Assembly: GCF_000384295.1 (NCBI RefSeq)
Contig: NZ_KB913037.1
Span: 1,345,975 to 1,409,974, forward strand
Length of the DNA: 64,000 nt
Direction of reading: 5' to 3'
Source: Amycolatopsis balhimycina FH 1894
GTDB taxonomy: Bacteria; Actinomycetota; Actinomycetes; Mycobacteriales; Pseudonocardiaceae
In this document: positions 1-64,000 of the stretch, piece by piece
Layout of the letters: each line of letters starts with the position of its first letter
Position numbering within the stretch: position 1 is the first letter of the stretch
The notes under the pieces: model-generated
Databases searched by the model: none
Seen by the model: only the letters and a program-made list of their open reading frames with translations
Told to the model about the DNA's origin: nothing
Made by a program: the position numbers and the translations under genes

Positions 1-322
1 CGAGCCGCTCGGCCAGCTCGATCGCGGCCGGGTGCGCGTGACCCCACAGCGGGAAGTACGCGAGCTGCTTCATCTGCCGCGCGGCGGCTTCGGCGAGCTC
101 TTCGCGACCGTGGCCGACCTGGACCGCGAACAGGCCGGCGAGCCCGTCCAGGTAGCGCTTCCCCCGGGCGTCCCAGATGTACGGGCCTTCGCCGCGCACG
201 ATCACCGGGACGTCGGTCTCGTCGTAGGCGGAGTGCCGGGTGAAGTGCATCCAGAGGTTGTTGCGCGCGGTCTGGGCGAGACCGGCGGCGTCGGCGGAAA
301 CAGGCTCGGCGGTAGTGGTCAT
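1..322 (-). CDS. Class III (PLP) aminotransferase, N-terminal part only
   Basis: The reading frame starts with ATG at 322 and runs off the left edge, so only about 107 N-terminal residues are seen. They contain the early part of class III aminotransferases: the RNNLWMHFTRHSAY stretch, then GPYIWDARGKRYLDGLAGLF and GHGREELAEAAARQMKQLAYF. The catalytic lysine lies outside the window. The family transfers amino groups from omega-amino acids or polyamines (such as GABA, putrescine or beta-alanine) to a keto acid in the cytoplasm. It sits directly downstream of an Lrp regulator on the same strand, and three copies of a repeated site lie in the gap, so Lrp control in response to an amino acid or amine is likely. 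The exact substrate cannot be told from this fragment. Confidence 0.85.
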   Translation of the reverse strand, partial: MTTTAEPVSADAAGLAQTARNNLWMHFTRHSAYDETDVPVIVRGEGPYIWDARGKRYLDGLAGLFAVQVGHGREELAEAAARQMKQLAYFPLWGHAHPAAIELAERL

Positions 323-359
323 GACTCGGTTATCGCACGCCTCGAGCCCAGATGCAAGC

Positions 360-434
360 GATTCAGTCGTACAGCCGAACTTGGACGACTAATTCATGGT
401 CAAGATACTCAGTCTACCTTCGGATTTAGTCGTC
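360..434. promoter_or_regulatory. Cluster of Lrp-type operator sites before the aminotransferase
   Basis: Three copies of one site lie between the two genes: GATTCAGTCGT at 360-370, the inverted GACGACTAATTC at 384-395, and CGGATTTAGTCGTC at 421-434, which overlaps the lrp stop codon. The same site recurs upstream of lrp. Arrays of loosely conserved sites in both orientations fit Lrp/AsnC binding. The assignment to this Lrp is inferred from position. Confidence 0.6.
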
Positions 435-933
435 ACCCTCCGCGAGTGCCCCACTGGTAGGTCTGTTTCCGCAGCTTGAGGTAGACCATCGCCTCCGCGT
501 GCCGGACGCCGGGCAGCGCGCGGATCCGCGTCGAGATCAGCCGGAGCAGTTCCTCGTCGTCGGCGCACACCGCCTCGCAGAGCACGTCGTAGCGCCCGGC
601 ACAGAGGATCACGTACGCGATTTCGTCCATATCGGCCAGCGCGTCCCCGACCGGTTCCAGCGGGCCGTCGACGGTGATCGCGATCATCGCCTGCCGGAAC
701 AGCCCGACCTGCAAGGGATCCGAGACGGCGACGATCTGGATGACGCCGGAGTCCGACAGCCGCTGCACCCGCTGCCGGACGGCGGCCTCCGACAGGCCGA
801 CGGCCTTGCCGATGGTCGCGTAGGCGCGACGTCCGTCCTCCTGCAGCTGCGCGATGATCTGCCGAGAGATGTCGTCAAGCACCGGCGGCGCGGGCCGGTT
901 CGGGATGTCCTGGCTGCTCACGTCCCGGATCAT
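433..933 (-). CDS. Lrp/AsnC family transcriptional regulator
   Basis: This 166-residue protein has the usual Lrp layout. An N-terminal winged helix-turn-helix begins near residue 18 (LDDISRQIIAQLQEDGRRAY, then IGKAVGLSEAAVRQRVQRL), followed by a RAM ligand-binding domain from about residue 75 to 155. It is expected to bind an amino acid or amine and to act as an oligomer. The stop lies 111 bp before the aminotransferase start on the same strand, a common pairing for amino-acid or polyamine catabolism. Copies of one motif lie both upstream of this gene and between it and the aminotransferase, suggesting autoregulation and control of the neighbour. The ligand is unknown. Confidence 0.92.
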   Translation of the reverse strand: MIRDVSSQDIPNRPAPPVLDDISRQIIAQLQEDGRRAYATIGKAVGLSEAAVRQRVQRLSDSGVIQIVAVSDPLQVGLFRQAMIAITVDGPLEPVGDALADMDEIAYVILCAGRYDVLCEAVCADDEELLRLISTRIRALPGVRHAEAMVYLKLRKQTYQWGTRGG

Positions 934-980
934 CCCCGACGGGCGGCGCCGGGCAAACCCGGCGCGCCGTCACCACCAGT

Positions 981-1028
981 GACTAAATCCGAAGGAAGCG
1001 AGGCAGACCGACAACGGATTCAGTCGTC
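981..1028. promoter_or_regulatory. Inverted operator pair upstream of lrp
   Basis: GACTAAATCCGAAGG at 981-995 is the exact reverse complement of 417-431, and CGGATTCAGTCGTC at 1015-1028 differs by one base from 421-434. The two sites face each other about 20 bp apart in the lrp promoter region, as expected for autoregulation. Confidence 0.6.
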
Positions 1029-1055
1029 CTCACCCCCGTCGACAACACCGAAACG

Positions 1056-1351
1056 GTGCTGTTCCATCCGTCGCACCTTGCCCCGGCCGGAGGGAACGCC
1101 CATGCCCCGTACTCCCGCCCGCCCGACGTCACCGCGGCCGCCGGCCCCGGGACCGCCCGCACGCTGACCCGGTCCATCGGCGTCGGCGGCGGCACGCTGC
1201 TGACGCTCAGCTGCGTGACGCCGCCGACATCAACCCCTCCGTCGCGGGCGCACTCGTCATGCTCGCGGTCCTGGTGGTGTCGGCGCTGTACTGGTGGGGC
1301 TACCTGCGGCGCCGTCCCGGGCGGTGGGTGGTGACCGTCCCGCCGGAGTAG
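1056..1351 (+). pseudogene. Possible frameshifted remnant of a small membrane protein
   Basis: A GTG-started frame (1056-1334) gives a plausible beginning, while a second frame from about 1196 to the TAG at 1349-1351 gives the convincing end: a hydrophobic stretch (GALVMLAVLVVSALYWWGY) followed by arginines and a short polar tail. Taken together they look like one membrane-protein gene broken by a frameshift, possibly the C-terminal end of a transporter. Neither frame alone is persuasive, and non-coding sequence in this 600-bp gap is an equally fair reading. Confidence 0.22.
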
Positions 1352-1382
1352 TGTCCATTGTGGATTAACCGGCTCACCGGAA

Positions 1383-1417
1383 TGTCCGGTCCCTGTCCGG
1401 GTTTTTGCCGCTAAGAT
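1383..1417 (+). promoter_or_regulatory. SARP-type direct repeat with -10 box
   Basis: Two TGTCCGG heptamers start at 1383 and 1394, one helical turn (11 bp) apart, which is the architecture bound by SARP regulators. A TAAGAT hexamer (1412-1417) follows 11 bp after the second repeat and can serve as a -10 element. The site lies upstream of the SARP gene at 1549, so autoregulation is likely. Confidence 0.45.
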
Positions 1418-1548
1418 CACCAAACCACCGGGACCGGCCCGGCGCGGGGCGGTACGTCTCCGGCTGCACCGTTCGGACCAGCGACGTATCCCCGCACCGG
1501 GCCGGTGCTTCCTCATCCCCGGCGGAACGTGGCTGTGCGGAGGGGCGG

Positions 1549-4500
1549 ATGACGGGTCGGCGGACGCCGGACATCGATCTTCGGGTGCTGGGACCGTTCG
1601 AAGCCGAGGCCGCGGGCGTCCTGCTCGATCCGGGCGGTCCCCGGCTGCGGGCGATGCTGGCGTTGCTCGCGGCCTACGCCGGGCGGCCCGTGAGCGTGCC
1701 GGTCTTCGTGTCCGAGCTCTGGGGTCCCGAACCGCCGCCGGACGCCGAACGGACGGTCCGCACCTACGTCTCGCGGCTGCGCCGGGCACTGGCACCGGCG
1801 ACCGGGCTGATCGGCACGCGGGCACCGGGATACGTGCTGCTCGCACCGGAGAGCGTGGACGCGGTGCGGTTCCGGCGGCTGGCCCGTGAAGGGCACACGG
1901 CGTTGGCCGACGGTGCCGCCGAGGCCGGACGCGAACGGCTGACCGCGGCGCTCGGCCTGTGGCGGGGCACGGCCTACGCCGAGTTCGACGGGATCGCCGC
2001 CCTGGAAGCGGAGCGGACGCGGCTGGCACGCGTCCGCCTCGACGCCGTGCAGGACCGCGTCGACGCCGACCTGCTCGCCGGGCTCGGCGGAGAGCTCGTC
2101 GCCGAGCTGACGGATCTGACCGCGGCCCACTCCGCGCACGAGCGGCTGTGGGGGCAGCTGATGACGGCCCTGTACCGCGCGGGGCGCCAGGCGGACGCGC
2201 TGGAGACGTTCCGGCAGGCCCGGTACGAGCTCGTCGAGAACGCCGGGGTGGAGCCCTCCCCCGCGTTGACGGACATCCAGCGCCGCATCCTCGCCCACGA
2301 TCCCCGGCTGCTCGCCGCACCCCGTCCCGGGCGGGCGTCCGGGACGGCGCGGCCGGCCCAGCTGCCGCCCGTCGTGCCGCAGTTCACCGGGCGCCAGGCC
2401 GAGCTCGCCGCCCTCGACGCCGCCGCGGAGCAGGCGGGCCCGGCCGCCGTCCTCGCGGTGTGCGGCACGGCGGGGGTGGGCAAGACGGCGCTGGTGGTGC
2501 ACTGGGCACACCGCGTCGCCGCCCGGTTCCCCGACGGGCAGCTCTACGTCAACCTGCAGGGCTTCGACCCCGGCCGCGTGCTGCCGGCCGAGGAGGCCCT
2601 GCGCGGGTTCCTGACCGCGCTCGGGGTCGCCGCCGAGCACCAGCCCGACACCCTGCAGACGCAGGTCGCGCTGTACCGGAGCCTGACCGCGGAAAAACGC
2701 GTGCTCGTGGTGCTCGACAACGCACGCGACGCCGCGCACGTCCGCCCCCTGCTGCCCGGCGGGCCGGGCAGCAGCGTGGCGATCACCAGCCGGGACGAAC
2801 TCGTCGGGCTGGTGGCCCGGGACGGCGCCCGCCGGATCGCGCTGGACGTGCTGGGCCCCTGGGAGGCGGTCGAGCTGCTCCGGCAGCTCGTCGGCGACCG
2901 GGTCGCCGGCCCGGCGGAGCTGGAGGACCTGGCCGCGCACTGCGCCCGGCTGCCGCTGGCGCTGCGGGTCGCGGCCGAACTCGTCGTCCGGCGTGGCCGG
3001 GTGGGTCTCGAGGACCTCGCCGACGAGCGCCGCCGGCTGGACCTGCTGGAGGCCGGCGCGGATGACGCCACCGCCGTGCGGGCGGTGTTCTCCTGGTCGG
3101 AACGGCACCTGCCGCCGGCCGCGAACCGCCTGTTCTGGTTGCTGGGCCTGCATCCCGGCCAGGATGTCGACAGCGAAGCGGTCGCCGTGCTCGCCGGGAC
3201 CGACGCCCACGGCGGCCGGCTGCTGCTCGACGTGCTGCAGGGTGCCCACCTCGTGGAGGCTTCGGGCACGGACCGCTGGACGATGCACGATCTGCTGCGG
3301 GCCTTCGCCCGGGAACGCGCCCTCCAGCGGCTCACCGAGGCCGACCGGCTGAGCGCGCTGAAGAACCTCTACGAGTTCTACCTGTCGGCCGCGCTGGCCG
3401 CGATGGACGTCGTGTTCCCGGAATCCGTGCGATGGCGCCGCGACGACGCCGGACCGGACCGGCCGTCGCCCGCGTCGGCGGTCGCCGCGAAGGCGTGGCT
3501 GGACACCGAACGGCTGACGCTGGTGGCGATCACGCGCACCGCGGACGGCGAGCTGGCCGGCTACGCCGTCAAGCTGGCGCGAGCGATCGACCAGTACCTG
3601 AGCGTCGGCTACCACAACGCCGACGCGTTTTCCGTCCACCGGCGGGCGCTGTCGGCGGCCGAGCGGCTCGGCGACCCGGGCGGGCAGGCACGCGGGCTGC
3701 TGGAGCTCGGGCGGTCGCACGCCCGGTCCGGCGCCTACGGGGATGCCGACGAGCACTACCGGCGGGCCCTGGAGCTGTTCCGGCGGCTCGGCGACCGCGC
3801 CGGGGAGGCGCGGACCCTGATCGCGTTGGGCCACAACGAAGGCCGGGTCCGCCGCTACCATGACGCGCTCGCCAGCTACGGCCAGGCACTCGTCCTCAAC
3901 CGGGAGGTGGGCGACCGCGTCCAGGAGGCCGTCGCGCTGGCGAGCATCGGCCAGGTGCAGCACAGCATGGGACGGCACGAGGACGCGGTGTCGTGCTACC
4001 GGCAGGCCGCCGCGATCTACGCGGAGACCGGCCAGCGGGTCGGGCAGGGCCGGATCCTGAACGACCTCGGCAACGCGCTGCAGAGCTACGGACGGCTGCA
4101 GGAGGCGTACGACCACCACGAGCGCGCCCTGCGGATCCTGCACGACATCGGCGACCGCGCCGCCGAATCGATTGCGCGCACCGACCTCGGCCGGATCCTC
4201 TCGCGCTGGGGCCGCCACACCGAGGCACTCGAGCACCACCGGCAGGCGATCGCCGTGTTCCGGGAGATCGGCGACCCGGTCGGCGAAACGGAGGTGCTCG
4301 TCAACCTCGGCATCGCCTACGAAGACACGGGACGGCACCGGGAAGCGGGCGAAGCGCACCAGCAGGCCCAGACGCTGGCCGCGAAGCTCGGCGACCGCCG
4401 GCTCGAATGCGCCGCCCTCAACGGGCAGGGCCGGGCGGCCTGCGCGGCCGGCCGGAGCGCCGAAGCCCTCTCGCACCACGAACAGGCCCTCGCCCACGCC

Positions 4501-4686
4501 AGGGCGATCGAGGACCGCGAGCAGGAAGCGCGGTCGCTGGACGGAATGGCGGCCGCCCACGCGCGAACCGGCGCGGCCACCGAGGCCCACCGGCTGTGGT
4601 CGGCGGCCCTCCCGATCTACGACGACCTGTGCATGCCGGAGGCCGCCGAGGTCCGGGAGCGCCTCACCTCGGCCGGCCCGGAATGA
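1549..4686 (+). CDS. AfsR-like SARP regulator with NB-ARC ATPase and TPR repeats
   Basis: This 1045-residue protein is a full-length large SARP. Residues about 8-105 form the winged-helix DNA-binding domain (LRVLGPFEAEA, then VSVPVFVSELWG and RTVRTYVSRLRRAL). Residues about 110-255 form the bacterial activation domain. An NB-ARC-type ATPase follows with Walker A GTAGVGKTAL and Walker B RVLVVLDNARD. From about residue 680 to the end there are repeated tetratricopeptide units (GDRAGEARTL, GRHEDAVSCYRQA and similar). I chose ATG 1549 because GGAGG lies just before it; the frame extends to a TTG at 1405. Such proteins activate secondary-metabolite genes, often with kinase input. Its target is not obvious here; the nearest biosynthetic operon is about 15 kb away. 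Confidence 0.9.
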   Translation: MTGRRTPDIDLRVLGPFEAEAAGVLLDPGGPRLRAMLALLAAYAGRPVSVPVFVSELWGPEPPPDAERTVRTYVSRLRRALAPATGLIGTRAPGYVLLAPESVDAVRFRRLAREGHTALADGAAEAGRERLTAALGLWRGTAYAEFDGIAALEAERTRLARVRLDAVQDRVDADLLAGLGGELVAELTDLTAAHSAHERLWGQLMTALYRAGRQADALETFRQARYELVENAGVEPSPALTDIQRRILAHDPRLLAAPRPGRASGTARPAQLPPVVPQFTGRQAELAALDAAAEQAGPAAVLAVCGTAGVGKTALVVHWAHRVAARFPDGQLYVNLQGFDPGRVLPAEEALRGFLTALGVAAEHQPDTLQTQVALYRSLTAEKRVLVVLDNARDAAHVRPLLPGGPGSSVAITSRDELVGLVARDGARRIALDVLGPWEAVELLRQLVGDRVAGPAELEDLAAHCARLPLALRVAAELVVRRGRVGLEDLADERRRLDLLEAGADDATAVRAVFSWSERHLPPAANRLFWLLGLHPGQDVDSEAVAVLAGTDAHGGRLLLDVLQGAHLVEASGTDRWTMHDLLRAFARERALQRLTEADRLSALKNLYEFYLSAALAAMDVVFPESVRWRRDDAGPDRPSPASAVAAKAWLDTERLTLVAITRTADGELAGYAVKLARAIDQYLSVGYHNADAFSVHRRALSAAERLGDPGGQARGLLELGRSHARSGAYGDADEHYRRALELFRRLGDRAGEARTLIALGHNEGRVRRYHDALASYGQALVLNREVGDRVQEAVALASIGQVQHSMGRHEDAVSCYRQAAAIYAETGQRVGQGRILNDLGNALQSYGRLQEAYDHHERALRILHDIGDRAAESIARTDLGRILSRWGRHTEALEHHRQAIAVFREIGDPVGETEVLVNLGIAYEDTGRHREAGEAHQQAQTLAAKLGDRRLECAALNGQGRAACAAGRSAEALSHHEQALAHARAIEDREQEARSLDGMAAAHARTGAATEAHRLWSAALPIYDDLCMPEAAEVRERLTSAGPE

Positions 4687-4743
4687 CCCGGCCCGGACTC
4701 TGGAAACGCCTGCCCACTCGCCGGCGCACATGGCCGCCGCCGC

Positions 4744-4798
4744 AGTGTCTTGAATGACTCATTCATGTCTTCGGAGGTCTTGAATGAGTCATTCAAGA
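4744..4798. terminator. Composite TGAATGA/TCATTCA hairpin between convergent genes
   Basis: A 15-nt palindrome (7-bp arms, 4749-4763) is followed by a larger one at 4774-4798 with 12-bp arms and a single central base; both share the TGAATGA half. The element lies between the stops of the SARP gene (4686) and the GH127 gene (4868), so it can terminate transcription from both sides. It looks like a dispersed intergenic repeat. Confidence 0.6.
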
Positions 4799-4867
4799 CC
4801 TCCGGCGAGCCGGGCGGCACCGGCGCGGGGGTGGATCGGAGACGGCCGTCCCCGATCCACCCTGCGA

Positions 4868-7189
4868 TCAGCTGGTGCGGACGATGCGCCACCGGTTGGC
4901 GGCGGCGCCGTTGTCGGGGCCCTGGAGGGCGTACGCGCCGGCGGCGGTCGAGCCGTTCTCGATGGTCAGCAGCTTGCCGCTGTTGACGTTGCGGATCTTC
5001 ACCGTGCCGTCACCCTGGTCGACGACGGTCCACCGGTGGTCCGCGGTGCCGTTGTCCGACCACTGCAGGACGCGGGCGTTGTCCGCGGTCGACATGTCCA
5101 GGACACCGAGCACCTTGCCGCTGTTGGCGTTGCGGAACCGGACGGCCGTCCCGTCGGTGATCACTTCCCAGTTGTGGTCGGCGGTGCCGTTGTCCGACCA
5201 CTGCAGCGCGCGGCCGCCGTCGGCGGTGGCCATGTTCTCCACCCCGAGCAGCAGCCCGCTGCCCACGTTGACGAGGTGGCTGGTCGTCGCGCTCGAGCCA
5301 CTGGTGTTCCAGTAGACCGCGTAGTTGAAGCCCTGCGCGTCGTAGAAGGGCACCAGGTTGACCGCGGAGCCGTTCGCCTTCGCGCTGAAGGTCAGCGCGC
5401 TGCCGCTGGTCCGCGTGATCGAGCTCTGGTCGAGGGCCGGCGGCGCGCTGAGGGAGCTGGTGCCGTAGTTGCCGGCCAGAACAACCGGCCCGTAGGCGAC
5501 CGCGGCGACGTTCGCGTTGTCGTTGGCCGGCCGCAGGGCCACCTTCATGGGCAGCCGGACGGTGACCGTGTCGCCGGAGGTCCAGGACCGCGACAGGGTG
5601 GCGTAACTGCCGGGGGTGGTGGTCACGTTCTGCGCGACGCCGTTGACGCTGATGGTCGCCCCGCTGGTCCAGCCCGGAATGCGCAGGCGCATGGCCCAGG
5701 TCCCGCTCACGCTCCCGGTGACCGTCAACGTCGTGGTGTCGCTCGCCGGGTACGACGTCGTCTGGGTGACGGTGATGCCACGCTGGGTCCAGGTGAGCAC
5801 CGAGGGTGTGTACAGGTTCACGATCAGCGTCGTGTCCGCGTAGAAGTAGATCGAGTCGGCCAGCTTCGTCTGGGTTTCCACGCCGGTCCCCTGGCAGCAC
5901 CAGAACGAGTTGTAGTCGGTGCTCCACGTACCGCCGCCCCAGGCCGGGCCGAGGCCACGGCGGCCGCCCGGGTTGAGCGAGCTGAAGTACGTGACGTGCC
6001 CGTGGCCGTCGGCCGGGTTCTGCTGGCCGATCATCTGGTTGAGCAGGGCGCGCTCGTAGTAGTCGGCCAGGTCGGCGCGGTCCGGGTACAGCGTGAACAG
6101 TTCCCGGGTCAGCTTGAGCATGTTGTAGGTGTTGCAGCTCTCGCACGTGTCCTGGTTCAGGTACGCGGCGATGGCGTTGGGCGCGCGGAAGTGCTCGGCC
6201 TGGCTGTTGCCGCCGATGGCGTAGGTGTGCGCGCCGACGGTGATGTTCCACGCGTTGGTCGCGATGTCCCGGTAGCGGGTGGTGCCCGTGGCCTTGTACT
6301 CGCGGGCCGCGCCGATCCACTTGGGCACCTGGGTGTTCGCGTGCAGCCCGTTGAGCTGGTCCCGGTTCGCCGCCAGCGGGTCGAACACGGCGGCGTGGTC
6401 GAACCGCTGCGCGGCGGTCAGCCACCGCGCGTCGCCGGTGTACTGGTAGAGGTCGGCCAGCACGTCGTTCATGCCGCCGAACTCGGTGTTCAGCACCGAC
6501 TGCATCTGGCTCGAGCTGAGCCGGGCGGTCCGCCGGTCGACCCACCCCGCGAGGTTCAGCAGCACGTCGCGGGCCTGTGTGCTGCCGACGTACCGCCACA
6601 CGTCGAGCAGGCCGGCCATCGTCTTGTGGACGCAGTAGTACGGCACGTTGCCGTTCGACAGGCGCCCGGCTTCGAGGTTGTCGAAGTCCGCCTCGGGGAA
6701 GCCGGAAAGGTACCCGGCGCCGAACCCGGCGGCGCCGTTGTTGGCCTGGCACTTGGCCAGCTCGGCCACCATGGACGTGGCCTTGTCCCGGCAGGCCGTG
6801 TCACCGGAGACCGCCCACAGCTGGGCCCATGCCGTCAGGAAATGGCCCTGCACGTGGCTCCGGAACGGGAAGTCCGGCGCGTCCCAGCCCCCGTTCGTGG
6901 CCGCGCCGTTCGTGGACAGGCGGTGGTTGGCCCGGAAGTTGTACAGCAGCCGGTCGACGTCGACGAACCGCAGGTAGCTCTGTGTCCGGTTCTGGTTGTC
7001 CAGCCACCGGCTCGCGGTCAGCCGCACCTGGCCGAGGTCGAACGCGAAGGCGGACACCCCGGCGTCCGGGCGCACCGGGCCGGTGGCCGCCACGGCGTGC
7101 TCCCACCCGATGGCCGGTCCGGCGACGGAAGCGATGGCGGTGACTCCGACGGCTTGCAACATCCGTCTCCGGGTGAAACTTGTGGACAC
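4868..7189 (-). CDS. Secreted GH127 beta-L-arabinofuranosidase with ricin-like domain
   Basis: The 773-residue protein starts with a Tat signal (FTRRRMLQ and an AVAA end near residue 35). Residues about 45-600 form the GH127 (DUF1680) catalytic module. The zinc/cysteine site typical of Bifidobacterium HypBA1 is visible: Glu350 and Cys352 in CESCNTYN and the Cys431-Cys432 pair in WCCQGTG, with spacing close to the reference. The family releases beta-L-arabinofuranose from plant arabinan and arabinogalactan glycans. The last 130 residues form a ricin-type carbohydrate-binding domain with three internal repeats (LQWSDNGTADHNW, LQWSDNGTADHRW, LQGPDNGAAANRW). Its promoter carries a perfect LacI-type palindrome at 7237-7248. 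Confidence 0.9.
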   Translation of the reverse strand: MSTSFTRRRMLQAVGVTAIASVAGPAIGWEHAVAATGPVRPDAGVSAFAFDLGQVRLTASRWLDNQNRTQSYLRFVDVDRLLYNFRANHRLSTNGAATNGGWDAPDFPFRSHVQGHFLTAWAQLWAVSGDTACRDKATSMVAELAKCQANNGAAGFGAGYLSGFPEADFDNLEAGRLSNGNVPYYCVHKTMAGLLDVWRYVGSTQARDVLLNLAGWVDRRTARLSSSQMQSVLNTEFGGMNDVLADLYQYTGDARWLTAAQRFDHAAVFDPLAANRDQLNGLHANTQVPKWIGAAREYKATGTTRYRDIATNAWNITVGAHTYAIGGNSQAEHFRAPNAIAAYLNQDTCESCNTYNMLKLTRELFTLYPDRADLADYYERALLNQMIGQQNPADGHGHVTYFSSLNPGGRRGLGPAWGGGTWSTDYNSFWCCQGTGVETQTKLADSIYFYADTTLIVNLYTPSVLTWTQRGITVTQTTSYPASDTTTLTVTGSVSGTWAMRLRIPGWTSGATISVNGVAQNVTTTPGSYATLSRSWTSGDTVTVRLPMKVALRPANDNANVAAVAYGPVVLAGNYGTSSLSAPPALDQSSITRTSGSALTFSAKANGSAVNLVPFYDAQGFNYAVYWNTSGSSATTSHLVNVGSGLLLGVENMATADGGRALQWSDNGTADHNWEVITDGTAVRFRNANSGKVLGVLDMSTADNARVLQWSDNGTADHRWTVVDQGDGTVKIRNVNSGKLLTIENGSTAAGAYALQGPDNGAAANRWRIVRTS

Positions 7190-7236
7190 CGGATTTTCCT
7201 TCCCTCGGTCAACACTGGCTGAAGGCGCGGTGGAAC

Positions 7237-7248
7237 GTTAGCGCTAAC
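7237..7248. promoter_or_regulatory. LacI-type operator GTTAGCGCTAAC
   Basis: A perfect 12-bp palindrome 48 bp upstream of the GH127 start. The central CG with symmetric arms is typical of LacI-family sugar repressors. A near-identical site lies before the GH43 gene, so both transcription units probably respond to one repressor encoded outside the window. Confidence 0.75.
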
Positions 7249-7315
7249 ATGACGACTTGTCGATACGCAAAACGGGGCCCGGGGACCCTCTGCGTCCCCG
7301 GGCCCCCGGTGCCGG

Positions 7316-8566
7316 TCAGGCGAGCGTGCAGGCCGCGCCGTTGAGGCTGAACGAGGTGGGTGCGGCCGGGTTGCCGGTGTGGGTGGCCTGGAAGCCGATG
7401 CCGATCGAGGCGCCGGCGGGGATCGCCGCGTTGTACGTGACGTTCGTGGCCGTGACCTGCCCGGCGGACGGCGAGTAGCTCGCGCTCCACCCGGACGTGA
7501 TGGTCTGGCCGCCGGGCAGCGTGAAGACCAGCGACCACCCGCCGATCGCGGCGGTGCTCGTGTTGGTGATGGTGATTTCCGACGTCAGGCCGGTGTTCCA
7601 GGCGTTGACCGCGTCGTGCACCTGGCAACCGCCGGGCGGCGGAGGCGGTGGGGGCGGCGGCGGGGTGTCGGAGCCGAATTGCGAGAAGAACTTCCACACC
7701 AGGGCCGGTACCCAGGTCCGGGAACCGCTGTCCCCGGTCGCCCCGTCCTGCGGCGCGGCGATGTGCCCTTCGTCGAACGCGGCCCACTCGACCGGATATC
7801 CGGTCCGGCAGCCCGAGTAGTCGGTGACGCGGTGCGTCAGGCTGCCCTGCGCCGGCTCCGGCGGATTCTGGGCCGTACAGCCGTTGTTCCGCACGAACGT
7901 GTCCCGCAACGACCGGCCGCCCGAGATATTGAGGACGTTGTCACGGATACCGTGCACGCCGAGGTACGCGATCGGCTGGGTGCCGCCGCTGCACCCGCTG
8001 AGCACCCCGCCGGATTGGACCGCGACCGCGCGGAACACGTTCGCCCTTGAACAGGCGAGCGAGTAGCTCATCGCGGCGCCGTAGCTGAAGCCCAGTGCGA
8101 ACCGCTGTGTCGTGTCGACGCAGAGGCCGCTTTCGATCTGGTTGAGGATGTTGTCGACCAGGGTCACGTCCTCACCGCCGGAGTTCGCCCAGCCGTTGTT
8201 GAGCCCTTGGGGCGCAACGAAAATGGCTGTGTTGTTCGCCAGCCGCTGGAGACCGTAGTAGGCCCAGGTCCCCGTCTGCACGGTCCGCCCGGTGTCGACG
8301 TCGACGTCGTTGCCGCCCAGCCAGTGGAACCCGAAGATCAGCCGGTACGGGTGGCTGCCGTCGTAGCCGTCCGGAATCCTCAGGATGTATTCGCGGTTCT
8401 TCCCGTTGGCCTGGATCGTGTGCGTGCCGCTCGTCAACGCCGGAGCCTTGCCGCAGCCCGTGCTCGCCGCGGCGGTGCCGGCACCCGCGGCGGCGGCCGG
8501 GACGGCGGCGCCCAGGGTGAGCAGCGCGGTGGCCGCGATCACCGCCAGGATTTTCCTTGCCATCAT
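7316..8566 (-). CDS. Secreted CE1-type esterase with C-terminal CBM2
   Basis: The 416-residue protein has a Sec signal peptide, then an alpha/beta-hydrolase of the feruloyl esterase / polyhydroxybutyrate-depolymerase type (about residues 40-290) with the nucleophile elbow GFSYGAAMS and a late histidine in FDEGHIAAP. A run of ten prolines links it to a C-terminal family 2 carbohydrate-binding module (about 315-416, starting CQVHDAVNAWNTG). In plant-wall clusters such enzymes cut ferulate or acetyl esters of arabinoxylan. The start is one of two adjacent ATGs (8566 or 8563) behind GAGGAG. The GH43 stop is only 8 bp upstream, so the two form one operon under the 10193 operator. Confidence 0.85.
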   Translation of the reverse strand: MMARKILAVIAATALLTLGAAVPAAAAGAGTAAASTGCGKAPALTSGTHTIQANGKNREYILRIPDGYDGSHPYRLIFGFHWLGGNDVDVDTGRTVQTGTWAYYGLQRLANNTAIFVAPQGLNNGWANSGGEDVTLVDNILNQIESGLCVDTTQRFALGFSYGAAMSYSLACSRANVFRAVAVQSGGVLSGCSGGTQPIAYLGVHGIRDNVLNISGGRSLRDTFVRNNGCTAQNPPEPAQGSLTHRVTDYSGCRTGYPVEWAAFDEGHIAAPQDGATGDSGSRTWVPALVWKFFSQFGSDTPPPPPPPPPPGGCQVHDAVNAWNTGLTSEITITNTSTAAIGGWSLVFTLPGGQTITSGWSASYSPSAGQVTATNVTYNAAIPAGASIGIGFQATHTGNPAAPTSFSLNGAACTLA

Positions 8567-8574
8567 GCGACTCC

Positions 8575-10164
8575 TCACGGGGTGGAGAGATCGAACCGCT
8601 GGAGGGTGACCGCGCCGCCCAGAGCCTGGCCGGCGTAGTTGAAGACGCCGAACCGGTAGCCCATGAAGAACTGCCAGGCGTTGTTCAACGTGAACGCCGG
8701 GCCGAACCGGGTGAAGGTGACGCCGTCGGTGCTGTAGGAGAAGGTGGCCTGCCGGCCGCTGCCGGGGCGGATGTCCGCGTTGGCCCGCAGCCAGATCTTC
8801 GTGCCGCCGAACGCGGCCGAAGCGGCCTCACCTCCGGTGTTGCTCGTGTTCCAGTTGCCGTCCATCGTGATGTTGTTCTGCAGGACGACCCGGTTGCGGC
8901 CGCCGTCGCGCTTGATGCCGATCCAGGCTGAGGAGTCCCGCAGCATGGCGAGGCCGGTGCGGTCGCCGTCCCGCATGGCGGACAGGTCGAGCGTGACCGT
9001 CGCCGTCGAACTGGGTCCCTGGATGCGGTGGGTGAGGGTGTTGCGGGCCGAGTAGAGGTCGTTCGTGACGGTGGCGGTCTGCAGGCGCAGCCCGTTGCCG
9101 ACGGTGTACTTGCTGGTGTCGGGGTTGTGGTTCCACTCCCACTGCGGCCCGAGCGCGGGGCCGGTGAAGGTGTCCACGCCGGTCATCGGTGTCACCGGGT
9201 GGGCGGGCAGGTTCGGGAACGGGTAGCTCGCGCCCCAGCCGCCGTTGACCGTCGTCACGCGGGGCCAGCCGTCGGCGGTCCACGTGATCGGCGCGAGCAC
9301 CGGGACCCGCCCGCCCGGGTAGGCGTCGACGAAGGCCATGTAGTACCAGTCGCCGTTCTGGGTCTGCACGAGCCCGCCCTGGTGCGGCACTCCCCCGCCG
9401 GGGATCGGGCTCGGCATGTTCAGCAGCACCTGCTGCATCGTGTACGGGCCGAACGGGTTGCTCGCCTTGAGGATGTACTGCCCGTTCGCGGGGCGGGTCA
9501 GGAAGATGTAGTAGAAGCCGTTGCGCTTGTAGAACCGGGAGCCTTCGAGCGTGCCGACGTTCGACGGGGTGCTGAACACCTGCTGCGACCGGACCTCGGT
9601 CTTCCCGTCCGGCGACAGCTGCGCGACGCTGATGGTGGTGTTTCCGTAGGAAACGTACATCGTGTCGTTGTCGTCGACCAGCATGCCGGCGTCGTAGTAG
9701 CACTTGTTGATCGTCGTCAGTTTCTGCCACTGGCCCCCGACATCGGCGGCGGTGTAGATGTGCGTGTTGGCGAAGTCGACGCAGCCGCCCCAGTAGAACG
9801 TGCTGTTGCTCTTCCGGTAGTTGAGGAACGACGCCCAGATCCCGCGCACGTACCCGCGGCCGCCGTTGAGGTCGTACTTCGCCCCGAAGTCCAGCCGGGG
9901 CACCGAATGCCCGGCGTACTCCCAGTTCACCAGGTCGTAGGAGCGCAGGACCGGCGCACCCGGCGAATAGTGCATCGTGGAGGCCGAGTAGTAGTAGGTG
10001 TCGCCGACGCGGATGATGTCGCCGTCCGCGAAGTCCTGCCACACCACCGGATTGCTGTAGGTGGCCGCGGCCCGCGCGGACACGCTCTGGGCGGGACCAC
10101 CACCCGCGAGCGCGACGGCGGTGGCCACGACGAGCCCCATGATCCACGTTCGACGGCGTGCCAT
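8575..10164 (-). CDS. Secreted GH43 beta-xylosidase/arabinofuranosidase
   Basis: The 529-residue protein has an N-terminal signal (MARRRTWIMGLVVATAVALA), a five-bladed GH43 catalytic domain (about residues 36-320; FADGDIIRVGDTYYYSAS carries the catalytic-base aspartate region and GTLEGSRFY the likely acid glutamate), and a C-terminal beta-sandwich of the GH43/DUF1349 type (about 335-529). The family trims xylose or arabinose from xylan side chains or oligosaccharides. It is first in an operon with the CE1 esterase, and its promoter holds GTGAGCGCTAAC. Xylosidase or arabinofuranosidase activity cannot be decided from sequence alone. Confidence 0.88.
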   Translation of the reverse strand: MARRRTWIMGLVVATAVALAGGGPAQSVSARAAATYSNPVVWQDFADGDIIRVGDTYYYSASTMHYSPGAPVLRSYDLVNWEYAGHSVPRLDFGAKYDLNGGRGYVRGIWASFLNYRKSNSTFYWGGCVDFANTHIYTAADVGGQWQKLTTINKCYYDAGMLVDDNDTMYVSYGNTTISVAQLSPDGKTEVRSQQVFSTPSNVGTLEGSRFYKRNGFYYIFLTRPANGQYILKASNPFGPYTMQQVLLNMPSPIPGGGVPHQGGLVQTQNGDWYYMAFVDAYPGGRVPVLAPITWTADGWPRVTTVNGGWGASYPFPNLPAHPVTPMTGVDTFTGPALGPQWEWNHNPDTSKYTVGNGLRLQTATVTNDLYSARNTLTHRIQGPSSTATVTLDLSAMRDGDRTGLAMLRDSSAWIGIKRDGGRNRVVLQNNITMDGNWNTSNTGGEAASAAFGGTKIWLRANADIRPGSGRQATFSYSTDGVTFTRFGPAFTLNNAWQFFMGYRFGVFNYAGQALGGAVTLQRFDLSTP

Positions 10165-10192
10165 GAAAGTCCTTCCCGCAACCCTCGACCCA

Positions 10193-10206
10193 TGTGAGCG
10201 CTAACA
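10193..10206. promoter_or_regulatory. LacI-type operator upstream of the GH43-CE1 operon
   Basis: TGTGAGCGCTAACA differs by one base from the palindrome in the GH127 promoter. It lies 29 bp upstream of the GH43 start, a position suited to blocking transcription. Confidence 0.7.
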
Positions 10207-10259
10207 AATGCGTAGCGCAGCCATGCCGTTAAGTCCAGAGTTAAGCGGGAAAGTTTCAG

Positions 10260-11447
10260 TCAGCGCGTGATGCCGGTGTGGCCGAGGGAATACCGGCCCG
10301 GCTGGGGCCACACGCACAGGCCGTGCGGTTCGCGGCCGACCGGGATGGTCCGGAGCAGCGCGCCGTCCTTGGTGGACAGCACGTAGACGACGCCGTTGTA
10401 GCGGCCGGACAGCCAGAGCTGCGTGCCGTCGGCAGTGACGTTGCCCATGTCGGGGCTGCCGCCACCGAGGATGTGCCAGACGGTCACCGGGGCGCCGGTG
10501 TAGGCGTCCAGCACGCTGACACTGCCTTCGTGGCGATTGGTCACGTACAGCTGCTTCGCGTCCCGGGACAGGTAAAGGCCGTGCGCGCCTTTTCCGGTCG
10601 GGATGAAGCGGAGCACGTGCGTCGCCGCGCCGTCGAGGACCCAGACGCCGTTCGCGTCCGAATCGGCGATGTAGTACACCGAACCGTCCGGGGCGAGCTT
10701 GATGTCCTGCGGGCCCATGTGGGTGTTGCGGTGCGGCATGTCGATCATGCGCAGCAGCTTGTGCGAGACGACGTCCACGACGGCGACCCGGCCGGCGAAC
10801 TCGCAGGTGAACACCGCGGTCCGGCCGTCGGGCGAGAAGTCGGCGTGGTCGATGCCGCCGCAGTCGGGCGTGGCGGTTTCGTCGTGCGCCTGCCAGGTGT
10901 GCGGGTCGTACCAGACCAGCTTGCGGCGTGCCTCGGCGACCGAGATGGCGTACTTGCCGTCCGGGGAGAAGTACATGTTGTACGGGTCGACGACCGGGAT
11001 CTTCTTGCCCGGCAGGCCGGTCCTGGGGTCGAACGGCATGATCTGGTTGGCCTGGTCGTCGGTGGCGTAGAGCGTGCGCAGGTCCCAGGACGGCACCACG
11101 TGCTGGAGTTCCTTGCCCGCCGGGTACTTCGCGACCACCTGGAAGGTGGCCGGGTCGATCACCCAGACGTCGCCGGAGCCGCTGTGCGGCACGTACACCA
11201 GCGGCTTGTCCGCGGCCACCGCCGGTAACAGCTGCCCCGCCCCAGCGGCGGCGTCGACGTTGCGGGCGTCGGTGACCGGCGGCATGCCGGGCAGCGGGTT
11301 GCCCGCCGGCGCGGGCGGGGTGGCCTCGTGCGGCAGCCCGCTCGTCGGCATTCCCGGCATGTCCGGCATGCCGGTGTGCTCGGACGCGGGCGGCGACGAG
11401 CAGCCGGCGAGCAGCAGGACGACGGCTAGCCATGTCCAACGGGTCAC
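10260..11447 (-). CDS. YVTN-type beta-propeller lipoprotein, Met-rich N-terminus
   Basis: GTG 11447 overlaps the upstream stop by four bases (GTGA) and gives 395 residues. A lipobox (LLLAGCSS) near residue 18 marks a surface lipoprotein. It is followed by a Met/Pro/His-rich stretch (HTGMPDMPGMPTSG) and then seven-blade-like repeats (DPATFQVVAKYPAGK, DPYNMYFSPDGKYA, HADFSPDGRTAVFTC, GAHGLYLSRDAKQLYVTN, GNVTADGTQLWLSG). The propeller family is used for protein, metal or sugar binding outside the cell. The Met/His stretch could bind copper, but that is inference. It is translationally coupled to a polysaccharide deacetylase, which suggests a cell-wall or surface-polymer role. Confidence 0.8.
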   Translation of the reverse strand: MTRWTWLAVVLLLAGCSSPPASEHTGMPDMPGMPTSGLPHEATPPAPAGNPLPGMPPVTDARNVDAAAGAGQLLPAVAADKPLVYVPHSGSGDVWVIDPATFQVVAKYPAGKELQHVVPSWDLRTLYATDDQANQIMPFDPRTGLPGKKIPVVDPYNMYFSPDGKYAISVAEARRKLVWYDPHTWQAHDETATPDCGGIDHADFSPDGRTAVFTCEFAGRVAVVDVVSHKLLRMIDMPHRNTHMGPQDIKLAPDGSVYYIADSDANGVWVLDGAATHVLRFIPTGKGAHGLYLSRDAKQLYVTNRHEGSVSVLDAYTGAPVTVWHILGGGSPDMGNVTADGTQLWLSGRYNGVVYVLSTKDGALLRTIPVGREPHGLCVWPQPGRYSLGHTGITR

Positions 11448-12220
11448 TTCAGCAGCTCCGTGGCCGTCACCGGGGTCAGTCCCCGTTCGCGCAGGTCGGT
11501 GAGGATCCCTGGCAACGCGGCGACCGTGCCGGCGTGCCCGAGGTGCATGCTGACCACGCTGCCGGCGCGGGCCTGCGCCACCGCGGACCGGATCGCGGCC
11601 GGCCCCGGGTCCTTCCAGTCGAGCGAGTCGACGTCGTAGGACAGCACCCGCGCGTAACCGGCCCGGCCCGCCTCGACCAGCTCCTGGGGCGTCGCGTGCT
11701 GCCCCTGCGACTGGCGGAAGAACGTGCCCGGCGTCCCGGTCACCTCGGCGAGCTTGTCCCGGCACCGCTGGATCTCCGCCAGCATCGGCTCCGGCTTGTA
11801 CCCGGCCAGCGCGGGATGGCTCCAGGTGTGGTTGCCCAGCTCGTGCCCGCCGTCGCGCACCATCCGCGCGGCGTCCGGGTGCTCGGCCAGCCAGGTCCCG
11901 ACGGCCAGCACCGTGATGTGCGCGTCGTGCTGCCGGATCAGGTCCAGCACCTGCCGGGTGATCCGGGGGTCGCCCGCGCCGTGGAAGGTCAGCGCGATCT
12001 CCGGGCGCCCGGAGGTGGCGTGGGCCACCTCGGTGGCCGGTCCCGACGGCGCGGCGGAGGTCGACGCAGCCGTCGACGACGACGGCGGCGGGCTCGTCCG
12101 CGCGGGCGCCGGGGACGTCACGGCGGGCGCCGGTTCCTGGCCGGGCGCCGAGCAGGCGGCCAGCGCCGACGCTCCGGCGGCGAGGCCGAAGAAGTGGCGT
12201 CTGGTCAACGACGTGCGCAT
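11444..12220 (-). CDS. Exported polysaccharide deacetylase (NodB homology)
   Basis: I chose ATG 12220, behind GGGAGC, giving 258 residues. The N-terminus has both a twin-arginine-like motif (LTRRHFFGLAAG) and a lipobox (LAACSAP), then a Ser/Pro/Ala-rich linker to about residue 70. The NodB domain follows: EIALTFHGAGD is the first motif (the usual TFDDG is altered to TFHGAGD) and HELGNHTWSHP is the metal-binding HxxxH motif. The family removes N-acetyl or O-acetyl groups from chitin, peptidoglycan or other polymers. The altered first motif lacks the usual DD pair, so activity is less certain. Its last bases overlap the start of the propeller lipoprotein. Confidence 0.82.
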   Translation of the reverse strand: MRTSLTRRHFFGLAAGASALAACSAPGQEPAPAVTSPAPARTSPPPSSSTAASTSAAPSGPATEVAHATSGRPEIALTFHGAGDPRITRQVLDLIRQHDAHITVLAVGTWLAEHPDAARMVRDGGHELGNHTWSHPALAGYKPEPMLAEIQRCRDKLAEVTGTPGTFFRQSQGQHATPQELVEAGRAGYARVLSYDVDSLDWKDPGPAAIRSAVAQARAGSVVSMHLGHAGTVAALPGILTDLRERGLTPVTATELLK

Positions 12221-12411
12221 CAAAGCTCCCGGTCCCTCCGGCGCGCGAGACGCCGTCCACAGTGGGCACCTTAGAGCCCGCCGGTCCGCCACGCGTGACT
12301 CCCCCACGCAAGGCGCACTCAGCGTCCTCTCAGCGAGCCTGTGGCAGGGACCGGTGCGGGCAGCCGCCGACCATCACCGGGTCGCACTCGACGAACCTCG
12401 GGCGCGCGGTC

Positions 12412-13713
12412 CTACTGCGGCTGTTGCTTCTGTTGCTGCTGCTGCTTGTCCTCTTCGGCCCACGCGGCTTCCGCCTGCATCTGGATGTCGGTGAGACCGC
12501 GGTCGACCTGCACGATGCTCTTGCCGCCCCAGCCGACGAAGTTCTTCGAGCTCTTGGCGTCGGAAAGGGCCTTCAGCATCGGGTAGTAGTCCGGGTGCTT
12601 GGCCTTCAGCCAGTCGTCGACGAACTTCATCTTCTTGTAGCTGTCCCCGAACTTGTTCTTCAGCCAGTCCTCGTGCTTCTTGATCATCGGGAAGTCGTGC
12701 TCGCTCAGGTGCGACTGCGGGGACGGCTGCTTCGGCGGGGGCGGCGGGTCGGCCGGCTTCGGCAATGGCCGGGAGAAGTTCGGCGTGGTGCCGTCACCCG
12801 GGGGCCTCGTGCTCGGCGTGGCGCCGCCGCCCCCCGGCAGGTCGTGGGTGACCGCGGTGCCCGGCGGCGGCTTCGGCAGCGGCCGCGAGAAGTTGGGCAC
12901 GGTGTTCCCGCCCGGAGGCGGCAGGTGCGTCAGCTCGTGGCCCGGGTTCGCGCCGCCCGGCTTCGGCTTGACCAGCTTCGACAGCTTGGTGAGCCGGGCC
13001 AGCGTGCGCCCGGCGTAGGCGACGACCTTGGCGAGCTTGGCCGCCATCGCCGCCACCTGGATCGAGACCTGCACGACGATCTTGCTGACGCCGATGGCGA
13101 TCGACGCGCCGAAGGTGAACGCGGCCATCGCGAGGGCGATCAGCATCGTGGAGATGATGTCGCCGAGGATCGTCGTGATGATGTCGCGCAGCAGCGCGCG
13201 GACCGCGGCGATCAGTGCCCCGGTGGTCTCGACCATGTAGCCGGCGACGTCCGACGCCTTCGCGTTCGCGTCGATCCAGCCCTTCCGGTCGTTGATCGAC
13301 TTGACGAAGCTGTCGTGGCCCTTGCCCTGCCACTGGGTGATCGTCGACTTGAGCGTGTTGTCCAGGTCGGTGCCGGTGTTGCGCAGCCCCTCGCCGATCT
13401 TGTGCAGCTCGTTGGCGATCTTCGTGACCTCGGCCGGGTTGCCCGCGACCTGGTCCAGCGGCCACTTCAGGAACGAGACGTGCTCGATCAGCCAGCCCAG
13501 CCCCGCGGCGATCAGCTTCGAGAGGGGGTCCATGACGAACGCGACGGTGTCGAGCGTGGCGCTGATGAGGTTGATGCCCAGCTCCACGCTGACGGCCGCG
13601 AGGTCGCCGCCGTGTTCGGTCTGGACCTTGCCGATCGAGTCGCCGACCAGCTTCCAGCTGTCGAAGACGCCGGCCCCGGTCGTGGAGTTCGATGCCGTGA
13701 TGGGGACGGTCAC
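12412..13713 (-). CDS. WXG100-domain protein with variable C-terminus, probable type VII substrate
   Basis: The 433-residue protein carries a WXG100-like helical hairpin (about residues 88-150, with WQG in ITQWQGKGHDSFVKSI), then a hydrophobic region (about 160-230, ALIAAVRALLRDIITTILG and following), a Pro/Gly-rich linker with two PNFSRPLPKP repeats, and a distinct charged C-terminal domain (about 335-433) ending in a Gln run. This modular build, with secretion domain, linker and unique tail, is that of polymorphic type VII effectors. I do not recognise the tail, and no adjacent gene looks like an immunity protein. It overlaps the small upstream gene by four bases (ATGA), so the two are made together. 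Confidence 0.65.
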   Translation of the reverse strand: MTVPITASNSTTGAGVFDSWKLVGDSIGKVQTEHGGDLAAVSVELGINLISATLDTVAFVMDPLSKLIAAGLGWLIEHVSFLKWPLDQVAGNPAEVTKIANELHKIGEGLRNTGTDLDNTLKSTITQWQGKGHDSFVKSINDRKGWIDANAKASDVAGYMVETTGALIAAVRALLRDIITTILGDIISTMLIALAMAAFTFGASIAIGVSKIVVQVSIQVAAMAAKLAKVVAYAGRTLARLTKLSKLVKPKPGGANPGHELTHLPPPGGNTVPNFSRPLPKPPPGTAVTHDLPGGGGATPSTRPPGDGTTPNFSRPLPKPADPPPPPKQPSPQSHLSEHDFPMIKKHEDWLKNKFGDSYKKMKFVDDWLKAKHPDYYPMLKALSDAKSSKNFVGWGGKSIVQVDRGLTDIQMQAEAAWAEEDKQQQQQKQQPQ

Positions 13714-14045
13714 TTGCCCAGCTCCGTCTCGAAGGTGCTCAAACCCTGTGCCGTGTTCGAGTCGTGGGTCTCGTACGTTTCGGCGGCCTTCTTCAGGTCG
13801 TCGGCGGACTTGCCGATGTCGCCGACAAGTTTGTTGATCTCCCCCGTGATCACGCCCATGGTGATCCGCGAGGGCACGGCGAGGACCTGCGCGAGCAGGA
13901 TGCCGAACGCGGCGTTGTCGAACCCGTTGGCGGCCTGCATCCGGTTCGCGGCGTCCTGCACCGCCGGTTGCGTGGTGCCCGACAGGAACTGGCCGAACTT
14001 CTGCAGCTCGGCCGGGTCGACCGAGAAACCTGCTCCGGAAACCAC
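13710..14045 (-). CDS. Small ESX/WXG100-like type VII secretion partner
   Basis: The 111-residue, mostly helical protein (VDPAELQKFGQFLSGTTQPAVQDAANRMQAANGFD) matches the type VII secretion target class found in actinomycetes beside larger WXG100-domain proteins. It probably pairs with the 12412-13713 product as a helical heterodimer for export. The genes overlap (ATGA), and the YbaB-like gene lies 15 bp upstream. No ESX ATPase or membrane component is visible here, so the export machinery must lie elsewhere. Confidence 0.65.
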   Translation of the reverse strand: MVSGAGFSVDPAELQKFGQFLSGTTQPAVQDAANRMQAANGFDNAAFGILLAQVLAVPSRITMGVITGEINKLVGDIGKSADDLKKAAETYETHDSNTAQGLSTFETELGK

Positions 14046-14060
14046 CGGTTCTCCTCCCGC

Positions 14061-14672
14061 TTACCAGGGGTTGCTTTCGCCGTCGTCCTCTTCCGGCTCG
14101 GGCCGGGGACGACGACGCGGCTGATCACGCTGCGGGCGCTGGGGGTCCGGCGGCCGCAGGGGCGGCGGCGAGGGCGGCCGCGGCGGGCGGTCCTCGGCCT
14201 CCTGCTCCGGCATGAACGTCTCGCTTTTCTCCGCGGGCGTTGCCTCGTCCGGCTCGGGCGCCGGCAAGAACTCCTCGAGCATCTCGCGGGCGGCCGAGTT
14301 CTCACCCACCATGCCGCTGAACGCGGCGGTGACCTCGGCCGAGACCTTCTGCTGCGCACGGCCGATCAGCTGCATCACGAGGCCGGACAGGGCTTGCGGG
14401 GGACGCGAGTACGCGCGGGGGCCGAACCGGAGGTCCTGCAGGACCCCGCTCGGGCCGACGGTCACCGTGACCGCCCCGTCCGGCGCCTGCACGGTCGCGA
14501 CCGCGGACCGGAGCCGTTCCTGTGCCGCCGCTGCCTTGGCCTGGATTTCCTCGAGCTCGGCGGTGAACGCGGCCAACGGATCGCCGGGATCGCCGCCGGG
14601 AGGCACTGACTGTGTCAATTCGTCCTCGTCGCAAGAAACTCGTCGCAAGAAAGTTGGTGACGCCGAAGTCAA
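14061..14672 (-). CDS. YbaB/EbfC-family protein with Pro/Arg-rich tail
   Basis: Residues about 33-130 match the YbaB/EbfC fold (FTAELEEIQAKAAAAQERL, then VTVTVGPSGVLQDLRFGPRA). The remaining 60 residues are a low-complexity Pro/Arg/Glu tail. YbaB proteins bind DNA, but in actinomycetes diverged copies commonly precede WXG100-type genes, as here. The start is uncertain: a 14-bp unit (CTCGTCGCAAGAAA) is tandemly duplicated at 14625-14652 within the first codons, and a TTG near residue 20 behind GAGG could be the true start. The protein would then be about 183 residues. Confidence 0.7.
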   Translation of the reverse strand: MTSASPTFLRRVSCDEDELTQSVPPGGDPGDPLAAFTAELEEIQAKAAAAQERLRSAVATVQAPDGAVTVTVGPSGVLQDLRFGPRAYSRPPQALSGLVMQLIGRAQQKVSAEVTAAFSGMVGENSAAREMLEEFLPAPEPDEATPAEKSETFMPEQEAEDRPPRPPSPPPLRPPDPQRPQRDQPRRRPRPEPEEDDGESNPW

Positions 14673-14855
14673 TCAGCGCTGCCTTAACTGCGGATGACGC
14701 GGACGGAGCCGTGAGCTGAACGCGGGGCGCCGAAGGACGCCGGTCCCCAGCGTCACGTACGTACTTCTGCGTATGTCTCCGCCGCAGGACGGGCCGACAA
14801 GCTGTCCCCGGCGCGAAAACGCGTCGTCGAATTCCGGCTTTCAGGGGAGAACACC

Positions 14856-15425
14856 ATGAACAGACGCCTGCGGATGGCCGCCCTTCTCACGGCTGCGACC
14901 GTGCCGGCGTTGCTGGGCGCGGCTTCGGCCGCGAGCGCCGCGACCACAGCGACCGCGGCGACCACGGCGGCCGCGCAGAAACCGACGAGTGTTCTCGCTT
15001 CCTTCTGGGACGAGGCCCACAACCGCAACAGCGGCAAGTGCGTCAACGTCCGGGGTGGCTCGGACAGCGCGGGCGCGTGGATCCAGCAGTACCACTGCGA
15101 CAACACGCCCGCGGCGAAGTTCCTCTTCACCGATCTGGGCAACGGCTACTTCGAGATCGTGGGCCAGAACAGCCACAAGTGCATCCAGCCCCAGAACGGC
15201 CGGCTGGACAACGGCGTCGGCCTGCAGCAGTGGTTCTGCGAGGCCACCGGCACGCAGCAGTGGCAGCTGCTGCCCGGGACGGACGGCAGCGTCATGATCA
15301 AGAACCGCAGCAGCGGCAGGTGCGTCGACGTGCCGGACTTCTCCTCGGCCGATCGGGTGACCCTCCGGCAGTGGACCTGCTTCCCCGGTTCGGCGAACCA
15401 GGAGTTCTACCTCGTCAACGGCTGA
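14856..15425 (+). CDS. Secreted ricin-type beta-trefoil lectin
   Basis: The 189-residue protein has a Sec signal peptide (MNRRLRMAALLTAATVPALL, with cleavage near ASA) and one beta-trefoil (about residues 50-189). Its three repeats are marked by KCVNVRGG, KCIQPQNG and RCVDVPDF and by QW-type ends (LQQWFC, LRQWTC), with paired cysteines. No catalytic domain is attached, so it is a stand-alone extracellular sugar-binding protein. GGGG lies ahead of ATG 14856. Its 3' end overlaps the convergent LuxR-type gene by 11 bp. Confidence 0.82.
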   Translation: MNRRLRMAALLTAATVPALLGAASAASAATTATAATTAAAQKPTSVLASFWDEAHNRNSGKCVNVRGGSDSAGAWIQQYHCDNTPAAKFLFTDLGNGYFEIVGQNSHKCIQPQNGRLDNGVGLQQWFCEATGTQQWQLLPGTDGSVMIKNRSSGRCVDVPDFSSADRVTLRQWTCFPGSANQEFYLVNG

Positions 15426-16257
15426 TCGGCCGGTTCGGCTGCCCGGTGCCGGTTTCGCCGGCACCGGGCAGGAGCCCGAGCCGTTGCGCGCGCAGCACGG
15501 CGGTGAGCCGGTCCGAAGCACCCAGCTTCCGGTAGAGGTTCTCGAGGTGCTTGTGCACGGTGCGGGGCGAGGTGCCGAGGCGGTGGGCGATCGCGGTCGC
15601 GGTCAGGCCGCCGACGAGCAGGGTGAGCACCGCGTGTTCACGACCGGTCAGGCGCCGCTTCTCCTTCTCCAGTTCGATCACGGTGCCCCGCGCGAACCGG
15701 TCCGGGTCGAGACCGAACGGAATCGGTGCGCCGCGGGAACCGTCGCCGCGAACGGCGACCAGGAGCCCGACCGCGTGCTCGAGTGAGCGGCGCGCGACGT
15801 AATCGAGCACGCCGGCGCTGGCCGGGTCCAGCCACTGCGTGTCGTCCACGGCCAGGACGACCGGACGGCGTTCGGCCAGCGACCGAACCAGGCCGAGCGC
15901 GGCCACGTTCACCGCCCGCGGGTCCGGCGGCGCGCCATCCGGAGTCGTCCGCAGCAGGGCGACGTCCAGCGCGTGGCGTTGCGGCCCGGGCAACCGGCCG
16001 AACTCCGCGTCGGTGATCCCGTCGAAGAGGTCGGTGAGACCAGCGAAGGGCAGCGTGCGCTCCGGCTCGGCCGGCCGGCAGGCCAGCACCCGGTAGCCGC
16101 GCTCGCGGGCGCGCGCCACGGCTTCCCGCCACAGCGTGGTCTTCCCGGTCCCGGTCTCCCCCTGGATGACGGCGGCGGCGAGGCGACCCGGACCACGCTC
16201 GCCGAGGCGGACCACCGCGTCGTCGAGCTCACGGCTCACAAGGCCTTCAGTGTGCAC
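15415..16257 (-). CDS. Short LuxR-type regulator: P-loop start, HTH end, middle missing
   Basis: GTG 16257, behind a GGGGGG run, gives 280 residues. The N-terminus is a P-loop ATPase (Walker A GETGTGKTTLW near residue 32, Walker B RPVVLAVDDTQWLD near 130). The C-terminus is a LuxR helix-turn-helix (LTGREHAVLTLLVGGLTATAIA, then SPRTVHKHLENLYRKLGASDR). Large ATP-binding LuxR regulators are normally about 900 residues; the sensor half between ATPase and HTH is absent. Either this is an internally deleted but still open gene or a naturally compact form. It is divergent from the full-length regulator at 16372 with a 114-bp shared promoter gap. Confidence 0.78.
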   Translation of the reverse strand: MHTEGLVSRELDDAVVRLGERGPGRLAAAVIQGETGTGKTTLWREAVARARERGYRVLACRPAEPERTLPFAGLTDLFDGITDAEFGRLPGPQRHALDVALLRTTPDGAPPDPRAVNVAALGLVRSLAERRPVVLAVDDTQWLDPASAGVLDYVARRSLEHAVGLLVAVRGDGSRGAPIPFGLDPDRFARGTVIELEKEKRRLTGREHAVLTLLVGGLTATAIAHRLGTSPRTVHKHLENLYRKLGASDRLTAVLRAQRLGLLPGAGETGTGQPNRPISR

Positions 16258-16371
16258 AGTTTCCCCCCTGCGCGGACTCCCCGGTCCGCTCCCGGCCACC
16301 GTGGCGGAATCCGGAATCGATAGCATCCGCAGATGTGCGTACGGCGCCCGCGACGGGCGGTGTCCTGAACG

Positions 16372-19218
16372 ATGGGCGGCAACGGCTTTCCGGCACCGCC
16401 GCCGTTCGTGGGCCGGCACCGGGAACTCGGTCAGCTCGAGCAGCTGCTGGCCGACGTGGCCACCGGCGTCGCCGGGACGGCCGAGGTCGTCGGTGAGCCC
16501 GGGATGGGAAAGACCCGGCTGCTGGCCGAGCTGGCGGTCCGCGCACGGCGAGCCGGGTGGCTCGTGCTGTCCGGCCGGGCGGCCGAAGCCGAGCGGCATG
16601 TGCCGTTCTCCGTCCTCGGCGCCGCGCTGGAGGAGGTCGGCCCGGGCCGGCTCGCGGCGCTGGGTCCCGGTGAGGCCGGCCTGCTGCGGACCACGTTCCC
16701 GGCGTTGTCCACCGAAGCCGAACCGCTGGAAACCTCGCCCGCCGAACGGTATCGCGTGCACCGCGCGGTGCGAGGGCTGCTGGAAACGCTGGCGGCGCCC
16801 ACCGGGCTCGTGGTGATCCTCGACGACCTGCACTGGGCCGACGAAGGCACCGCCGAGGTCGTGGACCACCTGCTCCGACGGCCGCCGGAGGGCCGGGTGC
16901 TGCTGGCCGTGGCACATCGGCCCCGGCAGGCCCCGAGCCTCCTGCGCCGCGCGCTGGCGCAGCACGGCGACGTCCTCCGGATCGAGCTGGCACCGCTGAC
17001 ACCGGCCGAGGTGGACGAACTCCTGCCGGTACATGGCGACGCGGCGCGCAAGCAGGCGCTGTACGCGGCCAGCGGAGGAAATCCGTTCTACGTCCAGGCT
17101 TTGGCAGGTCCCTACGCCAGTGCTGACGTGGGAGACGTCGAAGGCGCGGCGCCGGCCGAGATCCCGGAACCCGTGCAAGCGGCGCTTCTCGCCGAGCTGC
17201 ACGCCCTGTCACCCGAGCAGCTGGTGGTGGTCCGGGCCGCCGCCGTCGCGGGTGACGACGTCGCCGCCGGCCTGATCGCGAAGACCGCCGGTGCGGAGCT
17301 CCCCGAAGTGCTTCCCGTGCTGGACGATCTCGTCCGGCGGGACCTCCTCCGCGTGACCGCGCCGGGTGGCCGGTTCCAGTTCCGGCACCCGCTGGTCCGC
17401 CGGGTCACCTACGACGCCGCGGGCGCCGGCTGGCGGGTGGCCGCCCACGCCCGGGCGGCGGCCATGCTGCGCGAAGGCGGCTGGCCGGCCACGGAACTGG
17501 CGCACCACGTCGAGCGGTCGGCCGCGCCGGGCGACGCGGCGGCCGTCGAAGTGCTGCGGGAGGCGGCCGCGGCCGCCCTGCACCGGGCGCCCGCGGCCGC
17601 CGTGCACTGGCTGCAGGCCGCGCTGCGGCTGGATCCGGGCCGGCTCGAGCTGCTGGTGATGCGGGCTCAGGCCTACGGGCTGACCGGGCAGTTCCAGGAA
17701 AGCCGGGCCACGCTCCACGAACTCCGGCGGCTGCTCCCGGCCGAGCTGACCGAACAGCACGCACAGATCGCCGCCTTCGGCGCGTTGATCGAACGGCTGA
17801 TGGGCCGGCACGTCGAGGCCCGCGCGCAGCTGCTGGCCGAGCTGGCGACGCTGGCCGACCAGCACGGCCAGGCCGCGCTGGACCTCAAGCTCGGCTTGGC
17901 GAACGGCGTCGTGCTCAGGGCCGACCGGGAGCACCGCCGCGACTGGCCGGCCGAGGCGCTGGAGACGGCGAGGCGGCATCCCGGCCGTCCTCCGGTGGCC
18001 AGTGCGCTCGCCATGTGCGCCTTGCACAGCCATGTGCTGGGCCAGGTGGACGAGCGGACCGTGGCCTGGCTGGACGAGTCGGCGATGCTCGTCGATGCCG
18101 CGCGGGACGCCGACCTGGCTCCGGCGGTCGAAACGATCGCCCTGCTCGGCTCGGCCGAGCTGTGTCACGAACGGCTCGACGACGCCGTCCGGCACCTGAC
18201 GAGGGCACTGCGGATCGTGCGGGCGGCCGGGCAGAGCCACGTGGTGACGCACCTGTACTCGATGCTCGGCGGGGTCGATCTCGTCCTGGGCAACCTGGAC
18301 CGTGCCGCCGGCCACCTCACCGACGAACGCGATTCGGCGCATCTGACCGGCAGCCCCGCGCTGCGCAGCTTCGCGTTGCGGAGCCAGTGCATGCTGGCGA
18401 TGACCCTCGGCGACGCGGAGGCGGCGGTCCGCCTGGGCAAGGAAGCGCTCGCGCTCGCCGAGGAGGCGAAGCTTCCCGAGATCGGCCTGGTCTCGGGCAC
18501 GCTCGGCGCCGCCTGTTTCCTCGCCGGTGACGCGGCCACGTGCGTGGAGCTGATGGTGAGCGGGGGTGGCGGGCCGGACCTGTGGCAGGTCTACCCGCTC
18601 GAGCGGGGCAACTGGTACGAAACCCTCGCGGCCGCCGAAGCGTCGCTGGGCCACGCGAAGGAAGCCGAAGAGTGGGCCGGCCGGGCTTTCGCCCAGGCCG
18701 CCGGGTTGCCTCGCCGCACCGGCCTGGCCCACCTCGCCCGAGCTCACGCGCTGACCGATCCCCACGGCGCGGCGGACGCCGCGGTGCGAGCCGTCGAGTT
18801 GTTGCGCGGGGCGGGTGACCGCGTGCGGGCGGGCCGGGCACACGTCGTCGCCGGGACCGCGTTCGGGGCGGTCGCGGACGTGAACCGCGCTCGCGAGCAC
18901 TTCGGCGAGGCGTGTGCCCTGTTCGAAGCATGCGGAGCGCCCCGGCAGGCGGAACAGGCCCTGCGCACGCAGCGGCGGGTGAACGCCCGGCAGCCGCGTC
19001 GCCGCACCGAGTCCGGGGCAGACGACACGCTCACCGCCCGCGAGAGGCAAGTCGCGGAGCTGGTCGCGCAGGGGCTGACGAACAGCCAGATCGGCGAAGC
19101 CCTTTACGTCAGCCCGAAAACGGTCGCCGTCCACGTCGGGCGGCTCCTGACCAAGCTCGGCGTATCGCGGCGCGGCGGGATAGCGAGCCGCCTGCCGGCC
19201 GAACCGGAGGACCGCTGA
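16372..19218 (+). CDS. Large ATP-binding LuxR-family (LAL) regulator
   Basis: The 948-residue protein has a P-loop NTPase domain (PFVGRHRELGQLEQLL, Walker A GEPGMGKTRLL near residue 45, Walker B TGLVVILDDLHWAD), a long helical TPR-like middle, and a C-terminal LuxR HTH (LTARERQVAELVAQGLTNSQ, then SPKTVAVHVGRLLTKLGVSRR). LAL proteins activate sugar-use or secondary-metabolite genes. Its neighbours, a truncated divergent paralogue and a downstream membrane protein, do not show the target. Confidence 0.9.
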   Translation: MGGNGFPAPPPFVGRHRELGQLEQLLADVATGVAGTAEVVGEPGMGKTRLLAELAVRARRAGWLVLSGRAAEAERHVPFSVLGAALEEVGPGRLAALGPGEAGLLRTTFPALSTEAEPLETSPAERYRVHRAVRGLLETLAAPTGLVVILDDLHWADEGTAEVVDHLLRRPPEGRVLLAVAHRPRQAPSLLRRALAQHGDVLRIELAPLTPAEVDELLPVHGDAARKQALYAASGGNPFYVQALAGPYASADVGDVEGAAPAEIPEPVQAALLAELHALSPEQLVVVRAAAVAGDDVAAGLIAKTAGAELPEVLPVLDDLVRRDLLRVTAPGGRFQFRHPLVRRVTYDAAGAGWRVAAHARAAAMLREGGWPATELAHHVERSAAPGDAAAVEVLREAAAAALHRAPAAAVHWLQAALRLDPGRLELLVMRAQAYGLTGQFQESRATLHELRRLLPAELTEQHAQIAAFGALIERLMGRHVEARAQLLAELATLADQHGQAALDLKLGLANGVVLRADREHRRDWPAEALETARRHPGRPPVASALAMCALHSHVLGQVDERTVAWLDESAMLVDAARDADLAPAVETIALLGSAELCHERLDDAVRHLTRALRIVRAAGQSHVVTHLYSMLGGVDLVLGNLDRAAGHLTDERDSAHLTGSPALRSFALRSQCMLAMTLGDAEAAVRLGKEALALAEEAKLPEIGLVSGTLGAACFLAGDAATCVELMVSGGGGPDLWQVYPLERGNWYETLAAAEASLGHAKEAEEWAGRAFAQAAGLPRRTGLAHLARAHALTDPHGAADAAVRAVELLRGAGDRVRAGRAHVVAGTAFGAVADVNRAREHFGEACALFEACGAPRQAEQALRTQRRVNARQPRRRTESGADDTLTARERQVAELVAQGLTNSQIGEALYVSPKTVAVHVGRLLTKLGVSRRGGIASRLPAEPEDR

Positions 19219-19327
19219 GCCGGACGCTCGCCGGTGCCTGTGTCGCCGGGGCGACGACGGGGTACCCGAAGTGTGTCGGCCGGCGGATCACCCGGCGGGA
19301 AAGGGGAGCCCGGACGGTGGTGTCTTC

Positions 19328-19942
19328 GTGAACACGGCTACCGGCCTGCGAAGCCGGCCGGTCCGGCGGGTGGCGCAGCTGCTTTCCGGGCTGGTGCTCT
19401 ACGGGATCAGCGACGCGATGGTGGTGGCGGCCGGGCTGGGCGTGGAGCCGTGGGACGCGCTCGCCCAGGGGCTGACCCGCACGGCCGGGCTTAGCATCGG
19501 TCTCTGGACCAACCTGATCGGCGCCGCGGTGCTGCTGCTGTGGATCCCGCTGCGGCAGAAGCCGGGCGTGGGCACGCTGTGCAACGTCCTGCTCGTCGGC
19601 ACCGCGATGGACGTCACCCTGGCGCTGCTGCCGCCGTTCGGGCAGCTGTGGCTGCGCTGGGCCGTGCTGGTCGCGGGCATCGTGCTCAACGGGTTCGCCA
19701 CCGGCTGCTACCTCGGCGCCCGGGCCGGCGCGGGACCGCGGGACGGGCTGATGACCGGGCTCGCCGAGCGCGGCCACCCGATCTGGGCGGTGCGCTGGGG
19801 CATCGAGATCGCGGTGCTGGTGATGGGCTTCCTGCTCGGCGCCACCCTGGGCATCGGGACCGCGCTGTACGCCTGCGCGATCGGGCCACTGGCCCACCTC
19901 TTCATGCCGCTGCTCGACATGGAACGCCACCGGGAAAAGTGA
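19328..19942 (+). CDS. YczE/YitT-like integral membrane protein
   Basis: From GTG 19328 the protein has 204 residues with about five membrane helices and the family hallmarks GLVLYGISDAMVVAAGLGVEPWD near the start and GARAGAGPRDGLMTGL in the middle. The family is of unknown transport or signalling role; Bacillus YczE affects surfactin production. The start is uncertain because the nearest GGGGAG is 19 bp upstream; a GTG at 19271 is in frame. It follows the LAL regulator by 109 bp and ends 7 bp before the convergent amidotransferase stop. Confidence 0.75.
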   Translation: MNTATGLRSRPVRRVAQLLSGLVLYGISDAMVVAAGLGVEPWDALAQGLTRTAGLSIGLWTNLIGAAVLLLWIPLRQKPGVGTLCNVLLVGTAMDVTLALLPPFGQLWLRWAVLVAGIVLNGFATGCYLGARAGAGPRDGLMTGLAERGHPIWAVRWGIEIAVLVMGFLLGATLGIGTALYACAIGPLAHLFMPLLDMERHREK

Positions 19943-19949
19943 GGGCGGC

Positions 19950-20684
19950 TCAGCCGGCTGCCGCCAGGTGACGACCGGCAGCGAGACGAGCCGCGGCACC
20001 GAACTCGCGGAACAGCGCGGTGGAGACCGGGTCCGCGCCCGCGTACCACTCCGGATGCCATTGCACGGCAAGGCAGAACGAGTCCGCCCTCGCCGACGCG
20101 GCCTCGACGACGCCGTCGGCGGACACCGCTTCCACGCGCAGGTCCGGCGCGAGGCGGTCGATGGCCTGGTGGTGCAGCGAGTTGACCGAGACGACCGAGG
20201 TGCCCAGCAGCCGCCGCAGCACCCCGCCGTCGCGGAGGCGGACCTCGTGGGCGGGCAGGTACTGCCGGTCCCTGGGCTGCGAAAGGTCCTCGCGGTGGTT
20301 GCCGTGGGGCAGGTCGCGCAGGGTGCCGCCGAAGGCGACGTTGAGCTCCTGCAGCCCCCGGCAGATGCCCAGCACCGGCAGCCTCGCCCGCACCGCGGCG
20401 GGCAGCACCCGCAGCGCGAGTTCGTCGCGGGCCGGGTCCGCCGGCGCGAGCCGGGGCGGACCGCCGTAGCGGGCGGGCTGCACGTCGGTCTGGTGACCGC
20501 CGAACACGATGCCGTCGAACCGGCCGAGCAGTTCCGCCAGGTACGGCGCGGGGCCGCCGACGACGGCCACCGCGCAGCCGGAAACCCGTTCCAGGGCCCG
20601 GACGTAGACCTCGCGCACCGCGACGTGCGACACCTCGTCGACCGGTTCGGCCGACGCGGCCAGTGCGACCAGCGGCCGGGTCAC
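19950..20684 (-). CDS. Class I glutamine amidotransferase, PuuD-like gamma-glutamyl hydrolase
   Basis: GTG 20684 overlaps the upstream stop (GTGA), giving 244 residues. The nucleophile elbow LGICRGLQELN holds the catalytic Cys, and LAVQWHPEWY near the end holds the His-Glu pair. PuuD-like members hydrolyse gamma-glutamyl amides such as gamma-glutamyl-GABA. It is the last gene of a four-gene minus-strand operon divergent from the carrier-protein operon. In butirosin biosynthesis a gamma-glutamyl group protects the GABA chain; removal of such a group would suit this enzyme if the pathway is similar, but that is inference. Confidence 0.82.
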   Translation of the reverse strand: MTRPLVALAASAEPVDEVSHVAVREVYVRALERVSGCAVAVVGGPAPYLAELLGRFDGIVFGGHQTDVQPARYGGPPRLAPADPARDELALRVLPAAVRARLPVLGICRGLQELNVAFGGTLRDLPHGNHREDLSQPRDRQYLPAHEVRLRDGGVLRRLLGTSVVSVNSLHHQAIDRLAPDLRVEAVSADGVVEAASARADSFCLAVQWHPEWYAGADPVSTALFREFGAAARLAAGRHLAAAG

Positions 20685-22018
20685 CGGGCACGCTCCAGCG
20701 CTTGGGCGAGGTCTTCGAGCAGGTCGTCCGGGTGTTCCAGGCCCAGCGACAGCCGGACCGAGCCCGGGGTCACGCCCGCCGCGAGCTGGTCGGCGACCGG
20801 CAGCTGGGCGTGCGTGGTGGACGCCGGGTGCGTGGCCAGCGACCGGACGTCGCCGATGTTGGTGACGTGCGAGAACAGGCGGAGGGCTTCGATGAACCGG
20901 CTGCCCGCCTCCTGCCCGCCGGTGAGCTCGAACTGCACCAGCGGGCCGCCGTTGCCGCCGAGGTAGCGCCGCAGCAGCTCCTCCTGCTCGCCGTCGGCCA
21001 GGCTCGGGTGGCTGACCGACGCCACCGACGGGTGCGCGGCGAGGAACCGCGCGACCGCGGCCGCGTTCTCCCCGTGCGCGCGCATCCGCAGCGGCAGCGT
21101 CTCGATGCCCTGGATGAGCAGGAAGGCGTTGAACGGGCTCAGGCACGTCCCGAGGTCGCGCACGAGCGTTTCCCGCGCCTTGAGCAGGTAAGGGCTGCGC
21201 CCCAGCGCGCTGTCGAGCCCGCCGCCGGCCTCGGTCCACACGACGCCGCCGTGCGCGGGGTCGGGTTCGGTGAGCAGCGGGTGCCGCGCGGCGTGGCGGG
21301 TCCAGTCGAAGGTGCCCGCGTCCACGATGAGCCCGCCCAGAGCGCTGCCGTGCCCGCCGATGTACTTCGTCGCCGAGTACACCAGGATGTCCGCGCCGAA
21401 CTCCAGGGGGCGGCAGACCATCGGGAGCAGCGTGTTGTCCAGCACCAGCGGCACTCCGGCCTCCCGCGCGAGCCCGGCGACGTCTTCGATGGGGAAGATG
21501 CGCAGCTTGGGGTTGGGCAGGGTTTCGCCGAAGTAGCAGCGGGTGCGGTCGTCGGTGGCGGCGGCGAAGTTCGCCGGTTTCTCCGGGCTGACGAACCGCG
21601 TCTCGATCCCGAACCGGGCGAAAGTGTTGGCCAGCAGGTTCCACGTGCCGCCGTAGAGCTCGTCGGAGCTGACGATGTTGTCCCCGGCCTGGCACAGGTT
21701 GAGCAGTGCCACGGTGGTCGCGGCCTGGCCGGAGGAGACGGCCAGCGCCGCGGGCGCGCCGTCGACCGCGGCGATCCGCGCTTCCAGGACGTCGCAGGTG
21801 GGGTTGTTGAGGCGGGTGTAGGCGTGCCCGTCCTCGCTGAGGTCGAAGATCCCCGCGGCGGCGCCGGTGTCCGGCAGCTCGTAGGCCGCGGTCTGGTAGA
21901 TCGGGGTGACCACCGGAGCGGTCGGGCCGGTGCGCAGCTCGGCCCCCGCGTGCATCACCGCCGACTCCGGCCGCCGGTATTTCTTCGGCTCGCTGGCGGG
22001 CCTGTCACCGACCGGCAT
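20681..22018 (-). CDS. Cys/Met-metabolism PLP enzyme (O-acetylhomoserine sulfhydrylase-like)
   Basis: The 445-residue protein belongs to the fold-type I Cys/Met metabolism family. The SSGQAATTVALL and LVLDNTLLP motifs are present, and SATKYIGGHG holds the PLP lysine (about residue 218). Family members perform gamma-replacement or gamma-elimination on O-acyl-homoserine and beta-elimination on other amino acids. Length and sequence fit O-acetylhomoserine aminocarboxypropyltransferase. The start overlaps the desaturase end by 14 bp, and the stop overlaps the amidotransferase start, so it is firmly part of this operon. A role in a dedicated pathway rather than housekeeping methionine synthesis is likely from that context. 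Confidence 0.85.
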   Translation of the reverse strand: MPVGDRPASEPKKYRRPESAVMHAGAELRTGPTAPVVTPIYQTAAYELPDTGAAAGIFDLSEDGHAYTRLNNPTCDVLEARIAAVDGAPAALAVSSGQAATTVALLNLCQAGDNIVSSDELYGGTWNLLANTFARFGIETRFVSPEKPANFAAATDDRTRCYFGETLPNPKLRIFPIEDVAGLAREAGVPLVLDNTLLPMVCRPLEFGADILVYSATKYIGGHGSALGGLIVDAGTFDWTRHAARHPLLTEPDPAHGGVVWTEAGGGLDSALGRSPYLLKARETLVRDLGTCLSPFNAFLLIQGIETLPLRMRAHGENAAAVARFLAAHPSVASVSHPSLADGEQEELLRRYLGGNGGPLVQFELTGGQEAGSRFIEALRLFSHVTNIGDVRSLATHPASTTHAQLPVADQLAAGVTPGSVRLSLGLEHPDDLLEDLAQALERAR

Positions 22019-23060
22019 GGGCGTGCTCCTTCGGTTCGGACATGGAGGTGACGATCGCGCCGACCGCGCTGGGCTGGCCCTGCGGCCCCCGGGTGAACAG
22101 CCCGCCCAGCACGGCGTCGACCGCGGCGTAGTCCGGATCGGCCAGCCGCACCCGCCTCGCCTTGCCGAGGTTCCAGAACGGTGTGCGCGGGTCCAGGTGG
22201 TGTTCCAGGTGGTAGTTGTCGTTGTGGATGCCGGTGAGGAACTTCTCCCAGCCGCGGCTCTTGCGGTTGCGCGTCATGTGCAGGTCCACCCGGGCGTCCC
22301 GGACGAGCGGGGTGTGCTCGGACAGCTCGATGTACCAGCCCAGGATCTGGAAGCTCGTCAGGTAGGGCACGAACCAGAACAGCAGCAGTTCGGCCGTCCA
22401 CCCCTGCGACCAGCACACGCCGGCGACGGCGGCCCAGAACACCCAGAACCCCGCGCGGTCGAACGCCCGCCTGGGGCCGTGGACCGCGGGTGCCTCCTGG
22501 CTGCGGCCTTCGCGCAGCACCCGGTACCGGTTGCGCACCAGGTACTTCAGGTAGGCCCAGGTCTGGGTGCCGAACAGCGGCATCAGCACCACCCGGCGGA
22601 CGTACGCCCGCGGCGAGGCGGCCCGGTAGGCACCCTGTTCGATGAAGAACCGCAGGTCCGGGTCGCGGTCCGGGTCGCCCAGCCGCGGGTGGTGGGTGAA
22701 CACGTGCGAGATCTTGTACGCGTAGTGCTGCTGGAAGATCGGGTACGCCGTGAGCACGGTGCCGAGCAGCATCCGCACCCGGTGGTCGGCCGCGCCGACG
22801 CCGTGGGCGCAGTCGTGCAGGATCGTGGACAGCCCCCGCTGCCGGGCGCCGATGACCAGCACCGCGAGCGGGTAGCACCACCACGAAACGGCGACGCACA
22901 ACCACACGCAGGCCGCGATCCAGGCGACGTCCTCCAGCCACGCGAGCCCGGCGTGCCAGTTGTCGCTGCGGTTGAGGCGTTTCATCCGGGCCCGCACTTC
23001 CGTGGGGAAGCGGTGCGTCCGGTAGCGCTTCCCGTCGTAGGCCCACTCGGTGTCCGACAC
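22005..23060 (-). CDS. Membrane di-iron fatty-acid-desaturase-like enzyme
   Basis: The 351-residue protein has the three histidine boxes of membrane di-iron desaturases and hydroxylases: HDCAH (82-86), HVFTHH (119-124) and HLEHH (about 296-300), with hydrophobic segments near residues 42-75, 95-115 and 205-245. The family uses O2 to desaturate or hydroxylate an acyl chain or a carrier-bound acyl or amino acid. It lies 19 bp after the aldo/keto reductase and overlaps the PLP enzyme. In a cluster full of acyl carrier proteins, a protein-bound acyl substrate is plausible, but a free lipid cannot be excluded. Confidence 0.82.
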   Translation of the reverse strand: MSDTEWAYDGKRYRTHRFPTEVRARMKRLNRSDNWHAGLAWLEDVAWIAACVWLCVAVSWWCYPLAVLVIGARQRGLSTILHDCAHGVGAADHRVRMLLGTVLTAYPIFQQHYAYKISHVFTHHPRLGDPDRDPDLRFFIEQGAYRAASPRAYVRRVVLMPLFGTQTWAYLKYLVRNRYRVLREGRSQEAPAVHGPRRAFDRAGFWVFWAAVAGVCWSQGWTAELLLFWFVPYLTSFQILGWYIELSEHTPLVRDARVDLHMTRNRKSRGWEKFLTGIHNDNYHLEHHLDPRTPFWNLGKARRVRLADPDYAAVDAVLGGLFTRGPQGQPSAVGAIVTSMSEPKEHAHAGR

Positions 23061-23079
23061 GGTTCTCCCTGGGTCGAGG

Positions 23080-24081
23080 TCAGACGAGGGCGGTCAGCGG
23101 CACGCCGATGAACGTCGGGTCGAAGCGGCTGACGCCGTCGAGCAGCTCGTCGATCTTGGTCATGACGGCGGAGTCGAGCACGACGTCGGCGGCCTTGACG
23201 TTGTCGGAGACCTGCTCGGGGCGCGAAGCGCCGGTGATCGCGGTGGCGACGTTGGGGTTCTGCAGCACCCAGGCGATGGCCAGCTGCGCCATGGTCAGGC
23301 CGAGCTGGCCGGCGATCGGGCGCAGCTCCTGCACCTTGCGCAGCACGTCGTCCTGCAGCCAGCGGACCATGTAGCCGCTGCCCTCGCCGTCGGTGGCGCG
23401 GGAGCCGGCCGGGGGCTGCTCGCCGGGCAGGTACTTGCCGGTGAGCACGCCCTGGGCCACCGGCGACCAGACGAGCTGGCCCATGCCCTCGCGCTCGCAG
23501 GCCGGCACGACCTGGGCCTCGATGACCCGCCACAGCATCGAGTACTGCGTCTGGCTGGCGATCAGCGGGACGCGCAGCTCGCGGGCCAGTGCGGCGGCGC
23601 GGGTGATCTGCTCGGCGGTCCACTCCGAGACGCCGACGTAGAGGATCTTGCCCTGCCGCACCAGGTCGGCGAAGGCCAGCATGGTCTCCTCCAGCTCGAC
23701 CGTGGGGTCGAACTGGTGGGCCTGGTAGAGGTCGAGGTAGTCGGTCCCGAGCCGGCGCAGGGAGCCGTGCGCGGACTCCATGATGTGCTTGCGGCCGAGG
23801 CCCTGGTCGTTGGGGCCGCCGGGGCCGGTCGGCCAGTACACCTTGGTGCAGATCTCCAGGCTCTCCCGGCGGTGACCCGACAGCGCGCGCCCCAGCACCT
23901 CCTCGGCCCGGGTGTTGGCGTACATGTCGGCGGTGTCGAACGTGGTGATCCCGGCGTCGAGTGCCGCTTCCACGCATTTCCTGGCTTGTTCCTCGGCCAC
24001 CTGGGACCCGTGGGTGATCCAGTTGCCGTAGGAAATCTTGCTCACTGAGAGGCCGCTGCGGCCCAGTCGACGATGTTCCAT
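23080..24081 (-). CDS. Aldo/keto reductase (Kv-beta-like)
   Basis: The 333-residue TIM-barrel oxidoreductase has the AKR pattern FDTADMYANTRAEEVLGRAL (catalytic Asp/Tyr), GLGRKHIMESAHGSLRRL (Lys region) and a C-terminal NADP site around ITGASRPEQVSDNVKA. It resembles the voltage-gated potassium channel beta-subunit-like AKRs, which reduce aldehydes and ketones with NADPH. It is the first gene of the minus-strand operon and shares a 224-bp divergent promoter gap with the 14-gene plus-strand operon. An aldehyde made by the ProA-like enzyme next door is a possible substrate (inference). Confidence 0.88.
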   Translation of the reverse strand: MEHRRLGRSGLSVSKISYGNWITHGSQVAEEQARKCVEAALDAGITTFDTADMYANTRAEEVLGRALSGHRRESLEICTKVYWPTGPGGPNDQGLGRKHIMESAHGSLRRLGTDYLDLYQAHQFDPTVELEETMLAFADLVRQGKILYVGVSEWTAEQITRAAALARELRVPLIASQTQYSMLWRVIEAQVVPACEREGMGQLVWSPVAQGVLTGKYLPGEQPPAGSRATDGEGSGYMVRWLQDDVLRKVQELRPIAGQLGLTMAQLAIAWVLQNPNVATAITGASRPEQVSDNVKAADVVLDSAVMTKIDELLDGVSRFDPTFIGVPLTALV

Positions 24082-24305
24082 GCCTTACGACACTCCAAGG
24101 AATTTCCGGCACAGTCAACGTTTAGAACCGGGGAACAAGGTGCCGCCGATGCGGTCATAGAAAATCTTTATGAGGCCATCAGCCGGGCTGTTCTCCGCCT
24201 TGCCCCGGCGATTTCCCGATGGCAGCGTGGGGCATCTGTCGGGGGAATCACCGGAATCGCCGCGGAGTCGCCGCGGCTGGAATCCGGTTCGAGGTCGGGA
24301 GAACA
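24082..24305. promoter_or_regulatory. Divergent promoter gap between the two cluster operons
   Basis: This 224-bp gap separates the AKR and ProA-like starts and must hold promoters for both directions. It is less GC-rich than its flanks, with GGAATTTCC at 24100-24108 and an A/T-rich stretch around 24165-24180 (TAGAAAATCTTTATGAG). I could not assign -35/-10 boxes with confidence. The LysR regulator at the far end of the cluster is the obvious candidate to act here. Confidence 0.5.
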
Positions 24306-25571
24306 ATGGTCGACAAGATGATCGGCGCCGCCCGTGCGGCGACCGTGGCGGCACCGCCGCTGGGCAACGAGGCATACGAGCGTTTCTGCACCGGGCTGGC
24401 CCGCCGGCTGACGACGGAGTGGCCGCGGATCTGCGCGGCGAACGACGTCGACGTCGGCCGGGCAAGGGAGGCGGGACTGCCCGCCGTGCTCGTCGACCGG
24501 CTCCGGCTGACCGACGACCACCTAGCCGATCTGGTGACCCTTACGTCGACGGTCGCCGGGGAGATGCGGGAGCTGACCCGCCGCCCGCCGGGCACCCCGA
24601 TCGGCGACTGGGGGGTGCGCCACCGCGTGCCGCGGCCGCTGGGCGTGGTGCTGATGATCTTCGAGGCCCGCCCGACCGTCACCGTCGAAGGCGCGCTGCT
24701 CAACGCGGCGGCCGGGAACGCGGTGATCCTGCGTGGTGGCAAGGAGATCGCGCGGACGAACGCCGCGCTCGGCGCCGCCGTCACCGCCGCACTGGCGGAC
24801 GCGGGGCTGCCCGCGGGCCTGGTCACCGTGCTGGACGACCCCAGCCGCTCGCTGCTGCGGGACCTGCTTCGCCGTCCCGACGCGATCGACGTGCTCATCC
24901 CCCGCGGGAGCCCGTCCCTGATCGACTACTGCCACCGCGCGAGCACCATCCCGGTGCTGGCCAGCGGCGGCGGGGTCAACCACCTCTACGTGCACCGCAG
25001 TGCCGAGCTCGCCCAGGCGGTCGCGATCGCGCTGGACAGCAAGCTGCCCGCCCCGGCCGGGTGCACCTCGCTGGAGATCGCGCTGGTCGACCGGCCGGTG
25101 GCCGACGAGTTCGTGGCGGCACTGCTCGACGGTGCCCGCCAAGACGGCAGGCCGCTGACCATCCGGGTCGGCGAGGGGCTCCGGCAGCCGGAAACCACCG
25201 GGCAGTGGCGGGTGGAGGCACTGGCCGAGCACGACCTGGGCCGGGAGTTCCTCGACAGCACCGTCGGCGTGGTGGCCGTGGACTCCCCGGACGAAGCCGT
25301 GGAGTTCATCCAGCGGCACGGCTCCGGGCACAGCGAGGCGATCGCCGCCACCGACCCGGTGGTCACCGGCGAGTTCACCGACCGGGTGGACGCGGCCACC
25401 ATCGTGATCAACGGTTCCCTGCGGCTCAACGACGGGCCCACGCTGGAGCTGGGCTCGGAGATCGCGATCAGCACCAGCAGGCTGCACGCCCGCGGGCCGA
25501 TCACCCTGGCCGCGCTGGTGAACTACTGCTGGGTGATCGAGGCCAACGGCCGGCTGCGCGAGGCGAGCTGA
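24306..25571 (+). CDS. ProA-like glutamate-5-semialdehyde dehydrogenase homologue
   Basis: ATG 24306, behind GGGAGA, gives 421 residues, normal for ProA. The NADP-binding region (GAVLLNAAAGNAVILRGG-like) and the active-site cysteine (Cys253 in PAPAGCTSLE, aligned with the PGVCNA motif of ProA) are present. Housekeeping ProA reduces gamma-glutamyl phosphate with NADPH and is normally encoded near the kinase ProB. There is no ProB here; instead this gene opens an operon of carrier proteins, ligases and an acyltransferase. It may reduce a carrier-bound or phosphorylated acyl group to an aldehyde. It is a pathway copy rather than the proline enzyme, judged by context only. Confidence 0.85.
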   Translation: MVDKMIGAARAATVAAPPLGNEAYERFCTGLARRLTTEWPRICAANDVDVGRAREAGLPAVLVDRLRLTDDHLADLVTLTSTVAGEMRELTRRPPGTPIGDWGVRHRVPRPLGVVLMIFEARPTVTVEGALLNAAAGNAVILRGGKEIARTNAALGAAVTAALADAGLPAGLVTVLDDPSRSLLRDLLRRPDAIDVLIPRGSPSLIDYCHRASTIPVLASGGGVNHLYVHRSAELAQAVAIALDSKLPAPAGCTSLEIALVDRPVADEFVAALLDGARQDGRPLTIRVGEGLRQPETTGQWRVEALAEHDLGREFLDSTVGVVAVDSPDEAVEFIQRHGSGHSEAIAATDPVVTGEFTDRVDAATIVINGSLRLNDGPTLELGSEIAISTSRLHARGPITLAALVNYCWVIEANGRLREAS

Positions 25572-26326
25572 TGGCGGCCCCGGCGACGGCTCCGGCGACG
25601 CGGCCGCCGCTGCTGCTCCCGCTCAGCCGGCGGCCGCAGGCCCCGCAAGCGGTGCTGGTGCACCCCGGCGGGGGCGGCCTGAGCCCGTACACCCCGCTGG
25701 CCGTGCGGCTGGGCCGGCGGCACGGCGTGAGCGGGATCCGCGCCGGCGGCCTGTTCGCCGGTGAGCGGCCCGACGACGACGTCGAGGTGATGGCCGAGCG
25801 GTACCTGCCGCTGCTGGACACGCTGCCCCGCCGTCCGGAACTGCTGGTCGGCTGGTCGATGGGCGGAGTGCTCGCCTGGGAGCTCGGCGCGCGGCTCGCC
25901 GCGACCGGCCCGGCCCCGGCCGTGGTGATGATCGACAGCTTCACCCGCCGGGACGAGTTCGGCACCACGGCGCGGCGGGACGCGGTCATCGAGCGGATCA
26001 TGCGGTCGGTGCACGCCAGGGTCGCCCCCCGCGACCAGCGCTGGGCCGAGGCCACCGCCCACGCCCACGTCACCGCGTCGGGCCGGCATCAGGTGACCAG
26101 CACCCACCCGGGCCCCGCGCTGCTGATGGCCTGCGCGAGCCCGCACCGCCGCACCCAGGTCGAGAACTGGACCCGGCTGTCCGGGCGGCTGCGGGTCCGC
26201 GAACTGGACTGCGGCCACTTCGACGTGTTCGGCCGGAAAGCGCTTCCGGCCGTGCTGGCCCACCTCGACGAGTTCCTGACCGGAAACCGAAACCGATCCA
26301 CGAAATGCCTTGGAGGGCAACGATGA
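25571..26326 (+). CDS. Type II thioesterase (alpha/beta hydrolase)
   Basis: The 251-residue protein is a stand-alone thioesterase of the NRPS/PKS editing class. It has an oxyanion region in LVHPGGGGLSPYTPLA, the nucleophile Ser96 in GWSMGG and a late histidine in ELDCGHFDVFG. Such enzymes clear misacylated phosphopantetheine arms or release the product. Its ATG shares one base with the preceding stop (TGATG), so it is translationally coupled. Its presence supports real thioester chemistry on the carrier proteins of this operon. Confidence 0.82.
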   Translation: MAAPATAPATRPPLLLPLSRRPQAPQAVLVHPGGGGLSPYTPLAVRLGRRHGVSGIRAGGLFAGERPDDDVEVMAERYLPLLDTLPRRPELLVGWSMGGVLAWELGARLAATGPAPAVVMIDSFTRRDEFGTTARRDAVIERIMRSVHARVAPRDQRWAEATAHAHVTASGRHQVTSTHPGPALLMACASPHRRTQVENWTRLSGRLRVRELDCGHFDVFGRKALPAVLAHLDEFLTGNRNRSTKCLGGQR

Positions 26327-26610
26327 CGACCGGACCAGACCACACGGCGGTCTCCGAATCCGTCAAGCGCGTGGTGATCGCCGAATCCCGGCTTTCCCTC
26401 GCGCCGGAGGAGATCCCCGACAACGAGCCGCTCAACGGCGACCTGCTGCGCATCAACTCGCTGGGTTTCGTCGGCATGCTCGTGCACCTGGAGGACGCAC
26501 TCGACGTGACCCTGCCCGACGACCTGTTCGTCGGCCGCACGTTCAAGACGGTCGACGACCTCGTCGAAGTCGTCGCCGAAGGCGCCCGCGAGACGACGGA
26601 GGAGCCGTGA
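26323..26610 (+). CDS. Free carrier protein with variant NSL motif
   Basis: ATG 26323, behind GGAGGG and overlapping the previous stop (ATGA), gives 95 residues with the four-helix carrier-protein pattern. The attachment serine is Ser46 in LLRINSLGFVGML, where the usual DSL reads NSL; the following helix (VHLEDALDVTLPDD) is typical. The serine is kept, so phosphopantetheinylation is expected. It lies between the thioesterase and the TrpB-like gene, and is one of three carrier domains in the operon. Confidence 0.8.
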   Translation: MTTGPDHTAVSESVKRVVIAESRLSLAPEEIPDNEPLNGDLLRINSLGFVGMLVHLEDALDVTLPDDLFVGRTFKTVDDLVEVVAEGARETTEEP

Positions 26611-27962
26611 TGACCCCCGCATCCCTGCCCACCAGCTGGCGCAGCGTGCTGCCGCACCTGGACGAGCCGCTGCCGCCCGACCGCAGCCCGGAAGCCACCG
26701 CGGGCGGCTCGGACACCGGGGTTTCGGTGAACCTGCCGTTCACGCTGGTGCGCCAGTCCACCCAGAACCGGGAGTTCTGGGACATCCCCGCCGAGGTGCT
26801 CGACGCCTACCGCAGCTTCCGGCCCACCCCGCTGTGGCGGGCGCGGCGGTTCGAGGAAGCCGTCGGCGCGCGGGTGCCGATCTACGTCAAGTACGAAGGC
26901 GGCAACATCTCCGGCAGCCACAAGCTGAACACCGCCATCGCGCAGGCCTACTACTACGCCAAGGCCGGTGTCCGGGAACTGGTCACCGGCACCGGGGCGG
27001 GACAGTGGGGCACCGCGCTCGCCGCCGCCTGCGCGATGTTCGGGCTGCGCTGCCGCGTGTTCATGGTGGGCACGAGCCTGCAGCGCAAGCCCTACCGGGG
27101 CACGCTGATGCGGACTCTGGGCGCCACCGTGCACGCCAGCCCGAGCGACCTGACCGACGTCGCCGCCCGCACCGGCGGCGGGGTGAACAGCCTCGCCCTG
27201 GCCATCGGCGAAGCGGTCGAATACGCCGGACGCACCGAAGGGGCCGCGTTCTGCATCGGCAGCGGCGAGACCTACAGCATCCTGCACCAGTCCGTCATCG
27301 GACTGGAGGCCATCGAGCAGCTCGCCGGGCTGGAGGCCGAAGTGGACAGTGTCGTCGGCTGCGTCGGCGCCGGCTCGAACTTCGGCGGGCTCGCCCTGCC
27401 GTTCTTCGCCGAGGCCGCCGCGACCGGGACGGCGTGCCCGCGGCTGGTGGCCGCGGAGTCCAGCACCACCCCGAAGCTCAGCCGCGGTGTCTACGCCTAC
27501 GACAAGACCGACGCCACCGGCGTCAGCCCGATGGAAGCGATGTACACGATCGGCAGTACCTACCCGATTCCGGACTCGCACTCGGCCGGCCTGCGCTTCC
27601 ACGGCGCGGCGAAGGTCATCTCCGCCATGCGGCACCGGGACCAGGTCACTGCCCGCGCCGTCGGGCAGGTCGAAGCACTGGAGGCCGGGCAGGTCTTCAC
27701 CCGCTCGGAGATGGTGCTCCCCGCGCCGGAATCCGGGCACGCGCTCGCCGTCGCCGCCCAGCTGGCCTCGGACGGCGGGTCTTCCCGCGGCGTCGTCGCC
27801 TGCGTGAGCGGGCACGGCTATCTCGACCTCTCCGCCTACCAGCAGCTGGCCGACGGCGAACTCAGCAACGAGCCCCCGGCGGAGCAGGCACTGGACGCGG
27901 CGATGGACCGGCTGCAGCCCGTTCCCGGGCTCGCGATCGCGGGGAGTGGTCATGGTGCCTGA
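26610..27962 (+). CDS. TrpB2-like PLP-dependent enzyme
   Basis: The 450-residue protein is of the fold-type II tryptophan-synthase-beta class, closer to TrpB2 than to housekeeping TrpB. The PLP lysine is Lys105 in GSHKLNTA, with YEGGNISG before it. The phosphate-binding loop is GAGSNFGG, and ETYSILHQSVIGLEA is a TrpB2-type segment. The family removes the beta-substituent of serine, O-phosphoserine or threonine and may add a nucleophile to the aminoacrylate. No TrpA is present. Its start shares a base with the ACP stop, and its end overlaps the next gene. A beta-replacement or elimination that makes an unusual amino acid is the likely role (inference). Confidence 0.82.
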   Translation: MTPASLPTSWRSVLPHLDEPLPPDRSPEATAGGSDTGVSVNLPFTLVRQSTQNREFWDIPAEVLDAYRSFRPTPLWRARRFEEAVGARVPIYVKYEGGNISGSHKLNTAIAQAYYYAKAGVRELVTGTGAGQWGTALAAACAMFGLRCRVFMVGTSLQRKPYRGTLMRTLGATVHASPSDLTDVAARTGGGVNSLALAIGEAVEYAGRTEGAAFCIGSGETYSILHQSVIGLEAIEQLAGLEAEVDSVVGCVGAGSNFGGLALPFFAEAAATGTACPRLVAAESSTTPKLSRGVYAYDKTDATGVSPMEAMYTIGSTYPIPDSHSAGLRFHGAAKVISAMRHRDQVTARAVGQVEALEAGQVFTRSEMVLPAPESGHALAVAAQLASDGGSSRGVVACVSGHGYLDLSAYQQLADGELSNEPPAEQALDAAMDRLQPVPGLAIAGSGHGA

Positions 27963-29058
27963 ACCGCTGGACCACCGCCTCTTCGACTGCGTCCAGGTGA
28001 ACCTCGCCGAGCTCGCCGACCGCCTGCACGGCGAAGGCACGCACCTCGCGCTCGGCCGGGTGCTGCGCTTCTGGCCCCGGCCGGGCGCGGACGGGATACC
28101 CACCGTCGAGCCGCTGGTCGACTCGCAGGTGGCCGAATCCGCCGGCCTGCTGGGATTGCGCGTCACCCGGCGTGCGCGGATCGCCTCCGCGGACGAGCTC
28201 GAACCCGGCCCCGGCTGCTACGTGGTGGCGGACGCCTACCACCTGCCCTGGGTCCCCTACCACCGCAAGCAGCACCTGGAGCACAGCTTCCTGGTCGAGC
28301 CGGCCGGAGACGGCGTCACCGTCGTGGACGGCTACCACAACGACACCCAGTGGGGTGCGGCCCGGCCGGGCCGGTGGACGCTGGACCACGCGGAACTCGC
28401 CGAAGCACTTCCCGGAGGCGCGCTGACGTTCGCCATCGTCGCCGGGGACCGCCCGGCCGGACGCGCGCCGCTGGTGGAACTGGCCGACGCCCATGCGTAC
28501 GTCGCGACCTACGCCGACCACCCGGACCGGGTGCGGGCGTTGCAGGGGCTGACCTTGCAGACCTGGCTGCTCACCCGCAGCCGCCGCCTGCACGCCGCCG
28601 CGATGGGACTGGACACCGAGGCGGTCCACGCGCACCTGGCCGAGTGGGACGCGCTCGCCAAGCAGGTCTACCTGGCGAGCCGCCGGGTCACCGCGGGCCG
28701 GGACGAACCACGTTCGGTGTTCGGCCGCCTCGCCGACTGCCTCGCCGCGGACCACACCGCGTTCGAAGGCACCGCCGGAACCACCACGGAGTCCACAGTG
28801 GACACCATCGGGGTCCCGCCGGAGGTCCGCGAGTCCGTCGCCGCGGTGATCCGGACCGTGCTCGGCACCGGGCCCGCCGAAGGCGATCACGCGCTCGGCG
28901 ACATCCCCGGCTTCAGCTCCTTCCGGATGATGGAGATCGTCGAGCGGATCGAAAGCGACCTCGGCGTCGAATTCGCCGCCGAGGACCTGGTCCCGGAAAA
29001 ACTCACCCACGTCGACGGCCTCTGCCGCGCCGTCCTGGACGCCGGAGGAACACGATGA
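27952..29058 (+). CDS. BtrH-like acyltransferase domain fused to a carrier protein
   Basis: ATG 27952, behind GGGGAG, gives 368 residues. Residues 1-280 resemble the N-terminal domain of the butirosin acyltransferase BtrH: an early Cys13 (LFDCVQVNL), a His-rich HLPWxPxHxxxHxxH motif (97-111) and Asp126 in VVDGYHN suggest a Cys-His-Asp site. Residues about 288-368 form a carrier domain with the attachment serine probably Ser323 in PGFSSFRMMEIVERIE. BtrH moves an aminoacyl chain from an ACP to an acceptor; here donor carrier and transferase are one protein. The domain assignment rests on motif pattern and context, not on a search. A paralogue without the carrier is encoded at 35023. Confidence 0.6.
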   Translation: MVPEPLDHRLFDCVQVNLAELADRLHGEGTHLALGRVLRFWPRPGADGIPTVEPLVDSQVAESAGLLGLRVTRRARIASADELEPGPGCYVVADAYHLPWVPYHRKQHLEHSFLVEPAGDGVTVVDGYHNDTQWGAARPGRWTLDHAELAEALPGGALTFAIVAGDRPAGRAPLVELADAHAYVATYADHPDRVRALQGLTLQTWLLTRSRRLHAAAMGLDTEAVHAHLAEWDALAKQVYLASRRVTAGRDEPRSVFGRLADCLAADHTAFEGTAGTTTESTVDTIGVPPEVRESVAAVIRTVLGTGPAEGDHALGDIPGFSSFRMMEIVERIESDLGVEFAAEDLVPEKLTHVDGLCRAVLDAGGTR

Positions 29059-30557
29059 CCTACTCACCACGCGTGCTCCACGAACTGCTCGGCCACGCTG
29101 CCCGGCAGTGGCCGAACCGGACCGCGCTGACCTGCCGGGACACCTCGGTGACCTACCGCGAACTCGCCGCCGCCGCGAACCGCGTGGCCGCCGCGCTCGC
29201 CGCCCGGGGCGCCCGCCGCGGGGACCGGCTGCTGATCAACGCCCCGGCGAGCACGCTGCTGCCCGCCGTGGTCTTCGGCGCCGCCCGGGCCGGCGTCGCG
29301 TTTTCCCTGCTGCACGAACAGGTTCGCGGCAACAGCCTCGACCACGTGCTCGCGGACTCCGAACCGGTGCTGATGGTGACCGGCGACGAGGACGTGCGGC
29401 GCTCGGCCGAAGCGGCCGGCGTCCCCGCGGCCTCGGTCGAGGACCTGGCCGCCGGCGCGGACCACGACGTCGAACTGCCCGCTCCCCCGCTGCCGGTCGA
29501 CCCGGTGTGCCTGATCTACACCTCCGGCACCACGTCGTTGCCCAAGGCCGTGGTCAGCACCCACCAGCAGCTGCTGTTCGCCGCCGGGGCGATCTCCTCG
29601 GTGCTGGAGTACCGCACCGACGACGTCGTCTACAGCCCGCTGCCGCTGTCCTTCGACTACGGGCTGTACCAGGTGTTCCTGGCCGTCGCGGCGGGGTCGA
29701 ACCTGGTCATGGGCGCTCCCACCGAGGTGGGCCCGTCGCTGGTCGGCAACCTGGTGCGCGCGAACGCGACCGTGCTGCCCGCCGTCCCGGCCGTCGCCGA
29801 GGCGCTCAGCGCGCTGCTGCGGCGCCGCCCGAAGCCCGCGCCGGCCTTGCGGCTGCTCACCAACACCGGCGCGGCGATGCCGACGGGCACGCTGGAGTCC
29901 TTGCGCGAAGCCATTCCCGGCCTGCGCGTGCAGCTGATGTTCGGGCTGACCGAGTGCAAGCGCGCCACCATCATGCCGGTGGACGGCGATCTCGAGCGGC
30001 CCGGTTCCAGCGGCAAGGCGCTGCCCGGCACGGAGGTCTTCGTCATCGGCGAGTCCGGTGAGCGGCTGCCGGCCGGGGAGATCGGCGAGATCGTGGTGCG
30101 CGGCCCGAACGTCATGGCCGGGTACTGGCGCCGCCCGGAGCTCACCGCGCAGAAGTTCCCGCGCGTGGACGGCCTGTTCCCGGAACTGCGCACCGGCGAC
30201 TACGGCCGGCTCGACGAGGAGGGCTACCTCTACTTCGACGGCCGCCGCGACGACATCTACAAGGAGCGCGGGTTCCGCGTCAGCGCGACCGAGGTCGAGA
30301 CCGCCGCGCGCGGCGTGCCCGGTGTCCGCGAAGCCGCGGTGCTGGTCCCGAAGGACACCCGCCCGGCGTGGCTGTTCGTCACCGGCGAGCTGGCCGCAGA
30401 GGGCGTGCTCGACGGGATGCGTACCCGGATCGAAGAGTTCAAGATCCCGGCGAGCTGCCTGCGGGTGGAGGCGCTTCCCTTGACCGGAAACGGAAAGGTC
30501 GACCGCAAGGCACTGGCGTCGATGGCCGAGGAGGTGTCCAGTGGAGCTGCTCGATGA
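29055..30557 (+). CDS. AMP-forming acyl/aminoacyl ligase
   Basis: ATG 29055 overlaps the previous stop (ATGA), giving 500 residues. ANL-superfamily motifs are clear: the P-loop IYTSGTTSLPKAV (with Ser for the usual Gly), LLTNTGAAMPTG, FGLTECKRATIM, TGDYGRLDEEGYLYFDGR and the C-terminal GNGKVDRKAL with the catalytic lysine. It activates a carboxylic or amino acid with ATP and loads it on a carrier-protein thiol. It sits between the BtrH-ACP fusion and the decarboxylase, so one of those carriers is the likely acceptor. Substrate specificity cannot be read safely from the sequence. Confidence 0.86.
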   Translation: MTYSPRVLHELLGHAARQWPNRTALTCRDTSVTYRELAAAANRVAAALAARGARRGDRLLINAPASTLLPAVVFGAARAGVAFSLLHEQVRGNSLDHVLADSEPVLMVTGDEDVRRSAEAAGVPAASVEDLAAGADHDVELPAPPLPVDPVCLIYTSGTTSLPKAVVSTHQQLLFAAGAISSVLEYRTDDVVYSPLPLSFDYGLYQVFLAVAAGSNLVMGAPTEVGPSLVGNLVRANATVLPAVPAVAEALSALLRRRPKPAPALRLLTNTGAAMPTGTLESLREAIPGLRVQLMFGLTECKRATIMPVDGDLERPGSSGKALPGTEVFVIGESGERLPAGEIGEIVVRGPNVMAGYWRRPELTAQKFPRVDGLFPELRTGDYGRLDEEGYLYFDGRRDDIYKERGFRVSATEVETAARGVPGVREAAVLVPKDTRPAWLFVTGELAAEGVLDGMRTRIEEFKIPASCLRVEALPLTGNGKVDRKALASMAEEVSSGAAR

Positions 30558-31824
30558 GCGTCACCCGGCGCTCGCGGAACTGCCCGGCGAACTCGCCGGG
30601 ATGCCCACCCCCGCCTACGTCTACGACCTGGCCGAGGTCCGCCGCAACCACCGGCGTCTCGACAGTGCCCTGCCCGACGGCACCGGGCTGCTGTACTCGC
30701 TGAAGGCCAACCCGCACCCGGACGTGCTGAGCACGCTGCGCGCAGCCGGTGCCCGCCCGGAGGTCTGCTCCTCCGGCGAGCTGCGGGCCGCGCTCGAAGC
30801 CGGCTGGACGGGCGCGCAGGTGCTCTACACCGGACCGGCGAAGCGGGACGCCGAAATCGAGTGCGCGCTGCGGGCCGGGGTGCGGGAGTTCTCCGTGGAC
30901 TCCCCGCACGCCGTCGCCCAGCTCGACCGGCTCGCCGGCGAGGCCGGGGTCCGCGCTCGCTACCTGCTGCGCGTCAACGACGACCAGCCGGTGCCGGGCC
31001 AGGGCCTGGCGATGACCGGGGTGCCCTCGCAGTTCGGCGCCGACACCGGCTGGATCCTCGCCGAGCCCGCCCGCTTCGCCGGGGGCGAGCACGCCGAGGC
31101 GTCCGGGCTGCACCTGTACATGGGCACCAACCTCACCGCCGTCGACGACCTGCTCGGGCAGTTCCGCCGCGCGCTGGGCACCGCCGCGCGGCTGCGGGAA
31201 GCCCTGGCACCGCACGGGGTCCGCTTCCGGACCCTCGACCTCGGCGGCGGTTTCGGCGCCCCGTTCGCGAAGGACGGCACCGCGATCGAACTGCCCGGCC
31301 TGTGTGAAGGGCTCGAAGCGCTGCTCGGCGAGGAACTGCCGGGCTGGCGCGAGCAGGGCCCGGAGGTGGTGTTCGAGTCCGGCCGGTACCTGGTCGGCAC
31401 GGCGGGCACCCTCGTCACGGCGGTGCTGGACGTCAAACGCTCGCACGACAAGGACATCGTGGTGCTGGAGTCCGGCATCAACCACCTCGGCGGCATGTCG
31501 GGGATGCGGCGGCTGCCCCCGCTCGCGCCCCGCCTGCTCGGCCCGGCCGGCCCGGACGTGCTCGACGCGCTCGTCGCCGGTCCGCTGTGCACGCCGCTGG
31601 ACACCTGGACCCGCGGCGCCCGGCTGCCCGAGCTGAACCCCGGCGACCTGGTCGCGGTGCCGAACGTCGGCGCCTACGGGCTCTGCGCCAGCCTCGTCGC
31701 CTTCCTGGGCCACCCCCTGCCGGCGGAGGTCGTCGTCGACGGCGACCGCCCCGGCGCCCCCGCGCGGACCTCGCGCGTGGAACTGGTCAGGACCACTGAC
31801 CCCGCTTCGGCGGACCGAGTATGA
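30541..31824 (+). CDS. BtrK-like PLP decarboxylase (fold type III)
   Basis: GTG 30541 gives 427 residues; the start overlaps the ligase by 17 bp. It is an alanine-racemase-fold decarboxylase with the PLP lysine Lys55 in LYSLKANPHP, the phosphate-binding region TLDLGGGFGAPF and FESGRYLVGTAG, and the substrate cysteine motif GPLCTPLD. The LysA-like subfamily includes BtrK, which decarboxylates glutamate while it is bound to the carrier protein BtrI. The very next gene is a small ACP, the same pairing as in butirosin. Decarboxylation of a carrier-bound glutamate or related amino acid is therefore the preferred reading; free diaminopimelate or ornithine are alternatives. Confidence 0.82.
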   Translation: MELLDERHPALAELPGELAGMPTPAYVYDLAEVRRNHRRLDSALPDGTGLLYSLKANPHPDVLSTLRAAGARPEVCSSGELRAALEAGWTGAQVLYTGPAKRDAEIECALRAGVREFSVDSPHAVAQLDRLAGEAGVRARYLLRVNDDQPVPGQGLAMTGVPSQFGADTGWILAEPARFAGGEHAEASGLHLYMGTNLTAVDDLLGQFRRALGTAARLREALAPHGVRFRTLDLGGGFGAPFAKDGTAIELPGLCEGLEALLGEELPGWREQGPEVVFESGRYLVGTAGTLVTAVLDVKRSHDKDIVVLESGINHLGGMSGMRRLPPLAPRLLGPAGPDVLDALVAGPLCTPLDTWTRGARLPELNPGDLVAVPNVGAYGLCASLVAFLGHPLPAEVVVDGDRPGAPARTSRVELVRTTDPASADRV

Positions 31825-31835
31825 GGAGCGAAAAA

Positions 31836-32087
31836 ATGGACCCCCGCATGGCCGAACTGCTCACCCCCTACCTCAAGTTCCTCAACGGCCGAGAGCTCGG
31901 CCCGGACGACTCGCTGCGCGAGCGCGGGCTGGACTCGATGCAGTCGATCAACGTCCTGTTCGAGATCGAGGACGTCTTCGGCGTCTCCCTGCCGGACGAG
32001 GACATCACCGACGCCACCTTCGCCACCGGCGCCACCCTGTGGAACGCGGTGCACGCCCAGCTGGAGCGCCAGGAGGTCTCGTCATGA
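31836..32087 (+). CDS. Free acyl carrier protein
   Basis: ATG 31836, behind GAGGAG, gives 83 residues. The phosphopantetheine serine is Ser34 in RGLDSMQSINVLFEIEDVFG, a canonical DSM motif. It lies between the decarboxylase and the first acyl-CoA-dehydrogenase-like gene, whose ATG overlaps its stop. It is the natural candidate to carry the amino acid through both steps, analogous to BtrI. Confidence 0.9.
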   Translation: MDPRMAELLTPYLKFLNGRELGPDDSLRERGLDSMQSINVLFEIEDVFGVSLPDEDITDATFATGATLWNAVHAQLERQEVSS

Positions 32088-33235
32088 CCACCGCCCCGCT
32101 CGCCGAACTCGTCGGGCGCGTGACCAAGGTCGCCGAGGAGCACGTCCGCCAGGCCGACGACGACGCCGCGTTCCCGGTGCAGGCGCTCGACGAGCTGCGT
32201 GCCACCGGCCTGCTCGGGCTGCTCGTCCCCGCCGAGGACGGCGGGCTCGGCGGCTCGCTGGCCGACGTCCTCGAGACCAGCACCGAGCTGGGCCGGGTCG
32301 ACATGTCCCTGGCGATGATCTTCGCCATGCACTGCCAGCAGGTCGCGGCCGTGCTCGCGCACGCCGAAGGCAGGTTGCGCGCGGAACTGCTGCCCGAGAT
32401 CGCCGCGGGCCGGCTCTACCTCGGCTCGGTCACCACCGAGGCGGGCAAGGGCGGGCACCTGCTGACCGCCGAGTCCGCCGCGGCCTGGAGCGAAGGCGAA
32501 CTGCTCGTCGACCGCTTCGCCCCGATCGTCACCGGGGGCCGGCACGCGGACGGGTTCCTCATCACGATGCGCGCCCCGGACGCGGAAGCGGACAACCAGG
32601 TGTCGCTGGTCTACGCCGCCCGCGGGCAGCTGGAGATCGAGCCGGCCGGCGGCTGGAACCCGCTGGGCATGCGGGCCAGCGACAGCGGGGCCTTGAAGCT
32701 GCGCGGGCGGCTGCCCGCGCACCAGGTCGTCGGGCGCCACGGTGACTTCCACACGATCGTCACGACCGTGTTCGGCCCGCTGGCCCACCTCGGCTGGGCG
32801 TCCTGCTGGCTGGGCACGGCGGCCGGCGCGCTGTCCCGGGTGATCACCTCCTTGCGCGGCAGCCGCGGCAAGACGGACCTGAACTCGGAGCTGCTGCTGA
32901 CGCGGCTGTCGCGGTCGCGCCAGCGGCTGGACACCGTGCACGCGCTGATCGGGCACGCCCGCCAGGTGGTCGAGACCACCGCGGACCTCAGCGCGCCCAA
33001 GGTGCAGCTGCTGATCAACGCCGTGAAGATCACCGCGGCCGAGGAGTGCTACCGCGCCGTCGACGAGCTGGTCGACGCCGTCGGGATGCGCCACGGCTAC
33101 CTGCGCGACTCGCCCACGCGGCTCGAGCAGGCGCTGCGGGACCTGCGCTCGGCGGTGCTGAACTACAGCAACGACCGGCTGCACCTCGCCGACGGCCGGT
33201 TGGCCCTGCTCGACCGGGAGGTGCGTTTTGCCTGA
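32084..33235 (+). CDS. Acyl-CoA-dehydrogenase-fold flavoprotein 1
   Basis: The 383-residue protein has the acyl-CoA dehydrogenase layout: an N-terminal helical domain (FPVQALDELRATGLLGLLVPAEDGGLGGSLADV), a central beta domain (YLGSVTTEAGKGG, then WNPLGMRASDSGALKL) and a C-terminal helical domain. In carrier-protein pathways such enzymes oxidise the alpha-beta bond of a tethered acyl group, as in pyrrole formation from prolyl-carrier. Some fold members are instead monooxygenases fed by a flavin reductase, which this operon also has. It overlaps both neighbours, and the next gene is a second member of the fold, so a heteromer or two consecutive oxidations are possible. Confidence 0.84.
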   Translation: MTTAPLAELVGRVTKVAEEHVRQADDDAAFPVQALDELRATGLLGLLVPAEDGGLGGSLADVLETSTELGRVDMSLAMIFAMHCQQVAAVLAHAEGRLRAELLPEIAAGRLYLGSVTTEAGKGGHLLTAESAAAWSEGELLVDRFAPIVTGGRHADGFLITMRAPDAEADNQVSLVYAARGQLEIEPAGGWNPLGMRASDSGALKLRGRLPAHQVVGRHGDFHTIVTTVFGPLAHLGWASCWLGTAAGALSRVITSLRGSRGKTDLNSELLLTRLSRSRQRLDTVHALIGHARQVVETTADLSAPKVQLLINAVKITAAEECYRAVDELVDAVGMRHGYLRDSPTRLEQALRDLRSAVLNYSNDRLHLADGRLALLDREVRFA

Positions 33236-34307
33236 GTCAGCGGTCCTGTCCACTGTGGATTCTTCCGCGGGCGGCGGCCGGGTGTGGCAACAGCTCGGCT
33301 CGGCCGGCGTGCTACGGGAGCAGTACCGGCGGCGCACGCCCGCGGGGCTGATCGCCGACCCGGACCGGCTGGGCGCCACGCTGCGCGCGGTCGACGCCCG
33401 GGCGGACAACGGGATCACGCTGAGCGTGCTGGTGCAGTCGGCGAGCGCGCTGCCGATCCTGGCCACCGCGACGGGGCCGGCGTTCGACCGGGTCGTCGCC
33501 GGCGAGTGCGAGGTCGCGCTGGCCGCGACGGACGCCGCGGCGGCCGGGTCGGACCTCACCGGGCTGGGCACGGAGGTCGAGATCGACGAGGACTCCGTCC
33601 GGCTCGAGGGCGCGAAGCGGTGGGTGACGACGGCGACCCGCGCGGCGTACTTCCTGGTGCTGGCCCGCCACCGGCCGGGACGGCACTTCACGGCGTTCAC
33701 GTGGGTCCTGGTCCCGGCGGACGCGGCGGGGGTCCGGGTCTCACCCGCGACGACCACGTTGCTCGCGGGAGCGGGCATCGGGCACGTCGAGTTCTCCGGG
33801 GTCCGGCTGCCCGCCTCGGCCGTCGTCGGCCGGCCGGGCCGCGGGCTGGCCCTGTTCGCCCGGCACATGGGCACCGAACGGCTCGCCGGCGCCCAGTGGG
33901 CGACGGCGCTCACGAGCCGGGTGCTGGAGCGGACGAGAACAGAGCTGACCCGGCGCGAGATCGACGGGCGCGCGCTGTGGGACCACGATTCGGTCCGCCA
34001 GGAGTTCGCGGGCTGCCTGGTGCGGGTACGCGAACTGCGAGCGCTGTACGAAGCACTGGGCGAACGGGTCGTGGAGGAACACGACCTGACGAGCGCGGCG
34101 ATGTTGAAGGCCGCGGTCGGCCTCACGGCGGACGAGGTGCTGTCCCGCTGCGCGAAGTGGCAGGGCGCGAACGGTTTCGCCGACGACGGCCTGCAGCTGG
34201 AACGCGCGGAGGCGGCGGTGTTCGGCATCGGCGGCGGCGTGACGGAGCTGATGCTCGGCGCGGTCGCCGACGGCGCCGAGACGGTGCTGAAGGAACTGCG
34301 CGCATGA
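33228..34307 (+). CDS. Acyl-CoA-dehydrogenase-fold flavoprotein 2 (TTG start)
   Basis: TTG 33228, seven bases after GGGAGG, gives 359 residues, overlapping the preceding gene by 8 bp. The fold is recognisable from LEGAKRWVTTATRAAYFLVLAR, HVEFSGVRLPASAVVGRPGRGL, and the C-terminal QGANGFADDGLQLERAEAAVFG helix. It is a diverged partner of the previous gene, not a recent duplicate. Pairs like this can form heteromers in which only one subunit keeps the full active site. I cannot say which residue would be the base here. Confidence 0.8.
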   Translation: MPESAVLSTVDSSAGGGRVWQQLGSAGVLREQYRRRTPAGLIADPDRLGATLRAVDARADNGITLSVLVQSASALPILATATGPAFDRVVAGECEVALAATDAAAAGSDLTGLGTEVEIDEDSVRLEGAKRWVTTATRAAYFLVLARHRPGRHFTAFTWVLVPADAAGVRVSPATTTLLAGAGIGHVEFSGVRLPASAVVGRPGRGLALFARHMGTERLAGAQWATALTSRVLERTRTELTRREIDGRALWDHDSVRQEFAGCLVRVRELRALYEALGERVVEEHDLTSAAMLKAAVGLTADEVLSRCAKWQGANGFADDGLQLERAEAAVFGIGGGVTELMLGAVADGAETVLKELRA

Positions 34308-35005
34308 ACCCCCCGAGCTCCGTCCCGAAAGCGCCACTTTCACGGGAAAGTGGCGCGGGGGGCGGTCTCCCGGAGATGACCGTCGACGGCACCGAAGTCG
34401 CCCCCGGCGTCTGGGTCGCGTCGGCCACTCGCGCCGACTTCGGCGATCCACCCGCCCTCGCCGACGATCTCGCCGACGCCCGCACCCGGCCGGGCTGGCG
34501 CCGACCGGAGTTCCTCGCCGGCCGGTACCTTCTCCGGCGCCTGCTGCGGCGGGTGCGTCCCAGCCTGGCCGCGCTGCCCGTCCGGACCGACCCGGCCGGG
34601 AAACCGCGGCTGGACCCCGGCGGCACGCCGGACCTCGCGCTGCCCGGCATCACGATCTCCCACGACGGGGACCGGATCGCCGTGGCGGTGTGCGCGCACG
34701 GGGACGTGGGCGTCGACGTCCAGCTGCCGCCTGAACAACTGACCGACGCGGCCGTGCGCCGGTGCCTCGGTGAGCATGCTCCGGAGGTCGCCGCGCTGCC
34801 GCGTGCCCGGCGGGCTTGGGAGTTCGCCTGGGTGTGGTCCGTGCAGGAGGCGTGCGTCAAGGCCGCCGGCACGGGCCTGGCCGGGCGGCCCTGGTCGATC
34901 GACGTCCCGCCCGGCGCGGTGTCCGGGCGCTGGGGCCGGTTCGCGTGGCTGAGCCTGCGAACCCGGTCACCCGTGCCGCTCAGCTGCGCCTTCCCCCACC
35001 GATGA
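34304..35005 (+). CDS. Sfp-type phosphopantetheinyl transferase
   Basis: From ATG 34304, coupled to the preceding stop (ATGA), the protein has 233 residues. An ATG at 34376 would give 209 and would leave out an intergenic-type hairpin at 34331-34356 that otherwise falls inside the coding sequence. The magnesium and CoA-binding motifs are GDVGVDVQ and [17 protein letters not shown]. It converts apo carrier proteins to their holo form, and its place in the operon implies that the three carrier domains here are its clients, giving the pathway its own activating enzyme. Confidence 0.86.
34331..34356. repeat. Dispersed-type hairpin at the start of the PPTase gene
   Basis: Ten-base-pair arms (GCGCCACTTT and AAAGTGGCGC) with a CACGGG loop. 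The look is that of intergenic repeats of this genome, yet it lies inside the longest frame of the PPTase gene, which supports the later start at 34376. Confidence 0.55.
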
Positions 35006-35022
35006 TCCCCACGGAGGCCGAC

Positions 35023-35952
35023 ATGCACCTCATCAACGCCCCGGACGTAGTCCCGGAACTCAGCTGCTACACCACCAACCTGGTGGCCTACCTCGAAACC
35101 GACGAACCCGGCGCGAAGACCCGCTTCGCGCACGCCGTGCGCCTCGCAGTCCTCGACGGCGGCTCCGCGGACCTGGTCTTCTCCCAGCACACCCGCATCG
35201 ACGGCGGGACCGCGCACGACCCGCTCGGCTACCGCGGCGCGGCGAACTGGACGACGGCCGCCGCCGGTCTCGACGCCGAACTCGCCCGCTCGGGGCGGGT
35301 GCTGACCGTCGCCGACACCTTCCACCTGCCCTGGTCCCCCGCGCACGAGACCGCGCACTCGCCGCACTGGCTGCTGCTGCTCGACCGGCGCGACGAACAG
35401 TGGCTGGTAGCCGACCACTTCAGCGCGCTGACCCCGCTCGGCGCGCAGGAACCCTTCCTCGGCTGGCTGAACGAGGCCGCGCTGGAGCGCGCGCTGACCC
35501 CGCACGCCCCGTGGCCGGCGGAGATCGCCAACCGCGACCGCCACGCGCTGGGCGCCGCCGTGGAGCCGGTGCACGCGGAGGAGTTCCGCTGGCTGGCGCG
35601 CACCACCGGCGAAGTCCCGGCCACCCCGGGCGACTGGATCTGCGGCCTGCCCGAGGTGCTCGGACGCGTCAGCGACGTGCTGGCCGAGGACGAGACCGCC
35701 GCGGCCCGCTACGGCGACGACCTGTGGGCGGCGAGCAGGCACTACACCTACCGCCTCGGCGTGCTCGCCGCGAACGGCGAGATCTGCGCGGAGGACGCCG
35801 CCGCGGCCGCCGTCTGCTGGGGCGAGCTGCCCAAGGTCGTCCGGTTCGCCGCCGAGTCCGCCGCCCGCGGCAGGCCACGGGCCGGACTGCTGAAACGGAC
35901 CTTCGACGACCTGCTGCACGCCAGCGAAAAGACGACCACCGAGGAGGCTTGA
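35023..35952 (+). CDS. BtrH-like acyltransferase without carrier domain
   Basis: ATG 35023, behind GGAGG, gives 309 residues. It shares with the 27952 product an early cysteine (Cys15 in ELSCYTTNL; CxxxNL is common to both), the HLPWxPxHxxxHxxH motif (101-115) and an Asp131 in VADHFSA, but it has no carrier domain; its C-terminal half is a helical region. The conserved Cys-His-Asp pattern suggests a papain-like acyltransferase of the BtrH type. Two such paralogues imply either two transfer steps or a catalytic and a recognition partner. The family call is an inference from motifs and cluster content. Confidence 0.55.
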
Positions 35953-35957
35953 GCACG

Positions 35958-37475
35958 ATGAAAACCCTGTACCAGTGGTTCGCCGCGTCGGCCGCGGAGC
36001 ACGCCGACGCCCCGGCGCTCGAAGTCGGCGCGCGCACCCTGACCTACGCCGAACTGCGGGATCTCGCCGGGCACATCGCGGCCGAGGCCGTCGACGCGCT
36101 GGGGGCCGTGCCCGCCCGGATCGGCGTGCTGGCCGAACGCAGCGTCCTCACCTACGCCGGCTACCTCGCCGCGCAACGGCTCGGCAGCACCGTCGTGCCG
36201 CTCAACCCCGCCTTCCCCACCGAGCGCAACCGCATGATCGCCGAGGCCGCCGGCCTGGACCTGCTCCTCACCGAAGACGCCCGCGCCGGCCTCGGCGTGC
36301 CCGAACTGGTGATGGCCGAACCCGGGGACGGCTCCCCGCGCACACCGCCGGAGTCCCGGACCGGGGACCTGGCCTACATCCTGTTCACGTCGGGCTCGAC
36401 CGGGCAGCCCAAGGGCGTGCCGATCCGGCACCGCAACGTCTGCGCCTACCTCGGCCACGTCGTGCCGCGGTACGGCATGGCGCCGGGCAGCCGCGTCTCC
36501 CAGACCTTCGACCTGACCTTCGACCTGTCGGTGTTCGACATGTTCACCGCCTGGGCCGGTGGCGCGACGCTCGTCGTCCCCAGCCGTGAGGACCTGCTCG
36601 CGCCGGTGCGGTTCGTCGCGGAGAAGCAGCTCACCCACTGGTTCGCCGTGCCGTCGATGGTGTCGTACGCCCAGCGCCTGCGCAGCCTGCGGCCCGGCAG
36701 CATGCCTTCGCTGCGCTGGAGCCTGTTCTGCGGTGAACCGCTGACGACGCAGCAGGCCGAGGCCTGGCAGCGCGCCGCCCCCGGCGGTGTCGTGGAGAAC
36801 CTCTACGGCCCCACGGAACTGACCATCAGCTGCGCGGAGTTCCGGCTGCCTGCCGATCCGGCGGACTGGCCGGTCACCGCGAACGGGACCGTGCCGATCG
36901 GCCGGCTCTACCCCAGTGTCAACCACATCGTGCTCAACGAGCAGGGGCGGCCCGCCGTCGAAGGAGAACTCTGCGCGCGCGGGCCCCAGCGGTTCCCCGG
37001 CTACCTCGACCCGGCCGCCAACGAAGGCCGCTTCTACCACTTCGGCCCGGGCGACGAGACAGCGCGGCCGCACGGCCCGGACGACGAACTCGACGACGAC
37101 GCCTGGTACCGCACCGGGGACCGAGTGTCCTGGCAGGACGGTTCACTCGTCCACATGGGACGGTCGGACCAGCAGGTGAAGGTCCAGGGCTACCGCGTGG
37201 AGCTCGGCGAGATCGAGGCCGTGCTGCGGGACCAGGAGGCGGTGCGGGACGCGATCGTGCTCGCCCTGCCCGGCAGCGGCGGCACCACCGAGCTCGAAGC
37301 GGTGTGCACGGGCCAGGGCCTCGACCCCGACGAGTTGCTCGCCGCCGTCGCCGGCCGGCTGCCCGGGTACATGGTGCCCCGCCGGCTCAGCGTGCTGGAC
37401 ACGCTGCCGCTCAACGTCAACGGCAAGATCGACCGCTCGGCCCTCACCGCGGAAGCGATCGGGCAGCGCGGATGA
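35958..37475 (+). CDS. Stand-alone amino acid adenylation domain
   Basis: ATG 35958, behind GGAGG, gives 505 residues. Core motifs are canonical: A3 [17 protein letters not shown]4/A5 [13 protein letters not shown] and [13 protein letters not shown]7 WYRTGDRV, A8 [15 protein letters not shown] and A10 [12 protein letters not shown]. There is no attached carrier or condensation domain, so it loads a free carrier in trans. The [13 protein letters not shown] segment resembles prolyl-AMP ligases that work with acyl-CoA-dehydrogenase-like oxidases in pyrrole formation, but the substrate is not proven. It is the second ligase of the operon, so two different acids are probably loaded. Confidence 0.9.
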
Positions 37476-37501
37476 CCACCACACCCCCGGAAGGGAAGAG
37501 C

Positions 37502-38092
37502 ATGGGAACCGCACACGTCACCCAGCCGCCACTCCGCACCGCGTGCTTGCCCGCGGAAAGCCAGGCGGCGCAAGGAAATCCGGTCGGGGAGGCTTCGGCG
37601 CAGGGCCCACCGGACCCGGGACTGGTGCCCACGGAAGGGTTCTGCCGGGCGATCGCGAAGCTGCCGACCGGAGTCACGGTGCTGACCACCGTCACCGACG
37701 ACGCTCCCGTGGGGTGCACGGCCAACGCGGTGATGTCACTGTCGGCCGACACCCCGAGCGTGCTGGTGTCGCTGGGCAGCCACAGCCGGACCCTCGCGGC
37801 CATCCTCGACGCCGGGCGATTCGCCGTCAACACCCTGTCCTGGTCGCAGCGGGCGCTGACCCGCAAGTTCGCCACCGGCACCCCGGCCGAACGGTTCGCC
37901 GGGGTGCCGTGGCGGGCCGAGCGCCGGACTCCGGTGCTGTCCGCCGCGGGCATGGCGCTGGTCTGCGAGGTGGGTGACACCGCGACCCTGCTGGACCACA
38001 CCGTGGTCGTCGGCAAGGTGGTCTGGCTGCGGGACACGAACGCGGCGCCGACGGTGCTCTACGGACGAGAGCAGTACCCGCTCGGCGCCTGA
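37502..38092 (+). CDS. Flavin reductase-like protein
   Basis: ATG 37502, behind GGAAGGG, gives 196 residues; another ATG at 37472 overlaps the previous stop. The flavin reductase domain begins near residue 50 (FCRAIAKLPTGVTVLTTVTDD), with GCTANAVMSLSADTPSVLVSL forming the FMN-binding core and DHTVVVGKVV near the end. It supplies reduced flavin to a monooxygenase. The only candidate partners in the operon are the two acyl-CoA-dehydrogenase-fold proteins, so at least one of them may be an oxygenase. It is the last gene of the operon, ended by a strong hairpin. Confidence 0.87.
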   Translation: MGTAHVTQPPLRTACLPAESQAAQGNPVGEASAQGPPDPGLVPTEGFCRAIAKLPTGVTVLTTVTDDAPVGCTANAVMSLSADTPSVLVSLGSHSRTLAAILDAGRFAVNTLSWSQRALTRKFATGTPAERFAGVPWRAERRTPVLSAAGMALVCEVGDTATLLDHTVVVGKVVWLRDTNAAPTVLYGREQYPLGA

Positions 38093-38104
38093 CGGTCCGT
38101 GGCA

Positions 38105-38163
38105 AACGCCGTGAAGGCCACCTTGAGGAACTTCAAGTTCCTCAAGGTGGCCTTCACGGCGTT
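38105..38163. terminator. Perfect 29-bp inverted repeat, bidirectional terminator
   Basis: Arms 38105-38133 and 38135-38163 are exact reverse complements around one unpaired base. The element fills the 75-bp gap between the convergent flavin reductase and LysR genes. Its length and perfection suggest a mobile or recently copied intergenic repeat as well as a terminator. Confidence 0.8.
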
Positions 38164-38167
38164 GCCG

Positions 38168-39094
38168 CTAGGAGGTGGACCGGCGGGCCGGGCGCGTTCC
38201 CGCGTCCGCGACCTGTTCGGCGGTCGCGCGGGCCGCCGCGTCGAGCAGGACCGAGAACCGGGGGTCATTGCGGATCTCGCGGTGCCAGGCGACCTGGGTG
38301 AAGACCTGGAAGGGCGCCGTCCACGGCACCTCGGTCAGCCGGCCCTCCGCCAGTTCCGCGGCGACGCTGAGCCGGGGCAGCAGCGAGACGCCCAGCCCCG
38401 CGGTCAACGCGCGTTTCACCGCGTCGACCGAGCCGAAGGACAACGCCCGGACCCCGGTGTCGCCGGCGGCGCCCAGCGTCCGCTCGAACATGCGCTGATA
38501 GCCACTTCCCCGGTGTGCGCACAGCAGGGGCTGCTTCGCCAGCTGCGGGGTCGTCACCGGCTCCTGGGCCAGCGGCCCGTCCCGGTCGGCGACCACCACG
38601 AGCGGCTCCGGGCACAGCAGGGTCGAATCGGCCCTCGGCGAGGACGCGCAGACGTCGATGAAGAACGCGCAGTCGACGTCGGAGTCGCCGAGCCGGGTCC
38701 ACGGACTGGCTTCCAGCGGCCGGATCTCCAGTGCCAGGTCGGGATACCGCCGGTACAGGTACTCGACGATCGGCACCAGCCGGTAGGTGGTGAGGCCGCT
38801 GTCCGCGGCGACCGTCAGCGCGTCACCGGGGGCGCTCCCCGCCTCGAGCACGGTCTCTTCCGCCATCCGGCTCAGCTTCACGATCTTGTGCGCGTAGCGC
38901 CGGAACCGCTGGCCGGCCGTGGTGAGCCGGATGAGCGCACCCCTGCGGTTGAACAGGTCGCAGGCGAGGTCGCGCTCCAGTTTCTTGATCCGGGCGGTGA
39001 CCGTCGGCTGGGCGAGGTTCAGGTCGCTGGCGGCCTTGGTGAAACTCGACTGCTCCGCCACGGTGAGGAACGTGTCAAGCGATGCGGTGTCCAC
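38168..39094 (-). CDS. LysR-family transcriptional regulator
   Basis: GTG 39094 gives 308 residues. The winged helix-turn-helix is at residues 1-62 (LDTFLTVAEQSSFTKAASDL, then TVTARIKKLERDLACDLFNR). A periplasmic-binding-protein-like effector domain follows (about 90-295). It borders the carrier-protein operon on the far side from the divergent promoter and is the only regulator within or next to that cluster, so it probably controls it in response to a small-molecule ligand. Confidence 0.9.
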   Translation of the reverse strand: MDTASLDTFLTVAEQSSFTKAASDLNLAQPTVTARIKKLERDLACDLFNRRGALIRLTTAGQRFRRYAHKIVKLSRMAEETVLEAGSAPGDALTVAADSGLTTYRLVPIVEYLYRRYPDLALEIRPLEASPWTRLGDSDVDCAFFIDVCASSPRADSTLLCPEPLVVVADRDGPLAQEPVTTPQLAKQPLLCAHRGSGYQRMFERTLGAAGDTGVRALSFGSVDAVKRALTAGLGVSLLPRLSVAAELAEGRLTEVPWTAPFQVFTQVAWHREIRNDPRFSVLLDAAARATAEQVADAGTRPARRSTS

Positions 39095-39103
39095 AGCTGC
39101 GGA

Positions 39104-39403
39104 TCACCACCGGCCCAGGTGGGCGGCACGGGGGGCGATCCCCGCGTCCTCGCCGGTGTCTCCCGCGCGGGGCGGAGGGAGTTTTCGCGGGTCCGCGGCG
39201 TTCTGCCGGTGGGCACCCCGATCGGCCGGTAGGGCCGTTCTCCCAGTCGAAATCCCAGTCGAAATCCCACTGTCGTAGAACAACTCGGTCCCGGACACGA
39301 GCCCTCCCGGTTGCCGGATCCACACTGTCGGCACGACACCTTTCACTGCGATGTTCCCCCGATCGACGCCCCTTCGAGTGGCGCCGAAGTCATTGCGCGC
39401 CAC
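39104..39403 (-). CDS. Possible small hypothetical protein upstream of LysR
   Basis: A GTG-started frame of 99 codons ends 9 bp before the LysR start on the same strand. Its codon third positions are GC-rich as in real genes here, and it contains a duplicated GISTGIST segment encoded by a 12-bp tandem repeat (39241-39264). I recognise no domain. Two other frames are open over the same stretch, so this may be chance. Confidence 0.2.
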   Translation of the reverse strand: MARNDFGATRRGVDRGNIAVKGVVPTVWIRQPGGLVSGTELFYDSGISTGISTGRTALPADRGAHRQNAADPRKLPPPRAGDTGEDAGIAPRAAHLGRW

Positions 39404-39627
39404 TCACTGTGAATACCACCGGGCAATGACCGACAAACTGGCTCTATCGGGCAGCAAACAAGGGGACACTACTCACCGAACGTGGCCGGTTCAGCGGGTT
39501 CTTCACTCCAAGAGACCAGTGACGCACTCGCCACCTCAATCACCATACCTGCGGAAAACACTCATTTCTCGATCTCCGGCATTTCCTTCTGCGATTTCCG
39601 ATAGCGCTTCCGCGCGAGACAAAGGAA
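39376..39627. other. Intergenic stretch, lower GC, one inverted repeat
   Basis: GAGTGGCGC (39376-39384) and GCGCCACTC (39397-39405) form a 9-bp inverted repeat with a 12-bp spacer, a possible operator for the LysR side. The rest, up to the azlD stop at 39628, is visibly less GC-rich than its surroundings and shows no gene I can support. Confidence 0.35.
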
Positions 39628-39948
39628 TCAGCCGAACGCCAGCCGCAGCAGGGCGGTCACCACCGCGGCGCCGATCATCGCGGTCAGGATGGACCGCTTG
39701 GCCGCCAGCAGGACGACCCCGGCGCCGACCCCCGCGAGCGCGGTGAGCGTCCGCATCGAGGACACGTCACCCGAGGACGGCCACAGCAGGGTGACCACCA
39801 AGCCGGCGATCAGGGCCGGAGTCGCGCAGGTCAGCGCGTTGCGAAGCCAGGTGGGCAGCTCCCGGCCGCCCGCGGCCAGCGGCACCACCACCCGCAACGT
39901 GAACGCGGTGACGCCGAGCGCCAGCACGATCGTCCAGTGGTACGTCAT
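39628..39948 (-). CDS. azlD: AzlD-type branched-chain amino acid transport subunit
   Basis: ATG 39948 overlaps the azlC stop (ATGA), giving 106 residues with about four membrane helices (IVLALGVTAFTLRVVVPL near the start, ALIAGLVVTLLWPSS in the middle). AzlD is the small subunit that works with AzlC to export branched-chain amino acids and analogues. The pair is divergent from a CGNR-type regulator. Confidence 0.85.
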   Translation of the reverse strand: MTYHWTIVLALGVTAFTLRVVVPLAAGGRELPTWLRNALTCATPALIAGLVVTLLWPSSGDVSSMRTLTALAGVGAGVVLLAAKRSILTAMIGAAVVTALLRLAFG

Positions 39949-40637
39949 CGCCGCACCCCCAGGATCGCCCCCGCCACGGCGCCCGCGGCCCCGGCCACCA
40001 GCACCGGGATACCCGGCGGCGCCCAGAAGACCAGCGCGGCCGCGGTGACGACGCCGAGCACCGCCAGGCCCCACGCGCGCACGTTCTTCAGGTGCTGGCG
40101 CAGCAGGCCGAGGAAGAACACCGGGTAGGCGGCGTCCAGCCCGAGCCGTCCCGGATCGCCGATGGCGTCGCCGAGGACGGCGCCCAGCCCGGTCCCGATG
40201 GTCCAGCCGCACAGGCACAGCAACCCGGCCACGCGCAGGGTCCGCAGGTCGTAACGCCCTTCCCCGCGCTGGGCGATCGCCCACGAGCCGTCGGTGATCA
40301 GCAGCGCCGTCCCCGCCCGCGACCAGGCGGAGCCGGTCAGCGCCGGGGCGATCGTGGTGCCCATCAGCAGGTAACGCGCGTTGAGCGCGGCCGCCGCGCC
40401 GACCGCGGCCCAGACCGAGCCGTGCTGCGCGATGACGGCCACCGCGCCGTACTGGGCGCTGCCGGAGAACACCAGCAGCGACATGGCCACCGGGGCCAGC
40501 ACACCCATGCCGACGGAAGCCGCGAGCGCGCCGAACGCCATGCCGTCCGCCAGGTCGGCCGCGGCCACCGGCAGCACCGGGCGCACGACCTGGGCCGGCG
40601 AACGGGGTTCGGTGGTCGTTTCGGTCACGAAGCTCAT
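39945..40637 (-). CDS. azlC: AzlC-type amino acid exporter
   Basis: ATG 40637, behind GAGGAG, gives 230 residues. The AzlC signature is clear: DLADGMAFGALAASVGMGVLAPVAMSL-like start, FSGSAQYGAVAV, ALNARYLLMGT and ITDGSWAIA, with six to seven membrane segments. With AzlD it exports branched-chain amino acids or toxic analogues. Its position next to a cluster that likely makes unusual amino acids makes self-protection or product export possible (inference). Confidence 0.88.
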   Translation of the reverse strand: MSFVTETTTEPRSPAQVVRPVLPVAAADLADGMAFGALAASVGMGVLAPVAMSLLVFSGSAQYGAVAVIAQHGSVWAAVGAAAALNARYLLMGTTIAPALTGSAWSRAGTALLITDGSWAIAQRGEGRYDLRTLRVAGLLCLCGWTIGTGLGAVLGDAIGDPGRLGLDAAYPVFFLGLLRQHLKNVRAWGLAVLGVVTAAALVFWAPPGIPVLVAGAAGAVAGAILGVRR

Positions 40638-40679
40638 CTCCTCGGAGTCGGCACACCTCGACGTTACTAGCAAAGCCGT

Positions 40680-40788
40680 CTGGTGGTAACCCGAGAGCGT
40701 GGTCGTACCCAGCATTTCTTTGAATAAACCTCGAATCACCTGGTATTTTCCGCTGAGACGTAACCCAAATCGGGGACTGGTGGTAACC
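40680..40788. promoter_or_regulatory. Two CTGGTGGTAACC direct repeats in the azlC-CGNR promoter
   Basis: The 12-bp sequence CTGGTGGTAACC occurs at 40680-40691 and again at 40777-40788, the second one just before the CGNR start codon, the first within 45 bp of azlC. The identical sites flanking the divergent promoter are good candidates for the CGNR regulator's operators. Confidence 0.55.
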
Positions 40789-40795
40789 TCCAGGA

Positions 40796-41353
40796 ATGGT
40801 TCCACGCCCCGCCGCACCGCCCCCGCTCACCCTGGTCCAAAGCCTGGTCAACACCCGCGAACTGCTCGAAGACCGGGACGACCTGAGCACCCCGGCCGGC
40901 CTGGCGGCGTGGGCGGAAGCCGAGGGACTGCCCGGCCTGGCCCGGCCGGCGGAGGCGGACCTGACCCGCGTACGCAGGCTCCGCGAAGCGCTGCGGCAGC
41001 TGCTGGGCGGCGGCGCCGGCCTACCGGGCGCGGTGAGCGTCCTGAACGGCGAACTGGCGCGGACCGGCACCCGTCCCCTCCTGCAGGCCGGCCCGCCCGG
41101 AGCGGAATTCACCGGCGACTGCACTACGTCCTTGGACGCGGCGATCACCCGGGTGCTCGCCGCCGTGGTCACCGCCCGCCTCGACGGTTCCCTGTCCCGC
41201 CTGAAGACGTGCGGCGCGGAGGACTGCCAATGGGCGTTCTACGACCGCTCCCCCAACGCGGCGAGCCGCTGGTGCGAGACGTCGGTCTGCGGCGCCCGGC
41301 ACAAGATGCGCGCCTACCGCGCCCGCCAGGCCGCGGGCACCGCCACCCGCTGA
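40796..41353 (+). CDS. CGNR zinc-finger transcriptional regulator
   Basis: The 185-residue protein has an N-terminal ABATE-type ligand region (LTLVQSLVNTRELLEDRDDLST) and the C-terminal CGNR zinc finger with ligands in LKTCGAEDCQWAFYD and RWCETSVCGARHK. Such proteins are small-molecule-responsive regulators in actinomycetes. ATG 40796 is almost directly preceded by the second copy of a 12-bp repeat, so its own promoter is probably self-regulated. It is divergent from azlCD. Confidence 0.85.
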   Translation: MVPRPAAPPPLTLVQSLVNTRELLEDRDDLSTPAGLAAWAEAEGLPGLARPAEADLTRVRRLREALRQLLGGGAGLPGAVSVLNGELARTGTRPLLQAGPPGAEFTGDCTTSLDAAITRVLAAVVTARLDGSLSRLKTCGAEDCQWAFYDRSPNAASRWCETSVCGARHKMRAYRARQAAGTATR

Positions 41354-41377
41354 ACCCGCACCCCGGCCGCACTCACG

Positions 41378-42556
41378 TCATAGATCCAGCGCACTCATCA
41401 CCAAAGCGGCGACGGCGGCCCGGTGCTCGGCGCTGTCCTGCCACCGCAGCCGGCGCCCGGCCTCGACCACCACACCGAAGCCCGCGTGCACCAGCACCCG
41501 CGCCTGGCGCGCGTCGAGCTCCGGACGAGCCTGCCGCAAGTGCTGTTCCCAGACGGCGATGTGCTCGCGCTGCGCCGCGACCAGAGGACGGCGCAGGGCG
41601 GCCGGCAAGCCGACGATTTCGGCGTTCGCCACGCTGTTGAGGGCGTTGTGCTCGAAGCTGTACGCCACGTACGTCGCCGTCAGGGCGATCAGGGCGTCGT
41701 GCGGACCGGCCGTCCGGCGGAGGTTCTGTTCGACCGCCTGGGCCAGCAGCCCCGCGGCCTGCAGGCACGCGGCCGCCAGGATGTCGGCCTTGCCCGGGAA
41801 GTACCGGTAGAGCGCGGACGGCACCAGCCCCACGGCCTCGGCGATCATGCCGTTGGTGACGGCGGCGAAGCCGTCCCGCTCGAACAGGGGGACGGCCGCC
41901 TCGAGGATTTCCGAACGCCGGGTGCGGGGCACGGGCCGGGCGGGCAGGTCCACCAGGCGCGCGTCCACGGCGGGGTCGGTCGCCGCCACGCGCAGGGCGG
42001 AGGCCCGCAGCAGGTCTTCGACCCGGCGCCGGCCGATCGAGTTGTGGTGCATCGTGATGGACCCGATCGCGCCCAGGGCCGCCACGGCCCGCAGGTGCTC
42101 GCCGGGCCACGGGTACTCGCGCCGCACCGCGTCCGCCACCCGGCCGACGACGTGCGCGAACTTGCCCCGGAGCACCCGGCGGTCTTCGGCGTTGAGGTAG
42201 CGGGCCTCCCACCGGTAGACGCCACCGGCCCCGCGGTGGGCGACGGTCACCCGGGCGACGGCGGCGAAGACGTCCGCCAAAGCCGCGTCCGGGGGGACGT
42301 CGCCGAGCGCGGCGACGAGCCGGTCCACCGTGACGTTCGCGCACTCGGCGAACAGCGCGTACTTGTTCGGGAAGTGCCGGTACAGCGCGGCCGCGGTGAT
42401 GCCCACGCCGGCCGCGATCTCTTCCATGGACGCCGCGTGGTAGCCGCGCTCGCTGAACACCGTGGCGCCCGCCTCGACGATGAGCTGCTTGCGGTTGCGC
42501 GGCCGGACGGCCGCGGCCGGCTCGGCGGTCACCGCGGCAGCCGGGGCGGAGGGCAC
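41378..42556 (-). CDS. Double-domain TetR-family regulator
   Basis: The 392-residue protein consists of two complete TetR units in one chain. The first helix-turn-helix is near residues 24-68 (RKQLIVEAGATVFSERGYHA, then ITAAALYRHFPNKYALF), the second near 213-257 (RRSEILEAAVPLFERDGFAA, then LVPSALYRYFPGKADIL), each followed by a helical ligand domain. TetR proteins normally work as dimers of about 200-residue chains; here the dimer is covalent and the halves are diverged, so it could read an asymmetric operator. It is divergent from the rubber oxygenase gene, whose relatives are commonly controlled by TetR-type regulators. Confidence 0.87.
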   Translation of the reverse strand: MPSAPAAAVTAEPAAAVRPRNRKQLIVEAGATVFSERGYHAASMEEIAAGVGITAAALYRHFPNKYALFAECANVTVDRLVAALGDVPPDAALADVFAAVARVTVAHRGAGGVYRWEARYLNAEDRRVLRGKFAHVVGRVADAVRREYPWPGEHLRAVAALGAIGSITMHHNSIGRRRVEDLLRASALRVAATDPAVDARLVDLPARPVPRTRRSEILEAAVPLFERDGFAAVTNGMIAEAVGLVPSALYRYFPGKADILAAACLQAAGLLAQAVEQNLRRTAGPHDALIALTATYVAYSFEHNALNSVANAEIVGLPAALRRPLVAAQREHIAVWEQHLRQARPELDARQARVLVHAGFGVVVEAGRRLRWQDSAEHRAAVAALVMSALDL

Positions 42557-42668
42557 GGGAACGGGGCCATGGGTGCCAGTGAACCACGAAGTGACGCGGG
42601 TCCCGAGCCGCGGACCGATTCAGACGGGGCATGCCTTGCCGACGTCGGGGCCGCCTCGCTATGTTAAT

Positions 42669-42679
42669 GGAGAATCTCC
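42669..42679. promoter_or_regulatory. Possible TetR operator before lcp
   Basis: GGAGAATCTCC is an 11-bp palindrome with 5-bp arms, 78 bp before the lcp start in the 200-bp gap shared with the double TetR gene. The nearby TATGTTAAT is the most A/T-rich stretch and may hold a promoter. The palindrome is short, so this is tentative. Confidence 0.35.
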
Positions 42680-42756
42680 CCTCGACGTCGCGGGGATCAC
42701 GCCGGATTGCCGCCGCCAGTGCCTGCACTCGCCTACCAAGGAAGCTAGGTAAGTAA

Positions 42757-43938
42757 ATGAGCAATCTCAGCAGGAGGAACGCTCTTTCCCTCGGCGTCGC
42801 GCTGGGTCTGGCGAGCGTGGCGAGCGCCGTTCCCGCCTGGGCGTCGGCCGCGGGCACCGACCCGTGGTGGGTCTGGGACGACGAAGCAGACAACCTGGTG
42901 GCGGGGCTCGTCGACAGCGGCCAGGTCCCCGCGGTCAACACCGCGCTGCGGCCGTGGCTGAACAACGGCGACCCGCTGCCCGCCGGACTGCCGGCCGGCC
43001 TCGCCGCCCACCTTCAGCAGGCCAACCGGCTGCCGTCCTGGGCCGACCGCGCCAAGCTGCGCCGCGCCGCCGACTTCAACCGCCGCAAGGACACCTACCT
43101 GTTCGTGCTCTACGGCCTCGGCAGCGGCATCATGAGCACGGTGATCCCGCGGGAAGCCAGGTCGGTGTACTGGTCCGCGGGCGGGGCCGCCATGCAGGAC
43201 CGCGCGGCGAAGACGTTCACCTTCGGCTACGACCTGAGCGAGCAGAACGCGTTCGAGCCCTCGGGCCAGTTCGTCGTCACGGCCAGCAAGACGCGCCTGG
43301 TGCACGCCGCGGTGCGCCACCTGCTGCCGCGGTCGGCGCACTGGCGGGCGGCCGCCGACGAGCAGGTGCCGATCAGCAACGGCGACATCCTGGTGACCTT
43401 CCACAGCCTCGGCACCTTCGTGCACCGGAAGCTGCTCGAATGGCGCGTCCCGATGTCGGCGGCGGACGAGGAGGCGTTCCTGCACCAGTGGCAGGTCGCC
43501 ATCCACCTGCTCGGCGTGCGGGACGAGTTCATCCCCCAGACGTGGGCCGAAGCGGACGCACAGTCGGCGCGGGTGCTCACCCCGCTCCTGGCCCCGACGA
43601 CCGAGGGCAAGGAACTGGCCGAGGACCTGCTCGGGCTGACCGCGCAGATCGACCTGGGCGTCACCCGCGGCTTCCTGAACGAGTTCGTGCGCTACGTGCT
43701 CAGTGACGCGGTGGGCGACTGGCTCGGCCTGCGGCGCGACTACGCCGCGGCCGTCCTCGTCCGCACCGGCTGGCCGGCCTACATCGCGTTCCGCGAAGGC
43801 CTGCTGCCCATCGCGCCGGCCGGGTTCTTCGTGTTCGACCAGTTCCTGCGCGCGCTCGCGATGCTCTTCCTGAACAAGGGCACCTCCCCGACGAGCACGC
43901 CCATCACGATCCCCACCGGGAACCGGCCGGGAGCCTGA
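42757..43938 (+). CDS. lcp: Latex-clearing protein (rubber oxygenase)
   Basis: The 393-residue protein has a Tat signal (NLSRRNALSLG, with an AWASA end near residue 31), so it is exported. It matches the Lcp/DUF2236 haem oxygenases closely: LFVLYGLGSGIMSTVIPREAR, the DRAAKT motif and TASKTRLVHAAVRHLLPRS. The residues known from Streptomyces K30 Lcp have counterparts at a constant offset: Glu133, Arg149, Lys152, Thr153, axial His183 and Arg187. Lcp cuts cis-1,4-polyisoprene outside the cell into oligo-isoprenoid aldehydes and ketones. It is divergent from the double TetR gene, the probable repressor. No oligo-isoprenoid aldehyde dehydrogenase genes are adjacent. Confidence 0.92.
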   Translation: MSNLSRRNALSLGVALGLASVASAVPAWASAAGTDPWWVWDDEADNLVAGLVDSGQVPAVNTALRPWLNNGDPLPAGLPAGLAAHLQQANRLPSWADRAKLRRAADFNRRKDTYLFVLYGLGSGIMSTVIPREARSVYWSAGGAAMQDRAAKTFTFGYDLSEQNAFEPSGQFVVTASKTRLVHAAVRHLLPRSAHWRAAADEQVPISNGDILVTFHSLGTFVHRKLLEWRVPMSAADEEAFLHQWQVAIHLLGVRDEFIPQTWAEADAQSARVLTPLLAPTTEGKELAEDLLGLTAQIDLGVTRGFLNEFVRYVLSDAVGDWLGLRRDYAAAVLVRTGWPAYIAFREGLLPIAPAGFFVFDQFLRALAMLFLNKGTSPTSTPITIPTGNRPGA

Positions 43939-43963
43939 ACCCCGCTTCGGTGGCCGTCGTGCG

Positions 43964-44524
43964 TCATCCGTCGGCGAGACGCTGGATGGTCGCGCCCAGC
44001 CAGGCCTCGAGTTCCGCCGGGTCGCCGAGTTCGGAACGCAGCACCCGGCGGCGAGTCGAAACGCCGAGCACGAACGCGTCGATCGCCGCGGCGCGCGCGT
44101 GGGCGTCGGCGTCGTCCAGCCCGCTGTCGCGCAGGTAGCGCCGCAGCGGCTCGAACGAGTTCGTGTCGAGGAAGGCGGCCAGCGCCTCCGCCGCCTCCGG
44201 GCGTTCGCCGGACGCGCGTTGCAGCACCAGCAGCGGGTCCTCCCCCGGTGCGCCGGACCAGCGCCGGACGATGCTCGCCGCGAGCCGCGACCCGAGCTCG
44301 GAACGGTCGCCGCCGAACGAGTCCGCGACCGGGATCTCCACCCGGGTCGCGGCCAGGAAAAGGCCGTCCTTGCCGCCGAAGTAGCGCGTGATCAGGTTCG
44401 GCGACACACCGGCCGCGTCGGCCACGCCCTTGACCGTGACCGCCGCGTACGCGTGCTGGGCGAATTGGCGTTTCGCCTGGTCCAGGATCCGCTGTTTCGT
44501 CGCGGGGGCGTTGCGCGAAGTCAT
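43964..44524 (-). CDS. TetR-family regulator of the epoxide hydrolase gene
   Basis: ATG 44524 gives 186 residues with a TetR helix-turn-helix (KQRILDQAKRQFAQHAYAAVTV, then GVSPNLITRYFGGKDGLF) and a helical C-terminal domain. The start codon lies at the edge of a 38-bp perfect palindrome that also covers the start of the divergent hydrolase gene. There is no ribosome-binding site in the normal place, so the mRNA may be leaderless, or translation may begin at an ATG inside the palindrome. Autorepression and repression of the hydrolase are expected. Confidence 0.87.
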   Translation of the reverse strand: MTSRNAPATKQRILDQAKRQFAQHAYAAVTVKGVADAAGVSPNLITRYFGGKDGLFLAATRVEIPVADSFGGDRSELGSRLAASIVRRWSGAPGEDPLLVLQRASGERPEAAEALAAFLDTNSFEPLRRYLRDSGLDDADAHARAAAIDAFVLGVSTRRRVLRSELGDPAELEAWLGATIQRLADG

Positions 44525-44561
44525 GTGTACGAGCATACACAAATGTGTATGCTCGTACACA
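44524..44561. promoter_or_regulatory. Perfect 18-2-18 palindrome covering both divergent start codons
   Basis: TGTGTACGAGCATACACA (44524-44541), two A residues, then TGTGTATGCTCGTACACA (44544-44561). The arms are exact reverse complements. The first bases of the TetR and hydrolase start codons are the outermost bases of the palindrome. Binding by the TetR protein would shut both genes. Confidence 0.88.
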
Positions 44562-45601
44562 TGACCGAAGAGATCCGCGTGAGACTGCAGCGCACGCGCC
44601 GTGTCACGACCCCGTGGCGGGACGACGAGACGCGGGGCATCAGCGCCACCAAGCTCGACGAACTGCTCGAATACTGGGCCGGCGGCTACGACTGGGGTCC
44701 GCACGAGCGCCGCATCGGCGAACTTCCGTGGACGACGGCCCGGGCGGGCGGCACCGAACTGCGGATGATCCACCAGCGGTCCGCGGATCCCGGCGCGCCG
44801 GTCGTCGTGCTGCTGCACGGCTGGCCGGACTCGGTGCTGCGGTTCGAGCGCGTCCTGCCGCTGCTCACGGACGTGCACGTAGTGGTTCCCGCGCTGCCGG
44901 GCTTCCCGTTCGCGGCGCCGCTCACCGCGCCGGGCATGTCGGTCGACCGGATCGCCGGGATCGTCGCGGACGCCCTCGACGAACTCGGCTACCCGCGCTA
45001 CACGCTCTCCGGCGGCGACGTGGGTGGCACCGTCGCCGAAGTCCTCGCGGCCGGGCACCCGGACCGGGTGACCGCCCTGCACCTCACGAACGTCGCCCCG
45101 CAGCACGCTTTCGCGGCGGACCCGGCGAAGCTCGCGCCGGACGCGGCGGCCTACCTCGGCCGGGCGGCCCAGTGGTTCCGGGCCGAGGGCGGGTACATCG
45201 CCGAGCAGTCGACGCGGCCGAACACCCTCGCCGTGGCCCTCGGCGACTCCCCCGCCGGCCTCGCCGCCTGGATCGTCGAAAAACTGGAGGCCTGGTCCGA
45301 CGAGGCCGCCTTCACCCCCGACGAGTTGCTCACCTGGGTCACCGCCTACTGGGTCACCGGCACGATCGGCACCTCGTTCGCCACCTACGCCGAACCGGTC
45401 ACTCTCCCCCGCCGGATCGACACGCCGACCGTGCTGTCGGTGTTCCCCCGCGACACCAAACCGGAGCCGCGAAGCTACGCCGAAGCGTTCCTGAACGTCC
45501 ACGACTACGTGGAGCACGCCGCCGGCGGTCACTTCGCGGCTTGGGAACAGCCCGAGGCCTACGCCGACGACGTACGCCGCGCGGTCGAGCTGGGCGGCTG
45601 A
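44561..45601 (+). CDS. Epoxide hydrolase-like alpha/beta hydrolase
   Basis: ATG 44561 gives 346 residues; ATGs at 44543 and 44549 inside the palindrome would add a short MCMLVH extension. The N-terminal epoxide-hydrolase cap (LDELLEYWAGGYDWGPHERRI) precedes an alpha/beta hydrolase with HGWPDSVLRFERVLP (HGxP oxyanion region), nucleophile Asp in SGGDVGG and the late His in GGHFAAWEQPE. Family members open epoxides or act as related hydrolases on xenobiotics. A 13-bp unit is tandemly duplicated across the stop codon (45587-45612). It is controlled by the divergent TetR, probably in response to its substrate. Confidence 0.86.
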   Translation: MTEEIRVRLQRTRRVTTPWRDDETRGISATKLDELLEYWAGGYDWGPHERRIGELPWTTARAGGTELRMIHQRSADPGAPVVVLLHGWPDSVLRFERVLPLLTDVHVVVPALPGFPFAAPLTAPGMSVDRIAGIVADALDELGYPRYTLSGGDVGGTVAEVLAAGHPDRVTALHLTNVAPQHAFAADPAKLAPDAAAYLGRAAQWFRAEGGYIAEQSTRPNTLAVALGDSPAGLAAWIVEKLEAWSDEAAFTPDELLTWVTAYWVTGTIGTSFATYAEPVTLPRRIDTPTVLSVFPRDTKPEPRSYAEAFLNVHDYVEHAAGGHFAAWEQPEAYADDVRRAVELGG

Positions 45602-45630
45602 GCTGGGCGGCTGAGCGGACGCCAGAACCG

Positions 45631-46317
45631 TTATCGCGTGAGGAATCCGCCGTCGACGAAGAGGTCGTGGCCGTTGATCCCGCCGTTGCGGAGCAGGAAG
45701 TCGGTGGCGTCCGCGATCTCCGCCATGGTGACCAGCCGCCCGATCGGGGTGCGCTCGGCGACCTGCCCGGGGTCGGCGTCGCGCCATCGGGGACTGTCGC
45801 CCACCAGCCCCGGGTGCAGCGCGTTGACCCGGTGCGGCGCGATCTCGACGGCGAGTGTCTTCACCAGGCCGGTGACCGCGCTGTTGAACGTGGTGATGAC
45901 GGTCGAGCCCGGATAGGGCCGTTCCTTGGCCAGGCCGCCGAAGAGGACGACCGACGCTTCCGGGGTGAAGCGTTCCCGCAGCACTCGGACGGCCTCGGTG
46001 TAGCCGACCAGCTTGGTGGTCACAGCGGTGACGGCCTCGGCGATGTCGAAGTTCCGCAACGTGTTCGGGCGCTGGTGACTGGCCGTGATCACCAGGTGAT
46101 CGAGGGACGGCACGCCGTCGGCCGAGGCGGCGATCGTCTCCGGCCGGGCGAGGTCCAGGCCGATGCCGGTCGCCGCGGGCCCGATCTCCTTCGCGACCGC
46201 CTCGGCGCGCCCCGCGTCGCGCCCGGCGATCACCACGGTGCCGCCCCGGTCCGCGTGCCGCTGGGCCATGAACCGGCCGAGCCCGTCGGTCCCGCCGATG
46301 ATCATCGCAGTGCTCAT
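45631..46317 (-). CDS. SDR-fold protein lacking the usual YxxxK
   Basis: ATG 46317, behind GAGGGG, gives 228 residues. The N-terminal NAD(P)-binding motif is present in variant form (IIGGTDGLGRFMA), as are ITAS in strand 4 and the end motif LFVDGGFLTR. In the place of the catalytic YxxxK the sequence reads STVITTFNSAVTGLVKTLAVE, with no Tyr-x3-Lys. It may still bind nucleotide but is probably not a classical dehydrogenase. It is divergent from a TetR gene, with a palindrome between them. Confidence 0.78.
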   Translation of the reverse strand: MSTAMIIGGTDGLGRFMAQRHADRGGTVVIAGRDAGRAEAVAKEIGPAATGIGLDLARPETIAASADGVPSLDHLVITASHQRPNTLRNFDIAEAVTAVTTKLVGYTEAVRVLRERFTPEASVVLFGGLAKERPYPGSTVITTFNSAVTGLVKTLAVEIAPHRVNALHPGLVGDSPRWRDADPGQVAERTPIGRLVTMAEIADATDFLLRNGGINGHDLFVDGGFLTR

Positions 46318-46338
46318 GGTGTTCCCCTCGATCCTTGT

Positions 46339-46352
46339 TGACCACTTGGTCA
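46339..46352. promoter_or_regulatory. TetR operator TGACCACTTGGTCA
   Basis: A palindrome with 6-bp arms and a 2-bp centre, between the SDR start (46317) and the TetR start (46398). The location fits repression of the SDR gene and of the regulator itself. Confidence 0.7.
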
Positions 46353-46397
46353 TTAACGAGCATAGCGAGGTGCTGACCGATGGGTAAATTAGGCGTC

Positions 46398-47003
46398 ATG
46401 ACCAGACGCCCGCATCGGCGCGATCCGGAAGGCCACCGTCAGGCCGTCCTGGACGCGGCCCGCACGTGCTTCGGCGAACGAGGCTTCGCGCGGGCGACGG
46501 TGCGCGAGATCGCGGCGCGCGCCGGAGTCACCCACGGCCTGGTGCTGCGGCAGTTCGGGTCGAAGGAGCAGCTGTTCCTCGCCGCGGTGCCCGGGCACCG
46601 GGAGCTGGACCAGGTGATCGCCGGAGACCCGGAAACACTCCCGGACCGCGTCGCGCACGCCTACGTGGAGCGGATGGAGGCCAACGCCGCCGTCGACCCC
46701 CTCGTGGTCCTGCTGCGCAGCATCGCCTCGGACCAGCAGGCGGCGGCGAAGCTGTACAGCGCGATGGAGGCCGGCAGCATCCGGGCGTACCGCGAAGTCA
46801 TCGACGGCCCGGACGTCGCCGCGCGCGTCGCGATGCTCGGCGCGCAGCTCATCGGCGTCACGGTCAACCGGTACATCGCCCGCACCGGACCGCTCGCCGA
46901 GCTGCCCGCGCCCGCGCTCACCGCGCACCTGGCCCGCGTGCTGCGGCACATCCTCTTCGACTCCGGGCCAAGTCTGGCTCCGGAGGGGTCCGCGACGTCG
47001 TGA
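46398..47003 (+). CDS. TetR-family regulator divergent from the SDR gene
   Basis: ATG 46398 gives 201 residues (an ATG at 46380 would add six). The helix-turn-helix is near residues 14-58 (RQAVLDAARTCFGERGFARA, then VTHGLVLRQFGSKEQLF). The C-terminal domain is a TetR type common in actinomycetes. It probably represses the SDR gene through the 46339 palindrome. Its stop overlaps the first arm of a terminator hairpin. Confidence 0.87.
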   Translation: MTRRPHRRDPEGHRQAVLDAARTCFGERGFARATVREIAARAGVTHGLVLRQFGSKEQLFLAAVPGHRELDQVIAGDPETLPDRVAHAYVERMEANAAVDPLVVLLRSIASDQQAAAKLYSAMEAGSIRAYREVIDGPDVAARVAMLGAQLIGVTVNRYIARTGPLAELPAPALTAHLARVLRHILFDSGPSLAPEGSATS

Positions 47004-47046
47004 ACGACTCTTTCCTGTCGCCGGACGTCATGAACGAGTCGTTCAC
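47000..47046. terminator. GTGAACGACTC/GAGTCGTTCAC hairpin
   Basis: Arms of 11 bp at 47000-47010 and 47036-47046 with a 25-base loop, directly at the end of the TetR gene. The arms resemble the TGAATGACTCATTCA element at 4744, so it is part of the same family of intergenic hairpins. Confidence 0.6.
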
Positions 47047-47407
47047 GGCATCCGATGACCACTGCGAAGCCGGGCGGAATCTGCTTTCCTGGAACAGGGA
47101 TCGGCATCTGGACCATGCGGATTGATTGCCGATTCGAAGCGTTTACGGTCTATTAACTTCGCCTGAACACGCCGCACACATCACTCGATCGGCCCCACCA
47201 AATTTTTCGACACATTCAAGCCCACGACTCGGACATTTAGCCCATCACCAGGAGGCAACTACGCCCAGAAGCGCAGGCCAGGTGACAGCCCGTACGCAAC
47301 CAGGGTGATAGCCCTCCTGGAACGTACCCATACAGGCGTACGCTTTGGTACCGTATGAGTGATGCACCGAGCGTGCTCGGGCAGGTCAAACGCCAGGGGG
47401 AAGCTCA
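47047..47407. other. Gene-free stretch upstream of the response regulator
   Basis: About 360 bp with no gene I can support and a clearly lower GC content (for example GTTTACGGTCTATTAAC near 47140 and CCAAATTTTTCGACAC near 47200). The last 70 bp, with GGTACCGTATGAG at 47347, lead into the regulator at 47408 and presumably hold its promoter. Confidence 0.5.
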
Positions 47408-48070
47408 ATGTCCATCGTTCATGCACCGCAAGCGGAAAAGGCGACCACGAGTATTTTGGTCGTCGATCATCAAACATTGGTCCGGGAAGGTCTGCGCGCG
47501 ATTTTGACCACCCGGCCGGAGTTTCACATCGTCGGCGAGGCCGCGGACAGCAGCGCGGCCGCTTCCCTGGCCGGGGAGAAACGTCCGGACGTGGTCCTGC
47601 TGGACGTCGACACACCGGGGAAAAGCATCGCCGAGACGATCCGGATGATCCGGAAAGCCTCCCCTTTGTCCGAAATAATCACCCTTGCCGACTGCGATGA
47701 ATCAGAAACCGTGCGCGAACTGCTGGACCTGGGGGTCCGCGGTTATCTTCTGAAGAATTCGAGTCAATGGGCGCTGATTGCCGCTATCTACAACGTCCAG
47801 CACGGAAACGAGTCCGCGGTGCTGCTCGTTTCGCGGTCCAGCATCAATCAGGCGAGTCCGGCCACCAAGTCGCTTTCACCGATCGAGATCAGCATTCTCC
47901 GGCTGGCCGCCAAGGCGATGACGAACGGCCAGATCGCCGTCCGGCTGGAACTTTCCGAAGCCGTGGTGAAGAAGCACCTGCGCAACGTCTTCGCCAAGCT
48001 GGGTGCCGTTTCCCGGCTGGATGCCGTGAACAAGGCCGTCGCGGCCCGGCTGGTGCCTTCGCTGCCCTGA
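47408..48070 (+). CDS. Orphan NarL/FixJ-type response regulator with altered acidic pair
   Basis: The 220-residue protein has a receiver domain (about residues 15-130) and a LuxR HTH (LSPIEISILRLAAKAMTNGQ, then LSEAVVKKHLRNVFAKLGAVSR). The phospho-acceptor Asp (VVLLDVDTPG) and the conserved Lys (RGYLLK) are present, but the magnesium-binding acidic pair reads Asp-His (VVDHQTL) instead of Asp-Asp. No kinase is adjacent. It stands tail to tail with the polyketide operon, so it is a probable pathway regulator that may work without phosphorylation. Confidence 0.86.
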   Translation: MSIVHAPQAEKATTSILVVDHQTLVREGLRAILTTRPEFHIVGEAADSSAAASLAGEKRPDVVLLDVDTPGKSIAETIRMIRKASPLSEIITLADCDESETVRELLDLGVRGYLLKNSSQWALIAAIYNVQHGNESAVLLVSRSSINQASPATKSLSPIEISILRLAAKAMTNGQIAVRLELSEAVVKKHLRNVFAKLGAVSRLDAVNKAVAARLVPSLP

Positions 48071-48109
48071 CCGGAGTCCTGTTTCTCCGGACTGCCGGCC
48101 GGTGAAACA

Positions 48110-48140
48110 GGTGGCCGGCCGGCACTGCCGGCCGGCCACC
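48110..48140. terminator. GC-rich hairpin between convergent genes
   Basis: Fifteen-base-pair arms (48110-48124 and 48126-48140) around a single base, between the response regulator stop and the end of the polyketide operon. It can stop transcription in both directions. Confidence 0.7.
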
Positions 48141-48168
48141 GTTTCCCTTCTCGTCGCCGATCCTTCGA

Positions 48169-48639
48169 TCAGTCGACGCCGACCGCCGCGGAAGCGACCG
48201 CCGCCTCGACGCACTGCTTGATGTGCTGCTGCTGCGCCTGCGACGCGCGGTTCAGGTAGTCGGCCATCCCCGCGTCGTCGGTGTGCGCTCCGGCCTTCAT
48301 TTCGAAGTCCTGCACCCAGCGCAGCCGGATCCCGCCCGGCTCGGGCAGGTATTCCCAGACCAGGTTCATGTACTTGAACACCCCGGTCTCGATCCGGCGG
48401 GCCCGGACGAGCAGCGCGGCCCGGTCGAGCTCCCGTTCGGAAACCCAGCTCCACACGCGGCCCTGCGGGTCCGGATGTGTTCTCAGCCGGAACCGGACGA
48501 CGTTGTCGTGTTCCCCGAGCACCTCCGCCCCGGCGTACTCGCTGAACAGCCGCGGCCACCGCGGCACGTCGTTCGTCATCGCCCAGACCAGATCGAGCGG
48601 CGCGTCGATCAGGACGGAATTGTCCGTGTGTGCGGCCAT
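48169..48639 (-). CDS. SRPBCC aromatase/cyclase, single domain (WhiE-VI-like)
   Basis: The 156-residue protein starts like type II PKS aromatases (NSVLIDAPLDLVWAMTNDVPRWPRLFSEY) and continues with the helix-grip fold (WSWVSERELDRAA, MNLVWEYLPEPGGIRLRWVQDFEMK). A single domain of this length matches the WhiE ORFVI class, which closes and aromatises the first ring of long unreduced poly-beta-ketone chains. It is the last gene of the operon, 4 bp after the ACP gene. Confidence 0.88.
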   Translation of the reverse strand: MAAHTDNSVLIDAPLDLVWAMTNDVPRWPRLFSEYAGAEVLGEHDNVVRFRLRTHPDPQGRVWSWVSERELDRAALLVRARRIETGVFKYMNLVWEYLPEPGGIRLRWVQDFEMKAGAHTDDAGMADYLNRASQAQQQHIKQCVEAAVASAAVGVD

Positions 48640-48643
48640 GCCC

Positions 48644-48898
48644 CTATACCTCCGCGGCCCGGCGGTTGAGGTACTCGATCACGGTGCCCGGAGTCGGCAG
48701 TTCGGCGAGGGTGTCGTCCGGGATGCGGATGCCGTACTCGCGCTGCACCAGTGCGCTCAGCTCCAGCAGGGCGATCGAGTCGTAACCGATCTCTTCGAAC
48801 GACGTGCCGAGTGTCGTGACGTCCGTCCAGTCCACGCCGGCGTCTCCGGCCGAGGTTTCGAGCATGCGCTTGAGATCCAGCACGGTGAACTCGGTCAT
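48644..48898 (-). CDS. Type II PKS acyl carrier protein
   Basis: ATG 48898, behind GGAGG, gives 84 residues. Ser41 in EEIGYDSIALLELSALVQ is the phosphopantetheine site. It carries the growing poly-beta-ketone between KS-CLF and the cyclases. It is unusual only in position, at the far end of the operon from KS and CLF. Confidence 0.93.
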   Translation of the reverse strand: MTEFTVLDLKRMLETSAGDAGVDWTDVTTLGTSFEEIGYDSIALLELSALVQREYGIRIPDDTLAELPTPGTVIEYLNRRAAEV

Positions 48899-48938
48899 GC
48901 TTCCTCCAGGGGGTTCTCGATCCAAGCCGTGGGTCACG

Positions 48939-49361
48939 TCAGCCTCCGACCCGGGGTCCGGGCGCGTCCGGGAAGGGCAGCTCCTCCACGTCCACGTGGC
49001 CGAGCTCGGGGCGCGGGGCGAGCGGGGCGAGCTGGAAGACCAGGAACGCCTCGGTCTCCCCGTGGTTCTCGATCCGGTGCCGCTGACCGCGCCGCACCAT
49101 CAGCGCTTCGTCGGCGGCCAGCGCGACCGGCTCACCGTCCACTTTGATCACCACATCGCCCCGGACGACGTAGAGGAACTTGTCCGAGTACGGGTTGTAC
49201 TGCTCGGCGACGAACTCCTCCGGCTGGAGCGTCAGCGTGGCCAGGAAGCCCGCCGTCGCGTCCACGTTGCGCGGGCTGAGCATGATCCGCACCTGCCCGC
49301 CGATCCGGCGGATGGGCTCGACGTCCCCGCCCGCCACCTTGGTCACTTTCTGCTTGTGCAT
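48939..49361 (-). CDS. Cupin-domain polyketide tailoring enzyme
   Basis: ATG 49361, behind AGGAG, gives 140 residues. The single cupin barrel is seen in FLATLTLQPEEFVAEQYNPYSDKFLYVVRGD and VRRGQRHRIENHGETEAFLVFQ. Cupins of this type occur in spore-pigment and pentangular polyketide clusters (WhiE ORFII class) as cyclases or oxygenases. It is located between TcmI-like cyclase and ACP genes. Confidence 0.85.
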   Translation of the reverse strand: MHKQKVTKVAGGDVEPIRRIGGQVRIMLSPRNVDATAGFLATLTLQPEEFVAEQYNPYSDKFLYVVRGDVVIKVDGEPVALAADEALMVRRGQRHRIENHGETEAFLVFQLAPLAPRPELGHVDVEELPFPDAPGPRVGG

Positions 49362-49374
49362 CCGTTTCTCCTTT

Positions 49375-49716
49375 TCAGGCCGGGGTTTCCGGACCGGTGG
49401 ACCAGGTGTAGAACGGCATGGCCATCGAGTCCCGCAGATCCCGCCAGGTCGCCGGGTCGTAGCGCTCGAGGTGTGCGTCCAGCTCGGTGTTGATGGTGCG
49501 GAAATCGGGCCTCTCACGAGCTTTGCCGAGGCGTTCCAGCAGGTCGTCCGGCCCCTCGACGAGGTGGAAGTACAGGTCGTGGAACCGGAACAGCGTGCGC
49601 CGCGTGAGGCCGACTTCGTGCGGCATGTCACCGCGGTCGTGCTCGGCGAACAGCTCCGCGACCCGGTCGGCGTGTCCCGGCTTCAGCTTCAGCACGAACA
49701 GTGTCCTGGACGTCAT
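49375..49716 (-). CDS. TcmI-family polyketide cyclase
   Basis: The 113-residue ferredoxin-like protein matches TcmI / WhiE ORFVII cyclases (TLFVLKLKPGHADRVAELFAEHD, GLTRRTLFRFHDLYFHLVEG, MAMPFYTWST at the end). These close a late ring in aromatic polyketides. It precedes the cupin gene by 13 bp, so two cyclase-type enzymes are made together. Confidence 0.92.
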   Translation of the reverse strand: MTSRTLFVLKLKPGHADRVAELFAEHDRGDMPHEVGLTRRTLFRFHDLYFHLVEGPDDLLERLGKARERPDFRTINTELDAHLERYDPATWRDLRDSMAMPFYTWSTGPETPA

Positions 49717-49745
49717 TTCTCCTTCTCCTGTCGTGATCGGAGTGG

Positions 49746-51395
49746 TCAGGGCTGCCCGACGAGCGAGCGGACCACCGCGGACAGGGCCGCGTCGGCGTCC
49801 CCGATCGCCGGCCCCGCTTCACGCCAGGCGACGAAGCCGTCCGGGCGCACGAGGACGGCGCCGTCCCGGGAGATGCCCGTCTGCTCCGCCCACCGGTCAC
49901 CGTCACCGGCGCGCGGCACGAGGTCGCCGGCGGGCCCGAGGCGGTGCACCCGCAGCGGAACGCCGGATTCCTTGGCCACCCGGACAGCCGCGTCGAACCA
50001 GCCGGACGCGTCACTTCCGGCGATGAAGACGAACCCGCCGCCGAGCAGGTCGAGCGTCGCGATTTCGGTTCCCTCGTGGTCGAACCAGCCGTGCGGCACC
50101 ATGCTCCCGGGAGAACCGTCGAACGCCAGCGCCTCGGGCAGGACGCTCGCCGCCGGATCGCCGCCGTGCACGGCACCGGACGGGTAGCGGTACCCCGTGG
50201 CGACCACGATGAAGTCGCTGAGCTGCCGGCGTTCCTCGTCGGTCAGGCGGCGCGCCCGGGTGTTGAAGAGCAGCCAGGCCTGGTCCGCCGTGACCACGCC
50301 GACCGGACGGCGTTCCGCCTCGTAGCTGTCGAGCAGCTTCGCCCCCGCCCAGCCTTTCAGCACCGCGGCCAGCTTCCAGGCGAGGTTGTGCACGTCCTGG
50401 ACTCCGGCGTTGACCCCGAACCCGCCGGCCGGCGGGTGGCAGTGCGCGGCGTCGCCGGCCAGGAAGATCCGGCCCGACCGGTACCGGTCGGCGACCATGT
50501 GCCGGGCTTCCCACGGGTTGATCGATTCGATCTCGACCTCGAGGTCCGGATCGCCGGCCACGGTCCGCACGACCTCGACCGCGCGTTCGGGCGTGAAGTC
50601 CGCCGGGCTCTGCCCGCGGTCCGGGTAGTAGATGGCCCCGATCATCCAGCGGCCCGGTTCGATGAACAGGACCAGCCCGGGCACCTCCTGGTTGAACAGC
50701 GAAAGGAAGGTGAAGGGCGGCTTGTCGCTGACGTCGATGTCCGCGCGGAAGATGATGCTGACGAAGTAGTCGGCGATCCCGTTGCTGCGCTCGCCGATTC
50801 CGGTGGCGGCCCTGATCGTGCTGCGGGCGCCGTCGGCGCCGATCAGGTACCCGGCACGGATCGAGGAGGTCTCCCCGGTCTCCCGGTCCGCCACCACCGC
50901 GGTGACGCCGTCTTCGTCCTGCGTGACGGAGACGACCTCGGTGCCGAACCGGATGTCGGCCCCGTGCTCCCGGGCGTCGCCCAGCAGGATCGGCTCGTAG
51001 TGGTCCTGACCGCACCACAGCGGCCAGCACGGGGTGAAGTCGTAGTACTGGACGTCGTGCTGCTCGAGCAGCGGCGAGTGCTCGTTCAGCGCGGCGATGG
51101 ACGGCGTGCCGTACATCGCCAGCGGTGTCGCCCGCCCCGCCCGGACCTCGGCCACGTCCATGTCGCCGACGTTGACGAACTTCAGCCCCACGGCGCGGAA
51201 CGCCGATTCGAGGCCGACCGTCCGGAAGAGTTCGAGCGTGCGCGAGTGCACGCCGGTGGCCCGGGGGATCTGCGAGATCGTCGATCGTTTCTCGATGACG
51301 ATCGGCCGGATCCCCTGCCGGGCCAGGAACAGTGCCGCGGACAGGCCGACCGGGCCCGCTCCGGCGATCAGGACCTCGGTGTGTTCTTCCCGCAT
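49746..51395 (-). CDS. FAD-dependent aromatic polyketide monooxygenase
   Basis: From ATG 51395 the protein has 549 residues; an ATG at 51431, overlapping the preceding stop, would add 12. It is a class A flavoprotein hydroxylase with the Rossmann motif GAGPVGLSAALFL, the DG motif GADGARSTIRAATG, GDAAHCHPPAGGFGVNAGVQD for flavin binding, and a C-terminal thioredoxin-like domain. It resembles WhiE ORFVIII, PgaE and RdmE-type enzymes that hydroxylate polyketide rings with NADPH and O2. Confidence 0.92.
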   Translation of the reverse strand: MREEHTEVLIAGAGPVGLSAALFLARQGIRPIVIEKRSTISQIPRATGVHSRTLELFRTVGLESAFRAVGLKFVNVGDMDVAEVRAGRATPLAMYGTPSIAALNEHSPLLEQHDVQYYDFTPCWPLWCGQDHYEPILLGDAREHGADIRFGTEVVSVTQDEDGVTAVVADRETGETSSIRAGYLIGADGARSTIRAATGIGERSNGIADYFVSIIFRADIDVSDKPPFTFLSLFNQEVPGLVLFIEPGRWMIGAIYYPDRGQSPADFTPERAVEVVRTVAGDPDLEVEIESINPWEARHMVADRYRSGRIFLAGDAAHCHPPAGGFGVNAGVQDVHNLAWKLAAVLKGWAGAKLLDSYEAERRPVGVVTADQAWLLFNTRARRLTDEERRQLSDFIVVATGYRYPSGAVHGGDPAASVLPEALAFDGSPGSMVPHGWFDHEGTEIATLDLLGGGFVFIAGSDASGWFDAAVRVAKESGVPLRVHRLGPAGDLVPRAGDGDRWAEQTGISRDGAVLVRPDGFVAWREAGPAIGDADAALSAVVRSLVGQP

Positions 51396-51427
51396 CGCGG
51401 GCCGCCTTTCTGCGGAATGGGGGCTGG

Positions 51428-51760
51428 TCATCGGACTGCCGCGACTTCCTCGACGTAGTCGACCCGGTAGAGGTGCATCTCCGGCGACGCGATCGCGCGG
51501 ATGTCGGTGAAGTGCGGGTGCACCAGCGGGTTGCGGTGCATCGCTTCGAAGTGCTCCACGCTCCGCCACTGCGCGTAGTTGACGACGCGGGTCCCGTCCA
51601 GGCTCGAGTGGATGTTCGCCGAGATGAACCCGTCGACGTCGCGCATCACCGTTTCGGTGGCTTCGACGATCAGCTCGACCAGCCGCCGCTGGTTCTCCGG
51701 CGCGACCGTGAACACGTTGACCATGGTCACGACCTGCTGACCGACCTCGATGACCGACAT
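51428..51760 (-). CDS. Antibiotic biosynthesis monooxygenase (ABM, anthrone-oxygenase type)
   Basis: ATG 51760, behind GAGGAAGG, gives 110 residues with the ABM fold (VTMVNVFTVAPENQRRLVELI, VNYAQWRSVEHFEAMHRNPLVHPHF). Such cofactor-free enzymes oxidise anthrone-like intermediates to quinones in aromatic polyketide pathways. It lies between the methyltransferase and the flavoprotein hydroxylase. Confidence 0.88.
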   Translation of the reverse strand: MSVIEVGQQVVTMVNVFTVAPENQRRLVELIVEATETVMRDVDGFISANIHSSLDGTRVVNYAQWRSVEHFEAMHRNPLVHPHFTDIRAIASPEMHLYRVDYVEEVAAVR

Positions 51761-51803
51761 GGACCTTCCTCCTCGTTCCCTGGTTTCCGCAGTTGGCACC
51801 GGC

Positions 51804-52853
51804 TCACCACGCCGGCTTGATTTCGAGATGCGCCCACCCGCGCGCTTCCGGTTTCCCCTGCAGCACGAACCCCGCCTCGTCGAACAGCTCGGTCCACTCG
51901 GCGAGCGTGCGTTCCTTCCCGCCGTAGAGCACCAGCGTGTCGATGTCGATGGCCTTGGCGTGGTCCCACTCGTCCAGCGGCGGCACGATCTGGTCGATCA
52001 CGATCACGGTCCCGCCGGGACCGCCCATCGCCTCCCGGATCCGCCTGAGCACCGTGCCGGCCCGCTCGTCGGAAAGCCGGTGCAGCACGGACTTGAGGGT
52101 GTAGAGATCGCACCCGGCCGGCAGTTCGCCGGTGAACAGGTCGCCGGCGACGACCGTGACCCGCTCGGCCACCCCGTGCTCCGCCAGGACTTTGACCGCG
52201 GTGTCGAGGGCGTTCGGCTGGTCGAACAGCCAGCCGCGGGCGGGCGGCCGGTCCACGAGCATGCGCGCGAGGAAGTGGCCCGTCCCGGCGCCGAGGTCGG
52301 CGATCCGGTCGAACCGGTCGAGGCCGAGCCGGCCGACGAACCGGTCGGCGAGCCGCTTGCTGAAGTGCGTGAGGAACCCGGCGTAGAACCTCGCCAGCTC
52401 TTCGTCGTGCTCCAGGTATTCGTGGAAGGGCATGCCGAAGACCTGGTCGAACGCCGGCTCACCGGTGCGGACACTGTGGAGGATGCGGGCATAGGACTTG
52501 CGGACGAAGTCCATGTTGTGGAAGCGCACCATCGGCCGCAGCCCGCCGACGCGGGTGCTCACCAGTCCCTCGGCGAGCGGGGAGAGCGCGAAGCGGGAGT
52601 CCTCGAGCTCGGTGAAGATGCCCACGGCCGCCGCGCACCGCAGCACCCGGCGCAGCGCGGACGCGTCGGTCTCGGTCGCGGCGGCCAGCTCGGTGATCGG
52701 GACCGGACCGTCGGCGAGGAGATCCGCGATGCCGAGTTCGGCCAGCACCGAGATCACGTGCCAGACGTGTCCGCCGCTGCCGAGTACGGCGTTCTGCCGC
52801 TCCCGCAGCACATCGGCGTCCTCGCCGGTCCGGATGTCAGGCAGCTGAGTCAT
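51804..52853 (-). CDS. SAM-dependent O-methyltransferase
   Basis: ATG 52853 gives 349 residues and overlaps the CLF end by 17 bp. An N-terminal dimerisation helix bundle (HVWHVISVLAELGIADLLADG) precedes the SAM-binding motif (ADLGAGTGHFLARML) and the catalytic region (LKSVLHRLSDERAGTVLRRI; IDQIVPP). It belongs to the plant-like small-molecule O-methyltransferase class with the polyketide enzymes such as DnrK. The methylated hydroxyl is not predictable. Confidence 0.88.
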   Translation of the reverse strand: MTQLPDIRTGEDADVLRERQNAVLGSGGHVWHVISVLAELGIADLLADGPVPITELAAATETDASALRRVLRCAAAVGIFTELEDSRFALSPLAEGLVSTRVGGLRPMVRFHNMDFVRKSYARILHSVRTGEPAFDQVFGMPFHEYLEHDEELARFYAGFLTHFSKRLADRFVGRLGLDRFDRIADLGAGTGHFLARMLVDRPPARGWLFDQPNALDTAVKVLAEHGVAERVTVVAGDLFTGELPAGCDLYTLKSVLHRLSDERAGTVLRRIREAMGGPGGTVIVIDQIVPPLDEWDHAKAIDIDTLVLYGGKERTLAEWTELFDEAGFVLQGKPEARGWAHLEIKPAW

Positions 52854-54105
52854 TCGCCCGCCCCTTTCTGTCCTCGGTGGCCGCGGATCCGGACCGGACG
52901 CCGTGGACGACCATGGCCGAGTTGAAGCCGCCGTACCCGCGGGCCAGCACGAGGGCCACCTCGACCGGGGCGGTCCGGGCCGCACCGGTCACGACGTCGA
53001 GGCCGTAGCCGGGGTCGACGTCGGTGACGTTCGTGGTCGGCGGGATGACACCGTCCCGGATGGACAGCAGGGCGGCGGCGACATCGAGCGGTGCGCCGCC
53101 GGAGTACAGCCGTCCGGTCATCGTCTTCGGCGCCGTGACCGGGACGCGCCTGCCGAACACCGCGGTGATCGCCGCCGCCTCGGCCTGGTCCAGCTCGGGC
53201 GTTCCCGCCGCGTCGGCGAACACGACGTCCACTTCGGCCGCCGTGACCCCGGCGTCGGCCAGCGCGAGCTCGATCGCCCGGCGCAGCCCCGGTTCCCGGC
53301 CCGTGCCCGGCTTCGGGTCGAAGGTGGCGGCGTACCCGGCGATCACCCCGTAGCCCCGGGCCGGCTCGGCACCGGACTCGTCGAGCGCTTCCAGCACCAG
53401 GATGGCGCCGCCCTCCCCGGCGACGTGCCCGCGGGCCGCCACGTCGAACGGCAGGTACGCCCGGCCCGGATCGTCGGCCGTGCTCAGCAGGCCGCTGGCC
53501 AGCTGGGCGACCCAGCCCCACGGGCACAGCACCGAGTCCATCCCGCCCGACAGCACCAGCGGGACGCCCTTGCGCACCTGCCGCCGGGCCTGCGCCACGG
53601 CGTCGAGGCCGCCGGCCTGGTCGGCCACGAGCACCCCGCTCGGGCCACGCATCCCGTGGCGGATCGACAGCTGCCCGCTGTTGACCGCGTAGAACCAGGC
53701 GAACGACTGGTAGGCACTCACGTACTCCGGACCGCTGCCCCACAGTTTTTCGAGTTCGCGGTGCCCGAAGTCGAACCCGCCGGACGCGCTGGCGGTCACC
53801 ACTCCCATGGCGTACTCCGGGACCGTCTTCGGGTCGACGCGAGCGTCGGCGAGCGCCCAGTCCGACGCCGCCAGCGCGAGCCGGGTCATGTGGTCGGTCT
53901 GCGGCAGGAGCCGGCCGGAGATGTGCTCGCTCGCCTCGAAGCCGGTGATCTCCCCCGCCAGCCGGGCCGGGTACTGCGCCGGGTCGAACCGCGTGATCCG
54001 CCCGATGCCCGGCTCACCGCGCAGCGTCGCCGCCCAGTACTCCTCGACCCCCAGCCCGTTCGGTGCCGCCACGCCGATGCCGGTCACCACGACCGCGGCC
54101 GTCAC
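52837..54105 (-). CDS. Chain length factor (ketosynthase beta)
   Basis: GTG 54105 overlaps the KS-alpha stop (GTGA), giving 422 residues. The thiolase fold is complete, but the active-site Cys is replaced by Gln ([12 protein letters not shown]), the hallmark of CLF. It pairs with KS-alpha and sets chain length. The lack of any ketoreductase gene and the WhiE-like cyclases suggest a long unreduced chain, though length cannot be read directly. Confidence 0.95.
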
Positions 54106-55376
54106 GCCGTCCTGCTTTCCGGCCGGGTGAGCACCATCGCGCTCTGGAACCCGCCGAAGCCGCTGCCCACCGTCAGCACGGTGTCGGTCCGCTGTTCGCG
54201 GGCGACGAGCGGGACGTAGTCCAGGTCGCACTCGGGGTCCGGTTCGTGCAGGTTGGCCGTCGGCGGGATCATGCCGTGCTCGATCGCCAGCGCGGAAGCG
54301 GCGATCTCGATCGAGCCGATCGCGCCGAGCGAGTGGCCGATCATCGACTTGATCGAGCTGACCGGCACGCGGCGGGCGTGCTCGCCGAGTGCCCGCTTGA
54401 AGGCCGCGGTCTCGTGCCGGTCGTTCTGCTTCGTGCCGGAGCCGTGCGCGTTGACGTAGTCGATCGCTTCGGGAGCGACCCCGGCCTGCGCCATCGCCGC
54501 GGTGATCGCCTCGGCCATCTCCCGGCCGTCCGGCCGCAGCCCGGTCATGTGGAAGGCGTTCGACCGCGACGCGAACCCGGCGATCTCGGCGTAGATGTGC
54601 GCACCGCGGCGCCGCGCGTGCTCGTATTCCTCGAGGACGAACATCGTCGCGCCCTCGCCGAGCACGAACCCGTTGCGGCTGAGGTCGAAGGGACGCGAGG
54701 CGTGTTCGGCGTCGTCGTTGCGCGGGGTGGTGGCCTTGATCGCGTCGAAGCAGGCCATGGTGATCGGCGAGATGGGGGCGTCGGTCGCGCCGGCCAGCAT
54801 CACGTCGGCCGCGCCCTCGCCGATGAGCTGGTGGGCGTGCCCGACCGAATCCAGGCCGGACGTGCACCCGGTCGACACGACCGTGGCCGGTCCCTCCGCC
54901 CCGGTCTCCCAGGCGACCTCCCGGGCGAACGAGCTCGGCACCAGGTAGTCGTAGAGGTGCGGAACCGCGTACTTGTGGTCGGTCAGGTGCTGCCGTCCCC
55001 CGTCGCTGACGACGACGTACTCCCGTTCGAGGCTCATCGTGGCGCCGACGGCCGTGCCGACGCTCACGCCGAGGCGGAACGGATCGAGCTCGTCGCGTTC
55101 GAGACCGCTGTCGGCGAGGCACTCGCGGGTGCACACCACCGCGAGCTGCGCCGCCCGGTCCATCCGGCGGATCTCCTGGGGACCCAGCCCCGCCGCCACC
55201 GGATCGAAGTCGATCTCGGCGGCCACCTGCGAGCGGAACGGCGAAGGGTCGAAGAACGTGATCCGGCGCGTCGCGGTACGCCCCGCCGTGATCAGTTCCC
55301 AGAACGATTTCGTGCCGATTCCCCCCGCGGTCGTCACCCCGATTCCGGTGATCACGACTCTGCGCGCAACCGTCAT
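54102..55376 (-). CDS. Type II PKS ketosynthase alpha
   Basis: ATG 55376 (GGATGG upstream; another ATG at 55391) gives 424 residues, the standard length. The active-site cysteine is Cys171 in [10 protein letters not shown], with the two histidine motifs in VNAHGSGTK and [12 protein letters not shown]. It extends malonyl-ACP units with CLF. No malonyl transferase is present; the fatty-acid one is usually borrowed. Confidence 0.96.
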
Positions 55377-55416
55377 GATATTTCCATCCATCTCATTTGC
55401 CGGTGAACCCCAGTGA

Positions 55417-56982
55417 TCATTTCGTTTTCGCCGGACGGCCCGGCAACCCGGAAATCGCGATGCAGACTCCCGCGAAGCCCAGTACTCCGCAGACGACGGC
55501 GGTGGTGTGCATGGCCGAGAGGAAAGCCGTGTCCGCCGCCGGGAGCAGCCGCTGAGCGGCGGGCCCCAGCCGGCCGGCGATCGCGTGCGTCGCGGCGATC
55601 GAATCGCCTGCCGCCGCCCGGACCGGCCCGGGCAGGGCCGCGAGAACGCCGTCCACGTGGTGCCGGTAGCTGACGGCGAGGACGGAACCGAGGGCGGCCA
55701 GGCCCAGTGCGCCCCCGACGTCACGGGCCAGGTTGGCGACCGCCGAGCCCATTCCGGCGTTCTCCCTCGGCACCCTGGCCATGATGATTCCGGTGGCGGG
55801 CGAAATCACGTGCGCCATTCCGGCACCCTGCAGGAAGAAGATCACCATGGGCAGCCAAAGCGGCGAATCCGCCGTGAGGAAGGTGTAGGAGAAGAAACAC
55901 GCGGTGGCGGTCGCCATTCCGGCGGAGACCACGACCTTGGGCCCGAATTTCCTGGCCAGTGCCGGGGCGCCCGGGGAGAACACGGCGAGCCCGACCGCGA
56001 GCGGCAGCACCGACAACCCGGTGCGCAGCGCGGAGAACTGCCGGACGCTCTGGAAGTAGAGCATCACGAACAACGTGACGCCGAAGATGCCGACGAACGC
56101 CAGCGCCACGACCGAGGCCGCGGCCGAGAACCGCGGATCACGGAACAGCCGGACGTCGAGCGCGGGCCGGTCGCGGCGCCGCGCGTGCCACACGAAGCCG
56201 CCGAGGACGGCGAAGCCGGCGACGATCGGGACGAGCACCGGCCACCTCGCCCAGGAACCGAGGCTGCCGCCCTCCATGATGCCGAAGATCACCAGGAAGA
56301 TCCCGGCGATCGACAACAGCACGCCCACCGGGTCCAGCCGGTCGCGCCGGTCCGATCGCGCGAGCGGCGCGTACCGCGTCACCCCGGCCAGTACCACCAG
56401 CACGATCGGCACGTTCACCAGGAAGATGGCGCCCCACGGGAAGTTGTCGAGCAGCGCGCCGCCCACGATCGGCCCCAGTGCCATCGCGGGACCGGCCGAG
56501 GCCGCCCATACGCCGATCGCCTTGGGCCGCTCTTCGGGACCGAAGACGTGGGTGATGATCGCCAGCGTGGAAGCCGGGATGGCGGCACCGCCGACGCCCA
56601 TCACGGCCTGCCACCCGATCAGCATCCCGGGGGACGCCGAGAAAGCCGCCCCGAGGGCCCCGAGCCCGAAGACGCCGAGCCCCGCCAGCAGCATCCGGCG
56701 GTGCCCGTACCGGTCCCCCAGGGTGCTCCACGTCACGAGCAGCGTGCCCAGCAACAGCGTGAAGGCGTTGACCGCCCAGACGATCTCGGTCTGCGTGGCG
56801 CCGAGCCCGCGGCGGGGATCGGTCAGCACGCGGATGCCGACGTTGACGATCGTGGTGTTGAGGATGGTCAGCATGAACGCCGTGACCAGGAAGAACAAGA
56901 TCAGCCAGCGGCGCGGGTCCCGGTGCTCGGCCGGGCCGGCGCGGTCCGGTTCGATCCCGGGGAGCGTGAACTGCCGGGTCAT
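55417..56982 (-). CDS. DHA2-type MFS exporter
   Basis: ATG 56982 with GGGGAG six bases upstream gives 521 residues (an ATG at 56988 overlaps the preceding stop). Fourteen membrane segments, the loop motif [10 protein letters not shown] after helix 2 and motif C-like [23 protein letters not shown] identify a drug:H+ antiporter of the 14-helix class. It lies between the transketolase genes and KS-alpha in one operon and probably exports the aromatic product, giving self-resistance. Confidence 0.9.
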
Positions 56983-56984
56983 GG

Positions 56985-57992
56985 TCATCTCCCCTGGTCG
57001 AGGAAGGCGGCGACCGACGCGGCGATGCCGGGGACGTCGAGGCCGTGCGCGGCGTTGAGCGCGAAGGCGGATCCGTACTGCCGCAGTTCCTGGTCGCGGC
57101 CGACCCCGAGAGCGCGGATCCGGTGGGGAACGTCCTCCAGTGCCTCGCCGGCGAGGTGCGCCGACGTGCCCGCGAGATACGGTTCGACGAGCACGAGGTC
57201 CTGCTGGTCGGCGAGCAGGACGGCAGCCCGCAGCCCGGTCCGGTCGAGCGGGCGGACCGTGGCCGCGTACGCCACGGTGACGTCCAGGTTCGCGGTCGCG
57301 GCCAGCACGCGGCCGAGCATCGGCCCGACCGCGAGCACCACTCCCCGGCGGCCTTCCCGGACGATGCGCAGGCGCCCGGACGGATCCACCGGCTGCGGTT
57401 CGGTGTTGCTCTGGATCGACAACCGCACATACACGCGCCCTTGCGCGGCGTAGGCGGACCGCAGCAGTGCCGCCGCCTCGTCCGGGTGCCCCGGGACGTG
57501 CACGGTCCAGCCGTGCAGGCTGTCCAGCAGCGCGACGTCGCTGGGCGACTGGTGACTGCGGCCGACCGCGTACATGTCGTACGAACCGCCGAAGCTCACC
57601 AGCACGGCTCCGACGTCCTGGTGCCCGAGGTCGATCTTGATCTGCTCGAACGGCCGCTCGACGAGGAACGGCGGGAACGTGTGCACGACCGCGCGCATCC
57701 CGGCCAGGCCGAGGCCGCCGGCGACCCCGATCATGAGCTGCTCGCGGATCCCGACGTTGAAGACCCGGGTGGGGTGGCGCTCGGCCGCGGCGTGCAGCAT
57801 GGGCACGGAGATGTCGGCCAGCACCAGCGCCAGGCGGGCATCCTCGTCCATCGCGTCGGCCAGGGTGGTGGCGAAGGCCGTCCGCATCGCGGGCGTCATC
57901 ATGACCGGCTGCGGACCGTCGGCCTGCCCGGCCTTCGCGCCCCACTGAGCGGGCCGGCTGCCGTTGGTCGTGGTGAACACGGAACTGGTCAT
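56985..57992 (-). CDS. Transketolase C-terminal subunit
   Basis: ATG 57992, behind AGGAG, gives 335 residues. It contains the pyrimidine-binding domain with FNVGIREQLMIGVAGGLGLAG (the conserved Glu that activates thiamine diphosphate) and the C-terminal domain (VVLAVGPMLGRVL). With the next gene it makes a split transketolase. The start overlaps the N-subunit stop (TGATG). Confidence 0.9.
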   Translation of the reverse strand: MTSSVFTTTNGSRPAQWGAKAGQADGPQPVMMTPAMRTAFATTLADAMDEDARLALVLADISVPMLHAAAERHPTRVFNVGIREQLMIGVAGGLGLAGMRAVVHTFPPFLVERPFEQIKIDLGHQDVGAVLVSFGGSYDMYAVGRSHQSPSDVALLDSLHGWTVHVPGHPDEAAALLRSAYAAQGRVYVRLSIQSNTEPQPVDPSGRLRIVREGRRGVVLAVGPMLGRVLAATANLDVTVAYAATVRPLDRTGLRAAVLLADQQDLVLVEPYLAGTSAHLAGEALEDVPHRIRALGVGRDQELRQYGSAFALNAAHGLDVPGIAASVAAFLDQGR

Positions 57993-58693
57993 CACGGCTC
58001 CTTGTCCTTGTACGGGCTCTGGGCGACGACCACGGTGGGCGCCCCCGGCTCGGCCGGCCGGGTCAGCGCGGCGCGCAGGGCTTCGTGGTCGTGGGCGTCG
58101 ACGGTGTGCGCCGACCAGCCCTCCACGACGAACCGGCGGGCGATTCCGCCGGGCCAGCCGAGACTGGCCGTGCCGTTGTCGACGACGATCACGGTGAGCC
58201 GGTCGAGCCCGAACCGGGCGGCCGCGGAAATCGCCTCGTGGTTGCTGCCCTCGTCGAGTTCGCCGTCACCGATGAGGACGACCACCCTGGCCGGCAGGTG
58301 CTGGGTACGCAGCCCCAGTGCGACACCGACACCGATCGGCAGGCCGTGGCCGAGGGACCCCGCGCCGATCTCCACGCCGGGGACGAGCCGGTGATCGGGG
58401 TGGAAGCCGAGCAGGGAGCCCGCGGTACCCCACGAGCTCAGCGTTTCCGGTTCGAGAAACCCCTTGGCCGCAAGCACGGCGTAGTAGGAGGAAGGACCAT
58501 GTCCTTTGGAGAGAAGGAATCTGTCCCGGGCCGGGTCGTCGACCCGGTCCGGCGCGACGTCGAGCACTTCGTCGTACAAGACCCAGAGAATATCCATTGT
58601 GGACGCTGAGGCACCGGCATGCTTTTCGTCGCCGGTCATCCGCGCCATCAGGCCGGGCAGATCCGCGTAGCCCAGGCTCGTCACGGTGGTCAT
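57992..58693 (-). CDS. Transketolase N-terminal subunit
   Basis: ATG 58693 gives 233 residues (GTG 58714 is an alternative). It holds the thiamine-diphosphate/Mg site: SKGHGPSSYYAVLA, GAGSLGHGLPIGVGVALG and VLIGDGELDEGSNHEA. Split transketolases in secondary-metabolite clusters transfer two-carbon ketol units for branched sugars or unusual starters. This gene is the first of the polyketide operon, so a role in the product is likely. There is no clear ribosome-binding site, so the mRNA may be leaderless. Confidence 0.9.
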   Translation of the reverse strand: MTTVTSLGYADLPGLMARMTGDEKHAGASASTMDILWVLYDEVLDVAPDRVDDPARDRFLLSKGHGPSSYYAVLAAKGFLEPETLSSWGTAGSLLGFHPDHRLVPGVEIGAGSLGHGLPIGVGVALGLRTQHLPARVVVLIGDGELDEGSNHEAISAAARFGLDRLTVIVVDNGTASLGWPGGIARRFVVEGWSAHTVDAHDHEALRAALTRPAEPGAPTVVVAQSPYKDKEP

Positions 58694-58729
58694 GCCGCAA
58701 TTCTGCGGCGCCACCGGCGTCGGCCGAAA

Positions 58730-58755
58730 GGTATCGATCGGTGTCGGACGATACC
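58730..58755. promoter_or_regulatory. GGTATCG/CGATACC inverted repeat upstream of the transketolase-PKS operon
   Basis: Exact 7-bp arms (58730-58736 and 58749-58755) with a 12-bp spacer, 37 bp before the transketolase start; TTCGATAC follows near 58765. The half-site recurs as a tight palindrome upstream of the multicopper oxidase gene at 61213, which suggests a common regulator. Confidence 0.5.
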
Positions 58756-58815
58756 CACGCGCACCGTTCGATACAGAAAACCGTTGTCCTGAAAGGAAAA
58801 TCCGGGCATGCCGGA

Positions 58816-58870
58816 GGGGCCTGCCGCTCGCGGGGATGGGGGCTCCCCCACGGTAGGAGCGGCAGGCCCC
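58816..58870. terminator. Terminator hairpin after the multicopper oxidase gene
   Basis: Fourteen-base-pair arms (GGGGCCTGCCGCTC at 58816-58829 and its complement at 58857-58870) enclose a second small GGGGG/CCCCC stem. It lies downstream of the oxidase stop and insulates the transketolase-PKS promoter. Confidence 0.78.
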
Positions 58871-58894
58871 TGCTCGGATCCGCCGGACGGCGCG

Positions 58895-61063
58895 TCAGTC
58901 CGGCGTGTTACCGCTTCCCTTTCCGGTCAGGATCGGGGAGTACACGTTGTCGTAGGTCAGCATCATCATCATGCCGGCCTTCGAGTGGTCCAGGTTGTGG
59001 CAGTGGTCCATCCACACACCGGGGTTGTCGGCCAGGAAGGCGAACGTGTAGGTCTCCCCCGGCGCTATGTCCAATGTGTCCGTCCAATACGGAGCTCCGG
59101 TCGTCGCCTGGCCGTTGCGGGACAGCACGAGCGCGTGGTGGCCGTGCAGGTGCATCGGATGGTTGTTGTGGCTGCGGTTCACGATCGTTTCCCGGACGAG
59201 GTCGCCCTCGTGCACCACGAGCATCGGGGTGTCCGGGAAGCTCGCGCCGTTGATGGTCGGGGTCTGGGCCCAGATACCGTCGTAGAAGCCCAGCCGGTCG
59301 TCGAGGATGAGGTCGAACGTCCGGTCGAACCGGCTCGACGGGCCGAACGGGGCCGGTCCGGGCGTGCCGTACGACATGGGGTCGAACGCCGGCGCGTTCG
59401 CGGCCACCGGCGGGACGTCGCCCTGGCCGTCCGGGCTGAACAGCTCACCGTCCTGCGGGCTCGCGAGCGCCATCAGCCGCACCGGGTGGTCCGGCATCGT
59501 GAAGGAGAGGTCGTAGCGTCCGCCCGAGGCCAGCAGCAGGCGTTCGTCCCGGATGTCCGTGGGCCCGTTGAGATCGGTCCCGTCGATCGCGGTCACCCGG
59601 TACGCCGTGCCGGCCAGCGCGAGGTTCCGCGCTTCGGCCCTGCCGGACCCGCCCACCGGGTTGTTGTCGGTGTTGATCAGCCGGATCTTCACCTGGGTGC
59701 CGGGCTTGACCACGTGCCGCTGCAGCGTCGTGGACGTCCCGAACCCGGTGAGGTTCCAGGGCTGCCACGTGTGCACCTGTTCGGTGAACTCGACGCCGGG
59801 CTCCGCCGCGGCCGGAGCGGCCGACCCGGTGCCAGGGGTCAGCTCCTTCGGCAGCACCACCAGCGAGCCGAACAACCCGATGCGGACGAGCTCGAACGGG
59901 TCGTTGTGCGTGTGGTACCAGAAGGTGCCGACCTGGTGCGCGCGGAACCGGTAGGTGTAGGACTCACCGGGCTTGACCGCGTTCATGGTGACCCCGGGGA
60001 CGCCGTCCTCCGCGTTGGGCACGTCGAGGCCGTGCCAGTGCAGCGAAAGGCTGTCCCTTGCCTCGAGCGGGTGATGGGCGGGCAGGTTGTTCACGAGGGT
60101 GATCTGGACCAGGTCGCCCTGGTGAAAACGCAGTTCGGGGCCCGGGACCTGGTCGTTGAAGGCCATGCCGTCGACCACTTTGCCGTCGCTCAGCGTGATC
60201 TTCTTCGGCGCCGCCTTCAGGACGAACGTGACGTCCGGCTTGCCGGTGATGTCCCCGGTCAGCGTCGTCGCGTCGATCATCCCCGGCATGCCCGCCATCC
60301 CGGCCATGTCACCCATGGCGGGGACGGGGCCGCCGCCGTAGTCGACCGCACCCGCGGACGACATGCTCAGCGTTTCCGGGATGACACTGGCCGCCGCCCA
60401 GGAAGCGGCCGTGCCGGCGCCCAGTGCCGTGACGACCACCGCGGCCGTGGCCAGCCGGACGAGCCGCCGGCCCCGGGTCAGCGGCCGGGCGTCCGGCTCG
60501 CGGCGCAGCCGGACGAGCCTCGCCTGCCGCAGCCACGCCGGGACCACCGCCAGCACGACCGGCCCCCAGAACACCAGCGCCACGACCGGGGTCAGGTTGT
60601 CCGGCCTGGTCAGCAGATCGAAGATCAGCACCATCAGGGCGGCCACCGCGGTCACGTGGACGGGCACGACGAGCGACGGCGCGGAGGCGTCGGCGCGAAG
60701 GCCGGCCGGCGTCGGGAGGTCCGGATCACCGGCCGCCACCGCTGCCCGCGCCAGCCGCCGAAGCCGCGGAACGGTCCAGCCGAACACCCCGGCCAGCGGC
60801 GCGACGATGAGCGGAAGCATCACCGTGACCCTCGGCTCGACCAGGTCCCAGGCTTCCGTCCAGATGATCACGGTGGCCACCACCAGCACCACCAGCATGA
60901 AGGTGGCGAACCCGATGACCACCTGGGTCGTGCGGGCACCCCGCCGGAGCTTGCCCGTCGTCGGACGGTAGGTGAGCCGGCCTGCCCGGTAGCCCGCGAT
61001 GAGCCACAGCAGCAGCGCCAGCCCGGGCACGATGGAAAACAAGTCGTTCAATGCGACGTACAT
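58895..61063 (-). CDS. Membrane-anchored multicopper oxidase
   Basis: ATG 61063, behind GGGGGA, gives 722 residues. The first 270 residues hold about six membrane helices, followed by a Met-rich patch (GDMAGMAGMPGM). The oxidase part has all four copper motifs: HWHG, WYHTHND, HPMHLHGH and DHCHNLDHSKAGMMM. It acts on the outer face, oxidising metals (copper, manganese) or phenols with O2. A shared GGTATC/GATACC site links its promoter region to that of the polyketide operon, so oxidation or coupling of the aromatic product is a possible role; copper tolerance is the alternative. Confidence 0.9.
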   Translation of the reverse strand: MYVALNDLFSIVPGLALLLWLIAGYRAGRLTYRPTTGKLRRGARTTQVVIGFATFMLVVLVVATVIIWTEAWDLVEPRVTVMLPLIVAPLAGVFGWTVPRLRRLARAAVAAGDPDLPTPAGLRADASAPSLVVPVHVTAVAALMVLIFDLLTRPDNLTPVVALVFWGPVVLAVVPAWLRQARLVRLRREPDARPLTRGRRLVRLATAAVVVTALGAGTAASWAAASVIPETLSMSSAGAVDYGGGPVPAMGDMAGMAGMPGMIDATTLTGDITGKPDVTFVLKAAPKKITLSDGKVVDGMAFNDQVPGPELRFHQGDLVQITLVNNLPAHHPLEARDSLSLHWHGLDVPNAEDGVPGVTMNAVKPGESYTYRFRAHQVGTFWYHTHNDPFELVRIGLFGSLVVLPKELTPGTGSAAPAAAEPGVEFTEQVHTWQPWNLTGFGTSTTLQRHVVKPGTQVKIRLINTDNNPVGGSGRAEARNLALAGTAYRVTAIDGTDLNGPTDIRDERLLLASGGRYDLSFTMPDHPVRLMALASPQDGELFSPDGQGDVPPVAANAPAFDPMSYGTPGPAPFGPSSRFDRTFDLILDDRLGFYDGIWAQTPTINGASFPDTPMLVVHEGDLVRETIVNRSHNNHPMHLHGHHALVLSRNGQATTGAPYWTDTLDIAPGETYTFAFLADNPGVWMDHCHNLDHSKAGMMMMLTYDNVYSPILTGKGSGNTPD

Positions 61064-61212
61064 AACGGTGGATCCCCCGCTGACTCGGAATTCACTTCCG
61101 ATGACGAGCGTAGCCAGCCGGCCGCCGAATTTGATCCGCACAGCACCGGCTGCCGGATACGGGATATCGCGCAGGAACACTACGCTCGTCGGCGTAGACG
61201 GGAATGAATGGA

Positions 61213-61228
61213 GGTATCGAAAGATACC
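61213..61228. promoter_or_regulatory. GGTATC-GAAA-GATACC palindrome upstream of the multicopper oxidase
   Basis: Six-base-pair perfect arms around GAAA, between the response regulator stop (61244) and the oxidase start (61063). It matches the half-sites in the transketolase promoter. Because it directly follows the regulator gene it could instead be a small tetraloop hairpin at the mRNA end. A second repeat, CTACG-CGTAG, lies at 61179-61196. Confidence 0.45.
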
Positions 61229-61243
61229 CGGTTTTCGCGTGGT

Positions 61244-61909
61244 TCAGACGTGCCCGACGCGGACGAGACCCGTTTCGTAGGCCACGACGACCAGTTCGGC
61301 CCGATCGCGGGCGTTCAGTTTGGTCATCGCCCGGTGCACGTGGGTCCTGGCCGTTTCGGGGCTGATCGACAGCCGCCTGCCGATCTCGGCGTTGCTCAGG
61401 CCGCCGGCCACCTGCGCCATCACTTCGCGCTCACGGTCGGTCAGCACGGCCAGCCGTTCCGGACGGGTCGGCCCTGGTGAGCCGGTCGCCACGAAGTGGG
61501 AGATGAGCCGGCGGGTCACCGACGGCGACAACAGGGAGTCACCCGCGGCCACCACCCGCACCGCGCGCCGGAGCTCTTCCGGGTCGATGTCCTTCGAGAG
61601 GAATCCACTGGCTCCCGCGCGCAGGGAACGGAAGACGTATTCGTCCATTTCGAACGTCGTCAGCACGACCACCCGGCAGCCGGCGAGCTCGGGATCGGCG
61701 CTGATCTGCGCGGTCGCCTCGAGGCCGTCCATCTGCGGCATCCGGACGTCCATCAGCACCACGTCCGGTTTGACCGACTTCACCATCCGCACCGCGTCGA
61801 GCCCGTTACTCGCCTCGGCGACGACGAGAATGTCGTCGCCGTTTTGCAACAGTCCGCGAAGTCCTTCCCGAACCAGTGCCTGATCATCGACAAGTGCCAC
61901 GCGGATCAC
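61244..61909 (-). CDS. NarL/FixJ-type response regulator
   Basis: GTG 61909 gives 221 residues; an in-frame ATG at 61936 is possible. The receiver domain has the acidic pair (VALVDDQALVREGL), the phospho-acceptor Asp (VVLMDVRMPQMDG) and the Lys (SGFLSKD). The LuxR HTH follows (LTDREREVMAQVAGGLSNAE, then SPETARTHVHRAMTKLNARDR). It is divergent from its cognate kinase gene and lies just upstream of the multicopper oxidase gene on the same strand. The GGTATC/GATACC sites may be its targets (inference). Confidence 0.9.
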   Translation of the reverse strand: MIRVALVDDQALVREGLRGLLQNGDDILVVAEASNGLDAVRMVKSVKPDVVLMDVRMPQMDGLEATAQISADPELAGCRVVVLTTFEMDEYVFRSLRAGASGFLSKDIDPEELRRAVRVVAAGDSLLSPSVTRRLISHFVATGSPGPTRPERLAVLTDREREVMAQVAGGLSNAEIGRRLSISPETARTHVHRAMTKLNARDRAELVVVAYETGLVRVGHV

Positions 61910-61963
61910 CACAATGGGATCGTACAAGCATGCCATTCCGGCGTCGACGATCAGGGGACCGTG

Positions 61964-63181
61964 GTGGGTGAAGTGACCGGTGTGCGCGCACCGTGGTCCG
62001 AGCGGTTCCGGAGGCCGATTCCGCGGACGAGCCGGTTGACGGCCGATGTCGTGCTCGCCGTCGTGGTGGCCGCGGCGGTGACCGTGGCGGTCGGCGTGGC
62101 GCACGGTCCGGGCGCGCGCCCGCCGGATGCCCTGGCCTACTCGCTGGCCCTCGCCATCGGGGTGGTGATGCTCGGCAGGCGGCGCTGGCCGGTCGGCATC
62201 CTCGTCGCCACCGTCATCCTGCTGTTCACCTACTACTTCCTCGGCTACCCCGGGATCCAGCCGGCGATCCCGCTCGCCGCCGCCGTCTACTCGACGGCCG
62301 CGTCCGGGCGGCTCGCGTCGTCCTGGCTGATCGCGGGGTGGGCGCTCGTGTCGTCGGCGTTCATGTTCACCTTTCACCTGCGCGAGCCGTTCCTCCAGGT
62401 CGTCAACGACACGGTCGACGAGACGGCGCTGCTGGTCGTGGTGATCCTCCTGGCCCAGGTCAGCCTGAACCGGCAGCAGCGGCTCGCCGAAGCGCAGGCA
62501 CGGATCGCGAAGGCGGAGACCGACCGTGAACGCGAAACGGCCAGGCGGGTCAGCGACGAACGGCTGCACATCGCCCGGGACGTCCACGACATCGTCGCCC
62601 ACACCATCTCGGCGATCGCCATCCAGGCGGGTTTCGTCCAGGAACGCCTCGGCGACGACGCCCCCGACGCCAAGCGCGCCGCCGGCGAGATCCGCGCGGC
62701 CGCGCGCGAAGCCATGACCGAGCTGAAGGCGCTGCTGGGCCTCCTGCGCAACGACCACTCGTCGGACCCCGTGCCGGTGCCGGGCCTGGACCAGCTCGAC
62801 CAGCTGATCTCCGTGACCCGGGCGGCCGGCCTGGAGGTCTCTGCTTCGCTGTCCCTCGGTCCCGAGCCGCTGTCCGCCGCGGTGGAACTGACCGTGTACC
62901 GCATCGTGCAGGAAGCCCTGACCAACACGGTCCGGCACGCCCGCGCGGGCCGGGTGACGGTGTCGGCGCACCGCGGGCACGGAGTCGTGACCGTCGAAGT
63001 CGTCGACAACGGAAGGGGCGGCCGGCACGTCCAGCTCGACCGCTTCGGGCACGTCCGCAGCGGCCACGGCCTGATCGGCATGACCGAACGGGCGCACATG
63101 CTCGGCGGCACCCTCGCCGCCGGCCCCACGGCCGCCGGCGGCTTCCGCGTGTACGCCAGCCTGCCCCTGCCCGAGGATTGA
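61964..63181 (+). CDS. NarL-family sensor histidine kinase (HisKA_3)
   Basis: GTG 61964, five bases after GGGGA, gives about 405 residues (other GTGs at 61961, 61973 and 61982). Four to five membrane helices fill residues 25-165, with almost no external loop. Then come a short coiled coil (QQRLAEAQARIAKAETDRE), the HisKA_3 box with the phospho-His (RLHIARDVHDIVAHTISA) and the HATPase domain (VQEALTNTVRHARAG, VEVVDNGRGG, SGHGLIGMTERA). It senses a membrane or intramembrane cue and phosphorylates the divergent regulator. Confidence 0.9.
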   Translation: MGEVTGVRAPWSERFRRPIPRTSRLTADVVLAVVVAAAVTVAVGVAHGPGARPPDALAYSLALAIGVVMLGRRRWPVGILVATVILLFTYYFLGYPGIQPAIPLAAAVYSTAASGRLASSWLIAGWALVSSAFMFTFHLREPFLQVVNDTVDETALLVVVILLAQVSLNRQQRLAEAQARIAKAETDRERETARRVSDERLHIARDVHDIVAHTISAIAIQAGFVQERLGDDAPDAKRAAGEIRAAAREAMTELKALLGLLRNDHSSDPVPVPGLDQLDQLISVTRAAGLEVSASLSLGPEPLSAAVELTVYRIVQEALTNTVRHARAGRVTVSAHRGHGVVTVEVVDNGRGGRHVQLDRFGHVRSGHGLIGMTERAHMLGGTLAAGPTAAGGFRVYASLPLPED

Positions 63182-63268
63182 CCCCGGCGGCTTGACTACG
63201 CGAGACCGCCGTTGCTCCGGATTCGCGCAGTCCTGCGGCACACCGAGGCGTCCCAACGGCGTGCCGCG

Positions 63269-63316
63269 CCGGGGCCGGCGCCCTCGCCCAGTCAGAGCCA
63301 AGAGCGCCGACCCCGG
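63269..63316. terminator. Hairpin between convergent kinase and GH62 genes
   Basis: Thirteen-base arms (63269-63281 and 63304-63316) match with one mismatch around a 22-base loop. They lie between the kinase stop (63181) and the GH62 stop (63341), suited to ending transcription from both sides. Confidence 0.55.
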
Positions 63317-63340
63317 CCGGGGCGGACCTGTGTCAGGCGG

Positions 63341-64000
63341 TTACCGCTGCAACGTCAGCACGCCCGGCCGCCAGGGCAGGTGGTTGTAGTCGGTGCCGTC
63401 GGAGCTGGGGCTCCTTCCCTGGTAAAGGAGCTGCAGATTGCAGGGGTCGACGGTCTTGGTCTGATCGGGGTTGGTGCGGACCAGGTCGCCGTGGCTGATG
63501 TCGTTGGTCCAGGTGGCGCCGCTGTTGGCCTTGCCCGCGAAGGGGTTGCTCTCGGTGGCCGCCTGCGGGGTCCAGGTGCCGCCCAGGCTGGTGGCGGTGA
63601 AGGAGCGGAAGTAACGCCCGTTCGCACCCATCGCCTCGACGAGCATGAGGTACTGGTTCTGGTCCTTGACCTTGTAGACCTCGACCGCTTCGAAGAGGTT
63701 GGCCGTCGTGTCGCTCATGATCGTCGTGTAGGACGAGCCGAAGCTGCCCGGGAAGTTCCCGATCGGCATGCTCGCCCGGTAGATCTTGCCGTTGTCGCCG
63801 GCGAAGAACAGGTACATGTTCGCGCCGTCACCGATGAGAGTCTGGTCGAGCGGAGCTCCACCGGGGATGGTGCCGGTGAACAGCTCCTGCGGTGCCGACC
63901 AGCCGTTGGCGTTGGCGGGGTCGCTCGACGTCCGGTAGCTGAAGGTCGTCGGGCCCCACTGGTAGGCGAGCACCCAGATGTTCTTCGGGGCGAAGTAGAG
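63341..64000 (-). CDS. GH62 alpha-L-arabinofuranosidase, C-terminal part
   Basis: The reading frame ends at 63341 and runs off the right edge; about 219 residues are visible. They match the GH62 propeller: [69 protein letters not shown] and the C-terminal [12 protein letters not shown]62 enzymes remove arabinose from arabinoxylan. With the GH127, GH43 and CE1 genes at the other end of the window it shows a secreted hemicellulose-degrading capacity. The signal peptide and any binding module lie outside the window. Confidence 0.9.

Follow-up and report, generated by a model that had tools for sequence, protein, structure and literature searches.

A conserved pair of divergent Amycolatopsis operons that probably joins carrier-bound amino-acid oxidation to enol-ether amino-acid formation

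The described systems closest to the locus analyzed here concern enol-ether amino acids on the one hand and amino acids held on carrier proteins on the other. The functions of the rhizobitoxine enzymes RtxA and RtxC have been described (PMC3222319, in the part available to us). For carrier-held amino acids, the available portions of the relevant reports state that chalkophomycin biosynthesis uses two ACADs, ChmG and ChmH, as N-oxygenase and dehydrogenase acting on a carrier-bound amino acid (ChmG has been shown to N-oxygenate the carrier-bound amine), that N-oxygenation of a carrier-bound amine by the ACAD AlnG has been proposed, and that the conversion of Asp to a beta-alanyl-carrier has precedents in bolagladin and AFC-BC11.

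The 64,000-nucleotide window (the whole stretch of Amycolatopsis balhimycina FH 1894 DNA that was analyzed, whose numbering is used throughout) contains a set of about 22 genes, found in Amycolatopsis and close relatives, in which two known amino-acid chemistries are joined; these are probably the oxidation of carrier-held amino acids and the formation of a plant-active enol-ether amino acid, leading to a natural product as yet undescribed. Gene content, conservation, module co-occurrence and motifs were established directly, as was one predicted fold each for BtrH2 and ACAD1. The initial annotation's count of 14 genes on the plus strand and four on the minus strand is correct, and, as it stated, no ketosynthase is present among the proteins scanned. 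Its view that no named pathway has this content holds for the entire combination, which matched no characterized cluster in the literature searched, but not for the parts, which have rhizobitoxine-type, vicenistatin/bolagladin-type and alanosine-like kin; judged from its genes, the cluster combines known kinds in mosaic fashion and has one unusual TrpB step. The 18 genes plus those for YczE, LysR and AzlCD are in the same order in all eight close relatives fetched. Lack of co-conservation had been named as grounds for abandoning the idea of a pathway; the genes are kept together, the whole set being syntenic in 9 of 80 Amycolatopsis genomes, so the idea survives that test. In 77 loci we find, more or less completely, the VinN-, VinO- and VinM-like enzymes with a carrier, two ACADs and a pair of BtrH-family transacylases. 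Of 390 genomes in the bacterial family, 37 have a BtrH2 relative (in four of the 37, weak matches only). The carrier core consists of the following plus-strand genes:

27952..29058, plus strand: BtrH1, BtrH-family transacylase with C-terminal carrier ACPc (profile match to BtrH2)
29055..30557, plus strand: VinN-type adenylating enzyme (best PDB match 3wvn, 385 bits)
30541..31824, plus strand: VinO/BtrK-type PLP decarboxylase (PF02784, 115 bits; best PDB matches BtrK 2j66 and 7ru7)
31836..32087, plus strand: carrier protein ACPb (PF00550, 34.9 bits; ORF from 31821)
32084..33235, plus strand: ACAD1, flavoprotein of ACAD fold lacking the usual catalytic Glu (best sequence matches DszC/TdsC, followed by a weaker KijD3 match)
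33228..34307, plus strand: ACAD2 (PF02770, PF00441; Glu in TERLAG)
34304..35005, plus strand: 4'-phosphopantetheinyl transferase (PF01648, 28.2 bits, cut-off 25)
35002..35952, plus strand: BtrH2, BtrH-family transacylase (Cys22/His122/Asp138)
35958..37475, plus strand: VinM-type adenylating enzyme (best PDB match 8k4r, which we take to be VinM, 318 bits)
37502..38092, plus strand: flavin reductase (PF01613, 115 bits)

By its enzyme types this core appears to load a beta-amino acid in the manner of vicenistatin and bolagladin. In an alignment to 3wvn the VinN-type ligase shows SFDYG (position 199) and ECKR (position 300), so that the Asp and Lys-Arg pocket residues are present, and its relatives have ECKR in 68 of 73 cases and EAKR in the other five. 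Where the VinN chain has a serine after TN, presumably Ser299, the present enzyme has Thr, and the pocket therefore does not fix the exact amino acid loaded; the predicted substrate is L-Asp, which would be attached through its beta-carboxylate to ACPb, the presumed partner of the VinN-type, VinO-type and ACAD1 proteins. From the enzyme families we infer that Asp-ACPb would then be decarboxylated to beta-alanyl-ACPb by the VinO/BtrK-type enzyme and N-oxygenated on its beta-amine by ACAD1 with the flavin reductase, its presumed partner. ACAD1 is probably an FADH2-dependent N-oxygenase: DszC heads the structure match list of its predicted fold, with ordinary ACADs almost level, and it shares 65% identity with the ACAD from an SbnA/SbnB diaminopropionate (alanosine-like) cluster (L153). 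A further locus (L165) has a 63% identical ACAD and a molybdopterin oxidoreductase, and no SbnA/SbnB gene was seen there. ACAD2, whose Glu is kept in 68 of 68 relatives, is probably a dehydrogenase and would act on the N-oxygenated unit (oxime or enamine level). The Cys13/His111/Asp126 triad of BtrH1 aligns to that of BtrH2, and its ACPc domain scores 19.8 bits with PF00550, slightly below the cut-off; the two transacylases and the VinM-type enzyme, a predicted amide-forming ligase, might add and remove aminoacyl groups or shift the acyl group. Glutamate mutase genes (L158) and a KamA-family gene that is under its cut-off (L175) lie beside the same core elsewhere, which suggests that the beta-amino acid varies among relatives while ACAD1 stays.

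Upstream of the core, and separated from the minus-strand operon by the divergent intergenic region, are four genes:

24082..24305, no strand: region between the divergent operons (about 224 bp with ProA beginning at 24306, a start chosen by us)
24306..25571, plus strand: ProA homologue, Cys in PAGCTSLE (NF001221, 338 bits, cut-off 289; ORF from 24219)
25571..26326, plus strand: thioesterase (PF00975, 62.6 bits)
26323..26610, plus strand: carrier protein ACPa (PF00550, 28.7 bits; ORF from 26305)
26610..27962, plus strand: TrpB2-like PLP enzyme, VTGTGAGQWG (NF009057, 507 bits, cut-off 366)

The TrpB2-like protein scores 419 bits with TIGR01415, under its cut-off of 519. The catalytic Glu (ETGAGQ position), which is present in solved TrpB2 chains and in three paralogues in this genome, is Gly in this enzyme and Gly, Ala or Ser in 45 of 45 cluster relatives. 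Among the 77 core loci TrpB and ProA occur together in 38, TrpB alone in five and ProA alone in none; ACPa co-occurs with both, and two genomes (G002 and G012) have ArgC and a class III aminotransferase in ProA's place. ACAD2 is absent from 5 of 43 TrpB loci and so is dispensable for the TrpB step. The ProA homologue (298 bits with TIGR00407, under the cut-off of 317, for the ORF from 24219) has a 31% identical paralogue elsewhere in the genome and probably releases a glutamyl-type thioester reductively. The initial annotation's suggestion that amino acids are loaded on carriers, decarboxylated, oxidized and transferred fits the VinN/VinO/VinM-, ACAD- and BtrH-type genes, and the possible release as an aldehyde is in keeping with a ProA catalytic Cys that is also kept in 40 of 40 relatives. 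The TrpB2-like enzyme, lacking the indole-activating Glu, would couple an aminoacrylate derived from serine to the carrier-bound, N-oxidized unit at its acidic alpha-carbon, giving a 4-substituted 5-glutamyl thioester, which ProA would convert at C5 to a semialdehyde. This coupling partner is a guess, and TrpB could instead use a free small molecule.

The minus-strand operon and the genes that flank the locus are as follows:

19271..19942, plus strand: YczE-family membrane protein (NCBIfam NF052291, 237 bits, cut-off 205)
19950..20684, minus strand: PuuD-like Peptidase_C26 amidohydrolase, GICRG motif (PF07722, 186 bits)
20681..22018, minus strand: O-acetylhomoserine-sulfhydrylase (OAHS)-like PLP enzyme, RtxA C-terminal-domain type (TIGR01326, 507.6 bits, cut-off 495.1)
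22005..23060, minus strand: RtxC-type membrane di-iron desaturase (PF00487, 120 bits; histidine boxes HDCAH, HVFTHH, HLEHH)
23080..24081, minus strand: aldo-keto reductase, AKR (PF00248, 253 bits)
38168..39094, minus strand: LysR regulator (PF00126, PF03466)
39628..40700, minus strand: AzlD and AzlC amino-acid transporter pair (PF05437, PF03591)

The desaturase, OAHS-like and PuuD-like genes are grouped in three rhizobial/Paraburkholderia loci, one of which appears to be the published putative seven-gene rhizobitoxine operon (PMC5789663, as far as the available part of that paper describes it). The proteins are 44-52% (desaturase), 49-54% (OAHS-like, with an SATKY motif) and 36-41% (PuuD-like) identical to those of the rhizobitoxine-type loci, and on these sequence identities of 36-54% the three look like an enol-ether vinylglycine cassette of the rhizobitoxine type; the desaturase scores 323 bits with the GntB model, under its cut-off of 380. 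The AKR probably reduces an aldehyde, here the semialdehyde, to an alcohol, which the OAHS-like enzyme, probably by gamma-substitution, would link to O-acyl-homoserine as an O-alkyl-homoserine; the desaturase would form the C3-C4 double bond, as in rhizobitoxine or AVG (an actinomycete enol-ether vinylglycine, for which no gene cluster was among the literature matches listed), and the PuuD-like enzyme probably removes a gamma-glutamyl or similar N-acyl protecting group. One related locus (L233) encodes, near the decarboxylase gene, a protein that scores in its C-terminal part above the cut-off of the homoserine O-acetyltransferase model NF001209 (410 vs 331 bits) and below that of TIGR01392, which agrees with O-acetylhomoserine as co-substrate. 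No serinol-forming aminotransferase (RtxA N-terminal part) was found among the 18 proteins scanned, and the cluster is therefore not classed as a rhizobitoxine cluster. YczE is probably part of the enol-ether module, since its gene (kept in 8 of 8 close relatives) immediately follows the desaturase-OAHS-PuuD genes in L235, with 80% identity. The LysR gene and the AzlCD pair are likewise each kept in all eight; the pair, which has a 70% identical counterpart next to a related cluster in L181, is a possible exporter, and AzlCD and YczE would export the product.

Our preferred reading, held with evenly balanced confidence, is that the carrier core, the TrpB-ACPa-ProA module and the enol-ether cassette form a single biosynthetic cluster for a small amino-acid antimetabolite; what TrpB couples to, which of the TrpB-ACPa-ProA and enol-ether steps come first and what the final structure is are our own inference. 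Two independent neighboring clusters with separate products, a minus-strand AVG/rhizobitoxine-like cassette and a plus-strand carrier-bound amino-acid pathway, are a tentative alternative, on the unlikely side. The cassette occurs without an adjoining core in L233-L236 and L238, three genomes with such a cassette (G150, G153 and G219) hold the core on another contig, and 35 of 43 TrpB loci have no OAHS gene in the stretch examined (about 10-20 kb on each side), so the junction may be loose. However, all nine genus genomes with a close BtrH2 (at least 79% identical) or desaturase (at least 89%) have the two operons side by side, divergent and in synteny. In addition, four cassettes (L233, L234, L236 and L238) have a PLP decarboxylase before the desaturase, OAHS-like and PuuD genes, at the position that the AKR takes here, and the minus-strand operon alone has no decarboxylase or aminotransferase to supply an amino alcohol, although the AKR could reduce an aldehyde of primary metabolism.

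It is also possible, though doubtful, that the core builds an aziridine on ACPb by N-hydroxylation, O-acylation by the VinM/BtrH enzymes and ring closure, and that ProA and the AKR give an aziridinyl alcohol that replaces serinol in an aziridine analogue of rhizobitoxine. The aziridine of azicemicin is presumed to be carried on an ACP; one BtrH2 relative (P0089) is named 'putative azicU10' in its source, and the core is adjoined by two type II ketosynthases and an O-methyltransferase in G227 and by a polyketide cyclase, an acyltransferase and an O-methyltransferase in G218. The predicted fold of BtrH2 is shared by AziU3 from the aziridine antibiotic azinomycin, but AziU3 is level with the amide-forming CtaG and CcbD, the azicemicin likeness is by description and not by sequence, and TrpB is left without a role. 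The azicemicin cluster has been investigated for its aziridine (PMC4384478, available in part).

The full form of our preferred single-cluster reading, rather doubtful as a whole, is that Glu-less TrpB enzymes form C-C bonds between serine and carrier-held acyl groups to give 4-substituted glutamyl thioesters, that a recruited ProA (ArgC in another lineage) turns these into semialdehydes, and that the present cluster takes the semialdehyde to an alcohol and links this to homoserine through an enol ether, giving a doubly armed amino-acid antimetabolite. Alternatively, and improbably, the N-oxidized beta-alanyl unit cyclizes to an isoxazolin-5-one whose carbon 4 TrpB joins to serine, while ProA and the minus-strand operon act elsewhere. 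The antibiotic TAN-950, a Streptomyces product described as beta-(isoxazolin-5-one-4-yl)alanine in the available part of PMC9293202, has the predicted skeleton, and the loss of the TrpB Glu is reminiscent of TmTrpB E105G, which has been used with phenols (PMC12909874, likewise in part); but a free isoxazolinone would need neither ProA nor ACPa, which accompany TrpB, and no TAN-950 gene cluster was among the literature matches listed. A butirosin-like route, in which an aminoacyl-beta-alanyl carrier is hydroxylated at carbon 2 by ACAD1 and its isoserine dipeptide is then passed to an amine by BtrH, accounts for the BtrK-like decarboxylase and BtrH-family proteins but is very improbable, as no ATP-grasp ligase or LLM monooxygenase is present among the genes scanned and the close ACAD kin in L153 lies in a diaminopropionate cluster that should require N-oxidation.

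The locus unites, in one testable cluster, the questions of how beta-alanine on a carrier becomes N-oxidized, which nucleophile a Glu-less TrpB employs and where the alkoxy group of actinomycete enol-ether vinylglycines such as AVG comes from; beta-alanyl-carrier N-oxidation bears on the azicemicin aziridine, and the core is a marker for a family of uncharacterized clusters. How does it compare with the named systems? The enol-ether vinylglycine operons of rhizobitoxine (rtxACD) and its relatives likewise have adjacent genes for an OAHS-like synthase, an RtxC-type desaturase and a PuuD-like protein, whereas here an AKR is present, the serinol-forming aminotransferase is absent and a divergent carrier operon lies alongside. 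The TrpB2 tryptophan synthases are homologous over the whole protein (above one model's cut-off), but the catalytic Glu is lost here. Butirosin (BtrI/BtrK/BtrH) shares the BtrK-like decarboxylase and the BtrH-family Cys-His-Asp transacylases, whereas its BtrJ-type ATP-grasp ligase and BtrO-type monooxygenase were not found among the genes scanned. For alanosine (aln/ala) the proposal is that an ACAD N-hydroxylates diaminopropionate on its carrier; ACAD1 is likened to it through the L153 ACAD and not AlnG, and the diaminopropionate genes (no SbnA/SbnB equivalog above cut-off in the cluster) and nitrosation genes are absent here. The two-ACAD arrangement is common to chalkophomycin, which has a proline substrate and a pyrrole product. 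Azicemicin reportedly features two adenylating enzymes, a decarboxylase, an extra ACP and oxygenases, a list that is matched here by gene content and not by azic sequences; the present locus has no type II PKS, and has TrpB, ProA and the enol-ether cassette in addition. Finally, vicenistatin/fluvirucin starter loading (VinN, VinL, VinO, VinM) has in common a VinN-type ligase with ECKR, a decarboxylase, a carrier and a VinM-type ligase, and differs in that the genes here include no PKS and add two ACADs and two BtrH-family proteins.

Fourteen genes on the plus strand and four on the minus strand, which the initial annotation had described as two divergent, tightly coupled operons, were all found where it placed them:

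Plus strand, overlapping or with short gaps: ProA (start probably at 24306), thioesterase, carrier ACPa, TrpB, BtrH1-ACPc, VinN-like protein (ligase 1), VinO-like protein, carrier ACPb, ACAD1, ACAD2, PPTase, BtrH2, VinM-like protein (ligase 2), flavin reductase
Minus strand, divergent, with ~224 bp between the operons: AKR, desaturase, OAHS-like enzyme, PuuD-like enzyme

That annotation proposed checking whether the set is co-conserved in other genomes, and it is: in eight close relatives the 18 genes, together with a YczE-type membrane gene, LysR and AzlCD, are syntenic, with order and orientation unchanged. Conservation of the upstream LuxR gene and the downstream TetR and MPAB genes was not found in these eight, and the unit is thus placed at about 19271-40700. 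BtrH2 has matches in 13 of 80 genomes of the genus, nine (own included) at ≥79% and four at 36-40% identity; its relatives at 77-88% for which the source names a host are all from Amycolatopsis, and the equivalent locus was found among the genome contigs of A. rifamycinica and A. vancoresmycina. A BtrH2 profile matches 37 of 390 genomes of the bacterial family (four weakly) and three in a class-wide draw of 394 genomes (own included), and BtrH2 sequence patterns across genome contigs gave 43 pattern matches and no relatives. The BtrH label itself was questioned on sequence and retained after fold and profile comparison. Elsewhere in the window lie GH127, CBM2 and GH43 genes (4868-10164), probably for plant polysaccharide degradation, and minus-strand genes for a polyketide cyclase, a carrier, a cupin, an FAD hydroxylase and an O-methyltransferase (48169-52985), which may belong to a type II PKS cluster of the spore-pigment kind.

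The carrier core (module 2) contains two ligases. The best chain match of ligase 1 is 3wvn (385 bits), which we take to be VinN, and the two have in common the Asp of the SxDxG motif and the ECKR pair; ECKR is found in 68 of 73 non-redundant VinN-like relatives and EAKR in five. The serine that follows TN in 3wvn, presumably Ser299, is a threonine in ligase 1. Ligase 2 is closest to 8k4r, which we take to be VinM, and the decarboxylase to BtrK. The bolagladin paper gives Asp230 and Ser299/Arg331 as VinN recognition residues (PMC7756342), and in a model of AfcQ the Arg331 counterpart turns the Asp beta-carboxylate toward the active site (PMC12186527). VinM is described as acylating a beta-aminoacyl carrier with Ala, Ser or Gly (PMC11284099). 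A prolyl-carrier/pyrrole pathway was rejected, since ligase 1 is nearest VinN and the proline ligase stands lower in the list.

By sequence ACAD1 is most like DszC/TdsC and less like KijD3. The fold list for its model (pLDDT 83) has DszC first, ordinary ACADs nearly tied with it and KijD3 29th, so the fold leaves the ACAD1 reaction undecided. When aligned by eye, ACAD1 is without Glu at both catalytic-Glu places of ACADs; Glu is likewise absent from the second place in 110/110 ACAD1 relatives and from the first in all 99 of these in which the motif was read. ACAD2 relatives keep Glu in 68 of 68 cases.

The genes of the TrpB-ACPa-ProA group (module 3) tend to occur together. Among 77 loci with ACAD1 and BtrH1, TrpB and ProA are both present in 38, TrpB only in 5, ProA only in none and neither in 34, and the corresponding values for ProA and ACPa are 38 with both, none with ProA only, 2 with ACPa only and 37 with neither; many of these loci are related, so the counts are not independent events. 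Gene presence was counted within ~10-20 kb on each side, so genes farther away are missed. These and the residue counts leave out the window itself, G153 (in which the full core is present), G156, and G244, G248, G142 and G143, in which ACAD1 was not found in the stretch covered. Two of the five TrpB-only loci (G002 and G012) have ArgC, above cut-off in G002, and a class III aminotransferase, and a third (L193) is a truncated contig. A class III aminotransferase near ProA/TrpB also occurs in L181, G231, G235, G383 and L197. The place of the TrpB catalytic Glu is occupied by Gly in 35, Ala in 6 and Ser in 4 of 45 non-redundant relatives, and by Glu in none; Glu is kept in the two solved TrpB2 chains aligned and in three paralogues in this genome. 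The E105G variant of TmTrpB has been used for phenols (PMC12909874).

What might these enzymes make? In the simplest scheme using all the genes, ligase 1 would load Asp, decarboxylation and N-oxidation would follow, and TrpB would join serine. In this boldest step the new bond made by TrpB would be to the alpha-carbon of the thioester on its carrier, giving a glutamyl-5-thioester, which would explain the recruitment of two unrelated glutamyl-C5 reductases, ProA and ArgC. Ring closure of this intermediate by way of an oxime would produce the TAN-950 skeleton (PMC9293202). ProA and the AKR would deliver an alcohol to the minus-strand cassette.

That cassette (module 1) would form an enol ether. 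Its desaturase carries three His boxes; a PLP-lysine motif is found in the OAHS-like enzyme and the nucleophile motif in the PuuD-like enzyme. The three genes are also grouped in three rhizobial/Paraburkholderia loci, at identities of 44-52% (desaturase), 49-54% (OAHS-like) and 36-41% (PuuD-like). The P. phymatum STM815 locus is apparently the published seven-gene operon of putative rhizobitoxine genes, the first four of which are described as rtxACD homologues (PMC5789663); the C-terminal part of RtxA is described as dihydrorhizobitoxine synthase and RtxC as the desaturase (PMC3222319). An arginine gamma-hydroxylation/enduracididine assignment was discarded, as the GntB model is below cut-off (323 vs 380) and the rhizobial loci fit better. 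At E ≤ 1e-40 the desaturase has matches in 29 of 390 family genomes, and within the genus nine copies at ≥89% all lie in the nine genomes with close BtrH2. Six further desaturase loci were read (L233-L238). Four (L233, L234, L236 and L238) have the order PLP decarboxylase, desaturase, OAHS, PuuD; L235 has desaturase, OAHS, PuuD, YczE; and L237 has, of the cassette genes, the desaturase only. The decarboxylase has an Orn/Lys/DAP fold (scanned in L233 and L238), and its position is occupied by the AKR in the window, so the enol-ether partner seems to be provided by interchangeable genes. A protein near the L233 decarboxylase combines a C-terminal part that passes one homoserine O-acetyltransferase model's cut-off with an N-terminal part that is MFS-like, below cut-offs. 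The four decarboxylase loci (in G155, G153, G150 and G157) are compact candidate vinylglycine clusters, possibly AVG-type, with PLP decarboxylase, desaturase, OAHS-like, PuuD, methyltransferase-like, MFS-like/MetX-like and GNAT-like genes (the last two kinds scanned in L233 and assigned by eye in the others). In L181 (Saccharothrix coeruleofusca) an AzlCD pair 70% identical to the window's adjoins a ProA/TrpB/core cluster, at which no enol-ether genes were seen.

Related cores have diverse neighbours. BtrH1 is present in 77 of 110 non-redundant loci with ACAD1, and two named loci among the other 33 were read. In L153 (S. hirsutus; ACAD 65% identical to ACAD1) diaminopropionate genes of the SbnA and SbnB types score above cut-off, and an A domain and a molybdopterin oxidoreductase are also present. 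The surroundings of L165 (S. anandii; ACAD 63%) are similar; it carries a class III aminotransferase as well as an O-methyltransferase, and no SbnA/SbnB genes were seen there. AlnG of alanosine, proposed to N-hydroxylate carrier-bound diaminopropionate, shares 89% identity with a protein of S. hirsutus (PMC7347517); that protein may be the L153 ACAD. Glutamate mutase genes lie beside the core in L158 (scanned) and G166 (by eye), and a KamA-family gene in L175 (scanned, below cut-off) and in G623 and G212 (by eye), so one core may be fed by various beta-amino acid precursors. Two ketosynthases and an O-methyltransferase adjoin the core in G227, a polyketide cyclase, an acyltransferase and an O-methyltransferase in G218, and G214b (L149) has a related methyltransferase. 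One BtrH2 relative bears the source name azicU10, and this name and the polyketide-type genes of G227 and G218 point to a possible azicemicin connection; the origin of the azicemicin aziridine has been studied (PMC4384478). Clusters in L013, G150, G353, G219, G158, G623, G153 and others link the core to a C-A-T NRPS protein (scanned in L013), along with a thioesterase, an MFS transporter, a CGNR-type regulator and often an SDR (in most, missing from G158 and G153). L014, G006, L183 and L184 have the core without TrpB/ProA and an EctA-like acetyltransferase nearby.

The initial annotation knew of no named pathway with this combination of genes. In the open-access literature searched, no characterised cluster combined all of these genes, and there was nothing useful joining BtrH, VinN and TrpB-like proteins or on isoxazolinone clusters, and nothing on topic for aziridine with ACAD or TrpB. 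The annotation's interpretation needs correction, as counterparts are known for two of the three modules. Bolagladin uses the same Asp to beta-alanyl-carrier logic, with an ACAD that desaturates the unit (PMC7756342); chalkophomycin has an ACAD pair of the ACAD1/ACAD2 kind in ChmG/ChmH (PMC10849742); and rhizobitoxine operons encode an RtxA with a serinol-forming part, which is absent from the window. The whole cluster is a variation on known kinds, plus one unusual, predicted TrpB step.
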